A stretch of DNA of 64,000 nucleotides from positions 28,604,770 to 28,668,769 of the forward strand of contig OZ020484.1 of NCBI GenBank assembly GCA_963971405.1, read 5' to 3'. Of the stretch, positions 1-64,000 are shown piece after piece; within the stretch, counting starts at the first letter, position 1; the number at the start of each line of letters is the position of its first letter. The DNA is from Psococerastis gibbosa (lineage: Eukaryota; Arthropoda; Insecta; Psocodea; Psocidae). Position numbers and translations under genes: made by a program. The notes below the pieces were generated by a model. It was not told the DNA's origin. It saw only the letters and a program-made list of their open reading frames with translations, and searched no databases.

Positions 1-3000
1 GGTAAGTTATCCATTGAGCCCTTTTAAATAAAATTCGCAAAACCTCATTATAAGCTAATTGATAGTTTCCTAGTTGCGAGCCCGAACGGGGAACGGTAGC
101 ATCCGAAGAATATTTAACATTAAATGAGCTCTCCAGTGGTTTTACGTCTGTTTGTCGATCTATCTGTTCGTCGATTTCTGGGCAAACTACTCTTAGGATT
201 TGATGAGATTCGCCATTTATGTAGGTTCACAAAAATGTCTCCGGACCATTATTCTATTTTGGGCTAACTCAATTTTAGGGGATTTGACCCCCAAAACTAG
301 AAAAGTTATTTATCAAAAACGGCTCCAACCGCCAATGATTCGTTTTTAAATCAAATGCAACCCACTAGGTCGCTTCCCCCTAGATAGATTGGTTCAGGGA
401 GAAAAACAAAATAAAGAACCGGTACGAGTGAACCCGTACATTCTTTCAATTATTATAGGTAGATAGATAATATTAGTAGTTCCATGGTAAATTATTGTCC
501 TAGTGTTAAATTTCGGTCGCCTCGACTTTCGTTCTCCCAAAGCACTGAATTGTGCAATGGGACGGTTGTATAGTCAAGAATTGGCAAACCAATATAATAC
601 AGTGGACCTACAACACAATAATAATGACAGGGTATAATTATTAAAACTAATATTATGGTGAATTTATTTATTTAATTATTTAAGTCGAGTTTTAAATATA
701 AATAAATAAATGTATTGTGTTTCTTCAATATTACATATACAGTGAGAATATCATGAATTAGGGGTGACCCAAAGGATTTCTCCCGTATGCGGCATACGGT
801 ATGCCATGTAATAATTGATAAGGCGGCTATTCCATCGGCCAATTTGCTTCACTTGTGATACTGTCATTGACGTTTGTTTTGTTTTAAGGAGACTATTATG
901 TAGATACTTAACTTATCTATTATAAATTAAGTTATAATATGGTAGCAGACAACATTAATAAGTCTCTACCATATTATAACTTAATGTATAATAGATAAGT
1001 TAAGTATCTACATAATAGTCTCCTTAAAACAAAACAAACGTCAATGACATTATCACAAGTAAAGCAAATTGGCCGGTGGAATAGCCGCCTTAATAGGAAA
1101 GAATGTACGGGGTTACGCGTACTGGTTCTTTGGGTTATCACACTCATTGACCAGCATTAAATATAAATGAAACACCGTCTTTATTCTAATACACTCCTGC
1201 AATCGGAGAAACCCAGTTTTTCATCAATTATAATTCCTGGTCGCACAGTATTGCAAATTAACTAAAAAAAACTTTAAAGGGTTAAGCGCATACAAACAAT
1301 TCAATGAATGTATCCGATTGCCCTCTTCAGTCGCCTCACTAAGTTACCTAATAGGTACTTGTGTCGAGTTACGACACGTCTCCGATCGCATGGCGTGCAG
1401 AGACTCGCACAAGTACCACCTGGCCATCGAAGTCGATATTCATTGAAAGGATTGTAGTCATCGATGCTATTTTACTTTTTTCCTTGTCTAGGCGGCAGCA
1501 GTGAGATGTTAAGTGCGTCTGCGTTCGTACTGGCGACTGCTGATTCAGACGACGAGTCAGATATCGCACCTGCAGGTAAAGTGTTAAACCGTCTGCTTGA
1601 TCCCAATGCCGTCAGTGACGTCGACGACGTGCCGTCCTCTGAGTCTGGCTCTGACGAGTCCCGTTCTGCTTCGCCGCAAGCGGATGACTGCACATGTAAG
1701 TTGAATAGGATTGGGTAGACATATAAAATTGTAATGGAACTTTGTTGTAGACCATCTACTCTTCCCGCTGACCATGTTAAATGCTAAATTATTTATAATA
1801 AAATGTTTACCGCCATTGTAATAAAGTAATATAATGCAGCCTACATAACAGTGAGAGTTGCTCAAAGTAGTTAGTTTAGTTTAGCCAACGCCCGTCTGTG
1901 GCAGTAGAGCCATTTGACGCCGAGCCTCCCAGTATCTCTTTGTTAGATCAGCAGGTAGATGCTTGAGTCTGGAGCAGGTGTGTAGGTGACTTGCGACCAT
2001 GGTCCCGGAGGAGCAGAGGGGACACACATCTGAGTCACCCCGACGAAAGAACCGGCAGAGGTGTGCCTGCAGGTAGTCGTGGCCAGTCTCGAGACGGAAC
2101 CGGGCGACTGCTTCACTTCTCTCGAGGTTAGCTGGGATGTGGCCTGGAGTCGCAAGCTTTTCCCATACTTTTCCAGTGCTTAGGTTCTTGAGGATGTTTT
2201 TTGAATGTTTTGAGACAATTGTGTCAATTTGATTCCTTGCCGCCTGGAGGGTTTGGTGGATCTCAGGTTGCTCGGATTCTGCTCCTTTTTTTGCCATTTC
2301 ATCTGCCTTTTCATTGCCATCGAGGCCGACGTGGCTTGGGACCAATTGAAGTCGAACATCCCATCCCGCATTGATTAGGTTAGCTATGGTGTTGCGGCAG
2401 AGAATAGTGCGATGGCAGTCCGTGCTGTTGTTGCTACTGAGGGATCTAATGGCAGCCTGAGAGTCTATTAGGAACACGACCTTGTTTGGTGTCACGTCGA
2501 GGGTTTGTATCTTCTTAGCCGCTTCGATGATTGCACACATTTCCTACGGCAGAACTTAACTGGAAGAACTTGCAGAAGGATCCAGCACCAGCAGCATTTG
2601 TTTCGGGAATGTATGTGGATTGTTTCGATGGCACTTTTTTTTAGTTCGATGGCGCTTGTCGCTTGTTTATTAGTAGAGAGATTCGTTAGCCACAAATTAA
2701 CTTTTGGTAAGGCTGAGACGACCGTGGCATAGTTTTGCAGGGGTGCAGGTCTGGCTACAGGAATCTGGTATTTTCTATGAAGAGCTTCAGCGTGGTCTAG
2801 GGGGGTGATTTGGGTTTTCAGTCTCTGAGTTGCCGCTTTGTAGTTACCCCAATGTTTTCCATCGACTCTCTTAGCTCTCTCCCAAAATTTAAGAGTGCAT
2901 TTGTCCCTTCTGGCTTCAAGCGGTTCTAGACTGGTTTGCAGTTGCATTGCCGCAATAGGGCAGGACGTGGCACCCCCAGTAATGGTTCGTAGGGCGTTAT

Positions 3001-6000
3001 TCTGTACAACGTCGTACTTAGTTAGACTGGTATCAGATGACAGCGACACAACTTCACTTGCATATTCCATGACAGGGCGTACGTAGGTCTTATAAGCTGT
3101 ACTCAAGACATCCTGCGTTGCCCCCCATTTCGTTGTTGTCAGCCGCTTCAAAAGGTTATTACGTTTCTGTGCCTTTTCAACAGTAGATGTTATGTGACTG
3201 TTGTATGAGAGTCTCGAGTCCAAGGTCACGCCAAGATATTTGGAGAGTGATGTTTGTTGAAGGTCCACCCCCTTGTATTTTACGTTGAATCTGTTTGCTT
3301 TTGTTGACAAGGTAAAGAGTTGTGCGGTTGTTTTCTCCGTGCTGACTTCCATTTTGTTTTGTTTCGACCATTTTTCTAGTTCTTTGAGGGCTGAGTTGGT
3401 AGCTTCCTGGAGACGTTTGATGTCCGTGCCGGTTGCCCATATAACCACATCATCAGCGAAGAAAAGGCATTGTATTCCGGGAATTTTATCGATGGCCATT
3501 TTGAGATCATTAATCAAGACGTTAAAAAGCAAGCAGCTAAGAACTGCGCCTTGCGCTAGACCTTGTCTCTGCTGTCTGTACTTGGAGATTCTATTTTGGA
3601 ATTTACAACGTATAAAGCGCTGGGACAGAAAGCTTTTGATCCATTCAAGCATCTTGCCTCGTACACCCTCTCGGCGGAGTTTATTCATAAGCATGAGCCG
3701 CCATATTTTGTCATATGCAGCTTTAAAATCAACACACACAGCTAACGTGGATTGCTTGTGGTGGAAGCCATCTTTGACTGCTTGCGTAAGTTTCACGATT
3801 TGATCAATTGTAGACCTATGTTTTCGAAAGCCAGCCTGACAATCGCTTATAGCCTCGTAGGATTCCAAAAATTCACGCAGTCTGCGTTCTACCATTTTTT
3901 CGGCAACCTTACAGCACACACTGGTGAGTGATATAGGACGATAGCTGCTCAGTTGGTTTGCTTGTTTCCCCTTTTTTAAAAGAGGTATAATTTCAGCTTT
4001 TCTCCACTGCTGGGGAACTCTTGTATTCCATGTGAGGTTGATAAGCTTCAAAAAAGTTCGCTTGGCAGAGGCTCCAAGATGGCGGATGAAGTCAGGGAAT
4101 ATTTTGTCAGGTCCTGCAGACTTTCCCTTTTTCAGGGATGCAATAGCCAATTCAAGTTCGTCGCTGGTGAGGGGCGCGTCGAAGGTGGGGTGTGACTCTC
4201 TAGGAGCTAGGTTAGCTTGAGCAGCCTTCCTTTCTTCTGATGTGACATGGAGTCTACTGACAGTGGCGTAGTGTTTGCAAAGAGCGTTGGCTATTTGTTC
4301 AGGCTTGGTGAGCTTCTTGCCTCCTCTTGAGAGAATTGGTTCCCAATGCTGGTTTGATTTTTCGTTATTGAGGCTCGATATGTATCTGTGAGCTCTGATC
4401 CCATCTTTGCGAAAATCCAACTTTGACACAAAATTTCTATAGGAATCCCTCTTCGATTGTATGATGCCGCGCTTGAGGCAGGATTGCTGTTTTCTCAGTT
4501 CAACACAGTCTTGCAGGCTTTTTGAAAGTTCAGCTTTGCGTCTCGCTTTATTTCTGTTGGATTTCAACTTGTTAAGGGCTTTGGTCCAAAATGGTTTAAA
4601 TTGTTTCACCTGCCCCCTCGGGATACTTGCCTCAGCAGCAATTAGGTTTCCTTTGACAAAGCGTTCGGTGGATTTGTCTGGATTGTCGTCTACAAGGTTT
4701 TCTGTTATCACTGCATCAGACTTTTCAGCAAATTTGTTCCAGTTCGCTTTCTTGAAATTCCATCGCGTGAGCATAGGTCTTTTTGGTTGGTGGTTTTTAC
4801 TTTTGATGTTGAGGCACAAGGGTCGGTGCCCCCATCCGTCCATTGCATCGGCGAGTGTGAGCTCAGTTCTAGCCATCAGGCTGGCGTTCACCAGTGCGAG
4901 GTCGGGGGTGCTGGAATGTCCGGAGAAGGAGAGGAAGGTCGGTTTAGACGGAACGCGAGTCAAGTTTGTTGTATCGAGCAGATTTTCTATGCGTTTTCCG
5001 GCTCCGTTGATTGAGCTGTAACCCCAGCGCGTCGAATGAGCGTTGAAGTCGCCTATAACGATGCTGTTTTGGTGTCGAGTTAAATCAGTAATTGCGTCTA
5101 CGTTTGGGATATTGTTTGGGGGGTTGTAAAGGCCGATGATTTTGAAATGTACGCCATTCGGCCATATATCTATGCCCACAGCTTCCAATTTATCGTTGAT
5201 GTTCATCTCATGCAAGATTGTGTATTGGCTGGGCACTCTGTTGTTAACTCCAACAATAATTCCCGAGGCGACTTGTCTAGCGCGTTTTGAAATATAATTT
5301 GAGAAATTAGTCAATTCATAAGAATCGGGTGATTCTGTAGAAGCACCAGCTTCGACAATGATAAAAATGTCGGCGTCGAATTTGCTAGTTGCTAGTTCTT
5401 ATTATAATAATGAATGGCACTCTCACGCTGCAGTATTGTTATTACAAGTTGCTGTTCGTAAGGAAAGTATCCGACATGTTTTCTTCATCGTGTGATACTA
5501 GGCCAATCGATTACAAAAACTTGAGAACTCCTGTCTCCGTTATGTACTTGACTTAAATAATCTACGTGATCACGTGACCCCTCACTACATCTCCATAAAC
5601 TGGTTAAAACTCAACTACAGGCGTCATTTTCACCATGCATGTCTGATATACAAAATCTTGAAATCGCAATCACCACAATATCTGTTTTGACTATTCTCTC
5701 CGCTCTCGTCTGGCAGATACAACACCAGATCTTATAATCTTCTCCTTATCCCCCTATCGCACACCAACATCCACCACTCCTCATTCTCTATTTCATCTCC
5801 AGTACTATGGAACTCTTTACCAGCAGAGATTCGCGACAGCTCCGACACAGCAACATTTAAGTTCAAGGTCTTAATGTTCCTTTTAGCAAAGCAGTCTTAA
5901 CAGCATTAGGTTAAATGTTTAGGGATATGAATGATGGATGCATGTAAGTACGTATGTTAGTATGAATGGGTAATTAGAAATAGAATAAGAAATAATTATA

Positions 6001-8204
6001 CTCCAACTTGTAAATGCAGTTTAGTGTAAGAAAGGGCCATTGGCCATTTGGCTGTTGAATAAAGACGATTTATTATTATTATTATTATTATATGGTATTA
6101 TTATGTATTGTATTTTTGTAATATATGCTCCTTGTCCAAGGAATACTGAAAAAGGAAAAGAAAGAAAGAAAGATTACTCCATAATGCGGACGTAGCATAC
6201 TCTTTGGTGAAATAATGGTGCAATCGGAACGTTTCGATGCAAATTTACAAGCGAGTCAGCCCACGGTTGATAGAACCAATCCAGACTTACGGAAGTCCAG
6301 GATATGTATTGAGGTACACATCACATTTTCGGACACTCTATCATAACTCAACATAAAACGCCATCCAGATGCATTCATTGATTTGCTTATGAATTATACT
6401 GTGTATATATATACTGTATATATTTTAATGTACATGCTTGCATATTTATACAACAAATACTGTATGTGTGTTGCAGTATTTTATTCGGAAGTAATAGACA
6501 GTCTTCAGCGAGGCTATGAAGAGAAACTTCCCTGTGGTAACCTCATTCTAGAAGTTAACTCTTCCCGTTATGCCTATAACGTTACTTTGTCCGAAGTGAC
6601 TCAACTTACGTCCAAGGCTGTGTTTACATTACCTTCTCGTCTGCAGTGTCCCGCCAAGCCACTTCTACAATACTTTAAGCCACTCTTTCAGAATTATGTG
6701 AAAACAAACGAAGCACAAAATGAGTGTCTAACTGCCTTAGAGGTATGGATAGTTTTGTTATGCATTTTACACTAGTAGAGCTGAAAAATTATTGTTGGTA
6801 AAACTAGTTAGGTCTTGTTTCAATGTCCTAATGATAAGCAAACCTCAGCTTGCCATTAGAAACATAATTATGCCAGTTTGTGTGAATTATCAATAATGGC
6901 CAAAAAACGATGGGATCGTTGACAGAGGACAGGGTTCGGAATAATACAATAATATAGTTGATAGACGAAAATGCGGATTCACCTAATATTGATGAGTCAC
7001 CTTCTTGACGATTTCTGTAGCTGGCGTGAAGCTGTCCACACGCAGATGCACGGGTTTCCCCCAGACAAGCCAGACCATAGAAATCTTCTGAAGTAGACTG
7101 TGCGGTTTTGCACCAACCATGTACCAAGAGAGAGGGAGAGACATATACTTAGTGGCATGTCCTTAGAGATGTTGAGCTCAACGTGATATACCATGAACCA
7201 ACGATAGAAGCCGACATCAAGAGAGCGCGCATCAGGGGGCAAGGGCACGTGGAACGAATGCCAGACAATAGGGCTACAAGAGCAGCCATGCGCAAGGTGC
7301 CCCAAGGGAGAAGAATCGTGTTGAATCGTTCGTGTGTACCGGGCCTTAAACACTTTGTTATAAAATTAAACTCTGGTGCGTGGCGTCATCAAGTGGAAGT
7401 ACAATGGCAGGTTGTAGCTCCCGAAGACGGTAAAATTCATGTCGAACATTTTTTTTTTTAATGTTAAATTATTATCTTACAGGAATCCTTCGAAAATTTA
7501 GGGAATGAATTGAATGGCTGCATTCATTACCTATACGATTCTGATGTGCTGTCCGAGGAAAACATTATTAGTTGGTACAACGATTTGGATGACGTTGGAA
7601 CTATTAAACCCAAGGTAATTCCTAGTTCACACATCAAGCAGAGTTGACCTATAATTTTTTTTTGAAAACTTACCATGCCAGATTTTCAAAAATCGTTTTT
7701 TGTCGATCTTCCAACTGTGTGACTTAAAGTTCGGTTGACTGATATTCGTACTTTATTAAGTGACGCTTATGCCTGTTACATTGTGTCAGTGGTCAGCATG
7801 TCCATCATCGCTTGCTTGTAACCAGTGTAGGTTGACAACAAGGACATGTATACCAATGTCCGAAAATCCATGGGGCGTTGGCAGGGCACGGTTCAATGGA
7901 CCTTATAATAGTGATAAAGCCCTTCAAATAATAATAAGTTCATTTGCCATTGAAGATAATCGGCAAGTCTTTTTTACACACGAAAAGCAAATATTTACAT
8001 ATTAAAATTAATTGGAATGCAGTTCCTTCCACAAAATTGCGACTTACCATATCAGGGTTTGAAAATGTTGATGTCATCGATGATGAAGTCGTGTCATCAG
8101 TATTAGTTTGCTGAATTTGCTAAATTGCTTGATTGTTGCAGTTGGTGAAATTCATCACTTGGCTGAAGGAAGCTGCAGAGGAGTCTGACGATGATGAGGA
8201 GTAG
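1..8204 (+). CDS. EIF2B5: Translation initiation factor eIF2B subunit epsilon, 3' exons (partial)
   Basis: eIF2B epsilon is the catalytic subunit of the cytoplasmic guanine-nucleotide exchange factor that recycles eIF2-GDP. Four exons are visible: 1492-1695, 6477-6742, 7483-7614 and 8142-8204 (stop TAG). Phases fit at each junction (1, 0, 0), and every intron is GT-AG. The first exon is acidic and carries SRSASPQADD, matching the human SRAGSPQ/DD segment that holds the GSK3/DYRK phosphosites. The second reads SEVIDSLQRGYEEK then NLILEVNSSRYAYNV, the start of the C-terminal W2/HEAT domain. The last exon ends VKFITWLKEAAEESDDDEE, the aromatic/acidic AA-box that contacts eIF2. The window opens with G|GTAAGT, so base 1 is probably the end of the preceding phase-1 exon. 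The sugar-nucleotidyltransferase-like N-terminal part lies outside. The 4.8-kb intron 1695-6477 is filled by two LINEs. The identification is firm. Confidence 0.93.
101..480. repeat. GAACCGG-family interspersed repeat, rearranged copy
   Basis: Shares long stretches with the copies at 14775-15740, 55724-56325 and 59094-59881: a run of CTGTTTGTCGAT-like units, GGGCAAACTACTC, TGTAGGTTCACAAAAAT, GGGCTAACTCAATTT and AACGGCTCCAAC. These are in reverse orientation and are followed by a forward AAAGAACCGGTACGAG end. The order is mosaic, so this copy is probably rearranged or made of two fragments. No coding capacity is seen. Confidence 0.6.
822..1089. mobile_element. Foldback MITE, TWA/GGCG family (268 bp)
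   Basis: Almost the whole element is one inverted repeat. It begins GGCGGCTATTCCA and ends TGGAATAGCCGCC, with arms of about 120 bp around a short centre containing GGTAGCAGACAACATTAATAA. It is flanked by TAA on the left and TTA on the right. Ends and centre match at least eight other elements in the window. No coding sequence. A TWA flank is typical of PIF/Harbinger-like elements; the family assignment is inferred. Confidence 0.8.
1281..1435 (-). repeat. SINE family A copy
   Basis: One of five related copies (others near 17366, 21032, 60862 and 63658). Read on the minus strand it starts GACTTCGATGGCCAGGTGG, with a good tRNA-type A box (TGGCCAGGTGG). About 50 bp on comes GATCGGAGACG, a degenerate B box, then a unique body ending near ATGCGCTTAACCC and an A-rich run on the minus strand. 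This supports a polymerase III-derived SINE. Confidence 0.65.
1870..5403 (-). mobile_element. I-superfamily LINE, 5'-truncated, with endonuclease, reverse transcriptase and RNase H
   Basis: A long minus-strand frame (about 5400 to 2492) encodes an APE-type endonuclease then a reverse transcriptase. Endonuclease motifs are FIIVEAGAST, VIGDFNAHSTRWG and SSTPDLALVN; RT motifs are YRPISLTSVCCKVAEK, AVCVDFKAAYDKIWR, QGAVLSCLLFNVLINDL and FADDVVIWATG. A second frame (2540-1881) carries RNase H motifs VVFLIDSQAAIRSL and LVPSHVGLDGNEKADEMAKK, and a final CPLC..H..C zinc-knuckle-like motif. The change of frame lies in the first RNase H motif region near 2540-2640, where sequence between GAG-like and AEMCAI-like segments also appears lost. 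The 3' end is TAAACTAAACTAAC-like on the minus strand. EN-RT-RNase H order fits the I group (I, Nimb, Ingi and relatives). It sits antisense in an EIF2B5 intron and is 5' truncated near 5403. The RT core looks intact, so insertion is relatively recent. Confidence 0.88.
5410..6092 (+). mobile_element. LINE 3' fragment (C-terminal RT tail and 3' UTR)
   Basis: The plus strand reads, with interruptions, LNNLRDHVTPHYISINWL, RRHFHHACLIYKILKSQSP and ISSPVLWNSLPAEIRDSSD then TFKFKV. This is the characteristic C-terminal region of CR1/Jockey-like LINEs, where NSLP..IR precedes the end. A 3' UTR follows with a GTAAGAAAGGGCC..GGCC stem, AATAAAGACG and an ATT microsatellite (about 6067-6092). It lies head-to-head against the 5' end of the neighbouring LINE, with junction near 5403-5410. 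The catalytic core is absent. Confidence 0.72.
6990..7349. mobile_element. GGCCCGGT-type MITE copy, interrupted by a LINE fragment
   Basis: 7000-7110 matches the complete copy at 33270-33563 (TGGCGTGAAGC, GCACGGGTTTCCCC, TAGAAATCTTC.GAAGTAGACT). The right end at about 7330-7349 reads TCGTGTGTACCGGGCC followed by TTA. Between them lies a LINE C-terminal fragment (about 7155-7320), which appears to have been inserted. The left end is not clear. Confidence 0.5.
7155..7320 (+). mobile_element. LINE C-terminal fragment
   Basis: The plus frame reads ELNVIYHEPTIEADIKRAR, then IRGQGHVERMPDNRATRAAM and KVPQGRR. This is the well-known C-terminal tail of many LINE reverse transcriptases (Y.EP.I...IK..R..W.GHV.RM...R..K). 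It lies in the EIF2B5 intron before exon 7483-7614 and has no RT core. Confidence 0.7.
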
Positions 8205-8264
8205 GTCTGAACAAAGCAATTACTCATAATCCTGGTCTATTGTATAATGTTTTGCTAATTATGC

Positions 8265-8463
8265 TGCAAGCACTTACTTACGCGGCCACTACACCACACC
8301 ATCTCGGACGATCTTCCGCCGCTAGCTTCCAGTCTCGGGTGCCGGTGGCAAGGCACATCTTCGAGCACTTGGTCCGTCCATCTGAGCCTTAGCCTACCGG
8401 GCCGCCTAGGATGGTTGAAGGTGTCTTCGAAAACCAACTTCGGCTTCCTCTCCGCTTGCATAC
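8265..8463 (-). mobile_element. LINE C-terminal fragment
   Basis: The minus frame contains RKPKLVFEDTFNHPRRPGR then LRLRWTDQVLEDV, the tail that follows the GHV.RM motif in LINE reverse transcriptases. About 65 residues remain. It starts about 60 bp past the EIF2B5 stop codon, so it may contribute to that gene's 3' UTR. Confidence 0.65.
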
Positions 8464-9090
8464 AGTGCAGTCATTGGATTCGACGCCCTTTTAGTTCTAA
8501 TATTATATTCGGGGTTGCTGCAAGGGTTCTACCAACAACTAAAATACACTTTACAACATTTATTGAAACACTCAAATGTTAGTCATTTCTGATTTCAAAT
8601 TATCATTGGCATAATGCCTTCCGAGCAGCGCATGGGGAACCATTGCCTCTATGATAAATATACCTGCAAGACTTATCAATAAGACGCACTCAATAAGTTA
8701 CCTAAGTTCTAAAATCCTATCAATATCGCATGCTAATATATTGATCTACACCACTAACGAATAAGAATGCATAAAGGCTGCTTAAAACTAGTTTTCACAT
8801 GAGAGACATTGAAAAGCTGAATGGTAAAGCGGCTAAAGGCCAGACAGCAGACTTCGTCGGTCAGCATCAATCGTTGATTCTTGTTGTTACTGTGACTACA
8901 ATAGTACAATATAAGAATTCTTCTCCCCTCTTAGTGCCGCCTGCGCAGTTTGAGGAGATCGCCCCGAACCCGTTTTCTGTTTCTTAGGCTTCCATTTGTG
9001 CTTTAAATCAGTAGTACCACTGTGCAGGAGATTGACCTAGCAGTGGGGAGCTCTCCCTACGCTGAGGCTTTCTGTTGGGGCCCTCCCGAA
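8464..9090. other. Intergenic stretch without a recognised gene
   Basis: No supported coding sequence or RNA gene. A moderately GC-rich segment (about 8930-9090), interrupted at 9091 by a foldback element and continuing after 9220 (GGCTGTGGGTCGGG), may be an older repeat. Confidence 0.4.
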
Positions 9091-9217
9091 GGCGGGGTTT
9101 CCACATACGTCAATGAGAAGTATGGTTTTGACGGGGTAGCAGAATTTTTAGTATGTCTTTAACGTCTGCTAAAACGTCAATTTCACATTGACCATTGACG
9201 TATGTGGAAACCCCGCC
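9091..9217. mobile_element. Foldback MITE, TWA/GGCG family (127 bp)
   Basis: Begins GGCGGGGTTTCCACATACG and ends CGTATGTGGAAACCCCGCC, with a centre containing GGGGTAGCAGAATTTTTAG and GTCTGCTAAAACGTCAA. It is followed by TTA; the left flank is GAA, so the target duplication is imperfect. Closely related to the copies at 49788-49927 and 56504-56631. Confidence 0.8.
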
Positions 9218-9220
9218 TTA

Positions 9221-9880
9221 GGCTGTGGGTCGGGTCAATTAAGGGGTGGCAGATCCCTTGCTCATCTGTCTCCTCCGCCGCTGTGATGTTTCTTGGCACC
9301 ACTTTCGATATTGGAGCTATTGGCTATTTAATAATAAATATATAACATATTGAGTAGTCACAACACAAGTGAACAATGTTGGACATTTCTAGGAGTATTA
9401 TTACTATTATTTAATTTTTTATTTTCAATTTTTCAAAAAACCTCTCTTAGATTGACGGTAGCAAAAGATATTGATATCCGTCTCCGGTAGGTATTGGGAG
9501 TAAGTTAGCAACAGCAAACAAAACAAAATGGAGTCCAGGGTTGCCGTTTTGCGTGAAAAATCACGAAATGCGTGTATTTTCAGAGCTTGCGTGATGTGCG
9601 TGTAAAGTGCGTGTATTTTAGACAAAATTGATTTTATAATTAAATAAAAATATTGAAATTTAAACCAATAAAATAATAAAAAAATTAAAACCCAGGAAAA
9701 ATGAAAACTTAAAAAAAAAAATGCGCGAAAAATGCTGTTTACCTTACCTGATCTAGGACCACAGACCACAAGTGACAAGACCCCAACAGTCCAACACAAG
9801 TAACACAACTCCAAAAATCAATATAAAATTATAGAAAGTCAATATTTTGGGCCGAATTATTTAAAAAGTAATAACATAAT
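9221..9880. other. AT-rich intergenic stretch
   Basis: No gene recognised. The sequence is A/T-rich with long A and T runs, and leads into the tandem array that starts near 9880. Confidence 0.4.
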
Positions 9881-10690
9881 AAAGTGCTCATCTGAAAAAT
9901 CTAAACATTTTTGGAAAGATGCGTAAAACCCCGTATTTCAGGTCTATTTAACAAACATCTTCTCCCGAGGAGACCCCTGGACCCCCTCGTTTGGAATTAG
10001 CCTATGTTTATCGCCTGTAAACATCGAAACGTTACTCCTATCAAAATGCATGAAAACCCACCATTTCATGCTCATCTTTCAAGAATTTGCTCGTAATTGG
10101 ATGCATTGCTAGTAAAATCTAAGCGTTAACCTATCAAAATGCCTAAAACCCCACTGTTTCAGACCTATTTTAAAAAAAAAAAAAAAAAAAATCACCCGGG
10201 GGAGACCCCCGATCCCCCTTGTATGTAGTTATATTCATCGTCCGTACAATTGAAACATTAGTCCTATCAAAATGCGTAAAACCCTTACCATTTCAGCCCT
10301 ATTTTTAAAAAATTTCACCCGGGGGAGACCCCCGGCCCCCCTTTCTCGTAATTGTATTCATTGTCTGTAAAATCAACAAAACGTAACAACTTAATAAAGT
10401 CGTTATCTACAAAATCTTAACAATTTTTGGTAAGATGCGTAAAACCCCGTATTTTAGGTATTTTACAAAAATCTTCACCCGGGGGAGACCCCCAGACTCT
10501 CTCGTTCGTACTTAGCCTATATACATCGCCTGTAAAAATCGAAACATTATTCCTATCAAATTGCGTAAAACCCCATCATTTCAGGCTTATTTTTCCAAAA
10601 TTTTGACCCGGGCCCCCCTTGCTTGTATTTATATTCATTACGACCCTTGGGGCCCCCGTTCACGTCTCCCGAACCCCCGGGCCCCTGTGC
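9880..10690. repeat. Degenerate tandem array, unit roughly 93-163 bp
   Basis: The motif TGCGTAAAACCCC..TTTCAGG recurs near 9921, 10048, 10141, 10274, 10437 and 10563. It is usually followed by CCCGGGGGAGACCCCCGG, a C-rich block, then a TCGCCTGTAAAAATCGAAAC-like spacer and TCCTATCAAAATGCG. Unit lengths vary (about 127, 93, 133, 163 and 126 bp), and some units carry extra ACTTAATAAAGT segments. No coding capacity. This is a minisatellite-like array or a multiply repeated element. Confidence 0.75.
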
Positions 10691-11626
10691 GACGGACACT
10701 AATGTCATTAATTTAAATGCTGCGAAAGTCCTTGAGAACGGTTTTCCCATTATTCTACACTATCATGAAAATGGGGGGGGGGGGCGAATTAAACACCGCC
10801 ACCCTCGAAAAACTATCGTTACGCCACTGGAAGTAAGATAAATAATTCACACAGATTTTTCAGCCCCACTACAAGCTAAGCATAGAAGTTGTTAGATAGA
10901 ATTAGCAAAACAAATGACATATTTTTTAGTTACCATATTAAAAAATTTAATATAAATTCTGTATTATATATATATATTATATTAATATGCATATATATTA
11001 GCCGATTAGTTGCTTGCGTGATATGTCGTGAATTTTGAACATCAGTGGCGTGATATTTCATATTACACGTCCGGCAACACTGATGGAGTCTTCCAGTGGT
11101 AAACTGAAGCTATAATTTGATTTTTATATTAAATTGTACTATTAATGAATGGTTAATGGCAATTAATTAACAAGTAAGTATTAAAATCGCATTTCTTACT
11201 AATATAAACTCAACTTATTAAGGTATAACCTTTAATATAGCATTTCTGTAAGGCTACGAGCTTTAAAAAAATGACGCGCGTTAAACAATTTGAAGATAAA
11301 CAAACATTATTGATGAGAGATGACTGAAGTGGGATGCTGAGTGTCTTCTAACAATTATCGTGCTTTGGGCGGAGTTGGGAGGTGTTATAATTTTTTGATA
11401 ACTAAGGACTAAGCCCTACTCCTGAAATGTTCCTAGATAGAGTGAACTAGTGTCATTCTTCTGTAATTTGATTCCACAGCACGGTAGGTACTTAGGCCTA
11501 AAGCAATTATAATAGTATTTTCCCTGTCTTGTGCTTGATACATCACAAGTCAAACTGACAAGGTCTTCCAGTCTTGCGTTAAACTTGATTTATATTTTTT
11601 AAGCTAAACTCCAAATGGTAACAGAA

Positions 11627-11893
11627 TTCACCCGGACGGTCGACGCTCAGAAATTTGCCATTTGAGCAAATAAGTTAGGTTTGGTCAAGGATGTGATGGA
11701 TTATGAATTGTTAGTGGAAAACCATAGAGTCTACTTCAGAAGATAACTATGAGCTGGCGTTTCGAGGGGGAAACCTTGCATTTTCGTGTGGTCGGCTTCA
11801 CGTCAGTCTCAGAATCTTTAAAACTACCCACTCCAGTGACAAATTTCTCAACGTCTAACGCAGACTTCGAATGTCTGTGTGCACCGGGCCCTA
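11627..11893. mobile_element. Diverged GGCCCGGT-type MITE copy
   Basis: Starts near CACCCGGACGGTCGACGCTC and ends GTCTGTGTGCACCGGGCCC followed by TAA. Contains GAGCTGGCG and TTCACGTCAG blocks like those of the copy at 33270-33563. More diverged than that copy; the left boundary is approximate. Confidence 0.5.
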
Positions 11894-12368
11894 ATTTTGA
11901 GGAAATGTTTACTATTCGTTTTTAACTTCATATAAAGACTCATTTGCTGTATCTTCTGTCGCTTCTCTTGATAATTGGTGCCGTAGGCTATAAGAGAAAC
12001 AACTCGCAGATGTTCGAGGAAACTACCGTTATATGCCGCAGCAGCTAGCCATCTACAGGCTATCTACAATATTTCTCGTGGAAACATCTTGTACACTAAT
12101 TTCTGCAAATTCATAAAAATAAAAAAAAATAACGCATCGTGAGTTTGATAATGTGACCATATTATTCAGTACTATTTTTGAGATTTCCAGAATGATCCTC
12201 ATTGGTTCTGACTAGGCTAATTGAGCCAATATACCCTAGAAAAAGAATAATGTGGAAGTGATAGGTTTCACATTCACTTGTATTGCATATTAAATATCAG
12301 GTGAATGGTGCAGACAGGCTATGTTAAACAATAATGAACTGCATCTATACTGAAATAAACTAGAATTT

Positions 12369-12418
12369 AACTTAAAATATTGAAATTAGTGTATACACTA
12401 ATTTCTATATTTTAAGTT
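12369..12418. repeat. 50-bp near-perfect palindrome
   Basis: AACTTAAAATAT and GAAATTAGTGTA mirror TACACTAATTTC and ATATTTTAAGTT, giving a hairpin with almost no loop. It may be a very short foldback element or a remnant of one; no family is recognised. Confidence 0.7.
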
Positions 12419-12509
12419 TTGGAACGGCCTTACCATGTTCAATCCATAAAAGCAGAGCATGTTTCAAACTGCGGCAAACTTGGTAGTGTGCACATCGTTG
12501 GCATGGGAA

Positions 12510-12800
12510 CATGGTGGGACATGATAACGCGCTGAGACTATACCAGTCAGTCTACGTGGGGGTCGAGTCCTGGTCACCTTCGATTTAATCGTGTGACTAC
12601 CATGTTCCCTAAGTCGTTCGGAATCCACTATAACCAGGAGGTCCATCCTGTCAGTCAACTCCCCTTTCCCCGAGGTGAATGAGTCTGCCCTTAGGGTACC
12701 TCAAGTCATTGAATATATAACACTATTGTTAATGCTCAAGTTAACAAACAGACTCACTCCCCCCGCCAGGCTGACAGGGTTGCTTAAAGCAGAAATGCTG
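12510..12800 (+). repeat. SINE family B, tRNA-derived, fullest copy
   Basis: The head at about 12518-12575 has ATGATAACGCGCTGAG as an A-box region and GGGGTCGAGTCCTGG, an excellent tRNA B box (GGTCGAGTCC, 12561-12570). The body then reads TTCGGAATCCACTATAACC, CCTGTCAGTCAACTC, CCCCGAGGTGAATGAGTCTG and CAGACTCACTCCCCCCGCCA. Body-only copies lie at about 36290-36370 and 46758-46905. Confidence 0.65.
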
Positions 12801-13020
12801 AAAGCTGGCGTTAGAAACAACCGTTTTGGAAGATTGAAAAATTATTCACTGCGAAATTGAAAGCAATACTGTTGAAAGAGCAACAGTTGGACCAAACCCC
12901 GAAAACCCGCATTTAATAACTACCATTTTAGTACAAGTAATTTTTTTACATAAGCGGACAAGGAAGGTTCATTTCAACAAGCGCATATATTTCAGATCAA
13001 CACCAATTCACTTTGTCGCC

Positions 13021-14412
13021 ATGTGGGGCTCCGGCACGAAAGCAGCAAAGAAAAGAAAACGTGTTGAACAAGTAAAAAAAAATGATTCCGATCTGAAGAA
13101 CGAGCCAAAAAGTGTTGATGAATTGGCGACGCACTCAAGAAAGATTGCAGAAGTTCGCGATTGGATTATTCGAGCTGAAAGACGCCCAAAAATTCTGCTA
13201 TTGACAGGACCTGCGGGCTGTGGTAAAACCGTTACTCTTAAAGTTGTGGCCAATGAAGTGGGATTCGAAATGCTGGAATGGATCAATCCAATGGAAAAAT
13301 TCGAGTTTGATCTCACTGACCCCTTTGATGAGACATACAGCCGTGGATCTTATATTGAACCCAAGCAGGCTGATAAATTTGAGTCGTTTATTTTCCGTAC
13401 TTGCCGTTACAAGGCGTTGTTTACTTCGGAATCGAGACGTCTAATCCTCATTGAAGACTTTCCAAATTACATAATAAGCAATCCTGCCCAGCTTCGTCAG
13501 CTGCTGTGTATTTATAAAAAAGTGAGCCAGTGCCCAATAGTCTTTATTTGCACGGATGACGACAAGTTCAATTTGTCTGTGAATTTGTTTCCAATGGATT
13601 TTAGATGCAGTCTTGGAATTGACAATATCAAATTCAACCCCGTGTCACATACAGCTTTAATGAAAGTTCTCAAATCGTGTTGCCCGTTGGTACCCAACGC
13701 AGCTTTGGAAAATCTTGCACGTAGTTCAAACGGAGATATTCGCGCTGCTCTTACCAGTCTGCAATTTTCGTCAGTTGAAAATACCGGAACTGTTGCTAAA
13801 GACGTCACGACAGAATACTTCAAATCACTTGGACGCATTCTGTATCCCAAAAGACAAGAAGACAGTTCTGGTGAGGCCTCTCAATTTCTGTACGATGTCA
13901 GAGGCATAGCAGATCAATGCACAGGTGGCTATTTAGGAATGCTCCACGAAAATTATTTGGACACTTTCTCAGATCTTAAAGATGTTACTAAAGCTACTGA
14001 AGTATTTGTGGATTGTGATGTACTTTCCAACGGGGGATCTGAGTTAAGCCCTTATGTTTCGTTAGTTATCGCTGCTGGACTGATGTGTGCTAATAAGAAA
14101 CCGAAAAAGGGCTCTTTTAAACCGCTAGTGAAGTCTCGGTTTTCAGCGCTAAACTCTCAGTTACAAGATACCCGAAGTTACTCCCAGTTTTGGCATACGC
14201 GCCGGGTTATGAGTCTGGACATAATTCCTTATATGAAATTGCTGCCTCGTTATGCGGCAGAGATGTCTTCGTTTGATGCGGACCGGTTGTATTCGGCAAC
14301 GACTAGACGACAGGGGGCTCCTAAATCTGTTAGTTTCAAAACCCCTCTTCCAGTAAAGCCTGGTCCCGAAGAAGACGAGTTAGATCTATTAATTGAAGAA
14401 TTTGATGACTGA
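13021..14412 (+). CDS. RAD17: Cell-cycle checkpoint clamp-loader subunit RAD17
   Basis: RAD17 is the AAA+ large subunit of the clamp loader (with RFC2-5) that places the 9-1-1 clamp on damaged DNA in the nucleus to activate ATR. A single uninterrupted frame encodes 463 residues. Visible are a basic N-terminus (KKRKRVEQVKK) that may serve nuclear import, AVHKKK-like THSRKIAEVRDW, Walker A GPAGCGKT (63-70) followed by VTLKVVANEVGFEMLEWINP, and a RAD17-style Walker B LILIEDFPN (141-149). Further on are FNPVSHTALMKVL, NGDIRAALTSLQFSS (about 237-251), LGRILYPKR, and the C-terminal SRSYSQFW/IPYMKLLPRYA-like region, ending in an acidic tail DELDLLIEEFDD that resembles the acidic vertebrate RAD17 tail. 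It is shorter than human RAD17 (681 residues), with a shorter N-terminus and linker. The start is the first ATG, in the context CGCCATGTGG. The lack of introns stands out beside its neighbours; an old retrocopy that replaced the gene, or natural intron loss, could explain it. Confidence 0.93.
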   Translation: MWGSGTKAAKKRKRVEQVKKNDSDLKNEPKSVDELATHSRKIAEVRDWIIRAERRPKILLLTGPAGCGKTVTLKVVANEVGFEMLEWINPMEKFEFDLTDPFDETYSRGSYIEPKQADKFESFIFRTCRYKALFTSESRRLILIEDFPNYIISNPAQLRQLLCIYKKVSQCPIVFICTDDDKFNLSVNLFPMDFRCSLGIDNIKFNPVSHTALMKVLKSCCPLVPNAALENLARSSNGDIRAALTSLQFSSVENTGTVAKDVTTEYFKSLGRILYPKRQEDSSGEASQFLYDVRGIADQCTGGYLGMLHENYLDTFSDLKDVTKATEVFVDCDVLSNGGSELSPYVSLVIAAGLMCANKKPKKGSFKPLVKSRFSALNSQLQDTRSYSQFWHTRRVMSLDIIPYMKLLPRYAAEMSSFDADRLYSATTRRQGAPKSVSFKTPLPVKPGPEEDELDLLIEEFDD

Positions 14413-14774
14413 ACTTTTAATTCTTGGCAATGGACGCCTTATTTTTTTTGCTTTTAAAAAGATACTAGTACGCTAAGCTGGGCAAATGTTTCTTTTATAT
14501 ACTTTCTGATGTTAAATAGAATCTTCACATCATTGTTTGTAGGACTTTTTATGGTAATGTTTCCGAAAGAATTATTGGCTTTGGGAATTGGCACAAGTCC
14601 TCGATGCCAGCCTACACCGGCTAAAAGCGATAATGGACAAGCTGAGACAAGCTTACCATTGACACAATATAGCAGACGTAAACGTGACTTAGCCCAGTTC
14701 GGACACTAGTCTACATTCTGATGTTACTTTGCTTGGGAACATTTTTGTAGGTTTTGGCAGGTACAACCCGGAAC
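14413..14774. other. RAD17 downstream region with repeat fragment
   Basis: Probable RAD17 3' UTR. A fragment at about 14600-14715 (AAGCGATAATGGACAAGCTG and AGACAAGCTTACC.TTGAC) also occurs at about 62690, just before the SINE there. Confidence 0.5.
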
Positions 14775-15740
14775 CCTCCAAAATTGTGTTTGCCCCAAGT
14801 AATAAAAAGAAGTATCCCGAATTATGATTTTTGTGAACCTACATGCCAAAATCCTTCGAGTAGTTTGCCCACAAATCAACGAACAGACAGATAGACATTT
14901 CGTACGAACCTCTTTTTGGTTCCTGGGACCTCAAAACGTGTTAATCCACCGAAATCGAAAATGTCTACCATCGCAAAGCTATCCTAAAAGAAAATGAGTA
15001 ATTTACGGTAAATAATTTACCCATGATTAAATTTCGGATATCTCGGGGGGGGGGGGGGGGGAGGTTGTCCACCTGACGTCACTGGAGGAGAGGTAAATTC
15101 AAGATAGGTCAGACCAACACATTAAATACCCCACAGCAATAATGACAGGGCATTTGAGCGCGAATTCTCTAACATTTTTTCCAAAAAATAATTTTTTGTG
15201 CAAAACCAAATATTTTTTTGGTCAAATGCATTTGACCGTGAATTGTCTTCAAGTTTTTTGGGAAAGCAACCTGTCCGGTTTCGTTACTCAATTTAACACC
15301 TAAAACATGCCTGAAGGTAGAAATCATCGATCGAAAGATTTCGCAGAAAAAATATTTTTTAGTCATTTTTCACTAAAATTTAGTTAAATTTATTTTTATT
15401 TTTTACCCCAGAAGCAAACTATCAAGGGGCAAGCGACTCCCCGCATTTTATTAACATTAATAACGACTACAATATATGTGAATTTAAAAGAAATCTTTGG
15501 AGCCGTTTTTGAGAAATAATTTTTTAGACTTTTTTGGAATTTTTTGATAATAAAACCCCCCAAATTGAGTTAGCCCAAAATAAAAATAAATGGTCCCGAG
15601 GTATGATTTTTGTGAACCTACATTCTAAATTTCATCAAAATCGACCGAGTAGTTTGCCCGGAAATCGATGAACAGACAGACAGAGCTAGAGACAGATATT
15701 TCGTAAAAAACACTTTTTTGGGTTTCTGGCAGTTAATGAT
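14775..15740 (+). repeat. GAACCGG-family repeat, long copy or two abutting copies
   Basis: Contains the family blocks in forward order: TGTCCACCTGACGTCACTGG after a 16-bp G run (about 15046-15061), TCAGACCAACACATTAA, GGCATTTGAGCGCGAATTCT, CCTGAAGGTAGAAATCATCG, ACTATCAAGGGGCAAGCGAC, TTGAGTTAGCCCAAAATAAA, GTGAACCTACAT, GAGTAGTTTGCCCGGAAATC and CAGACAGACAGAG. 14775-14960 repeats the terminal blocks, so at least two copies or a partial duplication are present. No coding capacity seen. Confidence 0.75.
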
Positions 15741-17049
15741 GAAGTCTTGGTTAGATTCGTACTTTTTATTAAATTCAAATACCTTTATATTATCAGCGAT
15801 TCAAGCTCCCTTATCGTTATTTATGTAACAAGAAAAGCAAATAATAAAACACGAAGAATTCCATATGTAGTTCATAATCTATCAGCAGAACTGGCTGACG
15901 CGCATACCAACCCGTAAAAAAAATAGTAACAAATAAATAATTAATTTAGTGTTTTAAGAGCACTCATTGTTAAAATTATAATTTATTATTATTATTTATT
16001 ATAATTAAATTAAATTAAAAATTCACAACCGGTTTCGGCTCACGCCATCGTCAAGTGCGATTGAAAACAGCTAAAACAAAAGGTATGCAAGCTAAAACAA
16101 AATAAAACTCATTGTCAGGATAACACACAGCATCGCATAAAGTAAACAATTTAAATTGAACAATTAAACATTAACCAATGGAAGCGCCAACAAGGGGGAA
16201 CTACTTAAAAAGGTTATGTCATTAAGTAACGATTTGTTTTTAACCATAGCTTCCCTAATCTCAATGGTTTCTAAATTATCAAGAAGTTTCCACTTGTTGG
16301 CTACATGTAAGATCTTAAAATTTAGAGCATAAGGTAACTCGCTTTATCAGCACAGATACCTACTTAGGAGCAAAAAAAAACCGCATTTTTCGTTGTTTTT
16401 TTTGCACGAAGTCAAATTTCTCATGAAATATACGCAAGTATAAGACATGTTATGGGGTATTTTTAATGTATGTATAGTATGTGGCCAACACCGCAGTTTT
16501 GAAACTCCTTTGACCTGACTTCATCAATGACCGTTATGTTTTACAAATTAAGTTCAATAGCTGTGGCCGATCGGTGTTCATGACTGCTAACTTACATCAA
16601 AGCGAAGTGGAATATTTTTTTCTAGTTTATGAACTCGTTTATGGCTCTACGAAAATACTAAAATCTACTAATATTTCAAAAGAAATTTGACTGTGAAAAA
16701 ACTGTCTTTATTTAAAGGTATTAAGCAGGCTCGAAGGTTGTGAAAGTAAACAAACTATTTATAATACACCCTGCATCCAACTGAAAATGAAATGAAAATT
16801 CCCTTGCATGACGCCTTGCAGTACCGTCAGTGGTCTGTTTTTAATGCAATAAGAAACGGATTTAAGCCGAAAGGAAATCGCCAATCACGAATTAAAATAG
16901 AGATGAATTCAGATTGTTTATACCGTTGAGTCGTAAACGCCTATTATTAGCAGCTTCTGTTTTCTCGTTTCCGCTGTGACTGTTTACCATTCTTCAATTT
17001 CATCCGATTGATCCATTTGTAATGGTTGCTAAGCTTCCTGTTATTTTAG
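15741..17049. other. AT-rich stretch without a recognised gene
   Basis: No supported gene. CAACCGGTTTCGGCTCACG at about 16026 resembles a motif common near ends of several retroelement classes, but nothing around it can be identified. The segment just before 17050 would be intron or 5' flank of the candidate exon there. Confidence 0.4.
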
Positions 17050-17147
17050 GATGACGGCTGAAGATGGATTAAATAAGGAGATGGATATTGAAGCACAAGC
17101 CAGACGAGACTCGCGTCGTGATGGTGGCGGCACTTCCTTTGTCAGTG
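17050..17147 (+). CDS. Candidate first coding exon (33 codons, phase 1)
   Basis: The acceptor CCTGTTATTTTAG precedes G-ATG at 17051, and the frame reads MTAEDGLNKEMDIEAQARR then DSRRDGGGTSFVS. It ends TCAGTG|GTAAGT, a strong donor, after one base of the next codon. Charged, low-complexity N-terminal character. The phase-1 end would fit the phase-1 acceptor of the stomatin exon at 31868, so this may be an alternative 5' coding exon of that gene; equally it could belong to an unseen gene. The function is not recognisable from this exon alone. Confidence 0.45.
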
Positions 17148-17365
17148 GTAAGTTCAAGACACTGATCATGTGACCTACGGTATGGTAGAGCTCAAGTGAA
17201 ATTTGGCCTCTGGGCTTTAAACCCCTATAAAAAAAAGAAATATGGTTCAACTGTCAAACTGAAATTCAGTGAGGGACAGAACCAATAAGTACCTACAGTA
17301 TGTTTCTGTAACGAGGGTGACCGTATGAATTATGGTTTGTACCTGTACCTACCTTTTTTTTAATG

Positions 17366-17480
17366 TTAATCGAATTCAAACAATTTTATTGAATGTATTC
17401 GATTAACCTCGTCAGTCACCTCACTAAGTAACTTAATCCGAACGCATTGTGTGTAGAGACTCGCACAAGCACCATGCCGT
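17366..17480 (-). repeat. SINE family A, partial diverged copy
   Basis: Matches the family body (CAAACAATTTTATTGAATGTA, ACCTCACTAAGTAACTTAAT, GTGTAGAGACTCGCACAAGC) but lacks the segment containing the GAGTTACGACACGTC block. It is oriented like the other copies. Confidence 0.6.
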
Positions 17481-18119
17481 AGTAGGATTTTAAAAATTCC
17501 CCATAAAGTGAAATAATTTATTATATTATAGAACAGTAGTAAAATAAAAAGTAGAATTAGTAGAACGTCAATACTAAAGCGTTGTAGACGTAAGTCGTTG
17601 GGATATAGATCAACGTGTACGCGAAACTTATATTGTGGCACTCCTAACCAGCCTATTTTACTTTGCCATGGTTTCATTAACGTACATATGTAGATGTAGA
17701 AGACTAGAGTTGTCAGTTGTTGCAAAAGCTTGCCGTTGCATCTGAAAGCAATTACTTAGGAGAGCCATCTGTACTCTGCATAAGCTCTTTAATGTCGACA
17801 ATCTGTTTGAATTATATCAGCATCGTTGGGAGAGGTCAGCTATCTGCCGTGGCGCTTCAACTCAGTCCGGTCACAAAAAAATATATTAATGTACTGTCCT
17901 TAATGCTGGACAATTGACATCGTTTGCTCTAATGAAGTTACGCTGTGAACATGGTTGTATAATCACCATTTTGCAGAAAAATTGGTGCTCGAGTCAGTTA
18001 ATTTACTGAAAGAAAATTTGTTTCTCAGAATTAGGAGCCTGTCTCAGCAGAGCTAACCTAGCTTTCTTGCTGCTTTCATATTTATACGTTAGTGGAAAGC
18101 TTTGTGATGGCCACAATTT

Positions 18120-18600
18120 TTCATTTCGAGATTTCAACGTTTCGAGATTCCAGTAGTCATACCCCAAAAAAGAGTTTTTTTACGAAATATCTACCTGTAG
18201 CTCTGACGGTGCATTGATTTGTGAACAAACGACTCGATCGATTTTGATGAAACTTGGCATTTGTAGGCGATGTTCACATATCTTAAATGATATCATGTGT
18301 ATATATTTTCTATTTTCGGCTAACTCATTATTGGGGGTTTTATCCCCAAGAACGGTTAAAAAATATTTTCTCGAAAACTGCTTTTTAAATTGGCTTATAT
18401 TGTAGTCGTTATTAGTGAAACAATCCCCACTAGGTCGCTTCTCCCTTTATAATGTGGTTCTGGAGGCCAAAAAATGTAACGTCCTCAATTATTATGAAAA
18501 ATAACTAAGGAATAATTTTTCTGAGAATAGGATAGGCCTGAATAGGAAATGATGTACGAGTTCACTCATATCGGTTCTTTATAGGACAATTCATATTGTT
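18120..18600 (-). repeat. GAACCGG-family repeat, reverse copy
   Basis: Reverse-oriented family blocks: CATTTCGAGATTTCAACG, TTTTTTTACGAAATATCT, GTGAACAAACGACTCGATCG, TTTTGATGAAACTTGGCAT, GCTAACTCATTATTGGGGG and CACTAGGTCGCTTCTCCC. It ends with TCATATCGGTTCTTTATAGG. Diverged. Confidence 0.65.
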
Positions 18601-18949
18601 ATCTATATAAAAAGCCTGCTATGTTTTGTACAATAATTACAACGTGTTATTGGAAAATAGATAGCTGATCACTTTTAATAATAACATGTTGCGTGTGTCC
18701 AGGAAGTCAGTTCAGGGTTGTCCATTCTCCAGAAACCTCTGATTTAGGGCTCTGGGCCAAGGGTATGAATTGAGCCTTCAATGGGAACGTTCCGATGTAC
18801 ATACACGCGTCCAGGATTTATTTCTGGGTAGGACTTTCGCAAAAAGAAAATAATTTCTGAGAGCCATAGCGGGAAATGGGCTACATGTTAATGTACGCGT
18901 AACCTCAAAAAACAGGGCCAGCAAGTTGGTATGAAGTTCCCATTTTGCA

Positions 18950-19533
18950 ACGTCTAAAAAAAATTATTTCTCAAAAACGGCTCCAACGATTTCTTTTAAA
19001 TTCACATATATTGTAGTCGTTAGTAATGTCAACAAAATGCAATGGGTCGCTTGCCCCTTGATAGTTTGCTTCTGGGGTAAAAAAATAAAAGTAACTCAAT
19101 TTTCATGAAAAATGACTAAAAAGTAACTTTTCTGTGGAACCTTTCTATCGATGATTTCTACCTTCAGATATGTTTTAGGTGTTCAATTGAGTAACAAAAT
19201 CAAACAGGTTGTTTTCAAAAAAAAATATTTGTGTTCTGTGCTAAAAAAAAATTTGAATAAATTATGGAAAATTCACTTTCCAATACATGGCGTGCCTTGT
19301 TATTGTTACTACTGTTACAATGCATTGGTCTGTTCGTTCCAGAATATGCAGTTGAGTTTTAATGGGTTTTTAATAAAATTAATATATTATATTGAGGTGG
19401 ACCCCCCCCCCCCCCCCCGGATCCGAAATTTGAACATAGGGAAATTATTTACAATGGAATGACACATTAAGTCTATCTACTACCTACTTTATAAATTGGA
19501 AAGCATGTTCGAGTAAACTCGGACCGGTTCTTA
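18950..19533 (-). repeat. GAACCGG-family repeat, reverse copy with intact terminus
   Basis: Reverse-oriented blocks from TTATTTCTCAAAAACGGCTC, through GGGTCGCTTGCCCCTTGATA and TCGATGATTTCTACCTTCAG, to a pure C tract (about 19407-19424). It ends TATAAATTGGAAAGCATG then TTCGAGTAAACTCGGACCGG and TTCTT. The C tract is the complement of the G tract in forward copies. Confidence 0.75.
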
Positions 19534-21031
19534 TTACTATAATTAGCGCGGTGAATTCGCGAAGATAAATATTTGACTTTTTTGAAGAACATTGCTTTTG
19601 TGTAAGAAAAAATATGCATCGTTCAAGTTGGCCTATACAGTATTTTAACATTTCGGGGTAGAATGGCTGATGAATAATTTCAAGGAGTGAATAAGACCTT
19701 GTTCCGAAGCACTTTTGATGTTCCAAAAATTAGCCTAAATGACAATGGCACATGTGGTAAAGGGTGTTCCATTAGTATCCTGAAACTTAGTTAATATCCC
19801 ATTTTATTGTAACCTTATTTGCTTAAAAATGAAGCTATTCATATCTCTGCTGTTCTCGAAGCTGTGGATGATCTGTAGTGACAGTAAGTGTTTGTTTTCT
19901 TAATCCGACTCAGAGGTTTCATCACATCCAGGTTAATTAGGTAAGGGAGAGAGGTGACAGTAATAGTGATGAACTTTGTCTGCAATGCGTCGGGAAATAT
20001 GAATGTTACAAGAACAATCGCGTCCCTCCTCTTGCTGGTAGACAGCACCACCTTTATTTATTCGCAACAAGGAGCCTTTTGCTGCACGTGTCATGTCAGA
20101 GTGGAAAGTACTCTTATTGTGTGAGGTTTTGTAACCCCCTGGTGTATTGATGTTATTGAAGTGGACTAATGAGGAGATATCGTGGTCACTTCCCACCACT
20201 CTTTATGCCACTCCTTGCCAGCTCAACTTCTCTATACAGCCGGCAGCCCTGTATTTAAGCTTTGGGGGAATGGAACATTTTCGATGCCATTCACTAGGCA
20301 TAGGTTCCTTGCATTATTGCTTTCCTATTTATGCGTAGTATAAGGAAAACTGGGAGGTGGTCGAAATTGTCAATTTCGAGATTGCAACGGATTTACACGT
20401 TTTGAGGTCCCAGGAACCCGAAATATCTGTCTCTCGATTTGTGGGCAAACTACTCAGTGGATTTTGATGAAATTTTGCATGTAGTTTCACAAAATTTTGG
20501 TTCCTTTTTTTATATTTGGGGGGTTTTACCCACCGAAAACTAAAAAAAAAAAAAAACGGAAATGGCTGTTGGTGATAAGGTGTTGCAACTTAAAAACCAA
20601 CTGTTAACCTATTTGACAGTTTGTCAGATTTAATTCGTACATGCCATAAGCCTCATAAAATGCGTCGTAACTTTGTACTTGCTTATGATTTTTATCAGAT
20701 CAAACTAAGGGCCTGTGTCGATAATTATACTTCATTCTTCATTGGGAAGTTGTGTATCCGCCTCACACTGGTATTAAACCAGAGCCCGATAATTGATTTT
20801 GAAACCAAGCTGTTGCCATAATGATACAACCGGTCGATGCTATACGCGTGCTAATAAACGTCCGCGCCACATAGTTTGGCCTGCCGCCAGCTGACAAGGT
20901 ACTGTATTTCACCCTCTGCCGAACCTGCCCTTTTGCCTTTTTAAGATTATCGAAGTTTTAAACGTGACATTGTCGTATTGTGCGTGTACTGTATGGGCTG
21001 ATGTTCAGAGCTGTCCTAAAGTACTTTTCTT
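19534..21031. other. Stretch without a recognised gene
   Basis: No supported gene. A reverse fragment of the GAACCGG family occupies about 20360-20560 (AATTTCGAGATTGCAACGG, GTGGGCAAACTACTC, GATTTTGATGAAATTTTGCA). The rest shows no recognised structure. Confidence 0.45.
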
Positions 21032-21203
21032 TAAGATTAATCGCGTACAAACAATGAAATGAATGTATCGGATTGACCTCTTCAATAGCCTCACTAAGTA
21101 ACCTAATAGGTACTTGTGTCGAGTTACGACACGTCCCCGATCGTAAGGTGTGTAGAGACTAGCACAAGTACAAGCACGCTGCCACCTTGCCACCGAAGTC
21201 GCT
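21032..21203 (-). repeat. SINE family A copy, near full length
   Basis: Contains the whole body: TAATCGCGTACAAACAATG, GATTGACCTCTTCAATAGCC, TACTTGTGTCGAGTTACGAC and GTGTGTAGAGACTAGCACAA. It ends with ACCTTGCCACCGAAGTCGC, the minus-strand head with the A-box region. Confidence 0.7.
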
Positions 21204-21365
21204 TAAAATTTGTAGTGCCCGTCCTCGCGATCATTGATGCATATTTCAGTATGATTTATGTCAGCAAGTATAGCGAGGGTATGAAAAGGAGAGCAGAGCA
21301 AAAAGCAATCACATTTATTACTTTTAGGCCTACATTTAATTTCAATTTATTTACTTACTTTATTT

Positions 21366-21738
21366 CTGGCCCGGATTTAGGAATAGGCAGAGTAGCCAGC
21401 TGCCTAGGAGCCCCCACACGAAAGGGGCCCCCACAAAATTTAAAAAGTAAAAAATAAGGAAATTTCTTATGACAAAAGATAATTTTAAAAATTATTCTGC
21501 CGGGAAATTTAGTTTCGTGGTATTAATTCCACCTGACAGTGACACGTTACTGTTACAAAAATGAAATGTAAAGACAAGTGTTATGCTCTTATTTGTATTG
21601 TTCCCTCTTTTCCTAAGATCCTACTATACTCTACATCTGCAGTGCAACAGTGAGGGAAAGCCAATGGAGCTGCTTCTTTTGGGAGGGCCCCCACAGAGAA
21701 CTGTGCCTAGGGGCCTCCGAAGCCTAAATCCGGCCCTG
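21366..21738. mobile_element. Non-autonomous hAT-type element with 8-bp target duplication
   Basis: The left end CTGGCCCGGATTTAGG and right end CCTAAATCCGGCCCTG form a terminal inverted repeat with two mismatches. Both sides carry CTTTATTT (21358-21365 and 21739-21746), a perfect 8-bp target duplication typical of hAT elements. The 373-bp interior, with GGGGCCCCCAC-like blocks near each end, encodes nothing recognisable. Confidence 0.88.
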
Positions 21739-21969
21739 CTTTATTTTGTGTTTTGCAGCGGGACACCAGCTTTTTTTTAACTCCGTGCCATACAAGTAAA
21801 GTACTCTCACCAAACCAAAAGAAATAGGTGCTAGTGCTACTCATCTAGTTAATAATAGGCTTGTGTTGCTTTTTTCAACATAAATTAGATATATAAAGCA
21901 TTATATGCAGTAGCTAGCCAGTTTTAGACTTCATACAATGACTTCGTGACAAAACTATCACGTTGTAAT

Positions 21970-22655
21970 AGTAGGGGAGCCCGCGATGCTAAATGGGGAT
22001 TTACTCGAGCGTCATAGAGACCTACTGGGTTGCAAAGCTTAGATGATAAAAAGAAACAAAAATGTTATATAATGTATACCTCTTCAGCGGTGGAGTAAGC
22101 GCCTATAGATTTTCAAAAATGTAAAAAAAACTTTTGTGTGGACCTACTCGGGCGCGTCAGATATTGATATATATGGTTCATCTATATGTCCTAGACGGGC
22201 TGTATAATAATCTGACTATTATCTGGAGAGATCTGCCTAATCTGACAATTAAAAGAAAAAAAATCTTCAATTTTTTAAAATCATTGAACTTAATCATTTG
22301 AAAAGCTCGGGAATTATTAAATATAATATTATATTCATATTAATAATATTAAATAGTTAATATTTATAAACTTGAATTCTCATAACTTTTATTAAAAATA
22401 AATTAAAAATCACAAAATTAGCCAAAACGTTGGGAATACGCTGTAAATAATATCATACATGGCGTTATGGCAACAGAACTCAAAGTGGGGACACAGTGAG
22501 AAATATAGGCATCACGCAGCTGCACTTTAGAGTCCTCCCGTTTCTTTAGGTCACACTCAAATGGTCAGATTAGTGAAATATACACTACTCAGCATTACCA
22601 TACCTTCTGACGCGCTCGAGTAAATCTCGAAATCCCCGCTTGGGCTCCCCTACTA
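21970..22655. mobile_element. Non-autonomous DNA transposon with about 45-bp inverted ends
   Basis: Left AGTAGGGGAGCCCGCGATG with GGGGATTTACTCGAGCGTCA mirrors right TGACGCGCTCGAGTAAATCT, CCCCGCTTGGGCTCCCCTACT. The interior is AT-rich without a recognised frame. Flanks suggest a TA or ATA duplication, but this is ambiguous because the ends are palindromic there. Superfamily not assigned. Confidence 0.7.
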
Positions 22656-22745
22656 TAAAGGTGGCTTCGACCATGCTTTTGAAAATTACACAATCCGGGG
22701 GACCATGAGCCCTAATAATGAGTTTTTGTGATTAATTCTGTGTAG

Positions 22746-22881
22746 ATGAACGGTGTTCCGATGACCTCACTGGAACCGCCCCAGACAAATTTGCCCGGAA
22801 AACTTCATCGTCCGAGCTTTGCACGTCTTGTAGGCCGCAATGACGATGACTCCGTGTTTCTGGGCAGCCGCGGAGGCTCTG
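22746..22881 (+). CDS. Candidate coding exon (45 codons, phase-1 end)
   Basis: The sequence GATTAATTCTGTGTAG is directly followed by ATG at 22746. The frame MNGVPMTSLEPPQTNLPGK, LHRPSFARLVGRNDDDSV, FLGSRGGS runs to CTCTG|GTATGG with one base left over. It has a coding-like polar, Ser/Gly/Pro composition. Like the exons ending at 17147 and 25686 it finishes in phase 1, so it could splice to the stomatin exon at 31868 as an alternative N-terminus. The donor is weak and the family is not recognised, so this is tentative. Confidence 0.35.
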
Positions 22882-22949
22882 GTATGGCTTCTTATGTCCA
22901 CGAACGCTTTGTAATTTTCTGTTTGGCTTTTGAGGGTCCGATCAATTAA

Positions 22950-23939
22950 AAGTCAGATACACTGCCAAAAATAGAATAAACCCCCTTCTGGCGATATCTT
23001 TTTAATGGAAGTTACGCCCTTCTGGCTTCCGCGAATTAGTTCAGTAAAATAATAGTGGCACAATACCGTAGACTAAACAATTAATTTATCGAGAAAAGTT
23101 TGTACATTTAAATGAGATAGGAGAATTATAATATTTGGAACCAGAGTAGACAACAAATGGGCTAACTTCCCCCTAACTGGTATTTTCTCAACTTCTGGCC
23201 CAATTAGAACCATGGTGTCGCCAGCTTTGAATCTGTCAATTAGCGCACTAGAAGGTTTATCGGACTTTATTGAAACGGGCTTAGTCTGGAGTATATGCAT
23301 AGACTAAAGATAAAAGTATATGCCCGATTGATCAGCTGAAAACTTGGAACCTATCTACAGTGTGATGTAGAAATTGACACGTTTTTTTTATTACCCAAAT
23401 CACCTAATTTAGTTGATTATGCTTAAGAAGTGCTTATGCTACTTTATTCCGCTTTGGCCAATAAACCTTAAGGGTTGAAGGCCGATCTAATCAGTTTTAA
23501 CTATGGCTGCGCATTGCTTTGTATTAAACAAAAAACTGACTGAAATCTAGAAGTCGTGTCAGAACTACACCATCCCCGTTTGCCGACACCTCAGCTCACC
23601 CGTTGCGCGGCAATCAATTTTTTTGGATGAAGGATGAGTGTGTTTCTAGATATATTGTGTCAATTGATAGAAAAGAAACCCTATGTAAACAACTTAGTGT
23701 ACAAATACGGTCGGCTGCTGTGAATCTGTGGCTATAGTTACGAGAATATATGGCTTCCTGTCAGTGAAGTTCAAGTTCATTAATTTACCAAAAGAGGTGA
23801 GACACGATAATTATCGAATCAAAATGTTGTACTTTAACAAATTCTCTGTGTTGCTTAAGAAGGTACTGAATTCGACCATATAATTATAATTATGTACGTA
23901 TCGTACCCATCGTCATTGAATATATAACACTATAGATTC
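22950..23939. other. Stretch without a recognised gene
   Basis: Neither strand shows a supported gene, a recognised repeat or an RNA gene. Confidence 0.35.
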
Positions 23940-24710
23940 AATGCCATCGTATTACTGTGTCGCTTAGAACAGGTCTTGGGCTACTAGAGGGCCATTCATC
24001 TGCATTGATAAACTGAGGGATATTGAGCTGTTGCCACTTTTGTGTGGTTTTGGCTTTGTGGCCGATGGTAGTCTTGCTGGAATACCCATTGTTGGTCATT
24101 GAACATGGTCTCAGTTAGAGGCTTCACATGTTGCTCAAGAACTGTCTCCTGGTACACTTTAGCACCCATCTTTAACTTAACCCTGTCTCGCAGAAATCAC
24201 CATCACTGAAGAAGGGTAGTAGCCACGCATAATCTTCGGACAATTTGTTTGGCTTCCTGAGATGGTCTTGCGTAGATCTCGTCATTTTGCATTTTGAAAG
24301 ATTCTTCGACGGTAAAGATTTCTTCATTGGCTTGCAGAAATCACCATCTCTGTAGAAGGGTAGTAGCCACGCATAATCTTCGGACAATTTGTTTGGCTTC
24401 CTGAGACGATCTTGCATAGATCTCGTCATTTTGCATTTTGAAAGATTCTTCGACGGTAAAGATTTCTTCATTGGCTCATGTTGGATTTTTTTAACTTTCC
24501 TGTCCATTGGCTGCGTACCATCGTAAGAGGGCTTTTGCTCTTTTGTATCTTATTTCCAATTAAGAAATGACCTGTCATGCGCCGGTAGGCCTTAAGTTGC
24601 GGTTCATCTTTCAATAGGCGGCTTACAGATTGCTCCAATATGTATAAAGAAGTGTATTTGTACGTAATATAGGCTACCAATGTACATCTGCTCGTTCTCC
24701 CCTGCGTCAC
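23940..24710 (-). mobile_element. Mariner-type transposase relic
   Basis: Minus-strand fragments line up in order with mariner transposases: SVSRLLKDEPQLKAYRRM (helix-turn-helix linker), then, in another frame, EEIFTVEESFKMQNDEIYAR with SSQEAKQIVRR. These are followed by MGAKVYQETVLEQHVKPL and NDQQWVFQQDYHRPQSQNH around the second catalytic Asp. The block around EEIFTVEE is duplicated in tandem (see 24191-24478). Several frame changes and stops make it non-functional. The first part of the gene and the terminal repeats are not seen. Confidence 0.82.
24191..24478. repeat. 144-bp tandem duplication inside the mariner relic
   Basis: Two head-to-tail copies start at CAGAAATCACCATC (24191 and 24335) and share CCACGCATAATCTTCGGAC, TTTGTTTGGCTTCCTGAGA and TCGACGGTAAAGATTTCTTC. 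They differ at only a few positions, so the duplication is younger than much of the decay. Confidence 0.9.
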
Positions 24711-25520
24711 AGTTCACTACGTTTGTAAAAATGACAAAACGCCCACACTCCTGCTGGTGTGGGAGACCAGCCAGTTTAACCCCCTATTAATAGCATCAAA
24801 GAATCAGCATTGTCGCTTAAAATTAACTTAAATCAGCAGTGGCTGGCGAAATAAACGGGGCCGAGACAGGTGCTTTCCCAAAGCCATGCTGACGCCGCTG
24901 CATGATTCATTGTCTCGTTAATTTTAAAAAATCCTCGTGGTGCATTGTTTTCTATTTTTATTTTGGTTAGCCGCCCCAATGAGACAACCGGGTCTGTTTC
25001 ATTTCGCCCGGCATGTCTGACGCTTCTGTTTCGGATCTATCTTATGGACCTGAGCGGTTCAAATCACGTATTTCCATCCCCATTCGGGAGGCGGGAGTTG
25101 AAACAACCACGCGGCGTAATTCTGTGCTTGAATCAAAGTGGCGTAAGTCATTGTAAAAAAAAAAAAATACATAAACCCCTGCCGTACATGTATTGCTTCC
25201 TCACTTATTATAAACTCATGTTGTTTGTGACCCCGTAAATTGAGTGCTAAATTCATTAATTATCCGTGGTTGCGCAAAACACGTTAAAAATGAGTTAGTA
25301 TATATATAGCATCGCCAACGTTCACTAAAAATTAACTTGTCTATTTTGTCACGTACATTTTGTGGTGCACTGTCACAGTATTTGTTGTGTTTATAAAATT
25401 TTACGGTTTAGTTTGCGTGTGTGTGCGTTTGATTTGGGCAGTTTAGACTTGACACAAAAATTCCCACGTTGCGTGGGAGTAGTTGTGGTTCGTGCTCCAC
25501 CGTTCTGTGTGTTTGTGCTA

Positions 25521-28500
25521 ATGATGGCCACTTCTTCGAGTTCTACGGTGGAGATTCAGCTGGAGCCCGTTCCGCCGCACCAGGTCCTTTCCTTGCCCGC
25601 GCCTCTGCCAGTTGCGGTACCTGTTGCCCCTGCGGTTGCTCGCAATGAGAAGCCAAAGATTCGAATAAGTTACAAGTCTCACTTCCGTAAGTTTTTTTGT
25701 CGTTTCATGGTTAATTGTTTCGAGAATGCCACCGAGTAGAGATTTATTTAATTTCTGACATTGTACAAAATTCATTAAGATGACTTAAGCCGAGATCGGG
25801 TTTTTTGTGCGGTCAATGTAATCACTTTAATACGTACGTAAACACCTGTCGTGTTTACATTGCAGGAGACTGGAAAATTCTCCTTCAATAATTTTAAAAA
25901 GGGCAAATTACGTACGCCATGCGTCTACCAACTTCGAAAAGATTTTATATACATTTCAGAGGATAGCTAGCGACACCGCGTCTAAGGCAGCTATGCCACC
26001 GACCTCGTTTTCCATAATGTAAGTGCATGACGTGGTAGCAGACATCATTAATAAGTCTCTCATATTTTAAGGGGACTACAATGTAGATACTTAACATATC
26101 TATTATAAATTAAGTTATAATATGGTAGAGACTTATTAATGGTGTCTGCTACCACGTCATGCACTTGCATTATGATAAACGAGGTCGGTGGAATAGCCGC
26201 CTAACTGCGAGCACAATAATAATTTTTAATTGATCCCGAATGAATCTATTTTGACCTATTCAAAACATCGATCAAAGGTGGCTGCAGGCGGCCTACCTTG
26301 TTGTATTGTACTTTGATTCTTATAAAATCGAAGCAATCAAAAGAATACGGCGGAATAAGATTTTAGGCGAAGGCAACAAGGGGTATACGGGTTACATTCA
26401 ATAGATTTATTGTGACATTAATAAAGTGACGTGTCACCTTCACATTCCCCCTCCCTCAAACTAATGAGATAATAATTTGTTCAATGTCAACAATAACTTT
26501 AACGATTGTTGTGAGGGCAACGCATGAGCACTGAGTAGTGTCAGGGGGTGAGTTGCCCCCTTCCATCCCCCACCCCTCAAGAAAAATATAAAATAATATT
26601 GGAGCTCCATTTACATATTTTTAATATCTTTCATTACAGCTGTGGCACAGCGTTACCAGTCGCAGACTGCGCCATTCAGCTTATATTTTATAATTCAACT
26701 TAGGCTACCTATATTTGAGTTTTTAAGCATCAGCGACGCCTAATAAAATGCGATATTTCTCTAGTTCTTATACCTTCTTGAAGAGGAACTTCACTCCAAT
26801 TATATAAGTACTACTAACATTGAAAATTTTAACCAAGATTGTTGTAAAATAGAATTAAACATAGAGCTCTAAATATTATTGTATACAATTACATAAGTAG
26901 GCTATACTTATACTTAGGCTTACTTATAACGCCGTATTTAAGAGTGTACAGCCTGTAGGAAATTGGCAACCCGAAATGTATTCCTTTTTATTTTTTATTT
27001 AATTAACTAAACATGTTATTAAAGATTTGGCTCATCAAAGTTGTAGAAGACTACTTCATGCATCATATTATAAGATATTTTTAATTTTCGAAACTGTAGT
27101 TTTTTCATAAAAATGCAGATATTTTATAAACAATAAATTTTCACGTAAAAGCGATTTTATAAAAAAAACTACAATTTCGAAAAACAAAAATACCTTATTA
27201 CATGATGCATGAAGTAGTCTTCTACAACTTTGATGAGCCAAATCTTTAATAACATGTTTAGTTAATTAAATAAAAAATAAAAAGTAATAAATTTCGGGTT
27301 GCCAATTTCCTACGGGCTGTACACTCTTAACGAACAATGTAAAAACATTTTCTCTCGTCTGACTCATAACGCTCAAAAACTTAAACTTGAACTGGATATA
27401 GCAAATAAACCTTGAAATGCAATGAAGGCACTATTGTACAATATCTAGAGTTTCATAAAGAACTCTGAAGGTTTAACTATTTATTTACTATAACGTGCGT
27501 TTGATCTTTTTCAATGCAGAGATTTTTTAATGTAAAGGAACAAAGAATGAGACGAAATTAATTCATTCCTGCCCCAGTAACAAAAATATGAAAGCGATGA
27601 AAAATTCACAAGAAATAAAATAAAATTTTCATATTTAGGTACTGTATTACTCACCTGAAATAGGCTATCATTGTACTGTATTATTAGACTTCAATGAAAC
27701 CCGAAAAGTGCATTATCAGTTCTTATGAATATGCACCGCGAAGTGCAATGAGATGTAAACAGCTCCCCTTTACCATCTTTTAATGGGTTTTGAATGGCGA
27801 ATTTTTATTTGTAAACTGAAAACGTGACGGAAACAGTACAAAGGTGAAATGTTTTTTTGAGTGATTGTTTACGGTTGGTGGCCCTGTAATTCGTTAGTTG
27901 ATTGATCGTCTCAGTTTATGGCAAGTCATAAATCTCTGTGGCCCATGCTGACAATCGTGTTCTGTTGCATGGCGGATGCCCACATTTCTGACAGCGTTCC
28001 TTCAGTCAGCTCTTCACTATTTCTCCCTTTATTCCCTGTTGATGATGAACTCCTGGCGGGTGTTCCTTTGAGAACAACCAAACATGTAGAACCCTTGACA
28101 CCCATCGAGCACCCCGCATTTTCTCCTCTAGGTCTCCCTCATCATACGAACCAGCCTCCCCGTCATCCACTTCCAATTCATCTTCTTCAAGAAAGGCTTG
28201 GCCGAAACATTCAAATCTCCTTCTTCATATAGAGCAGGGTGTGAAAGCAGCAGGCAACGCGGTTTCCCTGTCCAACACGCAGTGTCAGCAGTTTGTCATC
28301 CTCAATGGGATAACTCAGTTGCGAATATTTGCGCCCCCCCCCCCCCGAAATGGGAAAATATAAGTCGTACTTACTTTTACTTTTTCGTGTCCAAGCGCGT
28401 CCAAAACTGGGCGAAATTCATAGCCGCCACATTGGCCTCCCACAGGTCTTCAGGTGTGCAGCGGTGGGGGCAAAGGCTGCACAGGAACAGATGTTCTACT

Positions 28501-31500
28501 TGGCGCTGGCCGCATGCGCAGAGGGTGTCATTTTCATCGAGCTGACCCCATCTAGCCCTGTTGGTCTTCGTACGGGCCGCACCAGAGCGTATTTGGTTTA
28601 GGGTCGTAATTAGCTAATGTGAGTTGATGTAATGCATAATTTGTCCGATCTAAGGCGCCCATTCCACCAACCGGCTAGGGCTATTTACAAAAACGGTGAC
28701 GTGGTAGCAGACACTCAAGACTTAGGCGGGGTTTCCACCGACCTCACATTGCAGAATGCAAATGACATTGACGGAAATCAGAATTTTTCTTTTTATAGAA
28801 ATCTATTAAAATGTTAGTACTTGACATATCCCATGACGCCATTTTTTAATTTTAGTTTGTTTGTTTGTGATTTTACTGTATGATCATTGATCAATTTTAA
28901 CTATAGCATAGAGGAAAATAAACATTTCCGTCAATTCTGCAATGCGAGGTCGGTGGAAACCCCGCCTAAGTCTTGAATGTCTGCTACCACGTCACTGTTT
29001 TTGTAAATAGCCCCAGCCGTCGGTGGAATGGGCGCCTAAGAAGTTGATAGCTACAGGCGATCTGGTCTTGGTCCCCCCTTCCTGAAAATATTTTATATAT
29101 ACGTGATTGGGATAACTCATTGCTGCCTTGACCATACGCACTTGACACTGGCATAATTATAGTTTGTTTCTCGGCCATTTGGATATGCGATCTTTGATAT
29201 TCTCCCTCGATGTTCCTTTTGAGGTACTTGTCCAGAGCTTCTTCATTCTCAGTCATAGTTATTTGACATAGTTGAGGTAACGTGTCGATTGTAAGAGTGA
29301 GCCGAATAACCCATAATTCGCCCAATCCCACATATACGATATTATTCCGATAAGGCCGCTGAGCGGTTTTTTATCGGAAATAAGGTCCTGCATGCACACA
29401 ACTACACATATGGGGTATCTACACATTCCGTAGAACCCCAGGAATACACCTAACATACTCATATCCTCTTTTTGCCCACCCCTATCTAGAAAGGATAGCC
29501 TATTTGGGTGTACAGAGCAGGGGAGAGGGAAAGCGATCAGCATAAAAACATTTTAATGTTGAATTTCATGTTAAGTTACTTCTTTTATTTACAGTAGCAT
29601 ACATTAAAAGTTGACGGTGGCCTTAATCTAACCTTCCACCCTTGATTATTTGTAGGAGATCATATGAATAAGGAACTGAAAATCTGGACTTTTGCCGTCT
29701 TTGTTTTGCCCTTTACCAAACCATGGGCAAACATCGAAATGAGTTGTTGGTAATGTTTTCCGATACAGGACTGTTACTGCGTCAAACCCATCATATTCTG
29801 AGATAATCGTCTAGTTGGGAAACTAGACTGCGTAAACGATAGAGATGAAAAATGAGCCAGTGCGTTCGGATCGGTCAAGAGTTAGCGCTACTCTCCTGCT
29901 TCTACGGATCCGGGGTCAATATTTAGCCAATCATCGAGCACAAACATACCCATTCAGTCAATTTCTCGCGAGTTATTTCACACACAAGTGCGTTGTGTCA
30001 TTATTTTGTAGTTTTTGTTGTCATTGCTGTGGGTGAGGACATATTTTTTTCGCCATGTGCTGATGGATCTCAAGTGTACGAGGACTGGGTCCGGAGCTGT
30101 GGAATGCTTTTTAGAATTTCGTATGTCTTATTTTCGTCAGCAAATAATATACATGACTGTTATTTAATCTCCCAGCCGCCATACCAGGCAATTCTAGCGG
30201 GTTTTTTTATTGGCAGATGGCTTTCTTGATCCTGTCTGGCGTTCCTTTGACTGCTTTTAGTTTATTAGTTCAGTTTATGAGAAGTCTAGGCAATAGCATT
30301 ACACATGACGGGCCTAACATAGAAGGAGAATTAAATCAGGCAAACGGTGTTGTTTACTGTGTAGATACATCCTTAACTGGATCTAATACCAAATTATAGC
30401 ATTCTACATGTCTTAGATCAGGATCACGGGGAGCAAGAGTGCGCGAGGGTACACGGAAGAATTTCGCACATTTAGCAATAATTTGTTGCTATGTTTTTTT
30501 ACTGCTGAAAGGGCCAGAGGCTGCGAAATTAATAGTCTGTATGGTGTGTCCTACACATTTCCACAGTAAGGAATTGGTAGAAACTGCATAGGCTTGGAGG
30601 GAATCAACAGTCATTTGACAAATGATACATACGAAAGCTCGCTTAGCATTTGTAAGATGACTGTTGTTCGCGTAACACTTGCACAGTATGCCTCAGTAAA
30701 CTTACCGTGATTTTTTCTGATGTGACGTGAGGCTCAACTCAGCGTAGTTTTACTATACCTGCTGAGTGTGCCTAACATCTCTCCCTCTAAAGATGTTATG
30801 ACTATAAAAAGCTCATTTTTCCTATGAAACATTGAATTATTGTATTGTACTATTGCGTGTAATATACACCCTTAGGTATACATAACATTGTATTTCATCT
30901 CTACATGAGTACAATGAGGTAATGTCGTAAATTCAATGATAGTACTGTAGCTTGATACCATATATCGTATATCCAGGACGGATACCTTATGTTCAAATAA
31001 GTACCCCATTATTTCGTAGTGTTATACTTACACCTTAGTTAAAAAAAAAAACATGGCTGCTGTTGCTCAATCGGCAACAGTAAAACCAACGTCATAAAAC
31101 TGAAAAGACGGTTTTATTGACTTTATAAATTGCTTGAGCTGGTCTGATTGAAGGGGAATGTGGTAGATGTCAGTCAGTCGGAGTATACACTGACGTATGA
31201 CACGGGAAATGATTGCTTCACGATATCACTACTTCCTCCTGTTAGGTTGGTCACAACTGCTGATAGCTTTCGCAATACAATGAGCTTTCCAATTCCAAAT
31301 AATGGGCTAATTTTTACATTGAGCAAAAATCATATATTGATGGAATCCTCAATCGAATTGTGGGTATTTAGGTTACTTAAGAGCGTACCTTACTGTGTGG
31401 CAAAATATTGTTGCACTGAAATCGGATAATTGAATGGAAATGATATACAAAGGCAAAGGAAAACCTCGGTTGCGGTATTCTGCTGTACAGTTTCCTAAAA

Positions 31501-34500
31501 TATCACCCAGCAAGGAAATCATGTAAACATTAAATGAATTTTTATGGCAGAGATTTCCAAATACCTATGTAAGCAAACGAGGCCTACATATTTTCGAATA
31601 ACTCAATTTAATTCCTCGTGTCAAAGTCGCTAAGATATAAGAGAATCATATAGGCTAGTCAATTTGCATTTTCGCACTTGAAATATTATTACTCTAGAAA
31701 AACACGATAAAGTATTATAGACAGAATTTATAGAATAGCCCTTAATCAGTTTGGTAAATAGGTCTACTTTTTTAGAAAGCTTGCACTTTTCACGAACTTT
31801 TCATAAGACTATTTTATCTACAACCTTACCTTTCTTTATTATAATTTTCCTACACGTTGGGTTGCAGCTGAACCTGAGCCGATGGGATTGATAGAATGGG
31901 TGGCGACAGTTGGGTCAATTCTTCTGCTAGTGCTGACGTTCCCGCTCAGTCTCTGTGCGAGCTTCAAGGTGGTCCAAGAGTATGAGAGGGCTGTCATCTT
32001 TCGGTTGGGACGGCTCCGCAAAGGTGGCCCGCGTGGCCCCGGCATATTCTTCGTCTTGCCCTGCATTGATACTTATTGCAAAGTCGATCTTCGCACAGTC
32101 TCCTTCGATGTCCCTCCACAAGAGGTAACCGACACTCGCGCTATCCGTTTTTTTTTTTTTTTTCTTGCCCAAAGCCAAATTTCACAGGTTATGTCGATCG
32201 TAGAGGAATTAGTTTAAGGCAGAAGTGTTCCTCTACACTTTGATTGGTAGCTTCTGGTCGTCACTAACACTGATCTGGTCACAGTTATTGAATTTCTTCG
32301 ACTGACATCCGTTTTTTATGCAAATTGGATTCCATAACCAATCGATGTTAGTGGCGGCCACATACTTCAAGTATCAAAAGAGAAACACTTCTTCTTTCTA
32401 CTTATTACTTAGGCGCCAATTACACCGACGTCAATAGTGATGGTACTGGTGATATTGACGGGGTAGCAGACATTAAAGACAGTCTTAAAATGCCAGCAAT
32501 CACGTCAATATCACCAATACCATTACTATTGACGTAGGTATAATTGGCGCCTTAATTTAAACTCTAGGTACTATCGATATTTCATGGGAAATTTGATTTG
32601 GTACACGTAATAGGTTAAACTTTTTCCCATCCGATTGTTCCTTAATTTATTCATGAACGCAAAATTCTACATAGGCCTACTGTTGTTAGTTGTATCGTAT
32701 CAGCGGAAAGAAATAACATTCCCCGGGAATTATTTAAAGATAAAGTAGGCGACATTCAAATGTTTTGTTAGTTCCGTCTAACATAATATGTAGCAATGAA
32801 CAGCAATTAATCTCTGTTGACGAACAATTTACAATTTTATTTTTAATTCCCCCTTATTCTTGTAAGTCAATTTACATTAATCGTGGTTTATTAATTAATT
32901 ATAATTTACACATATTCCTGGATAAGTTATTCGTTTCCGTTGGTGCTAAGCCTGTTTAAGAATATCCTTGAATGAGCAATTCTGCTCATATTTTGTTTGC
33001 CTTGTTAAGGTTCTTCTTTTAAGATAACGACAATCCCCAAAGTTAGCTAGTTCTGTCCTGATTTACAGGTACTTTCAAAAGACTCTGTGACAGTTAACGT
33101 GGACGCAGTTGTATTTTATCGTGTCAATAGCCCTACGATGTGTACGAACAATGTCGAAGATTACAGGTAGCCTGCTGCCACGGTGCATGCTTCTCCTCTG
33201 CTTCTTTTTAATAGGCACTACTCTATCTCTTTTGGAGTATTAATTATGTTGTTGCGTAGTTATAAGTTAGGCCCGGTACACACGGACGATTCGCACGCCG
33301 GTGACTCGCTGAGAAATCTGTCATAGTAGCAAATACTGTAGGTAGTTGGGAGACCACAGGGTCAACTTCTTCAGAAGATTTCTGACACTGGCGTGAAGCC
33401 AACCGCTCGCAGGCGCACGGGTTTCCCCTCAACACGCCCAGGACACGCCAGCTCATAGAAATCTTCAGAAGTAGACTCTGTGGATTTGTTCCAAGCTGAT
33501 TTTCTCCCATGGCAAATTTTAGGTCGAGTCACCGGCATGAGCATTGTCCGCGTATACCGGGCCTTAGTGTCTCACTTTTTGTAGTCGTTTATTGCAGATG
33601 TAAACGTTTAAATTTTTATATCGTTTTGTTTAATAGAATATATACATATGTATATAGGCTACGGTATAATTACAAAGGCGTTCACAGCCGGGGTCAGGTG
33701 ATGAAGCAGTAGGCCGTTGCTGCTAAGTCTTCGAGACACAATCTGAGAAGTCTACGTAGTGTCACTGAAGATGTAGCAGATGTTGACGAAACGTTTGGGA
33801 GCTCACTTTCAGATCAACCGTGGCCATTCTACTGCTTCATCATAGGCTACGATACTGTAGCTAAAAAACTTAACGTATTTACCCCATTATGACGTGCTGT
33901 AAATATAACAGTGCGGCTCAAAACGTTGAAGCATGTGCAGTGTGTAGTAGCAGGATGTTCTAGAAGCTTCTGGGCTACGATAGGCTACTATTCTTGGCGA
34001 TATAGCCTACGTGCTGCCGTAACTTAAGACTTAACTTAAGAGTATTAGAATATGGGACACTTTAATGTTGCCTACTGACTTCGAACTCTTCCCTAGAACA
34101 GCTTGAACATTGATCCCCTTGTATTGCCCTTGCGCAAAAAAAAGTGAAACTGTGAGATATAGGCGTTCAGCGGAGTCCCTAAACGTTTTTCTGCTGCAAT
34201 TGTAGCACAAAGAACAACATACACTACATACCTGTGTACTTATTCACCGTCAAAAAGGGACAAAGGGGCAAGAGAAAAAAGAAAACAATTTGTACGTTAG
34301 GTCGGGGGTTCCGCGGCATTCCGGACTCATTTGCAATTTTTTTCATTTCAAATAATTATTTAATTTGTATATTTTGCAGTTAATCTCGTGTCGCATGCAA
34401 GATGTCACTGGTGGTTTTAGTACCGTTGTCGTTGCACTGTTGCATGTTGTTCAATGAATGTGTTTGCACATGCAGGTTCTCACTAAGGACTCAGTAACTG

Positions 34501-37500
34501 TCACTGTAGACGCTGTCGTTTACTATAATATCAAGGACCCTCTGAGTGCTGTCGTACAAGTTTCTAACTACAGGTAGGTTCATTTTTATTGTAGTATGAA
34601 GCTCTTACAGTTTACGATTCAGGAGATAATATGTATGTTCAAACCAAAAAGGAAGTGGTGCCCGAAATCAAAAGACACGACAACGACATCACTCGAGCAT
34701 CCACTTTCCTCTTAAATTTTCTGTTTAACCCAATTCAGTTAACAGAAAGCGTAAATATTAATTTAATCAATGCTGTTAACTCATGGCACTAGTTCAGTTT
34801 TTATTTCTTCCAGCCATTCCACTCGACTCCTGGCTGCGACCACGCTGAGAAATGTTCTGGGAACGAAGAATCTCTCAGAAATTCTGTCAGAAAGGGAGAC
34901 GATAGCCCATACAATGCAAGCTTCTTTGGACGAGGCGACCGACCCTTGGGGAGTCAAAGTCGAGCGTGTGGAAATGTAAGTCTATTTCAATCATTTAAGT
35001 TGAACAAGCCAACCGTTGTGTTCTAAACGTACAGTGGTATTCTGCCTGTATGAAAGAAGAGATTGACAGTCTATTTTTCAATTATGTCACGCACTGTTCA
35101 ATCTCTTACTTCGATTTTTCTGTTTATTTTAACTGCGGCCGGCATGGCCGATTAGTTTGAATTGAATATGCGAATATTCTCAGGGTGGGAGGAGGCTCTG
35201 ATTTGGGCCATCACGTAAAAGTATAACTTATAAACATAAACTTGCATAAACCATGTATTTGGTGGCTGATTGCTGATGTATTTACGATTGCGACTCCATG
35301 TACCTTGAAGCTGTTTGCAGCACTCACAGCCTTTACTTACGCTCACAGGATCCCATGAACGCATCGTAAATTTGTTTAACAATGGGAAAGAAAACAAGTT
35401 CAAACTTGACTTTATGAAATCATTTAATTAAACGGAGTCCGTACAAGTTATGCAAAATAAATAATAATTGGCTTGCACAAGACGTAAGCTTTAGTTATTG
35501 AAATTTCAAACAATCTCCAAAATATTTATTGAAATCTATTTATGAGCTGCTTTTGCAATTTCCTCCTACGCAGTGTGAAATTAAATTGCACATTGTGAAG
35601 AACAGCAATTCAAATGCGTGTCTTTTTTTGACGTATTGGAGGTTTTTATGCTGGTTTTAGTAGGGACTTGAAAGCAGCAATAGTATTTCCTAAACACTCA
35701 AGTAGGTTTACTTCTATTGGGTAGTGAGGGGGGGGGGGGGGGTCGTGATGGGACTTGCTGGCGTTCTGCCGTCCAACAGTAATGAACTTTTTTTATAATT
35801 TGAAAATATGGTTGTCTTGCTCCACCTAAACGATTGAAATAGATGTATACTTCCCTACGCTAGACTTACAGTGAAAATCTGACTAGGCCTATTTGCTGTA
35901 ATTTTGAATCAATCAAGTTTAATTAGGTCACTTACACAATAAGTATCTTTAGCCACACAAAATCACATTGATTAGTTGACAATAGTCTGCATTTAAAACA
36001 CAATAGAATCCATTTATAGGGATACAAAAATGCAGTATGTTGAAAGCATAGAAATACATTAACTGGAGCGGCGGGAGCCATAATATGCCTTACGAGGCAC
36101 CCGTTAACCATAAGCCAACTATCAGAGATAAGTACCAACGCAAAAAATATCGAAGTCTTACACATTGCAGCATAGCAGAACGGATACATGGACCCAGTCA
36201 AAAACTCAGTACTTAGCTTGTGCAGGCTACACTAGCAGCCATATTGATAACGGTCTCCAGGCACGGGATGGTTGAAAGGATACTGCCTATCAAGTGGTTC
36301 GGAATCCACTATAATCAGGTGGTCCACTGTCCTATGGGCTGGGGCAAAGGACAGTCAAGTCGGGGTCGCTATTAACCCGACGAACACTACTTGCTACATA
36401 CTGCCTACACACGCCGCTAGGCGATGTAGATATTAGTACGAATTTGATAATTGTAGAGCCTCCTGTAGGCAATTTAATTACTTGTATATCGATCAGAAAC
36501 AAATGTATGTGTAAATTTTCGTATAGGCTACTTAACAACATTTTGTAATGAGCTCGAAAGCATGTTACAAAATGTTATAGATTCCAAGAGCACTTGAAGG
36601 TGGATCTCTCACTTGTTTCATTTGGAATTAAAAAGGTAAAAAAATCTCTTTTTCAATAGTCGTAGGAATAGTATGGGATCGTTCCCACCAAATATGAAAA
36701 TACCCGACACATGTAAACAAAGTGTGAACAAAATGTGAAACGCTGAAACCTTCATATACCATTTATCAATAATGAGGTGAATGTTTCGATCTAATGTTAT
36801 TATACGGCTAATGTTTTTATATTTTGGCCTGGACGTCACCGGCAGCCTTGTTTTCCTACTGGTGACGGTTAAGGTTTTGGTGGACCCAGGTCAGGCGGAA
36901 TATTTTTTGTATAATACCGAGCCTCAAGCATTGACCTTCCGTTTCATAGTGCATACCAACTCAACTGGACTATCCCCGATCCGTATTCAGAGAAATCGTT
37001 TATGGCTGGGAAGTTCTTTTTATACCCGCCACACGAAGATTATTAGAGAAGAAAGACCGACCTGTCCGGAATTGGAGATGCCCTGGGACCGCATTCTCCC
37101 TCAGGTCCAGACCGACTCCGCTGCAGCGAATGGCGCAATACTGATAGCGATGTGTTTGTTGAAAGTGAAGAAACTTGGTTTACAGATGGTTCACTAATGG
37201 GCGGTTTGGCTGGAGCAGGAGTTTACTGCAAAAATCCGCCCATTTCTCAGTATATACATCTTGGGGAGTACGCTTCGGTTTTTCAAGCAGAAGTCATTGC
37301 GATAAGCGAAGCACTTCACTTCTCAATGTCAACGAAAAGTCAAAGCTGTGTCGTTTACTCGGACAGTCAAGCCGCTCTACTGGCCTTAAAAAATCCAACC
37401 GTCACTTCATCAGTGGTGAGAGACTGCAAAGACAAGCTGAGAAAACTAATGCGAACTAAAATTGTAAATCTCGTTTGGATCCCTGGTCACCAAGGTATGG

Positions 37501-38449
37501 ACGGTAACGAAGAGGCAGACCGATTAGCGAGAATGGGTTCTGCCCAAAAACCAATTGGCCCGGAACCAATAGTACCGATACCAACGTGCGCTATCAAGAG
37601 TGTGCTTAAGAGGAAGACACACGAGAGGTTTATCACTGAATGGAAGGCAGCTTCACTACGGCAATCAAAAGTTTTTATTCGGGAGCCCAACGAACAATGG
37701 ACAGGGAAACTAATGGGCCTCCGAAGGAACTGCTTGAGAATTGTTGTAGCAGCACTCACAGGACACGGCCCATTCCGCAAACACCTGCAGCAAATAAAGG
37801 CCATCCCTCCTGGCGACATCAGTTGTCGACACTGCGGTGAGGAGGAGGAAACGGCAAAACACCTCCTGTGCGACTGTCCAGCGATGTGGCGTTCACGAAA
37901 AGACTACTTTGGGGCTGCTTTCATCTCCCCGGAAGACGTCATGAGCCATCCTACCAGATCGGCGGGCTTCATAAGAACAATGCAACTATTTTAGTGCAGA
38001 AGTGATACAGGGTGTTCAAAGGGTTTTCCCGAGCCTACGTCTCTGGCCGCTTGCGGCACCTGTTTGACTCATAGACATAATAATAATAATCATAATAATA
38101 ATAATCCCCGATCAAAAGTTTTGAAATTATCATTTATGGTAGCATAATGTTTTTATAAATCCTTTGAACTTACAGGAAGGACGTCCGTCTTCCTGTTCAA
38201 CTGCAGCGAGCGATGGCGGCCGAGGCCGAAGCGGCGAGGGAAGCACGCGCCAAGGTGATCGCCGCTGAGGGCGAGATGAAGGCGTCGAGGGCGCTCAAGG
38301 AGGCGTCGGACGTGATCGCAGAGAGCCCGGCGGCGCTGCAGCTGCGCTATCTACAGACGCTCAACACAATCTCTGCAGAGAAGAACTCAACCATCATCTT
38401 CCCGCTGCCTATGGACATGATAACTTCCTTTATGGGTGGACGGAAATGA
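25521..38449 (+). CDS. Stomatin / MEC-2-like band-7 membrane protein
   Basis: Stomatin-like proteins are hairpin membrane scaffolds at the inner face of the plasma membrane that regulate ion channels, for example MEC-2 in touch neurons. Exons: 25521-25686 ([19 protein letters not shown], Pro-rich cytosolic start), 31868-32124, one of 33069-33166 or 34476-34573, 34814-34975 and 38176-38449 (stop TGA). Phases agree throughout (1, 0, 2, 2). Exon 31868-32124 carries the hydrophobic hairpin [14 protein letters not shown] and the band-7 signature [20 protein letters not shown]. Exon 34814-34975 reads [20 protein letters not shown] and [16 protein letters not shown]. The last exon reads [40 protein letters not shown] and [20 protein letters not shown]. 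The spliced product is about 318 residues. The first-exon link is inferred from matching phase and order. An AATAAA at 39400 is a plausible poly(A) signal. Confidence 0.92.
25986..26201. mobile_element. Foldback MITE, TWA/GGCG family (216 bp)
   Basis: Begins GGCAGCTATGCCACCGACC and ends GGTCGGTGGAATAGCCGCC, with TAA on both sides. Arms include GTGCATGACGTGGTAGCAGAC and its complement; the centre resembles the copy at 822-1089 (GTAGATACTTAACATATC). Confidence 0.85.
26938..27330. mobile_element. Long foldback element, TTAAGAG family
   Basis: Starts TTAAGAGTGTACAGCC and ends GGCTGTACACTCTTAA, with long matching arms (TGGCAACCCGAAATGTA; TTAACTAAACATGTTATTAA; AGAAGACTACTTCATGCATC). A second copy lies at 53389-53759. 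TTAA at both ends could be a target duplication or part of the repeat. No coding capacity. Confidence 0.8.
27331..28364. other. Stomatin intron segment without a recognised element
   Basis: Lies in the long first stomatin intron. A 104-codon plus frame at 27918-28232 has no recognisable domain and no clear splice context, so it is not called. A pure C run at about 28332-28343 is notable. Confidence 0.35.
28365..28600 (-). mobile_element. LINE C-terminal fragment
   Basis: The minus frame reads [20 protein letters not shown] then [16 protein letters not shown] and [18 protein letters not shown]. This is the terminal zinc-like module (W.L....C.CG...Q...H....C) found at the end of many LINE ORF2 proteins. 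It is followed by a short 3' tail (GACACGAAAAAGTAAAAGTA), a motif also seen near 60595-60612. No RT core is present. Confidence 0.7.
28654..29036. mobile_element. Composite foldback element (383 bp), first copy
   Basis: The outer ends GGCGCCCATTCCACCAACC and GTCGGTGGAATGGGCGCC are flanked by TAA on both sides. Outer arms run to GTGGTAGCAGACACTCAAGAC. At the exact centre sits a second palindromic element (28725-28966) beginning GGCGGGGTTTCCACCGACC and ending GGTCGGTGGAAACCCCGCC, flanked TTA/TAA. Its interior holds AATTGATCAATGATCAT and a stretch shared with 44583-45005 and 49382-50067. The same composite, inverted, occurs at 57957-58336. Confidence 0.88.
29040..31860. other. Stomatin intron, no recognised genes or repeats
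   Basis: Scanned both strands: only short frames without domains. Nothing that can be supported as a gene, RNA or named repeat. Confidence 0.4.
32412..32551. mobile_element. Foldback MITE, TWA/GGCG family (140 bp)
   Basis: Begins GGCGCCAATTACACCGACG and ends CGTAGGTATAATTGGCGCC, flanked by TTA on both sides. The arms carry GTCAATAGTGATGGTA, and the centre GGGGTAGCAGACATTAAAGAC. Lies in the stomatin intron after exon 31868-32124. Confidence 0.88.
33069..33166 (+). CDS. Stomatin core exon, version a
   Basis: The acceptor GATTTACAG precedes 98 bases reading [19 protein letters not shown] then [13 protein letters not shown], with donor TACAG|GTAGCC. Length (98), entry phase (0) and exit phase (2) are identical to those of the exon at 34476-34573. 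Joined to the next exon it gives ...[12 protein letters not shown], the same length as in stomatins generally. Both versions keep the strand core KDSVTV.VDAVV.Y but differ in the helix that follows. Using both would duplicate a structural element, so mutually exclusive use is expected. The version a helix (VEDYSHS) resembles invertebrate band-7 proteins with an ANVENAHHS helix. Confidence 0.82.
33270..33563. mobile_element. GGCCCGGT-type MITE, complete copy (294 bp)
   Basis: Begins GGCCCGGTACACACGGACGA and ends TTGTCCGCGTATACCGGGCC, flanked by TTA on both sides (33267-33269, 33564-33566). No coding capacity. Relatives lie at about 6990-7349 and 11627-11893. The TTA duplication again suggests a PIF/Harbinger-like origin. 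Sits between the two alternative stomatin exons. Confidence 0.82.
34476..34573 (+). CDS. Stomatin core exon, version b
   Basis: The acceptor GCACATGCAG precedes 98 bases reading [19 protein letters not shown] then [13 protein letters not shown], with donor ACAG|GTAGGT. Against version a about half of the residues are identical, concentrated in the first 17. This version is closer to nematode MEC-2 and vertebrate stomatin ([19 protein letters not shown]). It joins in phase to 34814-34975. Confidence 0.88.
34980..36235. other. Stomatin intron, AT-rich
   Basis: No supported gene. A G tract lies at about 35729-35742, and a short inverted pair (AAGAAGAGATTGACAGT / TGTTCAATCTCTTACTTC) at about 35056-35115. 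Confidence 0.35.
36240..36370. repeat. SINE family B fragment
   Basis: Contains AGTGGTTCGGAATCCACTAT and AATCAGGTGGTCCACTGTCC, matching the body of the copies at 12510-12800 and 46758-46905. Confidence 0.5.
36830..38104 (+). mobile_element. I-type LINE, 3' portion with intact RNase H
   Basis: The upstream part (36830-37150) reads like the connector after an RT domain. A continuous frame 37152-37994 encodes RNase H with [13 protein letters not shown] (first Asp), [20 protein letters not shown] (Glu), [13 protein letters not shown] (Asp) and [20 protein letters not shown] (His/Asp). It ends in [18 protein letters not shown], a C-terminal zinc-like motif. The 3' UTR finishes in a TAA-rich microsatellite (38079-38104), typical of I-clade elements. 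It is 5' truncated near 36830, with no RT core, and inserted in the last stomatin intron in sense. The open RNase H frame points to fairly recent insertion. Confidence 0.85.
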
Positions 38450-39399
38450 GAAAGGTTCGACAATGTGTTTGTATTTCTTGTGTCATTCCTTAACTTGACT
38501 ATTCACCGTTTAGAGTGTTCTCTTTCAAAAATCAGGTGCAGAAGACGTTTTTACTTGAATGTTATTTCTGATTTATCTTGTGACTACTTGATTGGATTGC
38601 TTGGTAAATTTCCTAATCGAAAAATGTCTCTGTCGCAATGGGGTCTAGGTCGAGGAAGGTATTGTTTTTAAAATGCTGATTGCTCAGTCAAATCATGACC
38701 AATTACCGCTGTAAATTAATTTTGTAGGTAATTTAGATCTATTATCGTTTCTGTCGCGGCTTTCTACGTTAGAACCTCTCACATTTTGTTTGTGAGCAGC
38801 CTCAACAACATTGATACCCTCATGCTGACCATGAAAACCCGACATTCGTTGATGAGTTCTTCCAGATGCAGTAGTTAAATCCAAATGAATTAGGACGGTG
38901 TCTCAAAAGATTATTAATTGCGACAGTCATCAATTCACCTTCTAATATTGCTTCATATTGTGAAATCTCATCTAACTCTGAATATGACCCACCGTATTAG
39001 TTCCTCTTTATGGTATAATACAATATATCCTATATATTCTCAATTAAACGTTTGTAGCATATTTTTCCTACAAAATTAACTGCAACCTGTTATTCTGCGT
39101 TATTTTCTGCCCCTTAACTAAATGCGCAGTTATTATAAGTCTGATATAGCTGTACTGTTCTTGCTTTTTCCTATTTGAACAGTTTTCGCTGAATTTCAGC
39201 CGACCTTAAATTTTCAAAGCGACATTAATAAGATTTTTCTCTTTAATACCAGCTTCCCCTTACTTATTGTAACTTATTCATGTTGCATTGAGAACTAAAA
39301 TTATGATCTACAGTATTATTATGTTGTTAATTTTCAAAGCATTTATTATTTATTTGTTATACACAGTAAGTTGTTGCCAACTGGTACCTATTCTTTATA

Positions 39400-39410
39400 A
39401 ATAAAATAAA
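39400..39410 (+). terminator. Candidate poly(A) signal of the stomatin gene
   Basis: AATAAAATAAA about 950 bp past the stomatin stop codon, in an otherwise open AT-rich 3' UTR. Positional evidence only; RNA data would be needed for certainty. Confidence 0.35.
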
Positions 39411-39478
39411 AAGATTGACTCACAAGTTTATAGAATTATCGTATATTGCATCAAAGGGGCCTATTGTAGTTATAACGT

Positions 39479-39730
39479 CAGGGGCGCCAGATTTGTATAA
39501 TCCGGGTGGGGCAGAAATACTGTAATTGGCGCCAAAATGTTTTGAAAGTTTTGCTCAGTACTCATTCTATTGGATTTATTTCATATTCCAAACAATATTA
39601 AAATTAAGACATGATAAATAATTATGGGTAAGAAGTGAGTAGATAAGAAGCTATTAACAGCGAAATGCGCATAATTTCCGGGCGGGGCAAAAACGTACGT
39701 AACCCCCCTCCCCAGGACTCGGCGCCCCTG
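39479..39730. mobile_element. hAT-like non-autonomous element
   Basis: Left CAGGGGCGCCAGATTTG and right ACTCGGCGCCCCTG give an inverted CAGGGGCGCC terminus typical of hAT relatives. A matching 8-bp duplication is not clear (TATAACGT versus GTTAATGA), so the copy is old or the flanks have changed. Confidence 0.6.
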
Positions 39731-40604
39731 GTTAATGAATATTTCTCACGAGTCCCTTTCTCGAATACAAATAACAGAGTGCAAGTTACCCAAACCAGTC
39801 TGATTTTTGTGACTTTCGAGGTGTTTGCTGGGTGCTTCGGGCGATATGATACAATACAAGAACGTCACTGAGCAAAACAATTTTGACGTTTAAGTCGTAG
39901 TTAATCAAAGCTCTCAAGTGCAGCTAGTGTTAAAATAAATTTTTAAATGACATTAATTGTGTACATAGTCAGCAACTTTGTACTCGAAGTTTTATAGTGG
40001 TTAGCATTCTCATAGCTTACTCTTTACATCACAGTATTACTGTATTAATGCATGACATTTTCTAAATTCTACTATAGCTTCGTTTAATTTAGTTTTATGC
40101 TGCATTGCATTTTAGCATAGTTTTTTATCTTCGTCTAAGACTTCGCCTATTCATTTGAATACTACAGAATATCCCGTGGTTTTTTAGCTTTACAACAATT
40201 CTATTGTAATAATAAACAAGGTATCTGCCACTATCGTCAGAATCTCTACTCAACAACGTATTGTTCAAAGCATGTCTCTTTTTACTATTTTACATTATTT
40301 TATAATTTTGAAGTGTGCATTATATTGTTTTATTGTACTACTAGTACTATATTTTCTAAAGATCTTTACAGGTACCTATCTACTGCAGATAATTACAGTA
40401 ATATTGTAGTATTTACCAAATGCCTTGATTTATTATTGCTTTTTAGAATAATTTTATATACTTAATAGTGTTACTACAATATTGTTGACCGTTGAAGCAG
40501 AGGTAGGGCCTCCTATTAAAATTTCATGTTCGCTATACTGAAAATGGGAATTCTTTGCTGAATGATTCAAACTGATATTTTATAATCAAAGCTAAACGGC
40601 GAAA

Positions 40605-43600
40605 TTACAAAGAATTGCATTTTCGGTGTAAAGGAGGAAGAGGGAGTTGAATTTTAGTGTTGGCCACCCCTTCCCACAGCCCAGGAAACCTATCCCCGGA
40701 GCTCTGGTTGCATTGCATTGATAGAGTCCCGAAATCGTAGAGTTCTTGCAAGCCTCGAATTCTCAGGGGTGTCCATTCAATCACTCTGTATTTATCGCTG
40801 ATTCCTTTGTCTCCTGCAGTGTCCTGGTGCTCCCAGCTTGAAAAATACCATAATAACTTGTATATAAATTTGGCACAGTAATCCTTATCTATAACGGTCA
40901 TTATTATCAAATACGCTAGACCCTCGGCAATCCAACAAGCGTTTTGCAGAGTGGTGTTGGACTAAAGAATTTGTTGTATAACACCTAGAGTATTGTACTG
41001 TGCTGATAATTAAATGGTATAATTTATACTAACAATATTGCGGTAAAGTTCCTCAGATAAAATTATTCTGCTAAAAGAACATCTCTTATTATCTATTCTA
41101 AAAAATAAGAAATATATATTATAAAATCTATACTTCTTCGATATGTCAAATATGAATTCAAACTGAGTTACTGAGATAACGCGTATCGAGTTCAATCGTG
41201 GTTTAATCATGCTGAAGATTTGCCGAAATAAATTTCATGTAGAGTGATAGGCATGTCAGATTACCGAGGTTCCACTGTATTTTATAATTGCATAAATTTG
41301 TCTTGAATTACTGGAAATTTTCGTATATATGAAATTTCGCTCTTGGGGTCGTTCCGAATTTCTGGTTCGTAAGTGGCTTAAAAGCCAGAGAGCCTTTGGT
41401 TGAAACCAAAGAACTCGTTATTGCTGGCAGAGAAGTTACTGTTGCAACCACTACCGTTGGGAAAGCCCAAGTAACTTCACTGAAGGATATTCGGACGCAC
41501 CCGTAGTACATGAGGTATAAGGGATAATGCATTTATAACTTTTCACCTGCCTCCCGCAGGTTAATACTTCTGATAATGCAATTCTTCGCTTTATAATTTT
41601 TAATATATTGCATTAAATTTTACAAGACCACTGAGGTTATTGAAATTGAATTTTATCGGGTCTACAGTATGTGGCGTCCTCTGAGGTTATAGTGTCTGTA
41701 AATGCAGATATACGTTAAATTAAATTTTTTTAAATGACCCACTTTTGTTTCAATGACGTTGGCCCAATTCAATCTGTAATGTGGCGTTCTGAATACTACT
41801 TCTACAGCAACTTATGTGTCCCACAATTGTGCATTTAGTATGATATGTACTTGAGAAACAAAATTATTGCTTTGAATTGTTCGGTTCAGAAAAAGTCTAG
41901 CCCTTCGCTTCTCGTTTTAGAGGATTTTTAAGTGATGCCGTTGTGAATACCTGCGTTGTGGAGATTACCTACTAACCCGTAGAATTCGTTCGTTACAGAG
42001 ACGATTTTGCTATAGATCAGCGTTTCTCAACCGGTGTGCCGCAAAGGGTCTGTAGGTGTGCCGCAAAAAAAGACGAACATTTTGTGACATCAGTTACGAC
42101 CGTTAGTTGTCACCCGGTAAAATGCGTTTTTATTTGTTTTACCACTAACAAGGACTTTTTCATTTGTTTAACCTAGTAAACATACTATGTATTACTATTT
42201 TCTAGTTTTGCCTAACTAAATGTAATGAAATGATAATAACATAGTGTGCCGTAAGTAAATTTGATTGTCAGTTAGTGTGCCGTGAGGTAAAACAGGTTGA
42301 GAAACGCTGCTATAGATAGAAACTAAATTGCTTGCCAATTCTCTCAGAAAGCACATCATCAACACTTACTCTGCCATAAACTGAAAATAGTTGGCGAGAC
42401 TTCGTTCGGAGATGGCGCTCTTGCAGACTTCCAACTCTGTCCGAGGGTAATAATGAATGTAGTTAACGCACATTTCGTCCGTAATGGAAAACCCCCCTAA
42501 CGTGACGTTGTCAAGGTCAGTAGTTCTGTATTCGCATGTTGTTATCAGCGCGTCACCCTGAAAATAAAATTGTATTGATTGACTTTATCAGTTGCAAAAA
42601 TTGAGCCCGTTGTACATTTTAAAGGAGGGCAACATGCTCTCTGTGGAAAGGTTTTGCCTGTTTAGTTACAGAAATAAATTAGTTTGAGGGTTTTTTTGCC
42701 CCATGGCTACATGGCTACGCCAGAAGATAAGCCGGGCCATTCTTACCTTAACACACAATAGAGCCTACAGATGACAGTCCAATTCCTTGATCATGCGTTG
42801 CTGGACCGATCCCGCCCCTATTTCAAGGTCCACAATATACCTCACTTCGGTGAGGGAGTTGCCCAAACTCTGGCGAATGGCAGCCGCGAGTTCGGCCCTC
42901 GCGACCGTTGTCATACGTGAACAATCTTTTATGCATCACATCGTAACTTACTGGTAAAACCTTGACCGGGTTCCTGAGTCTTCGAATCTCCTGATAATGA
43001 GTGCTGTAGTGGTTGTCTCTGTTGAGTTCTGGTAGCTCGACGCCTTCTCTTACATGCTTCGTGTAAACACGTACCCCTGTCAAGTGCGTATGCAGCTGGG
43101 ACCCAAACACTGTTATCCCTCGTTCTGGCAAGCTCTATATACAAGTATTGAGAATCATTTACACTGTACGGTATAGAAACGCGGGGGCATTGTGAAGAGA
43201 AGAGTTGGACATATGTCTCTTGTGTACCCTTTTGGGAAATACATATTATTGTATGCTGACATCATGAACCTATTGCATTGCCCTGTGTAGATAATTTTCA
43301 TATTACTTTCGCAAAAGACGAGTAAAGCAACACATGTTTTTACATAATTTCTAGGCTGCAGGGCCAGACCACTGCACCTCTTACAATCATAAAAGGCTTA
43401 CATTTTCTGGTTATTGCAGGTTACAACCTAAAATATAAGGATCAGAAGGTCATTTGTTTTATGCCCCACAAATGTAGCCTATCTGATTATTTCTATTTTA
43501 TAAACGTGTAACTTACGACTGCTGTGCACTCCTTAATACAATACCCACTCAAGGGGAATTTCCATACGCCAGGTGGAATTGCCATTTTGTCCGTGTATTC

Positions 43601-46600
43601 CAAGCCAAGTTCCATTACGCCCGCGTCGAATTGTCTCAAAATTTTTGTCAGATAAAATCGAATGCCAGAACTGTCAATTACTCCTGTAATACAATATAAA
43701 TTTGCCTAAATATTTATTTTCTGTTAAGAGGAAGCTAACCATAGATATACTCGCAACCCCTGGAGCACCCCGAATTCTGATGGTTTATTTTTTTTTAAAA
43801 GGTGGTTAATAGGACGTAAAATAATCATATCATAAGAAAAGCTTGCAGTTTGTTTATTTAAATATTTGCACTTTTTATTTTATAACTCGACTTCATGGTT
43901 ATTAGAAAGAAAGAAAATTGTCTTTATTGTCCATATCCGGGCGAATTGAGGCCTTTCGGCCCACTCTTACAATTAAACTTGACACAAAATTTGTATTTTA
44001 ACTGCATGCATTCATTGTATATACTAGTATTTTAGAATATTGTAAAATTTCCACCCTAAAACGGGCCTAGCCCATAGGGAAGTGACAAAAAACTGTAAAA
44101 AATTTTATTTTGGAAATACATTTTGATTGATTGATTGATTGAACCCAATTAAGGTTGAAAATCTAGTATATTTTTGTACACGTATGGTGGGTCCTACCTG
44201 GTTCCAAATTAGGGTTATGATAGTGCACTTCCACCATGACATATGGATTAAAATCAGGACCTCCAATCGGAAGTCCTGCCTCCTGAAAATAATGAAAGTA
44301 AATTGACACCCAGTATATAATGGCCGTACAAGTGAAGTATATTTAATTCTTGCTTAAACGTGTACATATTTTTTTGAACCTTCACAATCTTTATGGCTGT
44401 TAAAACCCTTATTATAAAATTGGCATTCTCCCATACTTTGGGGTAGGGAACCCGATGTAAATTGTGGCAGCAGTTAATTAACAGTTTATTAATCCGTGAT
44501 GGTCGGAGGGTAGCGTATGTGGGTAAAAAACATTCAGTTGAGCCATGCGTCACAAATTATACTGTATTTGCAATGGAGCTTAGGCGGCTATTCCACTTGT
44601 CAATATTCCGTCATTTGTTCATCAATAATTGATTAAACTTTTGTTTTATTCTATTTCATTGTCCATTTTAACTTGTGTATGTTAAAATTGATCAATGATC
44701 ATAGAGTAAAATCACGCTTTGCAAACAATAACAAACTAAAATTAAACAATGGCGTCGTCTGAAGATGATAAGTGAATAAATGAATAACGACTTTATTGCA
44801 ACAATACAATTGGCGAACAATAAGACTATAAAAGTTATAAAATTAAAAGGAAGAAACTTACAAAATTGGAAAAAATTGAAAACAACAATGTTCAATTATT
44901 GAAGACAAGTGGAATGAGGTGTAAAAATATAAATGCAACATTGATGATATTTCCGTCAATGACATCATCAAAATTGAAGAAAAACTGACAAGTGGAATAG
45001 CCGTCTTATCGCGTAACACTTGCATTTTATGCCTCACTCAATACACATATATTCTGTATGTACATTGTTTCGCTCTCCATGTGTGAATGAATGTGTGAAT
45101 GTCTCTGCACTTAGTGTTATATTAGTAATAATATTGTACCAATTTAACACTATTTAGCTAGCCCTCTAGTTGAGTGTAAGAAAGGGCCCGAAGGCCCTAA
45201 CTCCGCTAGGGGAGCCTAGTACAATAAAGAAACTATTATTATTATTATTAACCGTGATTTTTCTGCTGTGACGTATGGGTCAACTCAGTGTGGTTTTACA
45301 ATAGTACTATAATATAATTGTACAACTACTAGGCCTGTATGCACGGCAGTTAATTGTCAAATGTCTTTATAAAAAGAGAGGGGCACACTGCACCTTGGGG
45401 TAGGAGAAAGCTGCTGCGCCCATCGCCCAAGCCCCAATCACATGCTTGCAGACTTGGGTTGCTTTGGGTCTTTCTGGTGCATCGCAAGGCCCTTCATAAT
45501 CCGGCATTGCCACATTAGCGTCAGTCTCGCAGTGAAATACCTCCATGTGATGTACTTTGTTCTCATTCTCAATAGCCGGCTCATACTGAAATGAAATAGT
45601 AGGGTTGCCAACTTTTATTCCACCAAATATAGTACAGGTATTTTCAAGGCCAATATGTCTCAAAATATAGTAGATCATGGAAATGTCTAAAAAAAATATA
45701 GTAGGATAATTTATCATAATTTTTTATTAAATTGACTTAACTCCTTATTACTTATTGTACCTACTTTACTACTGTTTTTTTTTTAATTTTTAGAAGAATA
45801 TTTGTTGCTGCACGTAACAGCTTTTTATTTTTTTTATGAGAAATTCAAACATTGGGATTTGTCACCCTTTCTATATTATGGATTCCTATATGAAAGTACT
45901 CCACTCAAAGTTTTCAGTTTTGCAACCAATGTTTGAAAATGATAACTAATGATAATTTAACATGTAGGCTGAAGCAAAAATAAAATTGTTGGTAACCGTC
46001 AGCCTATATCATTCGTGTACCTGAATGATATGATGTTTTATTTTTTTGAGAGCGTCTGGTAGTTTTATAACTTTGCACCAGTATGTCGTCTCGATGTTGG
46101 GAATTTTGACTTGCTTTGTCTTAACTTCGAGTTTCCAAGTGTCGGGGGGTTGTATTATTTCATCTACGATCTGCAGTAATCTAGTCCTCTGAAACCCTGA
46201 TGCCCATCTCGACTTCAGGCTCATTCCATTCAGACTGTAAAGGGGGCCTTCACCCCGTGCCCAAACTATGTGTGTTGTTCCATCCTGAAACATTTTGAGA
46301 TTATTGCAAACTTTCATTTAGTAGCCTATTTCGAGTAGCCCCTACGCGAGACAATGGAGCTCAGTGCGGACATTGCTTGTCACTTGTCAACTGGTTTACA
46401 CTATTTTCATTCGAAAATCCCACTTTAGGCATAAATTTTAATTGACAAGACGATAAGAGGCAGATGTGCACACATACAGTAGCTATCTAACTCTAGATAG
46501 ATATTAATATTACTTCAATAATGTAGTCATTCGGATCGCATGTGTCAAACTTCCTGGAGAACGTGTATTTAACTACTCTTTTACTTCTGCGCATTTTGAA

Positions 46601-47267
46601 ATTCTTACAATCCTGACTTTCATCCACTGTTATGACCCCTTCATCATCGCTCCAAGCATCCTGCAAAATACAATGAATACACTAGTAGGCTAAAAACCTG
46701 TTTAGATTTTGAGTTGTCGTGTAACGACATTTTTTTTGCATTTGATATCGTACTCCAAGTGGTTCGGAATCCACTATAATCAAGCGGTTCACCCTGTCAG
46801 TCAACTCGCCCTATCCCTGAGGTGAAGAAGTCTGCCCCTAGGGTGCCCCAAGTTAATAAACAGACTCACTACCCCCGCCAGGCTGGCTGAGTTGCTGATA
46901 GCAGACCTTGAAAACAAACAAACATAATAAGACACTATGAGAAAGCCATGCGCTTATTAAGCTAGCCGATATCTCTTTTTAGTAGCCTAGAGGCTCCTTC
47001 CACATTCTCTTTTACCTGAAAATTAATGCGTTTGTGCCAATCGACCCAGAAGACACAAAGATCTGAGGGTTGCAGCTCGCCATAGTTGGAGAATCCCACT
47101 GCTAACCATTCGCTGGTGTTCAAATTGACGTGCACTTCAAACTGCACTTGCTTCTGTTTGTAGTCTATGGTCCAGAACAGGGTGCTATTCTCATTAAGTG
47201 CCGCATGGAACGCCTGAATAGAAGCACCCAGTTCATTATTATAAAACCTCCACTGTATCACATTCAT
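40605..47267 (-). CDS. Tbh: Tyramine / dopamine beta-hydroxylase (copper type II monooxygenase)
   Basis: This vesicular enzyme hydroxylates the beta carbon of tyramine or dopamine to octopamine or noradrenaline, using ascorbate and two coppers. Nine minus-strand exons: 47267-47016 (DOMON: WLAVGFSNYGELQPSDLCVF), 46660-46514 (DAWSDDEG...FDTCDPNDYIIE), 46284-46021 (ETTYWCKVIKLPDALKK), 45585-45394 (VHHMEVFHCE), 44282-44198 (VEVHYHNPNLEP), 43683-43517 (DAGVMELGLEY), 43134-42952 (FGSQLHTHLTG), 42557-42370 (DEMCVNYIHYYPRTELEVC) and 40836-40605 (GTLSMQCNQSSGDRFPG, stop TAA). Phases fit at all junctions; about 569 residues are recovered. The expected copper ligands are present: HH and H of VEVH for CuA; HTH and M of DEMC for CuB. 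The N-terminal signal segment is not found; the first exon may start at an acceptor near 47290 or at the ATG. In an invertebrate the substrate is more likely tyramine. The last acceptor (TTTTTCAAG) was chosen because it restores phase 2. Confidence 0.93.
42018..42309. mobile_element. Non-autonomous hAT-type element with 8-bp target duplication
   Basis: Begins CAGCGTTTCTCAACCGGTGT and ends CAGGTTGAGAAACGCTG. CTATAGAT flanks both sides exactly (42010-42017, 42310-42317). The interior repeats GTGTGCCG several times near each end. 292 bp, non-coding, between the last two exons of the beta-hydroxylase gene. Confidence 0.92.
43915..43980 (-). repeat. LINE/SINE 3' tail fragment
   Basis: On the minus strand: AATTGTAAGAGTGGGCCGAA, AGGCCTCAATT, then GGACAATAAAGACAATTTT. 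The GTAAGA..GGGCC/GGCC stem followed by AATAAAGAC matches the tail of the LINE at 5410-6092. Confidence 0.6.
44583..45005. mobile_element. MITE, TWA/GGCG family, longest copy (423 bp)
   Basis: Begins GGCGGCTATTCCACTTGTC and ends GACAAGTGGAATAGCCGTC, flanked by TTA on both sides. The interior has AATTGATCAATGATCAT and ACAAACTAAAATTAAACA, then ATGGCGTCGTCTGAAGATGA (MASSEDDK, stop). A segment near 44775-44900 with AACGACTTTATTGCAAC may be a later insertion. Unlike the short copies, it retains unique interior sequence. Confidence 0.8.
45165..45250 (+). repeat. SINE/LINE 3' tail with conserved stem and ATT microsatellite
   Basis: GTTGAGTGTAAGAAAGGGCC, CGAAGGCCCTAACTCCGCTA, then AATAAAGAAACTATTATT and an ATT run. 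Nearly identical to the tail of the SINE at 62690-62935. Confidence 0.65.
46758..46905 (+). repeat. SINE family B body
   Basis: AGTGGTTCGGAATCCACTAT, CCTGTCAGTCAACTCGCCC, GAGGTGAAGAAGTCTGCCCC and CCCCGCCAGGCTGGCTGAG match 12610-12800. The tRNA-like head is absent. Lies in the first visible beta-hydroxylase intron. Confidence 0.6.
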
Positions 47268-47299
47268 ATTATTTGACTGATGCCGCTGGGAGGTTCAAT

Positions 47300-49381
47300 A
47301 CCGAAAATAATGTCTTGCGTGCACCAAACTACACGTATGGGGGTAATTACACTTTCCTCAGAACCACAAACATACTCTTGTCCAATTTATATGCTTCAGA
47401 TTTTAACTAATTAATTAAAATTCAATTTTCTCACCGGCATCTAAGTTACGGTACCTAGCTACCTAGCGGTTAATAATTGAACTATCAACTTCTTGCCGCG
47501 GGCAGAGGCCCGATACGACGTTGGGCTCTATCGATACTATAGATTGGGCAAATAATGCATTACAACAACGCATTATCCCTATATCATAATGTTCACGCAA
47601 AGCACCAGCTAAATAGTAGCCTACTTGGAAGAGGTAAAACGTATACCGTACCTACCACTGTCTACAGTGAAAACTTAATACTGTAAATACTGTACTTAGA
47701 CAGTGCTATGTGAACTATAGGAAGCTACAGCCTTGTAAAAATTGCAGACTGCAGACTATACAGTCTTCGCAGATTTGTATAACACTGTACATGGGCTAGG
47801 TGACTTTCATTATATTTTGGACCTATTGTATTAATCTCTTCAGCCACAAAGAAATCAAAATGGTCTTCTGAAAAATTAACGCTTTATAAAAAGCAGACTA
47901 ACTTATTTAGGTACAGTAGGTACCTACCCGACTGATGTAGGTACAGCTATTCTATAAAATCTATTTACTGCTCTTTATCGTGCCTAATTAAAACAAGTAG
48001 AGTAACAATGTTTCAGGTAGGCTAAAAAAATTCAAATTTACTACGAAAGCTTCTATTTTTAATGATTTTTCACTTAACCATTTTGATGTCTTTGTGGCAC
48101 GAGGAATTGATTAATTAATTTAGTCATTAATATCCAGGCTTCCTTTGTGTACAAAATATTTACAAATTTCGACCAATACCAACCGATGGAGTGGCTGATG
48201 TTAATCCTAAGGAAGATAGTAGTGGGAGCACTGCACAAAACCACATCTTCAGTAACACTGCCAGTATGAAGTCATTTGGACGTAAAAGCATTCCGATCTG
48301 CTGAGGAATTTTGAAATAACTTCGTCCTCTGGAATATAAAGTGATAGCAAAGCATTCTTAGAATTCCCCCTCGTTTTTCCCTTTATTGCTATTGGAATTT
48401 TTTCCCCACCGTCTCTTGATCAGATAGGCTAGGTAATTTTTACTTACCGTTCCGTTGTTTAAAAATTATTGTCTTGGTTGCATAATTTGGAATCTGCAGG
48501 AGTGGAGCCATGTTTATTAACTAATTAATGAATTGGGGATGGACAGTAAAGAATAATAAGTCATAAGTCTAGTGGCAACCAGCGGCGGAGCGTGGGGTGA
48601 TTGCGAGTGTAATGCTTGAAGAACAATTTTATTATATACCAAGTACAGTATAGGTATTTTTTTTACGGCATCGACGTTTCTCATAGCCTATGTACAAGCA
48701 GAGAAAGATTTCTGCTTTAATTCGTCAATCAGACATTCACACATGGTCGCACTGGGAACCGTAAACAATTGCACAATCACACGCAAAGAAAAACTAAAAA
48801 CAAAACAATTATTAATTAATAATAAGTAACACCGGCTGAAAACGCAGACGCGGTCAAAGAAGTAAGTAAATTCCGGGGAAATGGGAATAAAGCAACCTTT
48901 AGAGTTTAGGGGAGGACGGTACAACGCTTTTGCTGCGCCCCCCCCCCCCCCCCCCCCCCGCAAGATCTTTGGTGCGCCCTACCTTGTCTTATTATCTCAT
49001 CTTTGTTATGAGTGATTGTCAATAGTGGAATGCAAGGCCGTAGCCACGTTTTTTTTCGGGGTGGCTGTCATCCTATCTAGTGTATTCTTAAGAGGTTATG
49101 CTGGTTATGGTGTTACTCGTAGGCTATTTATGATAGCATAGGTACATAAAATGCTAATTTAGTGGGGACACAGCCAGCCAGATAACATTTTGTAGACATG
49201 CGGGCTAAATCGTTATGTTACTATTACGACGGCTTAGATCTTAAAGAAACAATACGGTACGTGTCGAAGTTAACTTAGTTATGAATTAAGTTATGAATGT
49301 GGCGCGTATATGCTAAGTGTCTTGTGCCACTTCCATGGGTCTGTGTTGGACGTCGGTACTATCACCTATGTCAATATATTA
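47300..49381. other. Upstream region of the beta-hydroxylase gene
   Basis: No upstream coding exon could be supported, although one is expected for the signal peptide. A C tract lies at about 48939-48959. Around 49030-49200 a stretch (CCGTAGCCACG, GGTTATGCTGGTTATGGTGT, GTACATAAAATGCTAATTTA) is shared with the hAT-like element at 50749-51299. Confidence 0.4.
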
Positions 49382-50067
49382 GGCGCATATTCCACCAACG
49401 TCAATAGTGATAGTAGATGTAGTATTGACGGAAATTTGAATTTTACTCTTTGCCATAGTTAAAATTGATCAATGATCATAAAGTAAAATCACGCGTTGCA
49501 ATAAACAATAGCTACGGTAACTAAAATGGCGCCATGGGATATGTTAAGTACAAACATTTTATATGTTATTGTTTATAAAACAATTATCATCCATTAAACA
49601 GATCGGTGAAGGTCGATCTTACTTCGGATCTCATACTATTATTAGGTTTTATTAAAAATAATAAGTGTGCGAAGAAAACAAATACAAACAAAATTTTTAA
49701 AAACAAATGCAAACAAATTTCAAAAAAATTGGCGCATACGTGTCATTAGAAGAAAAGTGATCAGTAGTTGAAAAAACCACTGGGAATGGCGGGGTTTCCA
49801 TATACGTCAATGGTCAATGGTAAATATGGTGTTGACGTGGTAGCAGACATTTTTAGTATGTCTTTAATGTCTGCTAAAACGTCAATATCACATTTACCAT
49901 TGACCATTGACGTATGTGGAAACCCCCAATTGCGTGTATCAATGAAAAATTCAAATTTTCGTCAATACTACATTTACTATCACTATTGACATTGGTGGAA
50001 GGCGCTTATTACACCTACGTCAATACCACATTTACTTTTGACTATTGACGTAGGTGGAATAAGCGCC
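49382..50067. mobile_element. Nested cluster of three foldback elements
   Basis: The outer element starts GGCGCATATTCCACCAACG (after TTA) with GTCAATAGTGATAGTAG. Its other arm, CTATCACTATTGACATTGGTGGAA, lies at about 49976-50000. Its interior holds AATTGATCAATGATCAT and ATGGCGCCATGGGATATG. A 140-bp element (49788-49927; GGCGGGGTTTCCATATACG, GACGTGGTAGCAGACATTT) lies within it. At the right boundary a 67-bp foldback (50001-50067; GGCGCTTATTACACC to GGTGGAATAAGCGCC, then TAA) replaces the expected end. Confidence 0.78.
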
Positions 50068-50748
50068 TAAGACTAGGGTATACAGTGCCTTACTTTCACC
50101 ATTACAAGTAAGATGTTTCACCACTTGTGTTTTTTATTAGTTTATTTAATTACAGCAATACGGACTAATTTAAGAAAAGAAAATAGTTAATACCTAGTGA
50201 AATTGCAACAAATTGTTGGGGGGGGGGGGTCCCCAAAAATTTGTTACGCCACTGTTCATGATAGCTAGCTCTCACCGAGGAACCTGTCAGGTTATTTTAC
50301 AGTATAGCCTATACTGATGTTGAAAAAGTGTAGTATAGTAATCGGTAATAAATAATAAATAAATGGTACCTAATCGAGGGTGGAAGAGAGTGCTGCCATC
50401 CGCAAGAGGACGTACAATTGGCCTGATCAGTATCGAATACATTCTTCTGTGTTCAATTGTTATTATTGTTATTTGGGGTACCGTTGGTGGTCATCTATTC
50501 CTCCGCATTATAAATATGTTAAGTTATAGGGTTAGGTGTTGTGTGGTACGGTATCCGTATACCAGAGACGTATATAGGCCTAGTTTTAGGATGATGGCGG
50601 GGGCAAAACAAATTAGACCTTATAATGCCGTTATCAGGCTTTTCGCAAGGATATTTTCATGCATAGGCTTCCCCTTTCACGGAATCACAGATTCACAAAA
50701 ATATATTAAGGCGTTTGATAGTTCTGAACTGCGAATGATGTAGGGCCT
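50068..50748. other. Stretch without a recognised gene
   Basis: Contains a G tract at about 50218-50229 and GTTACGCCACTG (about 50240), a hAT-type terminus. A 126-codon plus frame at 50363-50743 has no recognisable domain and no supporting context, so it is not called. Confidence 0.35.
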
Positions 50749-51299
50749 CAGGGGCGTAGCCAGGATGTTTTCCGGAGGGAGGGGTGATAATATCTAGTGT
50801 AAATTGTTTTCTTGGGAACTCAATGGAAAAATGAGGTTTGTCACATTAAAAAGAAAAAAAAAACAGATGTACAGTATGTGTCATATTTTTTTCTAGGAAA
50901 GGAGAATGATATTGTGCACTCGTAAAAGGAAAGAACGATCTGAGTCCAGAGATATAAGCACAAATTTAAAATCTGACCAAACGGGAATAACGAGCTGTTT
51001 CAACTTTAATATTAGTTTTCTGAAAAATCAGTCTTATGTGACAAACCTCATTTTTCCCGTGGGACCTTCAATTGTAGGGCCTATCTCGTTTAAATTCTAT
51101 AATGCTGGTTATGATGTTACTCGTACATCACGTCATTACGTATATATAGGCGCTAATTATATGATATAGCGTAGGCACATCAAACTTCAATTTAGTGGCG
51201 GATTTAGTTTTGGTGCGAGGCTGCGTGCACAGACATAAATCCCCCCCCCCCCAAGGAGTGGGCAAGATGGACCGTGCCCCCTTCAATTTTACGCCCCTG
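50749..51299. mobile_element. hAT-like non-autonomous element
   Basis: Left CAGGGGCGTAGCCAGGATG and right TTTTACGCCCCTG form an inverted CAGGGGCGTA terminus. C tract at about 51241-51252. The flanking octamers (TAGGGCCT, TGAGCGGT) do not match, so ends or flanks have changed. Confidence 0.55.
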
Positions 51300-52132
51300 T
51301 GAGCGGTGGACACCGACCTTATAGATTTTATGGACGCATCTTGACCTCTGAGTCTAAAGCACCACAATAGTCAACAACTTACTCCCTGTTTATAATACAG
51401 CATGCTACGTCCCCCAATATAGTAAGGTCGCTAAACGGTGAATAGGCCTATATAAATTTACTCTCTGTCCTATGCCTTGCAAGCACTTTATATTGAATTC
51501 CAAGGATTTAGAGTTTCCCAAAATTACCATACAGTGCGCATATGAATATGGTCTTATATAATTTTAACACAGTAAAAAATAATTTTTGTGAACTTTTAAC
51601 TCGGATTTTGTTGAAAACACTTAAACAGTCAATATAATGTATCATTGATGAAATGGCGCGAAAGTTTTAAACTTCGCTGCGTTCCTTGTGTCCGCCATGT
51701 TTTCTCCAGCTCCAGCAAGCGAGGGTTTATTTTTCATGTTTTTCGATAAATTAGGAAATATTTTGTCATATAAGCTTTATATTAAGTTAATTGAAATAAA
51801 TCGGAAATAAAATAATTCTATAAATTTAGAAATAAATGATAAAATGAATGAGTAAATATTTTCCCACAGTCGGCGCATGAATAATTATGCCCGGATCTAT
51901 TTGCAGTTGTTGCAAGTAGAGTTTGGAAGCAAGGTGGTTGTCGGGTCGCGCATCGGTTTCTTTGGTTTTTATTGATATTGTTCAATTAAAAGCCATGTTT
52001 TGTACTATGGGACCTGGATAGTGATGTAGTAGTTTTATGTGTGAGCCGTGGAAAGTGCTAAAATATGAGGACGCGGTGTCTTTTTTGTGTTTTAAAGTGT
52101 GTGTTTAGTGTTGTGCGTGAAAATTCCTCACT

Positions 52133-55100
52133 ATGAGGTTCAAGGAAGGATACATTTTTATAGCATTTTCTATGCTTTTTATTCTTTTGAGGATACCTTC
52201 AACTTATGGTAGGTATTTGTTTTTAGATAAATCAGAAAATAATAGAAATGATATCGGTTAGAAACTTCAAAGTTCGTTGGGCTGCGTCGGCGCAGCTGTC
52301 GGATTTCTGTTGTAAACGCTCTAGCGGCAGCATTCTTCTGTTGCTCCGCTGATGGTTATTATTATTAAAAAATACTGTGTCTCGATATAATTTTATTGGA
52401 CTCATAGGGTATGGCGTATGGCACCAATCATGGACACATTCTCATTACTTGCCGACCAAGGAATACAAAGGAACACGAGTTGATTAATAAATTCTAAATA
52501 AGTTAGGCCTAGTCCTATTGAAATGTAACTCAAAGAATGTAAATTCCAAAATTTTAAAGAGTCAATTGATGGAAACAATATTGCCTCCGATGCTGTTCTG
52601 AGAATCAGAATTTAGTAGGTAGGCTTATTTGATGTTAATTTTGATGTCAACGGTGTCCTCGCGACTGGCGGGCTATATCTTTGCAAAATTCAATGCTAGT
52701 GATAAACAATTAAATAGGTAGTCTAACGAGTAGTGTTTGAGTTTGACAATGAATACTTGACATTGTTGTTGTATCTGTTAAAGAGCACTAGGTGCAAATG
52801 GTCAAATTTCAATTAAAATACGTTATTCACTGTTTTTCACACTGTAAGACCACTTTTTTAGTTCAGTTCTTAAAAATTTTACCCAACTGAAATCTTTTAG
52901 TTTTTTTCTAACTCATAGTCTGACAGGATTTTCATCAATAATGTAAGTTTTCTTGGAACTATAACTTGAGCTTTAATTACTCGGTTAGCATACTTTTTAT
53001 AGTTGTTTGTTCACTTAAAAGTGCCCTCGTTTAACGTGAGTTGCATTCAGCCTACCTGTTGGTGGCGTGGGAAGAATCTCGAAATCGAGATTCGAGATGC
53101 ACACAAAATGAGACAACCTTACTATTTTCCTGCCGATGGAATGTCCTACATGAATAATGGATGTTTGCTGGCCTCGGTTAAATTGTTTTGCTTTAGGGTC
53201 GAACAATGGAGTGGACACCCCATTTCAGTGTAATGTGTTCCATTGACAAAAATGTCATTGTGACTATTTGGGTTTGACTACTTTTAAAATTTCTGCCCGT
53301 GAAAAGAGACCTTGGTGCTCGCTAAATTGGGGGAAACAAAGCGTTACCTTTGCTCAGGGTGGGCCGCCCATCTTTTTGACAATTATTATTAAGAGTGTAC
53401 AGCCCGTATGAAATTTTTATTTTTTATTTAATTAACTATGCAAGTTATTAAAGATTTGCACATTGTAGAAGACTACTTCATGCATAATTATAAGGTATTT
53501 TTAGTTTTCGAAATTGATTTTTTTTTTATAAAACCCATATAATACGTGTAAAGTTATTGGTTATAAAATATATACAAGTATCATGTTTATGAGAAAATTA
53601 CAATTTCGAAAATTTATATATATATACATATATATATATGATGCATGAAGTAGTCTCCTACAACTTTGATGAGCCAAATCTTTAATAACATGCTTAGTTA
53701 ATTAAATAAAAAGTATTACATTTCGGGCTGCCAATTTCCATAGGGCTGTACCCTCTTAATGCACGGAGTAGAATTAATGTCCCCTGCTATGAGACAGTAA
53801 ATCGTATGGGCCTGCTACCTGCGAGTTGATTTAACAACTACAGGTGGATAGTGACTAATTTCTTTTCTGCCAAGTTGACAACGTTGGTGTGTACTTATGT
53901 ATTTTCCGGCTGAAAACAGATTTTAGTCGATCTTCTCGCAAACATGTTGATGACATTGTATTACTCTCGAGGACGGAATCAATGCTATCCGTATCAAGTT
54001 GGGGTTGATACATTTGAAACAGATTCAAAAATGCAGTCGATTTTATACCTACTCAACCCAAACCTGGTGAATGAACGTATCCCATTTTAATGCAGCGATT
54101 TTGTATTATGTGAAGTAGCCTACATGTTTTCAATTCATTGTATGCAAGCAAGATTGCATGAGAATGTGCTCTTAAGGAACTGACTTCTTATCATACAGGC
54201 TTTGGTGTAATTGCCAGGGAAAGTCTTGCGAACGCATTAACACTTGGGCTGCTCATTCCATTTCCCACATATTTTACTGACTGGACTGTAAGACTTGTGC
54301 GCTTAAAATTCAGATGTAATTGTGATCATGAGTATTGACTAGATCCCCTTGTCATCTTTCATCTAACTGGATTAACTAGAACTATCTTAAAAAATTCGGG
54401 TCTAAATAATTATAATAGATACACTTTATGTAGCCTTACCATACGTCTCGGCTTGACCGGGATTGTCCCGGTTTTCAAGCCTTCACTCGGGTGTCCCGGC
54501 AAGTCATGATTTTGTCCATTAACATTAATTTAACATGCACTCCACGAAGTTTTGCTGAGTGAGAAATACGAATGGTACCTATTCAAAATAAAATGTAAAC
54601 CAGTGTATTTGTTTTCATGTTCTGGTTTACAAGAACCTTTCGTAGTACCTAGATAGGACATAGTTTTTACTCAAGTTTAGACTCTAGATTTAGACGTTAT
54701 AAGCATGTAGTCATTTGACGGTATAAGACTATTAGCAGACTATTACCAGAGTACCTAGCGCTAACTATGAGATACCAAGAAAGGTACCCCTACGAGACGA
54801 GAAATCGAGAAAATCTAACTACTAGTGGTAGTCAAGTCAGGAAGACAATATTTCAAGACGGAATCTCCGAATATAACAAACTAAGCAGAAAAATAAGAGA
54901 ATGCAATACAGTGGAAATGTTCAGAAAAAAACTAAAGGAAGTGATTGTGTGTAAAAGGTTAAATGACTGAGCTGATCATGGATGAAAGACAATTAGTAGA
55001 AGTAGACTGAACTATGAACTGTTGTAAACAAATAAGTGTTTCACTTCTAAGTTTTCAACAACAGCAACAATTGAATGTTTCCATAAAAATTTACACTAAA

Positions 55101-58100
55101 TAGAAACCTTCCCATTCTGTCCCGGTTTGAAGTCTGAAAAATATGGTCAGCCTAACTTCATGTCTGCCTAAAAGATACCAGCATTGTAAATAAAGCTTTA
55201 GGGAGGGCAACTTTAAAAACATGACGCAAAAGAAACGCATTCTGCTAATGTAAAAATATGTTTAAGAATAAAAAAAGTGAAACGTTACATGTGGATTAAC
55301 TATAGTATAATATATATCCGAAAATATATATCCGAAACAAGAGAATGAAGTAGGTAAACCATGCCCCGGACAAACATGGATCTTGGGCGAGCTCCACTGT
55401 AATTTTTTTCTTGATTCCCATGTTTCGGATATAATGTACTGTGGAGGTTGCCTCTACTAATTATGTAAATTTAATGTGTTATACATTTCATGTATTATAA
55501 TCACAATTATATTGCAATAAAATTCTAGGTTAACTTATTAAAAAATCTGCTTGCTAGAAAATTTTGAGGTTCGTTGCGACCCTATTGAATGTTTTTCTGG
55601 CATTTGTTTAATGTCGGTGGCTAAGGGAATCTCAGACCAACCAATTTCACCTCCGTCTTTACCGACTCTCCGAAAAATGAGTAATAGGACAATTTGAATT
55701 AACCCTCACGCAATCGCATAACCAAAGAACCGGTCCGAGTTTACTCGAACATGCTTTCCAATTTATCAAAATTAGTAGATAGAGAAAATGAGTAATTTCA
55801 TGGTAAATAATTTTCCTATGGATATATTTCCGATATCTGGGGGGGGGGGGGGGGGCGGGGTGTCCACCTGGCGTCACTAGAGGTGAAGTAAATTATAGAT
55901 AGGTCAGACCAACACATAACCACACAGCAATACTGGCAGGGCACGCAATGCATTTGAGCGTGAATTTTCTATAATTTTTTCAAAAAAACATTTTTTTTTA
56001 CAAAACCAAATAAATGCTTTTCCGGAGTTGGAGCCGTTTTTTGGAAATAATTTTTTTACACGTAAAATAAAAACCCCCCAAATTGAGTTAGCAAAAAAAA
56101 AAAAAAAAGTCCCGAGATATGAGTTTTGTGAACCTACATGCCGAATTTCATCAAAATCGACCGAGTAGTTTGCCGGAAATCGACGAACAAACAGACAGAC
56201 AGACATTTCGTAAAAACAACTTTTTTGGGTTCCTGGGAACTTAAAACGTGTAAATTCGTTGAAATCTCGGAATCGAAAATTTCGACCGTCACAAAGCTTT
56301 CATTATACTAAGTATAAATTGGAAAGCAAAAACTGAACCGGTTACTTTCCCAAGAAAGGTTTTGATTTTGAAGAAAAAAATATGTTTTGAATAAATTATG
56401 GATTCTCCTTATTACCATTGCATTTACATTGCATTCCATGCCATTACTTTTGTGTGTTGTTATGTCTACCCATTCTAAACAGCAATATATTATTGTCTCT
56501 ATAGCGGAGCTTCCACATCCGTCAATCGTCAATGAGAAATATGGAGCAGAATTTTTAGTATGTCTTTAATGTCTGCTAAACCTTCAATTTCACATTTCTC
56601 ATTGACGATTGACGTATGTGGAAACACCGCCTATGATCAGTCGAGTGTTCTAGAATAAGGAAAGGCTGCCTAAACCCTTGACAAATGGGTAACATAGAAC
56701 TCATCTATGCTAATAGAAAAATTGAAAGCATGTACGGGCTCACGCTATGCTATATTTCTTATAAAATGTGAGGTAAGGCCACATTGAAACCACTATTAAT
56801 CTTTCCCTATGACCGGTCCCTTCAATTGTAAATTTTGTAATCCATCTGTTCTCTACGCTGATTAGGATAAGATTTAGAATATTATGCCGGTTTAATGCTA
56901 TTGAAGGAGTTATAGTTTTATTAGACTCCAATAAATCCAACATAAATTGTTTAAATAATCTTACTTTGCTTAAAGCTTAATAAATATACTAGGTACTATA
57001 GTCTGCGTGTGTGGAATTGTAAAAAAGTCCTTGGGTATGCTAGTGGTGTGTTTAGTAGTCTGATCATTCCAGTCTGTGAAGACGGCTAGAGAATGCACGT
57101 CCCTTGTGCAGTTGTGAAGTCGACAGAATTAGAAATAAGACGAAGAGCATTGCAGGTGTACAAGTTGATTGCATTCTCTTTTACTGCCTATTGTGGTCTT
57201 TCCCATCACAGATTTAATGAATTCACAGCACAAAAACTTAATTAGGCATTTTCCAAGCGAGTTGTAGATGCTTCCAATATATTTTATGTGTGCAGTTTTC
57301 CTCTGTAGTGGGTTAGGTCCTATTCAATTTGCGCGGCAGTTACTGCTTTTAATAACTGTTTTTGTGAGTGTATTACTATTTACTACCACATTTTGTGTGG
57401 ATGTTATGGAACGACATGGAAAATGTACGGAGAGGTTGAGTTAAATTAGCATAAGAAACATTAAGTAACTTTATGTCTTTAGGCCTACTTGGTGTTGACA
57501 GCTTAAGAACCTTGTTTTTTTTTAACATTGCCAGCGTTGTGCCGAATATTATGAGTTTGAATGGAGCGGGTAACTTTGATTACGAGACTCAATTGAAGCA
57601 TTATTCATTCGAAGATGAAGGTTTAAACGGCAGTTTCCGGGATGTCCCCCGTCCACATGTAGCCCCTTCAGCAATCTCTACTGGTACAGTAGCATTGCTG
57701 TATTCTCATCATATATATATGAAGGTGTGAGTTTAATTAATGGCTGCCTAAATATGTACGCATTGGATGAACCTGCCTCACTTATTGAGATGGCATTATA
57801 GGATAAAATGGGCATCACCTTTTATCTGGGTTAGGGGATAAGTTGGATCTCATCCCTCTTTATTTTTTTTACAGGCTACCCTTTTTACTCAATTACATGT
57901 GTGTAGTGCAGTACACTGACATGTCAGAGCGGCTCCGACCATGCATTGAAATATTAGGCGCCCATTCCACCGACCGGCTAGGGCTATTTACAAAAACGGT
58001 GACGCGGTAGCAGACATTCAAGACTTAGGCGGGGTTTCCACCGACCTCGCATTGCAGAATTGACGGAATTGTTTATTTTCCTCTATGCCATAGTTAAAAT

Positions 58101-60241
58101 TGATCAATGATCATACAGTAAAGTCACAAACAAACAAACTAAAATTAAAATATGGCGTCATGGGATATGTTAAGTACAAACATTTTAATAGATTTCTATA
58201 AAAAGAAAAATTCTAATTTCCGTCAATGTCATTTGCATTCTGCAATGCGAGGTCGGTGGAAACCTCGCCTAAGTCTTGAATGTCTGCACGTCACCGTTTT
58301 TGTAAATAGCCCTAGCCGGTCGGTGGAATGGGCGCCTTATGGACAATTTTGTTTCGGATGGACTTCCACACCAGCAATAATTGCAGCCAACCTGTATTAG
58401 AAAGAGAAAAATTTCTTCTGCTTGTTCACTTTGTCCTGATGTATTTGACAACTCAACGAATGAAATTTCATGAGATATTGGTTTTTATACTTACAGGTTT
58501 TCCCCCCTCCTATTTTCCCTTAAGTCGTTGGTTGGAGTCGCTCTTATCCAAATAAACAGAGAGAACGTGCGATACGAAATAATTTTCTAGTAATTTATTC
58601 GCTGACTATGTACTTGCCTTACCTGTAATGTCCTCAACAGGATCTTCTTTCCAACTAATGGTCGTTGCGTATTTCCCATAACTTGTGTGGTATTTATCCT
58701 TGCTGATAGGTAGCGTGGTTCAGCGATAGTAAGATATGAATAGTTTGGTCACACTCCATGGGAATTACGTTGAGGGGCACGTGGACTTTGTTTGGAAATT
58801 TGTCTTTAAAAAAAAAAAAACATATTTGCTGCTCTTGACAGCTTCTATACAATAAAATATAAAATATGCTAGATAAGTTAGCTCATAGGTTAACACTAAT
58901 AATGCAATGTTTTAAAATATTGTAAATATTAAAAAACAAATAAATTAATGTGAGTTTGAATTACAAGAGCCAACAGTCACAGTCCAATCGTCCTCGCCCC
59001 CTCTGCATCGCAAATGACGTCACACTCCCATACCAGGGACCTGATTTTTAAACATCAAACATAGAACTAAACGAAATAACGTTTTTAAAATTAAAGAACC
59101 GGTCCGAGTTTACTCGAACATGCTTTCCAATTTATCAACATTAGTAGATTTTCCAGTGGTTAAATTTCCGAAATCTCGGGGGGAGGGAGGGGGGTTGTCC
59201 ACCTGACGTCACTGGAAGTGAGGTAAATTCTAGATAGGTCAGACAAACACATTAATTACCCCACAGCAATAATGGCAGGGCATTTGAGCGCGAATTCTCT
59301 ATCATTTTTTCAAAAAATAATTTTTTGTGCAGAACCAAATATTTTTTTGGGAAAGCAACCTAACCTGTTTCGTTACTCTATTTAACACCTAAAACATGCC
59401 TGAAGGTAGAAATCATCGATAAAAATTATTTTTTAGTCATTTTTCATTAAAATGTAGTTATTTTTATTTTTTTACCCCCAGAAGCAAACTATCAAGGGGC
59501 AAGCGACCCCCCGCATTTTGTCAACATTAATAACGACTACAATATATGAGAATATAAAAGAAATCGTTGGAGCCGTTTTTGAGAAATAAGGTTTTTTTGG
59601 AGTTTTTTGAGAATAAACCCCCCCCCCCCCAGATTGAGTTAGCCCCAAATAAAAAAAATGGTCCCGATGTATGATTTTTGTGAACCTACATGCCAAATTC
59701 CACCCAAATCCACCGAGTAGTTTGCCCGGAAATCGATGAACAGACAGACAGACATTTCGTAAAAACCACCTTTTTGGGTTCCTTGGACCTCAAAACGTGT
59801 AAACCCGTTGAAATCTCGGAATCGAAAATTTCGACCATCACAAAGCTTTCCTTATACTACGTATAAATTGGAAAGCAAAAAATAATTTTAAGGGGTTAAA
59901 TATATCTACGAATGCATTCAAATTGGCCTATTGACATGGCAAACCATAGAGAGGAAATTGAAATATTTTTTTTATTCACGAGTATATTGATAATTATTTT
60001 AATCAGCTGAAAAATTGATTTAATTCCAGAAAAGATGGAACTTTTCGAATGTACATCGTGTGCAATCATGGCCTGATGGCAAATCGGACTAGTCATCACT
60101 CTAGCTATCGTTCATATTGCTTTGCGTTATTATTTTGTCTGATAATTGTAATTTTGTTTTAGGTTTCGATTCCTGTTCACCTAGTCCCTGTAAAAATAAT
60201 GGCGTTTGCGTCCCTGGAGCAAGAGGAGGATCTCATTGCAA
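52133..60241 (+). CDS. EGF-repeat secreted or membrane protein, first two coding exons (partial)
   Basis: Exon 52133-52208 begins MRFKEGYIFIAFSMLFILL and RIPSTY, a typical signal peptide (basic start, about 15 hydrophobic residues, small residues before a likely cleavage site). It ends in phase 1 at TTATG|GTAGGT. Exon 60163-60241 enters in phase 1 after TTTTGTTTTAG and reads FDSCSPSPCKNNGVCVPGA, RGGSHC: the first four cysteines of an EGF module with the C....C..NG.C spacing. It ends in phase 2 at AA|GTAAGTG. The fifth and sixth cysteines must lie in the next exon, outside the window. Intron length is about 8 kb. An EGF module directly after the signal peptide occurs in Notch, Delta/Jagged relatives, fibropellins and others; Notch is a candidate only. 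Any exon between the two would have gone unnoticed. Confidence 0.62.
52209..53388. other. Start of the EGF-gene intron
   Basis: No repeat or coding sequence recognised; only short frames without domains. Confidence 0.35.
53389..53759. mobile_element. Long foldback element, TTAAGAG family, second copy
   Basis: TTAAGAGTGTACAGCCCGTA to TAGGGCTGTACCCTCTTAA. Shares AAGTTATTAAAGATTTG, GAAGACTACTTCATGCAT and ACAACTTTGATGAGCC with 26938-27330. A TA repeat of about 25 bp lies near 53615-53640. Confidence 0.78.
54436..55157. mobile_element. DNA-transposon-like repeat containing a LINE fragment
   Basis: The left end TAGCCTTACCATACGTCTCG with GACCGGGATTGTCCCGG mirrors right CTGTCCCGGTTTGAAGTCTG and ATATGGTCAGCCTA. 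Between them, 54767-54970 (+) reads MRYQERYPYETRNRENL then FQDGISEYNKLSRKIREC and MFRKKLKEVIV, the C-terminal tail of a Jockey/CR1-like LINE (F..G...YN.L...IR.......F...LK). The LINE piece was probably inserted into, or captured by, the repeat. Confidence 0.6.
55160..55723. other. EGF-gene intron, AT-rich
   Basis: No recognised repeat or gene. A short tandem ATATATCCGAAA pair lies near 55311-55340. Confidence 0.35.
55724..56325 (+). repeat. GAACCGG-family repeat, internally deleted copy
   Basis: Starts AAAGAACCGGTCCGAGTTTA and CTCGAACATGCTTTCC, with a G tract at about 55840-55857. Then TGTCCACCTGGCGTCACTAG, TTGAGTTAGC, GTGAACCTACATGCCGAATT, CAGACAGACAGACATTTCG and GTATAAATTGGAAAGC. The middle third present in 59094-59881 is missing. 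Confidence 0.8.
56504..56631. mobile_element. Foldback MITE, TWA/GGCG family (128 bp), diverged
   Basis: GCGGAGCTTCCACATCCG to CGTATGTGGAAACACCGCC. The centre, GAATTTTTAGTATGTCTTTA with ATGTCTGCTAAACC, is nearly identical to that at 9091-9217. Flanks ATA/TAT are not a clean duplication. Confidence 0.75.
56632..57956. other. EGF-gene intron without recognised elements
   Basis: Short frames only, including an 85-codon plus frame at 57473-57730 with no domain. Nothing can be supported. Confidence 0.35.
57957..58336. mobile_element. Composite foldback element (380 bp), second copy, inverted
   Basis: GGCGCCCATTCCACCGACC to GGTCGGTGGAATGGGCGCC, flanked by TTA on both sides (57954-57956, 58337-58339). 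The inner element 58028-58269 (GGCGGGGTTTCCACCGACC to GGTGGAAACCTCGCC) sits at the centre after GCAGACATTCAAGACTTA. The interior is the reverse complement of that at 28654-29036, and includes ATGGCGTCATGGGATATG (MASWDM on plus). Confidence 0.9.
58340..59093. other. EGF-gene intron without recognised elements
   Basis: No coding exon or repeat could be supported. Confidence 0.35.
59094..59881 (+). repeat. GAACCGG-family repeat, best full-length copy
   Basis: From AAAGAACCGGTCCGAGTTTA to GTATAAATTGGAAAGC. Blocks in order: interrupted G tract (about 59178-59193), TTGTCCACCTGACGTCACTG, TCAGACAAACACATTAATTA, GGGCATTTGAGCGCGAATTC, GCCTGAAGGTAGAAATCATC, AACTATCAAGGGGCAAGCGA, AAATCGTTGGAGCCGTTTTT, C tract (about 59618-59630), GTGAACCTACATGCCAAATT, CCGAGTAGTTTGCCCGGAAA, CAGACAGACAGACATTTCG and CGAAAATTTCGACCATCAC. 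The first 40 bp (..GCTTTCCAATTTAT) and last 15 bp are partly inverted copies. About 790 bp, non-coding, at least seven copies in the window. Confidence 0.82.
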
Positions 60242-60861
60242 GTAAGTGAATCAATTAGGTACTCATTCAGATGGCTAGAATGTTCCGAGACTCTCGTTAC
60301 GGCAAACCAGAGAAAATGTTTTTAAAAGTGTTAAAATTCTCTAGAACTAAAACTAAAGGCTGAGCAGAAGATTGCGGTAACCTTAAATCCCAATAGAATT
60401 AAATGAACTAGGGTGACTCCGACAATTTTTGACTGCTTAAATTTGGGGGGCGATTTGTCCGTGGCCTCGATTTTAACTATCTCAAAGAATGAAAAACAAT
60501 TAATCGTCTTGACTTTTAGTGTTAGACGGTTCGTTGGAGTCACTAATTAATTAATTCCTAGTTCTAGGTCCCTGTATTGCAAACTTACTTACTTTACTTT
60601 TTCGTGTCCGAGGTAGAGACTCCTTGTTTCTGGTCTCAGCCAAACCGACGCCATCGTCGGTGCATTCACAAAAGAAGAGGAAGGTCTCGTCTCGGTGGTG
60701 AAAGGATTAGCCGCTAGATGTTACCACTTAACGTTGCCCGGGGTGCGCCCGATCGGTTTTTTGTCCACGTTTATAAAACCGATCTTCGTGGAGGCTCCTT
60801 TCTTGTACCCCAAAAAAAATATTCTTTGATCCCCTGAAATATACATTTATTTATTTTAGAA

Positions 60862-61031
60862 AGCTTAATCGCGTACAAACAATTTAATGAATGTATCCGA
60901 TTAACCTCTTTTATCGCCTCACTAAGTAACCTAATCGGTACTTGTGTCGAGTTACGACACGTCTCCAATCGCAAAGTGTGTAGGGATTCGCACAAGTGCA
61001 TGCACGCTACCACATTGCCTCCGAAGTCGCT
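60862..61031 (-). repeat. SINE family A copy, near full length
   Basis: TTAATCGCGTACAAACAATT, CGCCTCACTAAGTAACCTAA, CTTGTGTCGAGTTACGACAC and CCACATTGCCTCCGAAGTCG, i.e. minus-strand head to body as in the other copies. Confidence 0.7.
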
Positions 61032-62689
61032 AGTATATAATATATACTGTGACAAAACACAGTATATCTTGCCAAGTGAACCTTCGCTAGTCTAAAAAAA
61101 TCGATAAAGTATAGCCTGGGCCCCTAGGGCGCGTGTCGTCTGCTTGTTCCATTCGGGTAGTCGTATTTTAAAGATTAAAAATAGTTTATGTAGTTAATGC
61201 ATTAGTTCTCGCAGTATGTTGTTTTCCAAATATTTTGAAAGATTCCCCTTAATATCTATACGAGGATTGAACATGTTTATTGAGTTTTTGGCAAATTTAA
61301 ACAGCAATTCTGATTTCTCTCTTGGTATGTAAATCTGGAGTTGGGCTTCTTGAAGTACCTACGCCTTGGGCCCTTGACTAAACAAAAACCATATAAGATC
61401 TAGATTTGGCGCGGGGAACAATATATTATGGCTTTCGCCAGCCACGACCGCACGTCAGGTCGGCCTGGTGCATTATGCTCGATACCTTTGGTAATGAAGC
61501 GTGGGACTAACTGTAAACCACTACGAGAACACGATGTGAGCTCACGGAATAAGTCTTCTTATTGTTTACAATAAAAATACATTTAAACGAGAGCTTCCCC
61601 TACAAGTCTGCAACAGTTTTAGTTGAAAAGCAAATAGGAATTGCCTTGATTAAAGAAAAAAAACTTGAAATTAGCCTATTTAATGCATCTTGTGCAATAG
61701 GGGAACAATTATTTAATAGCCTTCATTTAGTTCATGAAATGTTGTGAGTAAAGTTTCATATGTTTCAGAGTTTGGCTCATTGAAATTGACCATTGAGGTA
61801 TTTACTCCGTATCTGCCCCTTTCTTGAAAGATAGTCACGACTCCCTATCTTGCTTCTCATTCATCGTTTAATCCTAAAAAAATTCATTGCTCTATTGAGT
61901 TAATTTTGTAGGCCGGTATTTTTACAGCTACTGAGAATTTGTCTGAAAAGTCAGGTTTGTGTGGCCGACCTTATTAGCATTGCTCGCAGCTGTTCCTGGA
62001 ACCAATTTTGGCACCGGCAATTCAGCGCTCGCTATAGCCGTGGGCGCTTAGTTGCCAATTGTACCAGCAACGAAGCCTAATGATTCTTTGTGCCTGGGCA
62101 TGTGACTGGTTGATTTATACAGGACGGATACTTTTTCGATTTAGACTGGACATGCGTTGTGCGCCTTGTTATGTCCGTGTAGTTGTGGGCTTGGATTTGT
62201 TCATTGTTGTTGTTGAGGACGATGCTGGTCGTTACTATGGACTGGTTGTTCGCATTATGCTGATTATGTAGATAAAAGATTGTGTATCGGGTGACTTATA
62301 ATGCGAAAGGTGAAACATTATCTAGTTTCTGGTTCTGGATAGTATCGGGATAGGTGTACCTACATCTTATCAAGTCTGCCTCATGTTTTATCTGAAGACG
62401 GAGATGGGCGGTGCCTTTTTTTATTTATGAAATTCCAGCAGTAGAAGCGACATGTCGTCCCCCAATTTCAAGTTTCTATATACTGTATACATTATATCTA
62501 TATCAATATATTAATAATTATTTAAAAATCATGTACTGAAGAACTTATAAACCTTTATAAACCTGCTTATATAGTGGCCCATTGGTTCTTTTTCCAATGT
62601 CAATGAACCTATGTATTTCGGACATAATATTTATGTTGTTTCCGTGTGAATTATATACGTCCTCAATGTCATCCTACACCTGCTACAAG
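61032..62689. other. Stretch without a recognised gene
   Basis: Downstream intron of the EGF gene. No domain-bearing frame, RNA gene or recognised repeat was found. Confidence 0.35.
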
Positions 62690-62935
62690 CGATAATGGAC
62701 AAGCTGAGACAAGCTTACCTTTGACGCACTGTAGTACTCAAGACATGTAATGTAGTGGTACGGACTTTCACCCGAAAGGTTGTTGGTTCGAGTCCTACAC
62801 TGGCTACATTTTCTGGCCATGCTTCGGAGGGCATGTAAAGCAGGCGGTCCCGGGCCTTCCTAGTTGAGTGTAAGAGAGGGCTTTATAGCCCTAACTCCGC
62901 TAGGTTGGCTTAGTAAAAGAAACAATAAAAAGTCC
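62690..62935 (+). repeat. SINE family C, tRNA-derived with core and LINE-like tail
   Basis: The head at about 62746-62800 carries ATGTAGTGGTACGGACTTTC (A-box region) and GGTTGTTGGTTCGAGTCCTA with a perfect tRNA B box GGTTCGAGTCC (62785-62795). A core reads GCTTCGGAGGGCATGTAAAG and CAGGCGGTCCCGGGCC. The tail GTTGAGTGTAAGAGAGGGCT, TTATAGCCCTAACTCCGCTA, AATAAAAAG resembles LINE 3' tails in the window. The segment before 62745 (GCGATAATGGACAAGCTGAG) recurs at about 14620 and may belong to a longer unit. Confidence 0.75.
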
Positions 62936-63657
62936 TTATAGTAGGTGAAAGCATGACTTTACCTAGTACAGATGCTATGTATGATAATAATAATAATTCA
63001 AACAAGTCGCTTTTTACAAATTAAAGAAAACAGCATTTGAAAGTGTTTTTGAGAGTTTTTGTAAGTTTATTCATCGTCGTAAAAGTTGTTGTTTAGGATT
63101 TAAATTTACCGTTTGTTATTCGTAGAAAGGCAGTGAAATGTTATTTGAAAGTGTCGCAGATGCGTATAGTCTTCCCATGAGGTTGAATGATAGGGCTGTA
63201 TATATGATCCACTTGGCGTAACATCTGTTGGTGTGCAGTATATTGGGAAGATTCCCACGGAACAGGGGTTGCGCGTGGTGGCGGTGTGTCCTACTGCAGT
63301 TACCCCTTTTCACTCCATATGGTTCCCATTTTTCGCGAATGGGCTATATAGGTTTAAAATGTATTTTGCATGTTTTTGAGCTTGCATGGTCAGGAATAGT
63401 TCAGTTGGTTGAGAGCTAGGCTATGAATTGAAACTGATAGTGATACTAGACACAAAGGGAAAAATTTCCTCCACTCTTGGGTCCACCCAACCTTAATAGA
63501 TACTTTACAGCCAAGTGTGGGCGACAAGATCATATACTACATACAAGGTTTCGCCGTCCTTAGAAAACTCCCGATTGAACTGAGAGCGGCGAGAAATGCT
63601 TCTAACTTCCCTAAATTGCTTAGAAACCATCTTTCTTTGTTTTTTTTTTTTATGAAA

Positions 63658-63819
63658 AGGTTAATCGCATACAAACAATTTAATGAATGTATCTGATTGA
63701 CCTCTTCAGTCGCCTCGGTGGGTTAGTACCCGTGTTGAGTTACGACACGTCTCCGATCGCATGGCGTGTAAAGACTCGCACAAGTGCAAGCACGTTAGCA
63801 CCTGGCCATCCAAGTCATT
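63658..63819 (-). repeat. SINE family A copy, near full length
   Basis: GGTTAATCGCATACAAACAA, CTCTTCAGTCGCCTCGGTGG, GTTGAGTTACGACACGTCTC and TTAGCACCTGGCCATCCAAG. On the minus strand the head reads GATGGCCAGGTGCTAACGTG (A box), with a poly-A-like run at the far end (T run near 63640 on +). Confidence 0.72.
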
Positions 63820-64000
63820 TTCACTTAGAGAAAGCTTTCTACACTGAGGCACTAGCACAATGACAATCACAGAACTACCTGATTTTGACGATTTTACTTT
63901 ATAGTTTTTTGTTGATTACTTGTATTGTACTTGTATATAACAGAAATATATATTTATTTATTTACCCTTGGGGGGGAAACGTGGCTGCTGGGCATGTAGC

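Follow-up and report, generated by a model that had tools for sequence, protein, structure and literature searches.

How hairpin MITEs arise from ordinary short-TIR transposons is still argued. A stretch of 64 kb from Psococerastis gibbosa, analysed here as a whole and referred to as the window, raises this question at close range. Hairpin and non-hairpin relatives with a common stem-loop axis, together with apparent palindromes of both element sides, lie within these 64 kb, so that a snap-back model of hairpin birth becomes directly testable in the host genome. The elements are ordinary genome residents and belong to a known class; the family is real and mechanistically informative, and what sets it apart is that relatives with and without a hairpin are grouped about a single stem-loop.

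Inventory and structure of the elements

Thirteen related short elements were found at nine insertions, counting the nested ones. None has an intact ORF, and most fold into hairpins. They are named E1 to E9, with o for outer, i for inner (nested) and c for terminal parts, and are given here with the identity of their left and right arms:

E1, 822-1089: 268-bp hairpin with alpha arms (124/129 identical); the axis is a single-copy stem-loop; flanks TAA/TTA
E1 axis stem-loop, 941-970: GGTAG-CAGAC..GTCT-CTACC, homologous to the subterminal stem-loop of E3
E2, 9091-9217: 127-bp hairpin with delta-A arms (42/53) and centre GTAGCAGAATTTTTAGTATG; flanks GAA/TTA
E3, 25986-26201: 216 bp with beta arms (78/87) and the GTAGCAGAC block on both sides; TSD TAA/TAA
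E4o, 28654-29036, minus strand: outer hairpin with gamma arms (98/104, continuing into the nested element) and the GTAGCAGAC block; TSD TAA/TAA; 95% identical to E9
E4i, 28725-28966, minus strand: nested at the E4o axis, with beta arms (32/33) and an ATG-type internal block; flanks TTA/TAA
E5, 32412-32551: 140-bp hairpin with delta-B arms (59/70) and a GTAGCAGACATTAAAGAC centre; TSD TTA/TTA
E6, 44583-45005, plus strand: 423-bp short-TIR element (27/32, with 355 bases between), ATG-type internal block, no GTAGCAG centre; TSD TTA/TTA
E7o, 49382-50000, plus strand: delta-B arms (52/55), ATG-type internal block, right tip lost
E7i, 49788-49926: delta-A hairpin (55/61) nested in E7o, right tip truncated
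E7c, 50001-50067: 67-bp minimal hairpin (24/25) consisting of a tip with a single delta arm, directly adjacent to the right end of E7o
E8, 56503-56631: delta-A hairpin (36/40); flanks TAT/TAT if the first base is 56503
E9o, 57957-58336, plus strand: the E4 composite again, inserted at an unrelated site (99/104, continuing into the nested element); TSD TTA/TTA
E9i, 58028-58269, plus strand: nested inside E9o (32/33), ATG-type internal block

All nine intervals of the original prediction are thus inverted-repeat elements with coordinates right within one base, the start of E8 being better placed at 56503. Five short hairpins of the 13 elements were folded as DNA, with z values of -10.4 to -14.9 and 0/200 shuffles as good for each. 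The locus at 49382, where several elements had been expected, indeed holds more than one and is composed of three. The loci at 28654 and 57957 are real as well, but they represent two copies of one nested composite. The 95% identity of E4 and E9 extends over 384 aligned positions with the same nested structure, their TSDs differ (TAA/TAA and TTA/TTA) and their 250-base flanks are without similarity; the simplest reading is therefore that the composite moved as one unit. The position of the nested insert at the E4o/E9o axis was considered as a remarkable feature and rejected, since two of the four TTA/TAA positions in the E9o halves lie at the axis. The flanks of E4i (28721-28724 and 28967-28970) read CTTA[element]TAAG. 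For a direct TWA duplication in a CTTAAG site one base is lacking, and the symmetry of the flanks may be a sign of arm homogenisation. At the E7o/E7c junction (49946-50067), the right tip of E7o is lost where the 67-bp minimal hairpin starts, with no remnant beyond; the junction looks like recombination or conversion and not a simple insertion. The outer flanks of the whole E7 locus are TTA/TAA.

Conserved tip, TGACG block and two kinds of interior

The tip consensus is GGCG-NNNN-TT[C/A]CAC. Its exact form, GGCG-N4-TT[CA]CAC[ACT], occurs 18 times in the elements, 0 times elsewhere in the window and 0 times in the reversed window. With two mismatches allowed, the tip is common both in the window (80) and in the reversed window (54), and thus the loose tip alone proves nothing. 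A tip within two substitutions of the exact form stands at both ends of 11 of the 13 elements; E7o and E7i have it at the left end, and their right tips are truncated. Farther inward, TGACG lies 34-48 bases from the tip in 23 of the 26 arms, being missing in the left arm of E6 and in both arms of E8, and the base preceding it is not T in E3, E4o and E9o. The 2752 element bases contain 28 copies of TTGACG/CGTCAA, and the remaining 61248 bases of the window contain 17. We suggest TGACG as a candidate binding site for an accessory Myb/MADF protein.

Two kinds of interior follow TGACG. The first is a GTAGCAGA-type block, present in E2, E3, E4o, E5, E7i, E8 and E9o and carried once, as a loop, by E1. 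A shared centre had been expected in most loci, and this holds for eight of the 13 elements; GTAGCAG is absent from E6 and, at the 49382 locus, from the outer and terminal elements. Allowing at most two mismatches, GTAGCAGACATT occurs 16 times in the window, 12 of these in elements, against 5.25 expected, and 0/100 shuffles reach 16; exact GTAGCAGAC occurs eight times inside the elements and never outside them in the window. The second interior is a leader ending in a start codon and is common to E4i, E9i, E7o and E6 (four copies aligned). From this block, E6, E7o and E4i/E9i appear to be internal-deletion derivatives of a coding transposon that keep its leader and start codon. The 83-aa frame that runs through E9i after the shared ATG had no Pfam match at E 0.1, and a MADF origin, which the letters of the ATG block had brought to mind, thus gains no support from Pfam.

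Profiles built with one arm type left out recovered the beta, delta-A and delta-B arms with best E values of 3.5e-5, 3e-8 and 1.5e-9, respectively. Recovery was weak for gamma (E 0.0038 in E4o and 0.12 in E9o) and marginal for alpha (E 0.044 in E1, with E6 not found). In the reversed-window controls the best E values were 0.07 to 0.99, and one type gave no hit. Exact matching of three family patterns to viral contigs gave 1, 0 and 0 matching stretches, the single match (18 bases in a 22.5-kb contig) being taken as chance, and a 23-base family pattern gave 0 in bacterial and archaeal contigs; both collections are non-animal and say little on copy number. A string search of the literature with sequence strings of the family gave no paper on transposons by title.

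Conservation between and within elements

We compared the segments between arm types and between the two arms of one element. Between types, identity is 94% at tip positions 1-4, 38% at positions 5-8, 86% at positions 9-15, 35% in the arm, 89% in the TTGACG columns and 82% in the core GGTAGCAGACATT of the hairpin members, all of which values favour the motifs where the aligner anchors. They cover 20 of the 26 arms (11 for the core); the left arms of E2, E6, E8 and E9i and the right arms of E4i and E9o were excluded because they are shortened or align poorly. When the left and right arms of the same element are compared (nine of the 13 elements), tip positions 5-8 are 94% identical, the arm 87% and the core 78%. 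The tip and centre are therefore conserved while the arms differ, as had been predicted. Among eight chosen pairs of arms, bases 16-44 of different types align no better than shuffled sequence (226 to 574 of 2000 shuffles as good in three pairs), and those of the same type align clearly better (0 or 1 of 2000 in five pairs).

The position of the block bears on what this conservation means. The centre adjoins the TGACG block and forms the inner end of the arm; it does not stand apart as an island of its own. The shared middle is best interpreted as the inner portion of a single ancestral transposon end that was copied onto both sides. Of the two causes originally offered for the conservation, the first was a functional centre. 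Insertion does not strictly require the GTAGCAG block, since E6 lacks it and yet has a TTA/TTA duplication.

The other cause was the exchange of arms by gene conversion. The left and right tips of an element clearly match. Positions 5-8 agree in 41 of 44 cells, with a shuffled mean of 18.4 and 0/20000 shuffles as good, for 11 of the 13 elements (the right tips of E7o and E7i are truncated) with the near-duplicates E4 and E9 counted apart. The core, however, does not follow this pattern: its identity is 78% within elements and 82% between types, the low within-element value coming partly from unlike left and right cores in E2, E7i and E8. The evidence from individual sites is mixed. In E7i and E8, sites 25, 33 and 34 agree between the arms of each element and differ between the elements; side-specific states persist at arm positions 39 and 42, and the deletion in the left arm of E8 makes the alignment unreliable further inward. 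E5 and E7o show six sites of the arm-matching kind and none by side. E7i and E2 show no arm-matching site and only side-specific or single-arm ones (four side-specific in arm and block; 16 over a longer alignment), and the one arm-matching site of E8 and E2 lies in the poorly aligned stretch with the E8 left-arm deletion. Both the core values and the comparison of E7i with E2 weaken the case for a general correction between arms; in this small sample, inter-arm correction is supported in some lineages only.

Proposed fold-back origin of the hairpins

The order of parts in E1 and E3 bears on how the hairpins arose. The right half of E3 runs from the middle through the stem-loop GGTAGAGAC-loop-GTCTGCTACC and an arm with TGACGTGG to the tip, and its non-palindromic middle is common to the E1 arm. 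The middle and stem-loop are common to E1 and E3 over 90 bp (93% identity), and this similarity stops at the base of the GGTAGAGAC..GTCTGCTACC stem-loop. Past this point E1 repeats the middle in inverse, so that the same stem-loop forms the axis of E1 but lies in the right half of E3. The similarity beyond the stem-loop is weak, yet only 3/1000 shuffles are as good, and the break is not perfectly clean. The inverse repeat makes E1 a left-side palindrome whose axis is the stem-loop that E3 has near its right end. By eye, the delta hairpins appear to be right-side palindromes about the equivalent block. The minimal hairpin E7c was rejected as proof of snap-back, since an identical product results if a delta hairpin loses the sequence between two direct repeats of CGTCAATA, the left outer and the right inner one.

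Considering these points, we propose the following course. A PIF/Harbinger-type transposase encoded elsewhere would recognise the tip and insert the elements at TWA, where the duplication itself is observed. One end with its subterminal TGACG-GGTAGCAGACATT block would have been copied in inverse at the stem-loop in the block, giving the hairpin members, either by snap-back synthesis or by template switching during gap repair; at one stem-loop, either route could yield both the left-side (E1) and the right-side (delta) palindromes. This would place the block at the axis of the GTAGCAG hairpins or immediately beside it, and the arms would be copies of one end, which would make the centre the birthplace of the hairpin. 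Inter-arm correction could later have kept the arms matched in some lineages, as the few informative pairs suggest. Taken as a whole, with a Tourist-like family, fold-back hairpins and some arm correction, we consider this the best explanation, with moderate confidence. Tentatively, and with low confidence, the subterminal stem-loop may even be a recurrent fold-back axis, where a parent L-M-SL-R gave rise to L-M-SL-M'-L' (E1) and R'-SL-R (the GTAGCAG hairpins), so that new MITE subfamilies would arise again and again at this one axis, with inter-arm conversion afterwards preserving the symmetry of some of them.

Different elements may also have exchanged parts. We find this doubtful as the main account, in which ectopic gene conversion or recombination would have reshuffled arms, tips and cores between elements residing together. 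Beta arms are found with the hairpin core (E3) and the ATG core (E4i), delta arms likewise with both (E2 and E5; E7o), and the tip types GGGT (E2, E4i) and GCTA (E3, E6) each with both cores. Arms of different types are without detectable similarity in the three pairs tried while the tip and block are similar, the flanks of E1, E2 and E7 are unlike, and a precedent is described for Galileo, where chimeric copies have unlike 7-bp flanks (PMC3573991). The same combinations would be obtained, however, if each master had one ATG-side and one GTAGCAG-side end, both of them open to duplication, and E2, inspected as a chimera of E8 and E7i, is not clear-cut.

Common ancestry alone is unlikely in our assessment. 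One ancestral hairpin MITE with the same tip and centre would have diverged, its arms drifting with only the tip and inner block constrained, and neither snap-back nor conversion would be involved. This would agree with the alignment of the delta-A members E2, E7i and E8 along most or all of their length, with the side-specific or single-arm differences between E2 and E7i, and with the recovery of most types by profiles that left them out. It does not explain why arms within an element are 87% alike compared with 35% between arm types, why sites in the E7i/E8 and E5/E7o pairs changed in both arms, or why E1 and E3 place their common middle on opposite sides of the stem-loop.

Target sites and superfamily assignment

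We counted TSDs at the nine outer insertions, leaving out the nested ones. The flanking triplets are identical as direct repeats in six of the nine (TAA, TAA, TTA, TTA, TAT and TTA), which comprise five TWA duplications and the TAT/TAT of E8, the latter counting only if the element begins with A at 56503. TTA or TAA occupies 15 of the 18 flanks and is found on both sides in seven of the nine insertions, where at least five copies had originally been noted. With random placement, the mean is 0.18 identical triplet pairs and 0.94 TTA/TAA flanks, and 0/20000 trials reach either observed value. The unlike flanks are those of E1 (TAA/TTA), E2 (GAA/TTA) and E7 (TTA/TAA), two of which are inverted and not direct repeats. 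No empty site was found within the window for the joined 250-base flanks of the nine insertions.

A 3-bp TWA duplication and short TIRs with GG-type ends are both features of PIF/Harbinger elements, and both are present here. Flanks are identical at a 2-bp register in one of nine insertions versus six of nine at 3 bp, and a TA duplication of the Tc1/mariner (Stowaway-like) kind is thus not supported; at 4 to 8 bp the count is 0/9, and no 7-bp duplication of the Galileo kind was seen. The predicted PIF/Harbinger-like mechanism is consistent with the TWA target and the tip layout, and on these two features we provisionally assign the family to Tourist-like MITEs of the PIF/Harbinger kind, the superfamily itself being deduced from them. 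A source in another superfamily with 3-bp or TA targets appears quite improbable: no transposase is seen among the window's ORFs of at least 150 aa, the nested insert has its CTTA and TAAG flanks, and the flanks of E1 and E7 are unlike (those of E7 compatible with a TA duplication), but the 3-bp register matches in six of nine insertions, five of them TWA, against one at 2 bp and none at 4 to 8 bp.

Comparison with known systems

PIF/Harbinger elements and Tourist MITEs are described with a 3-bp TSD (PMC2836001). Tourist-like MITEs such as mPing and BmMITE-4 to -6 resemble the present family, as far as their descriptions go, in the TTA/TAA target duplication of 3 bp and in a length of a few hundred bases. 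Among the Bombyx TWA elements, the closest tip is that given for BmMITE-4, GGGTCAATTCCCACT (PMC2997013), in which a TTCCCAC block comes after a GG-type end; those of BmMITE-5 and BmMITE-6 are less like the present tip. The present family differs from Tourist-like MITEs in that several of its subfamilies are near-complete palindromes with a common inner block.

Galileo of Drosophila mojavensis is similar in another respect, since the account in PMC3573991 includes TIRs enlarged by recruited internal sequence, copies that consist of nothing but two TIRs, and chimeric copies whose two flanks differ. It differs in belonging to the P superfamily and in its 7-bp flanking duplications and inverted repeats of about 600 bases or more. 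The zebrafish Angel MITE, likewise a hairpin-forming short inverted-repeat element, is presented as the basis of a stem-loop amplification model in which intrastrand pairing is proposed to be important (PMC12628747). Here, by contrast, pairing is proposed to create new palindromes at the subterminal stem-loop, and multiplication would be by transposase. Lastly, in zebrafish Harbinger3_DR a Myb-like protein is reported to bind a 9-bp subterminal motif (PMC9710019); the candidate TGACG motif is comparable to that short motif in its subterminal place alone.

Other features of the window

The window has a G+C content of 34-46%. Its reading frames include one for Rad17 (Pfam E 1.2e-25) and a LINE frame that encodes endonuclease and reverse transcriptase; it also contains an RNase H frame beside the LINE frame, a further and separate RNase H frame, and DOMON and copper-monooxygenase stretches. 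The six ORFs of at least 150 aa are LINE or RNase H, Rad17, or opposite the LINE, and neither a transposase nor an autonomous copy was found among them. ARAGORN found no tRNA in the window, and there was no Rfam match at gathering thresholds.

Several other repeats were also observed. A separate long palindrome at 26938-27330 has arms of 177 bases that are 93% alike, with 39 bases between and without the GGCG tip; 80 of its bases recur inverted at 53636-53715 (96%), and it is probably another hairpin element family. A dispersed repeat family containing GAGTAGTTTGCCC and GACAGACAGACATTTCGT occupies 14801-15706, 18949-20494, 55773-56332 and 59132-59881 in pieces that are 60-93% alike, and E8 lies about 170 bases from one of its copies. 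A second dispersed repeat is found at five places (1263-1448, 17348-17474, 21018-21203, 60846-61031 and 63642-63816), several of which contain GTACTTGTGTCGAGTTACGACACG. Finally, a tandem duplication at 24184-24476 consists of a 144-base unit in two copies that are 95-96% alike.
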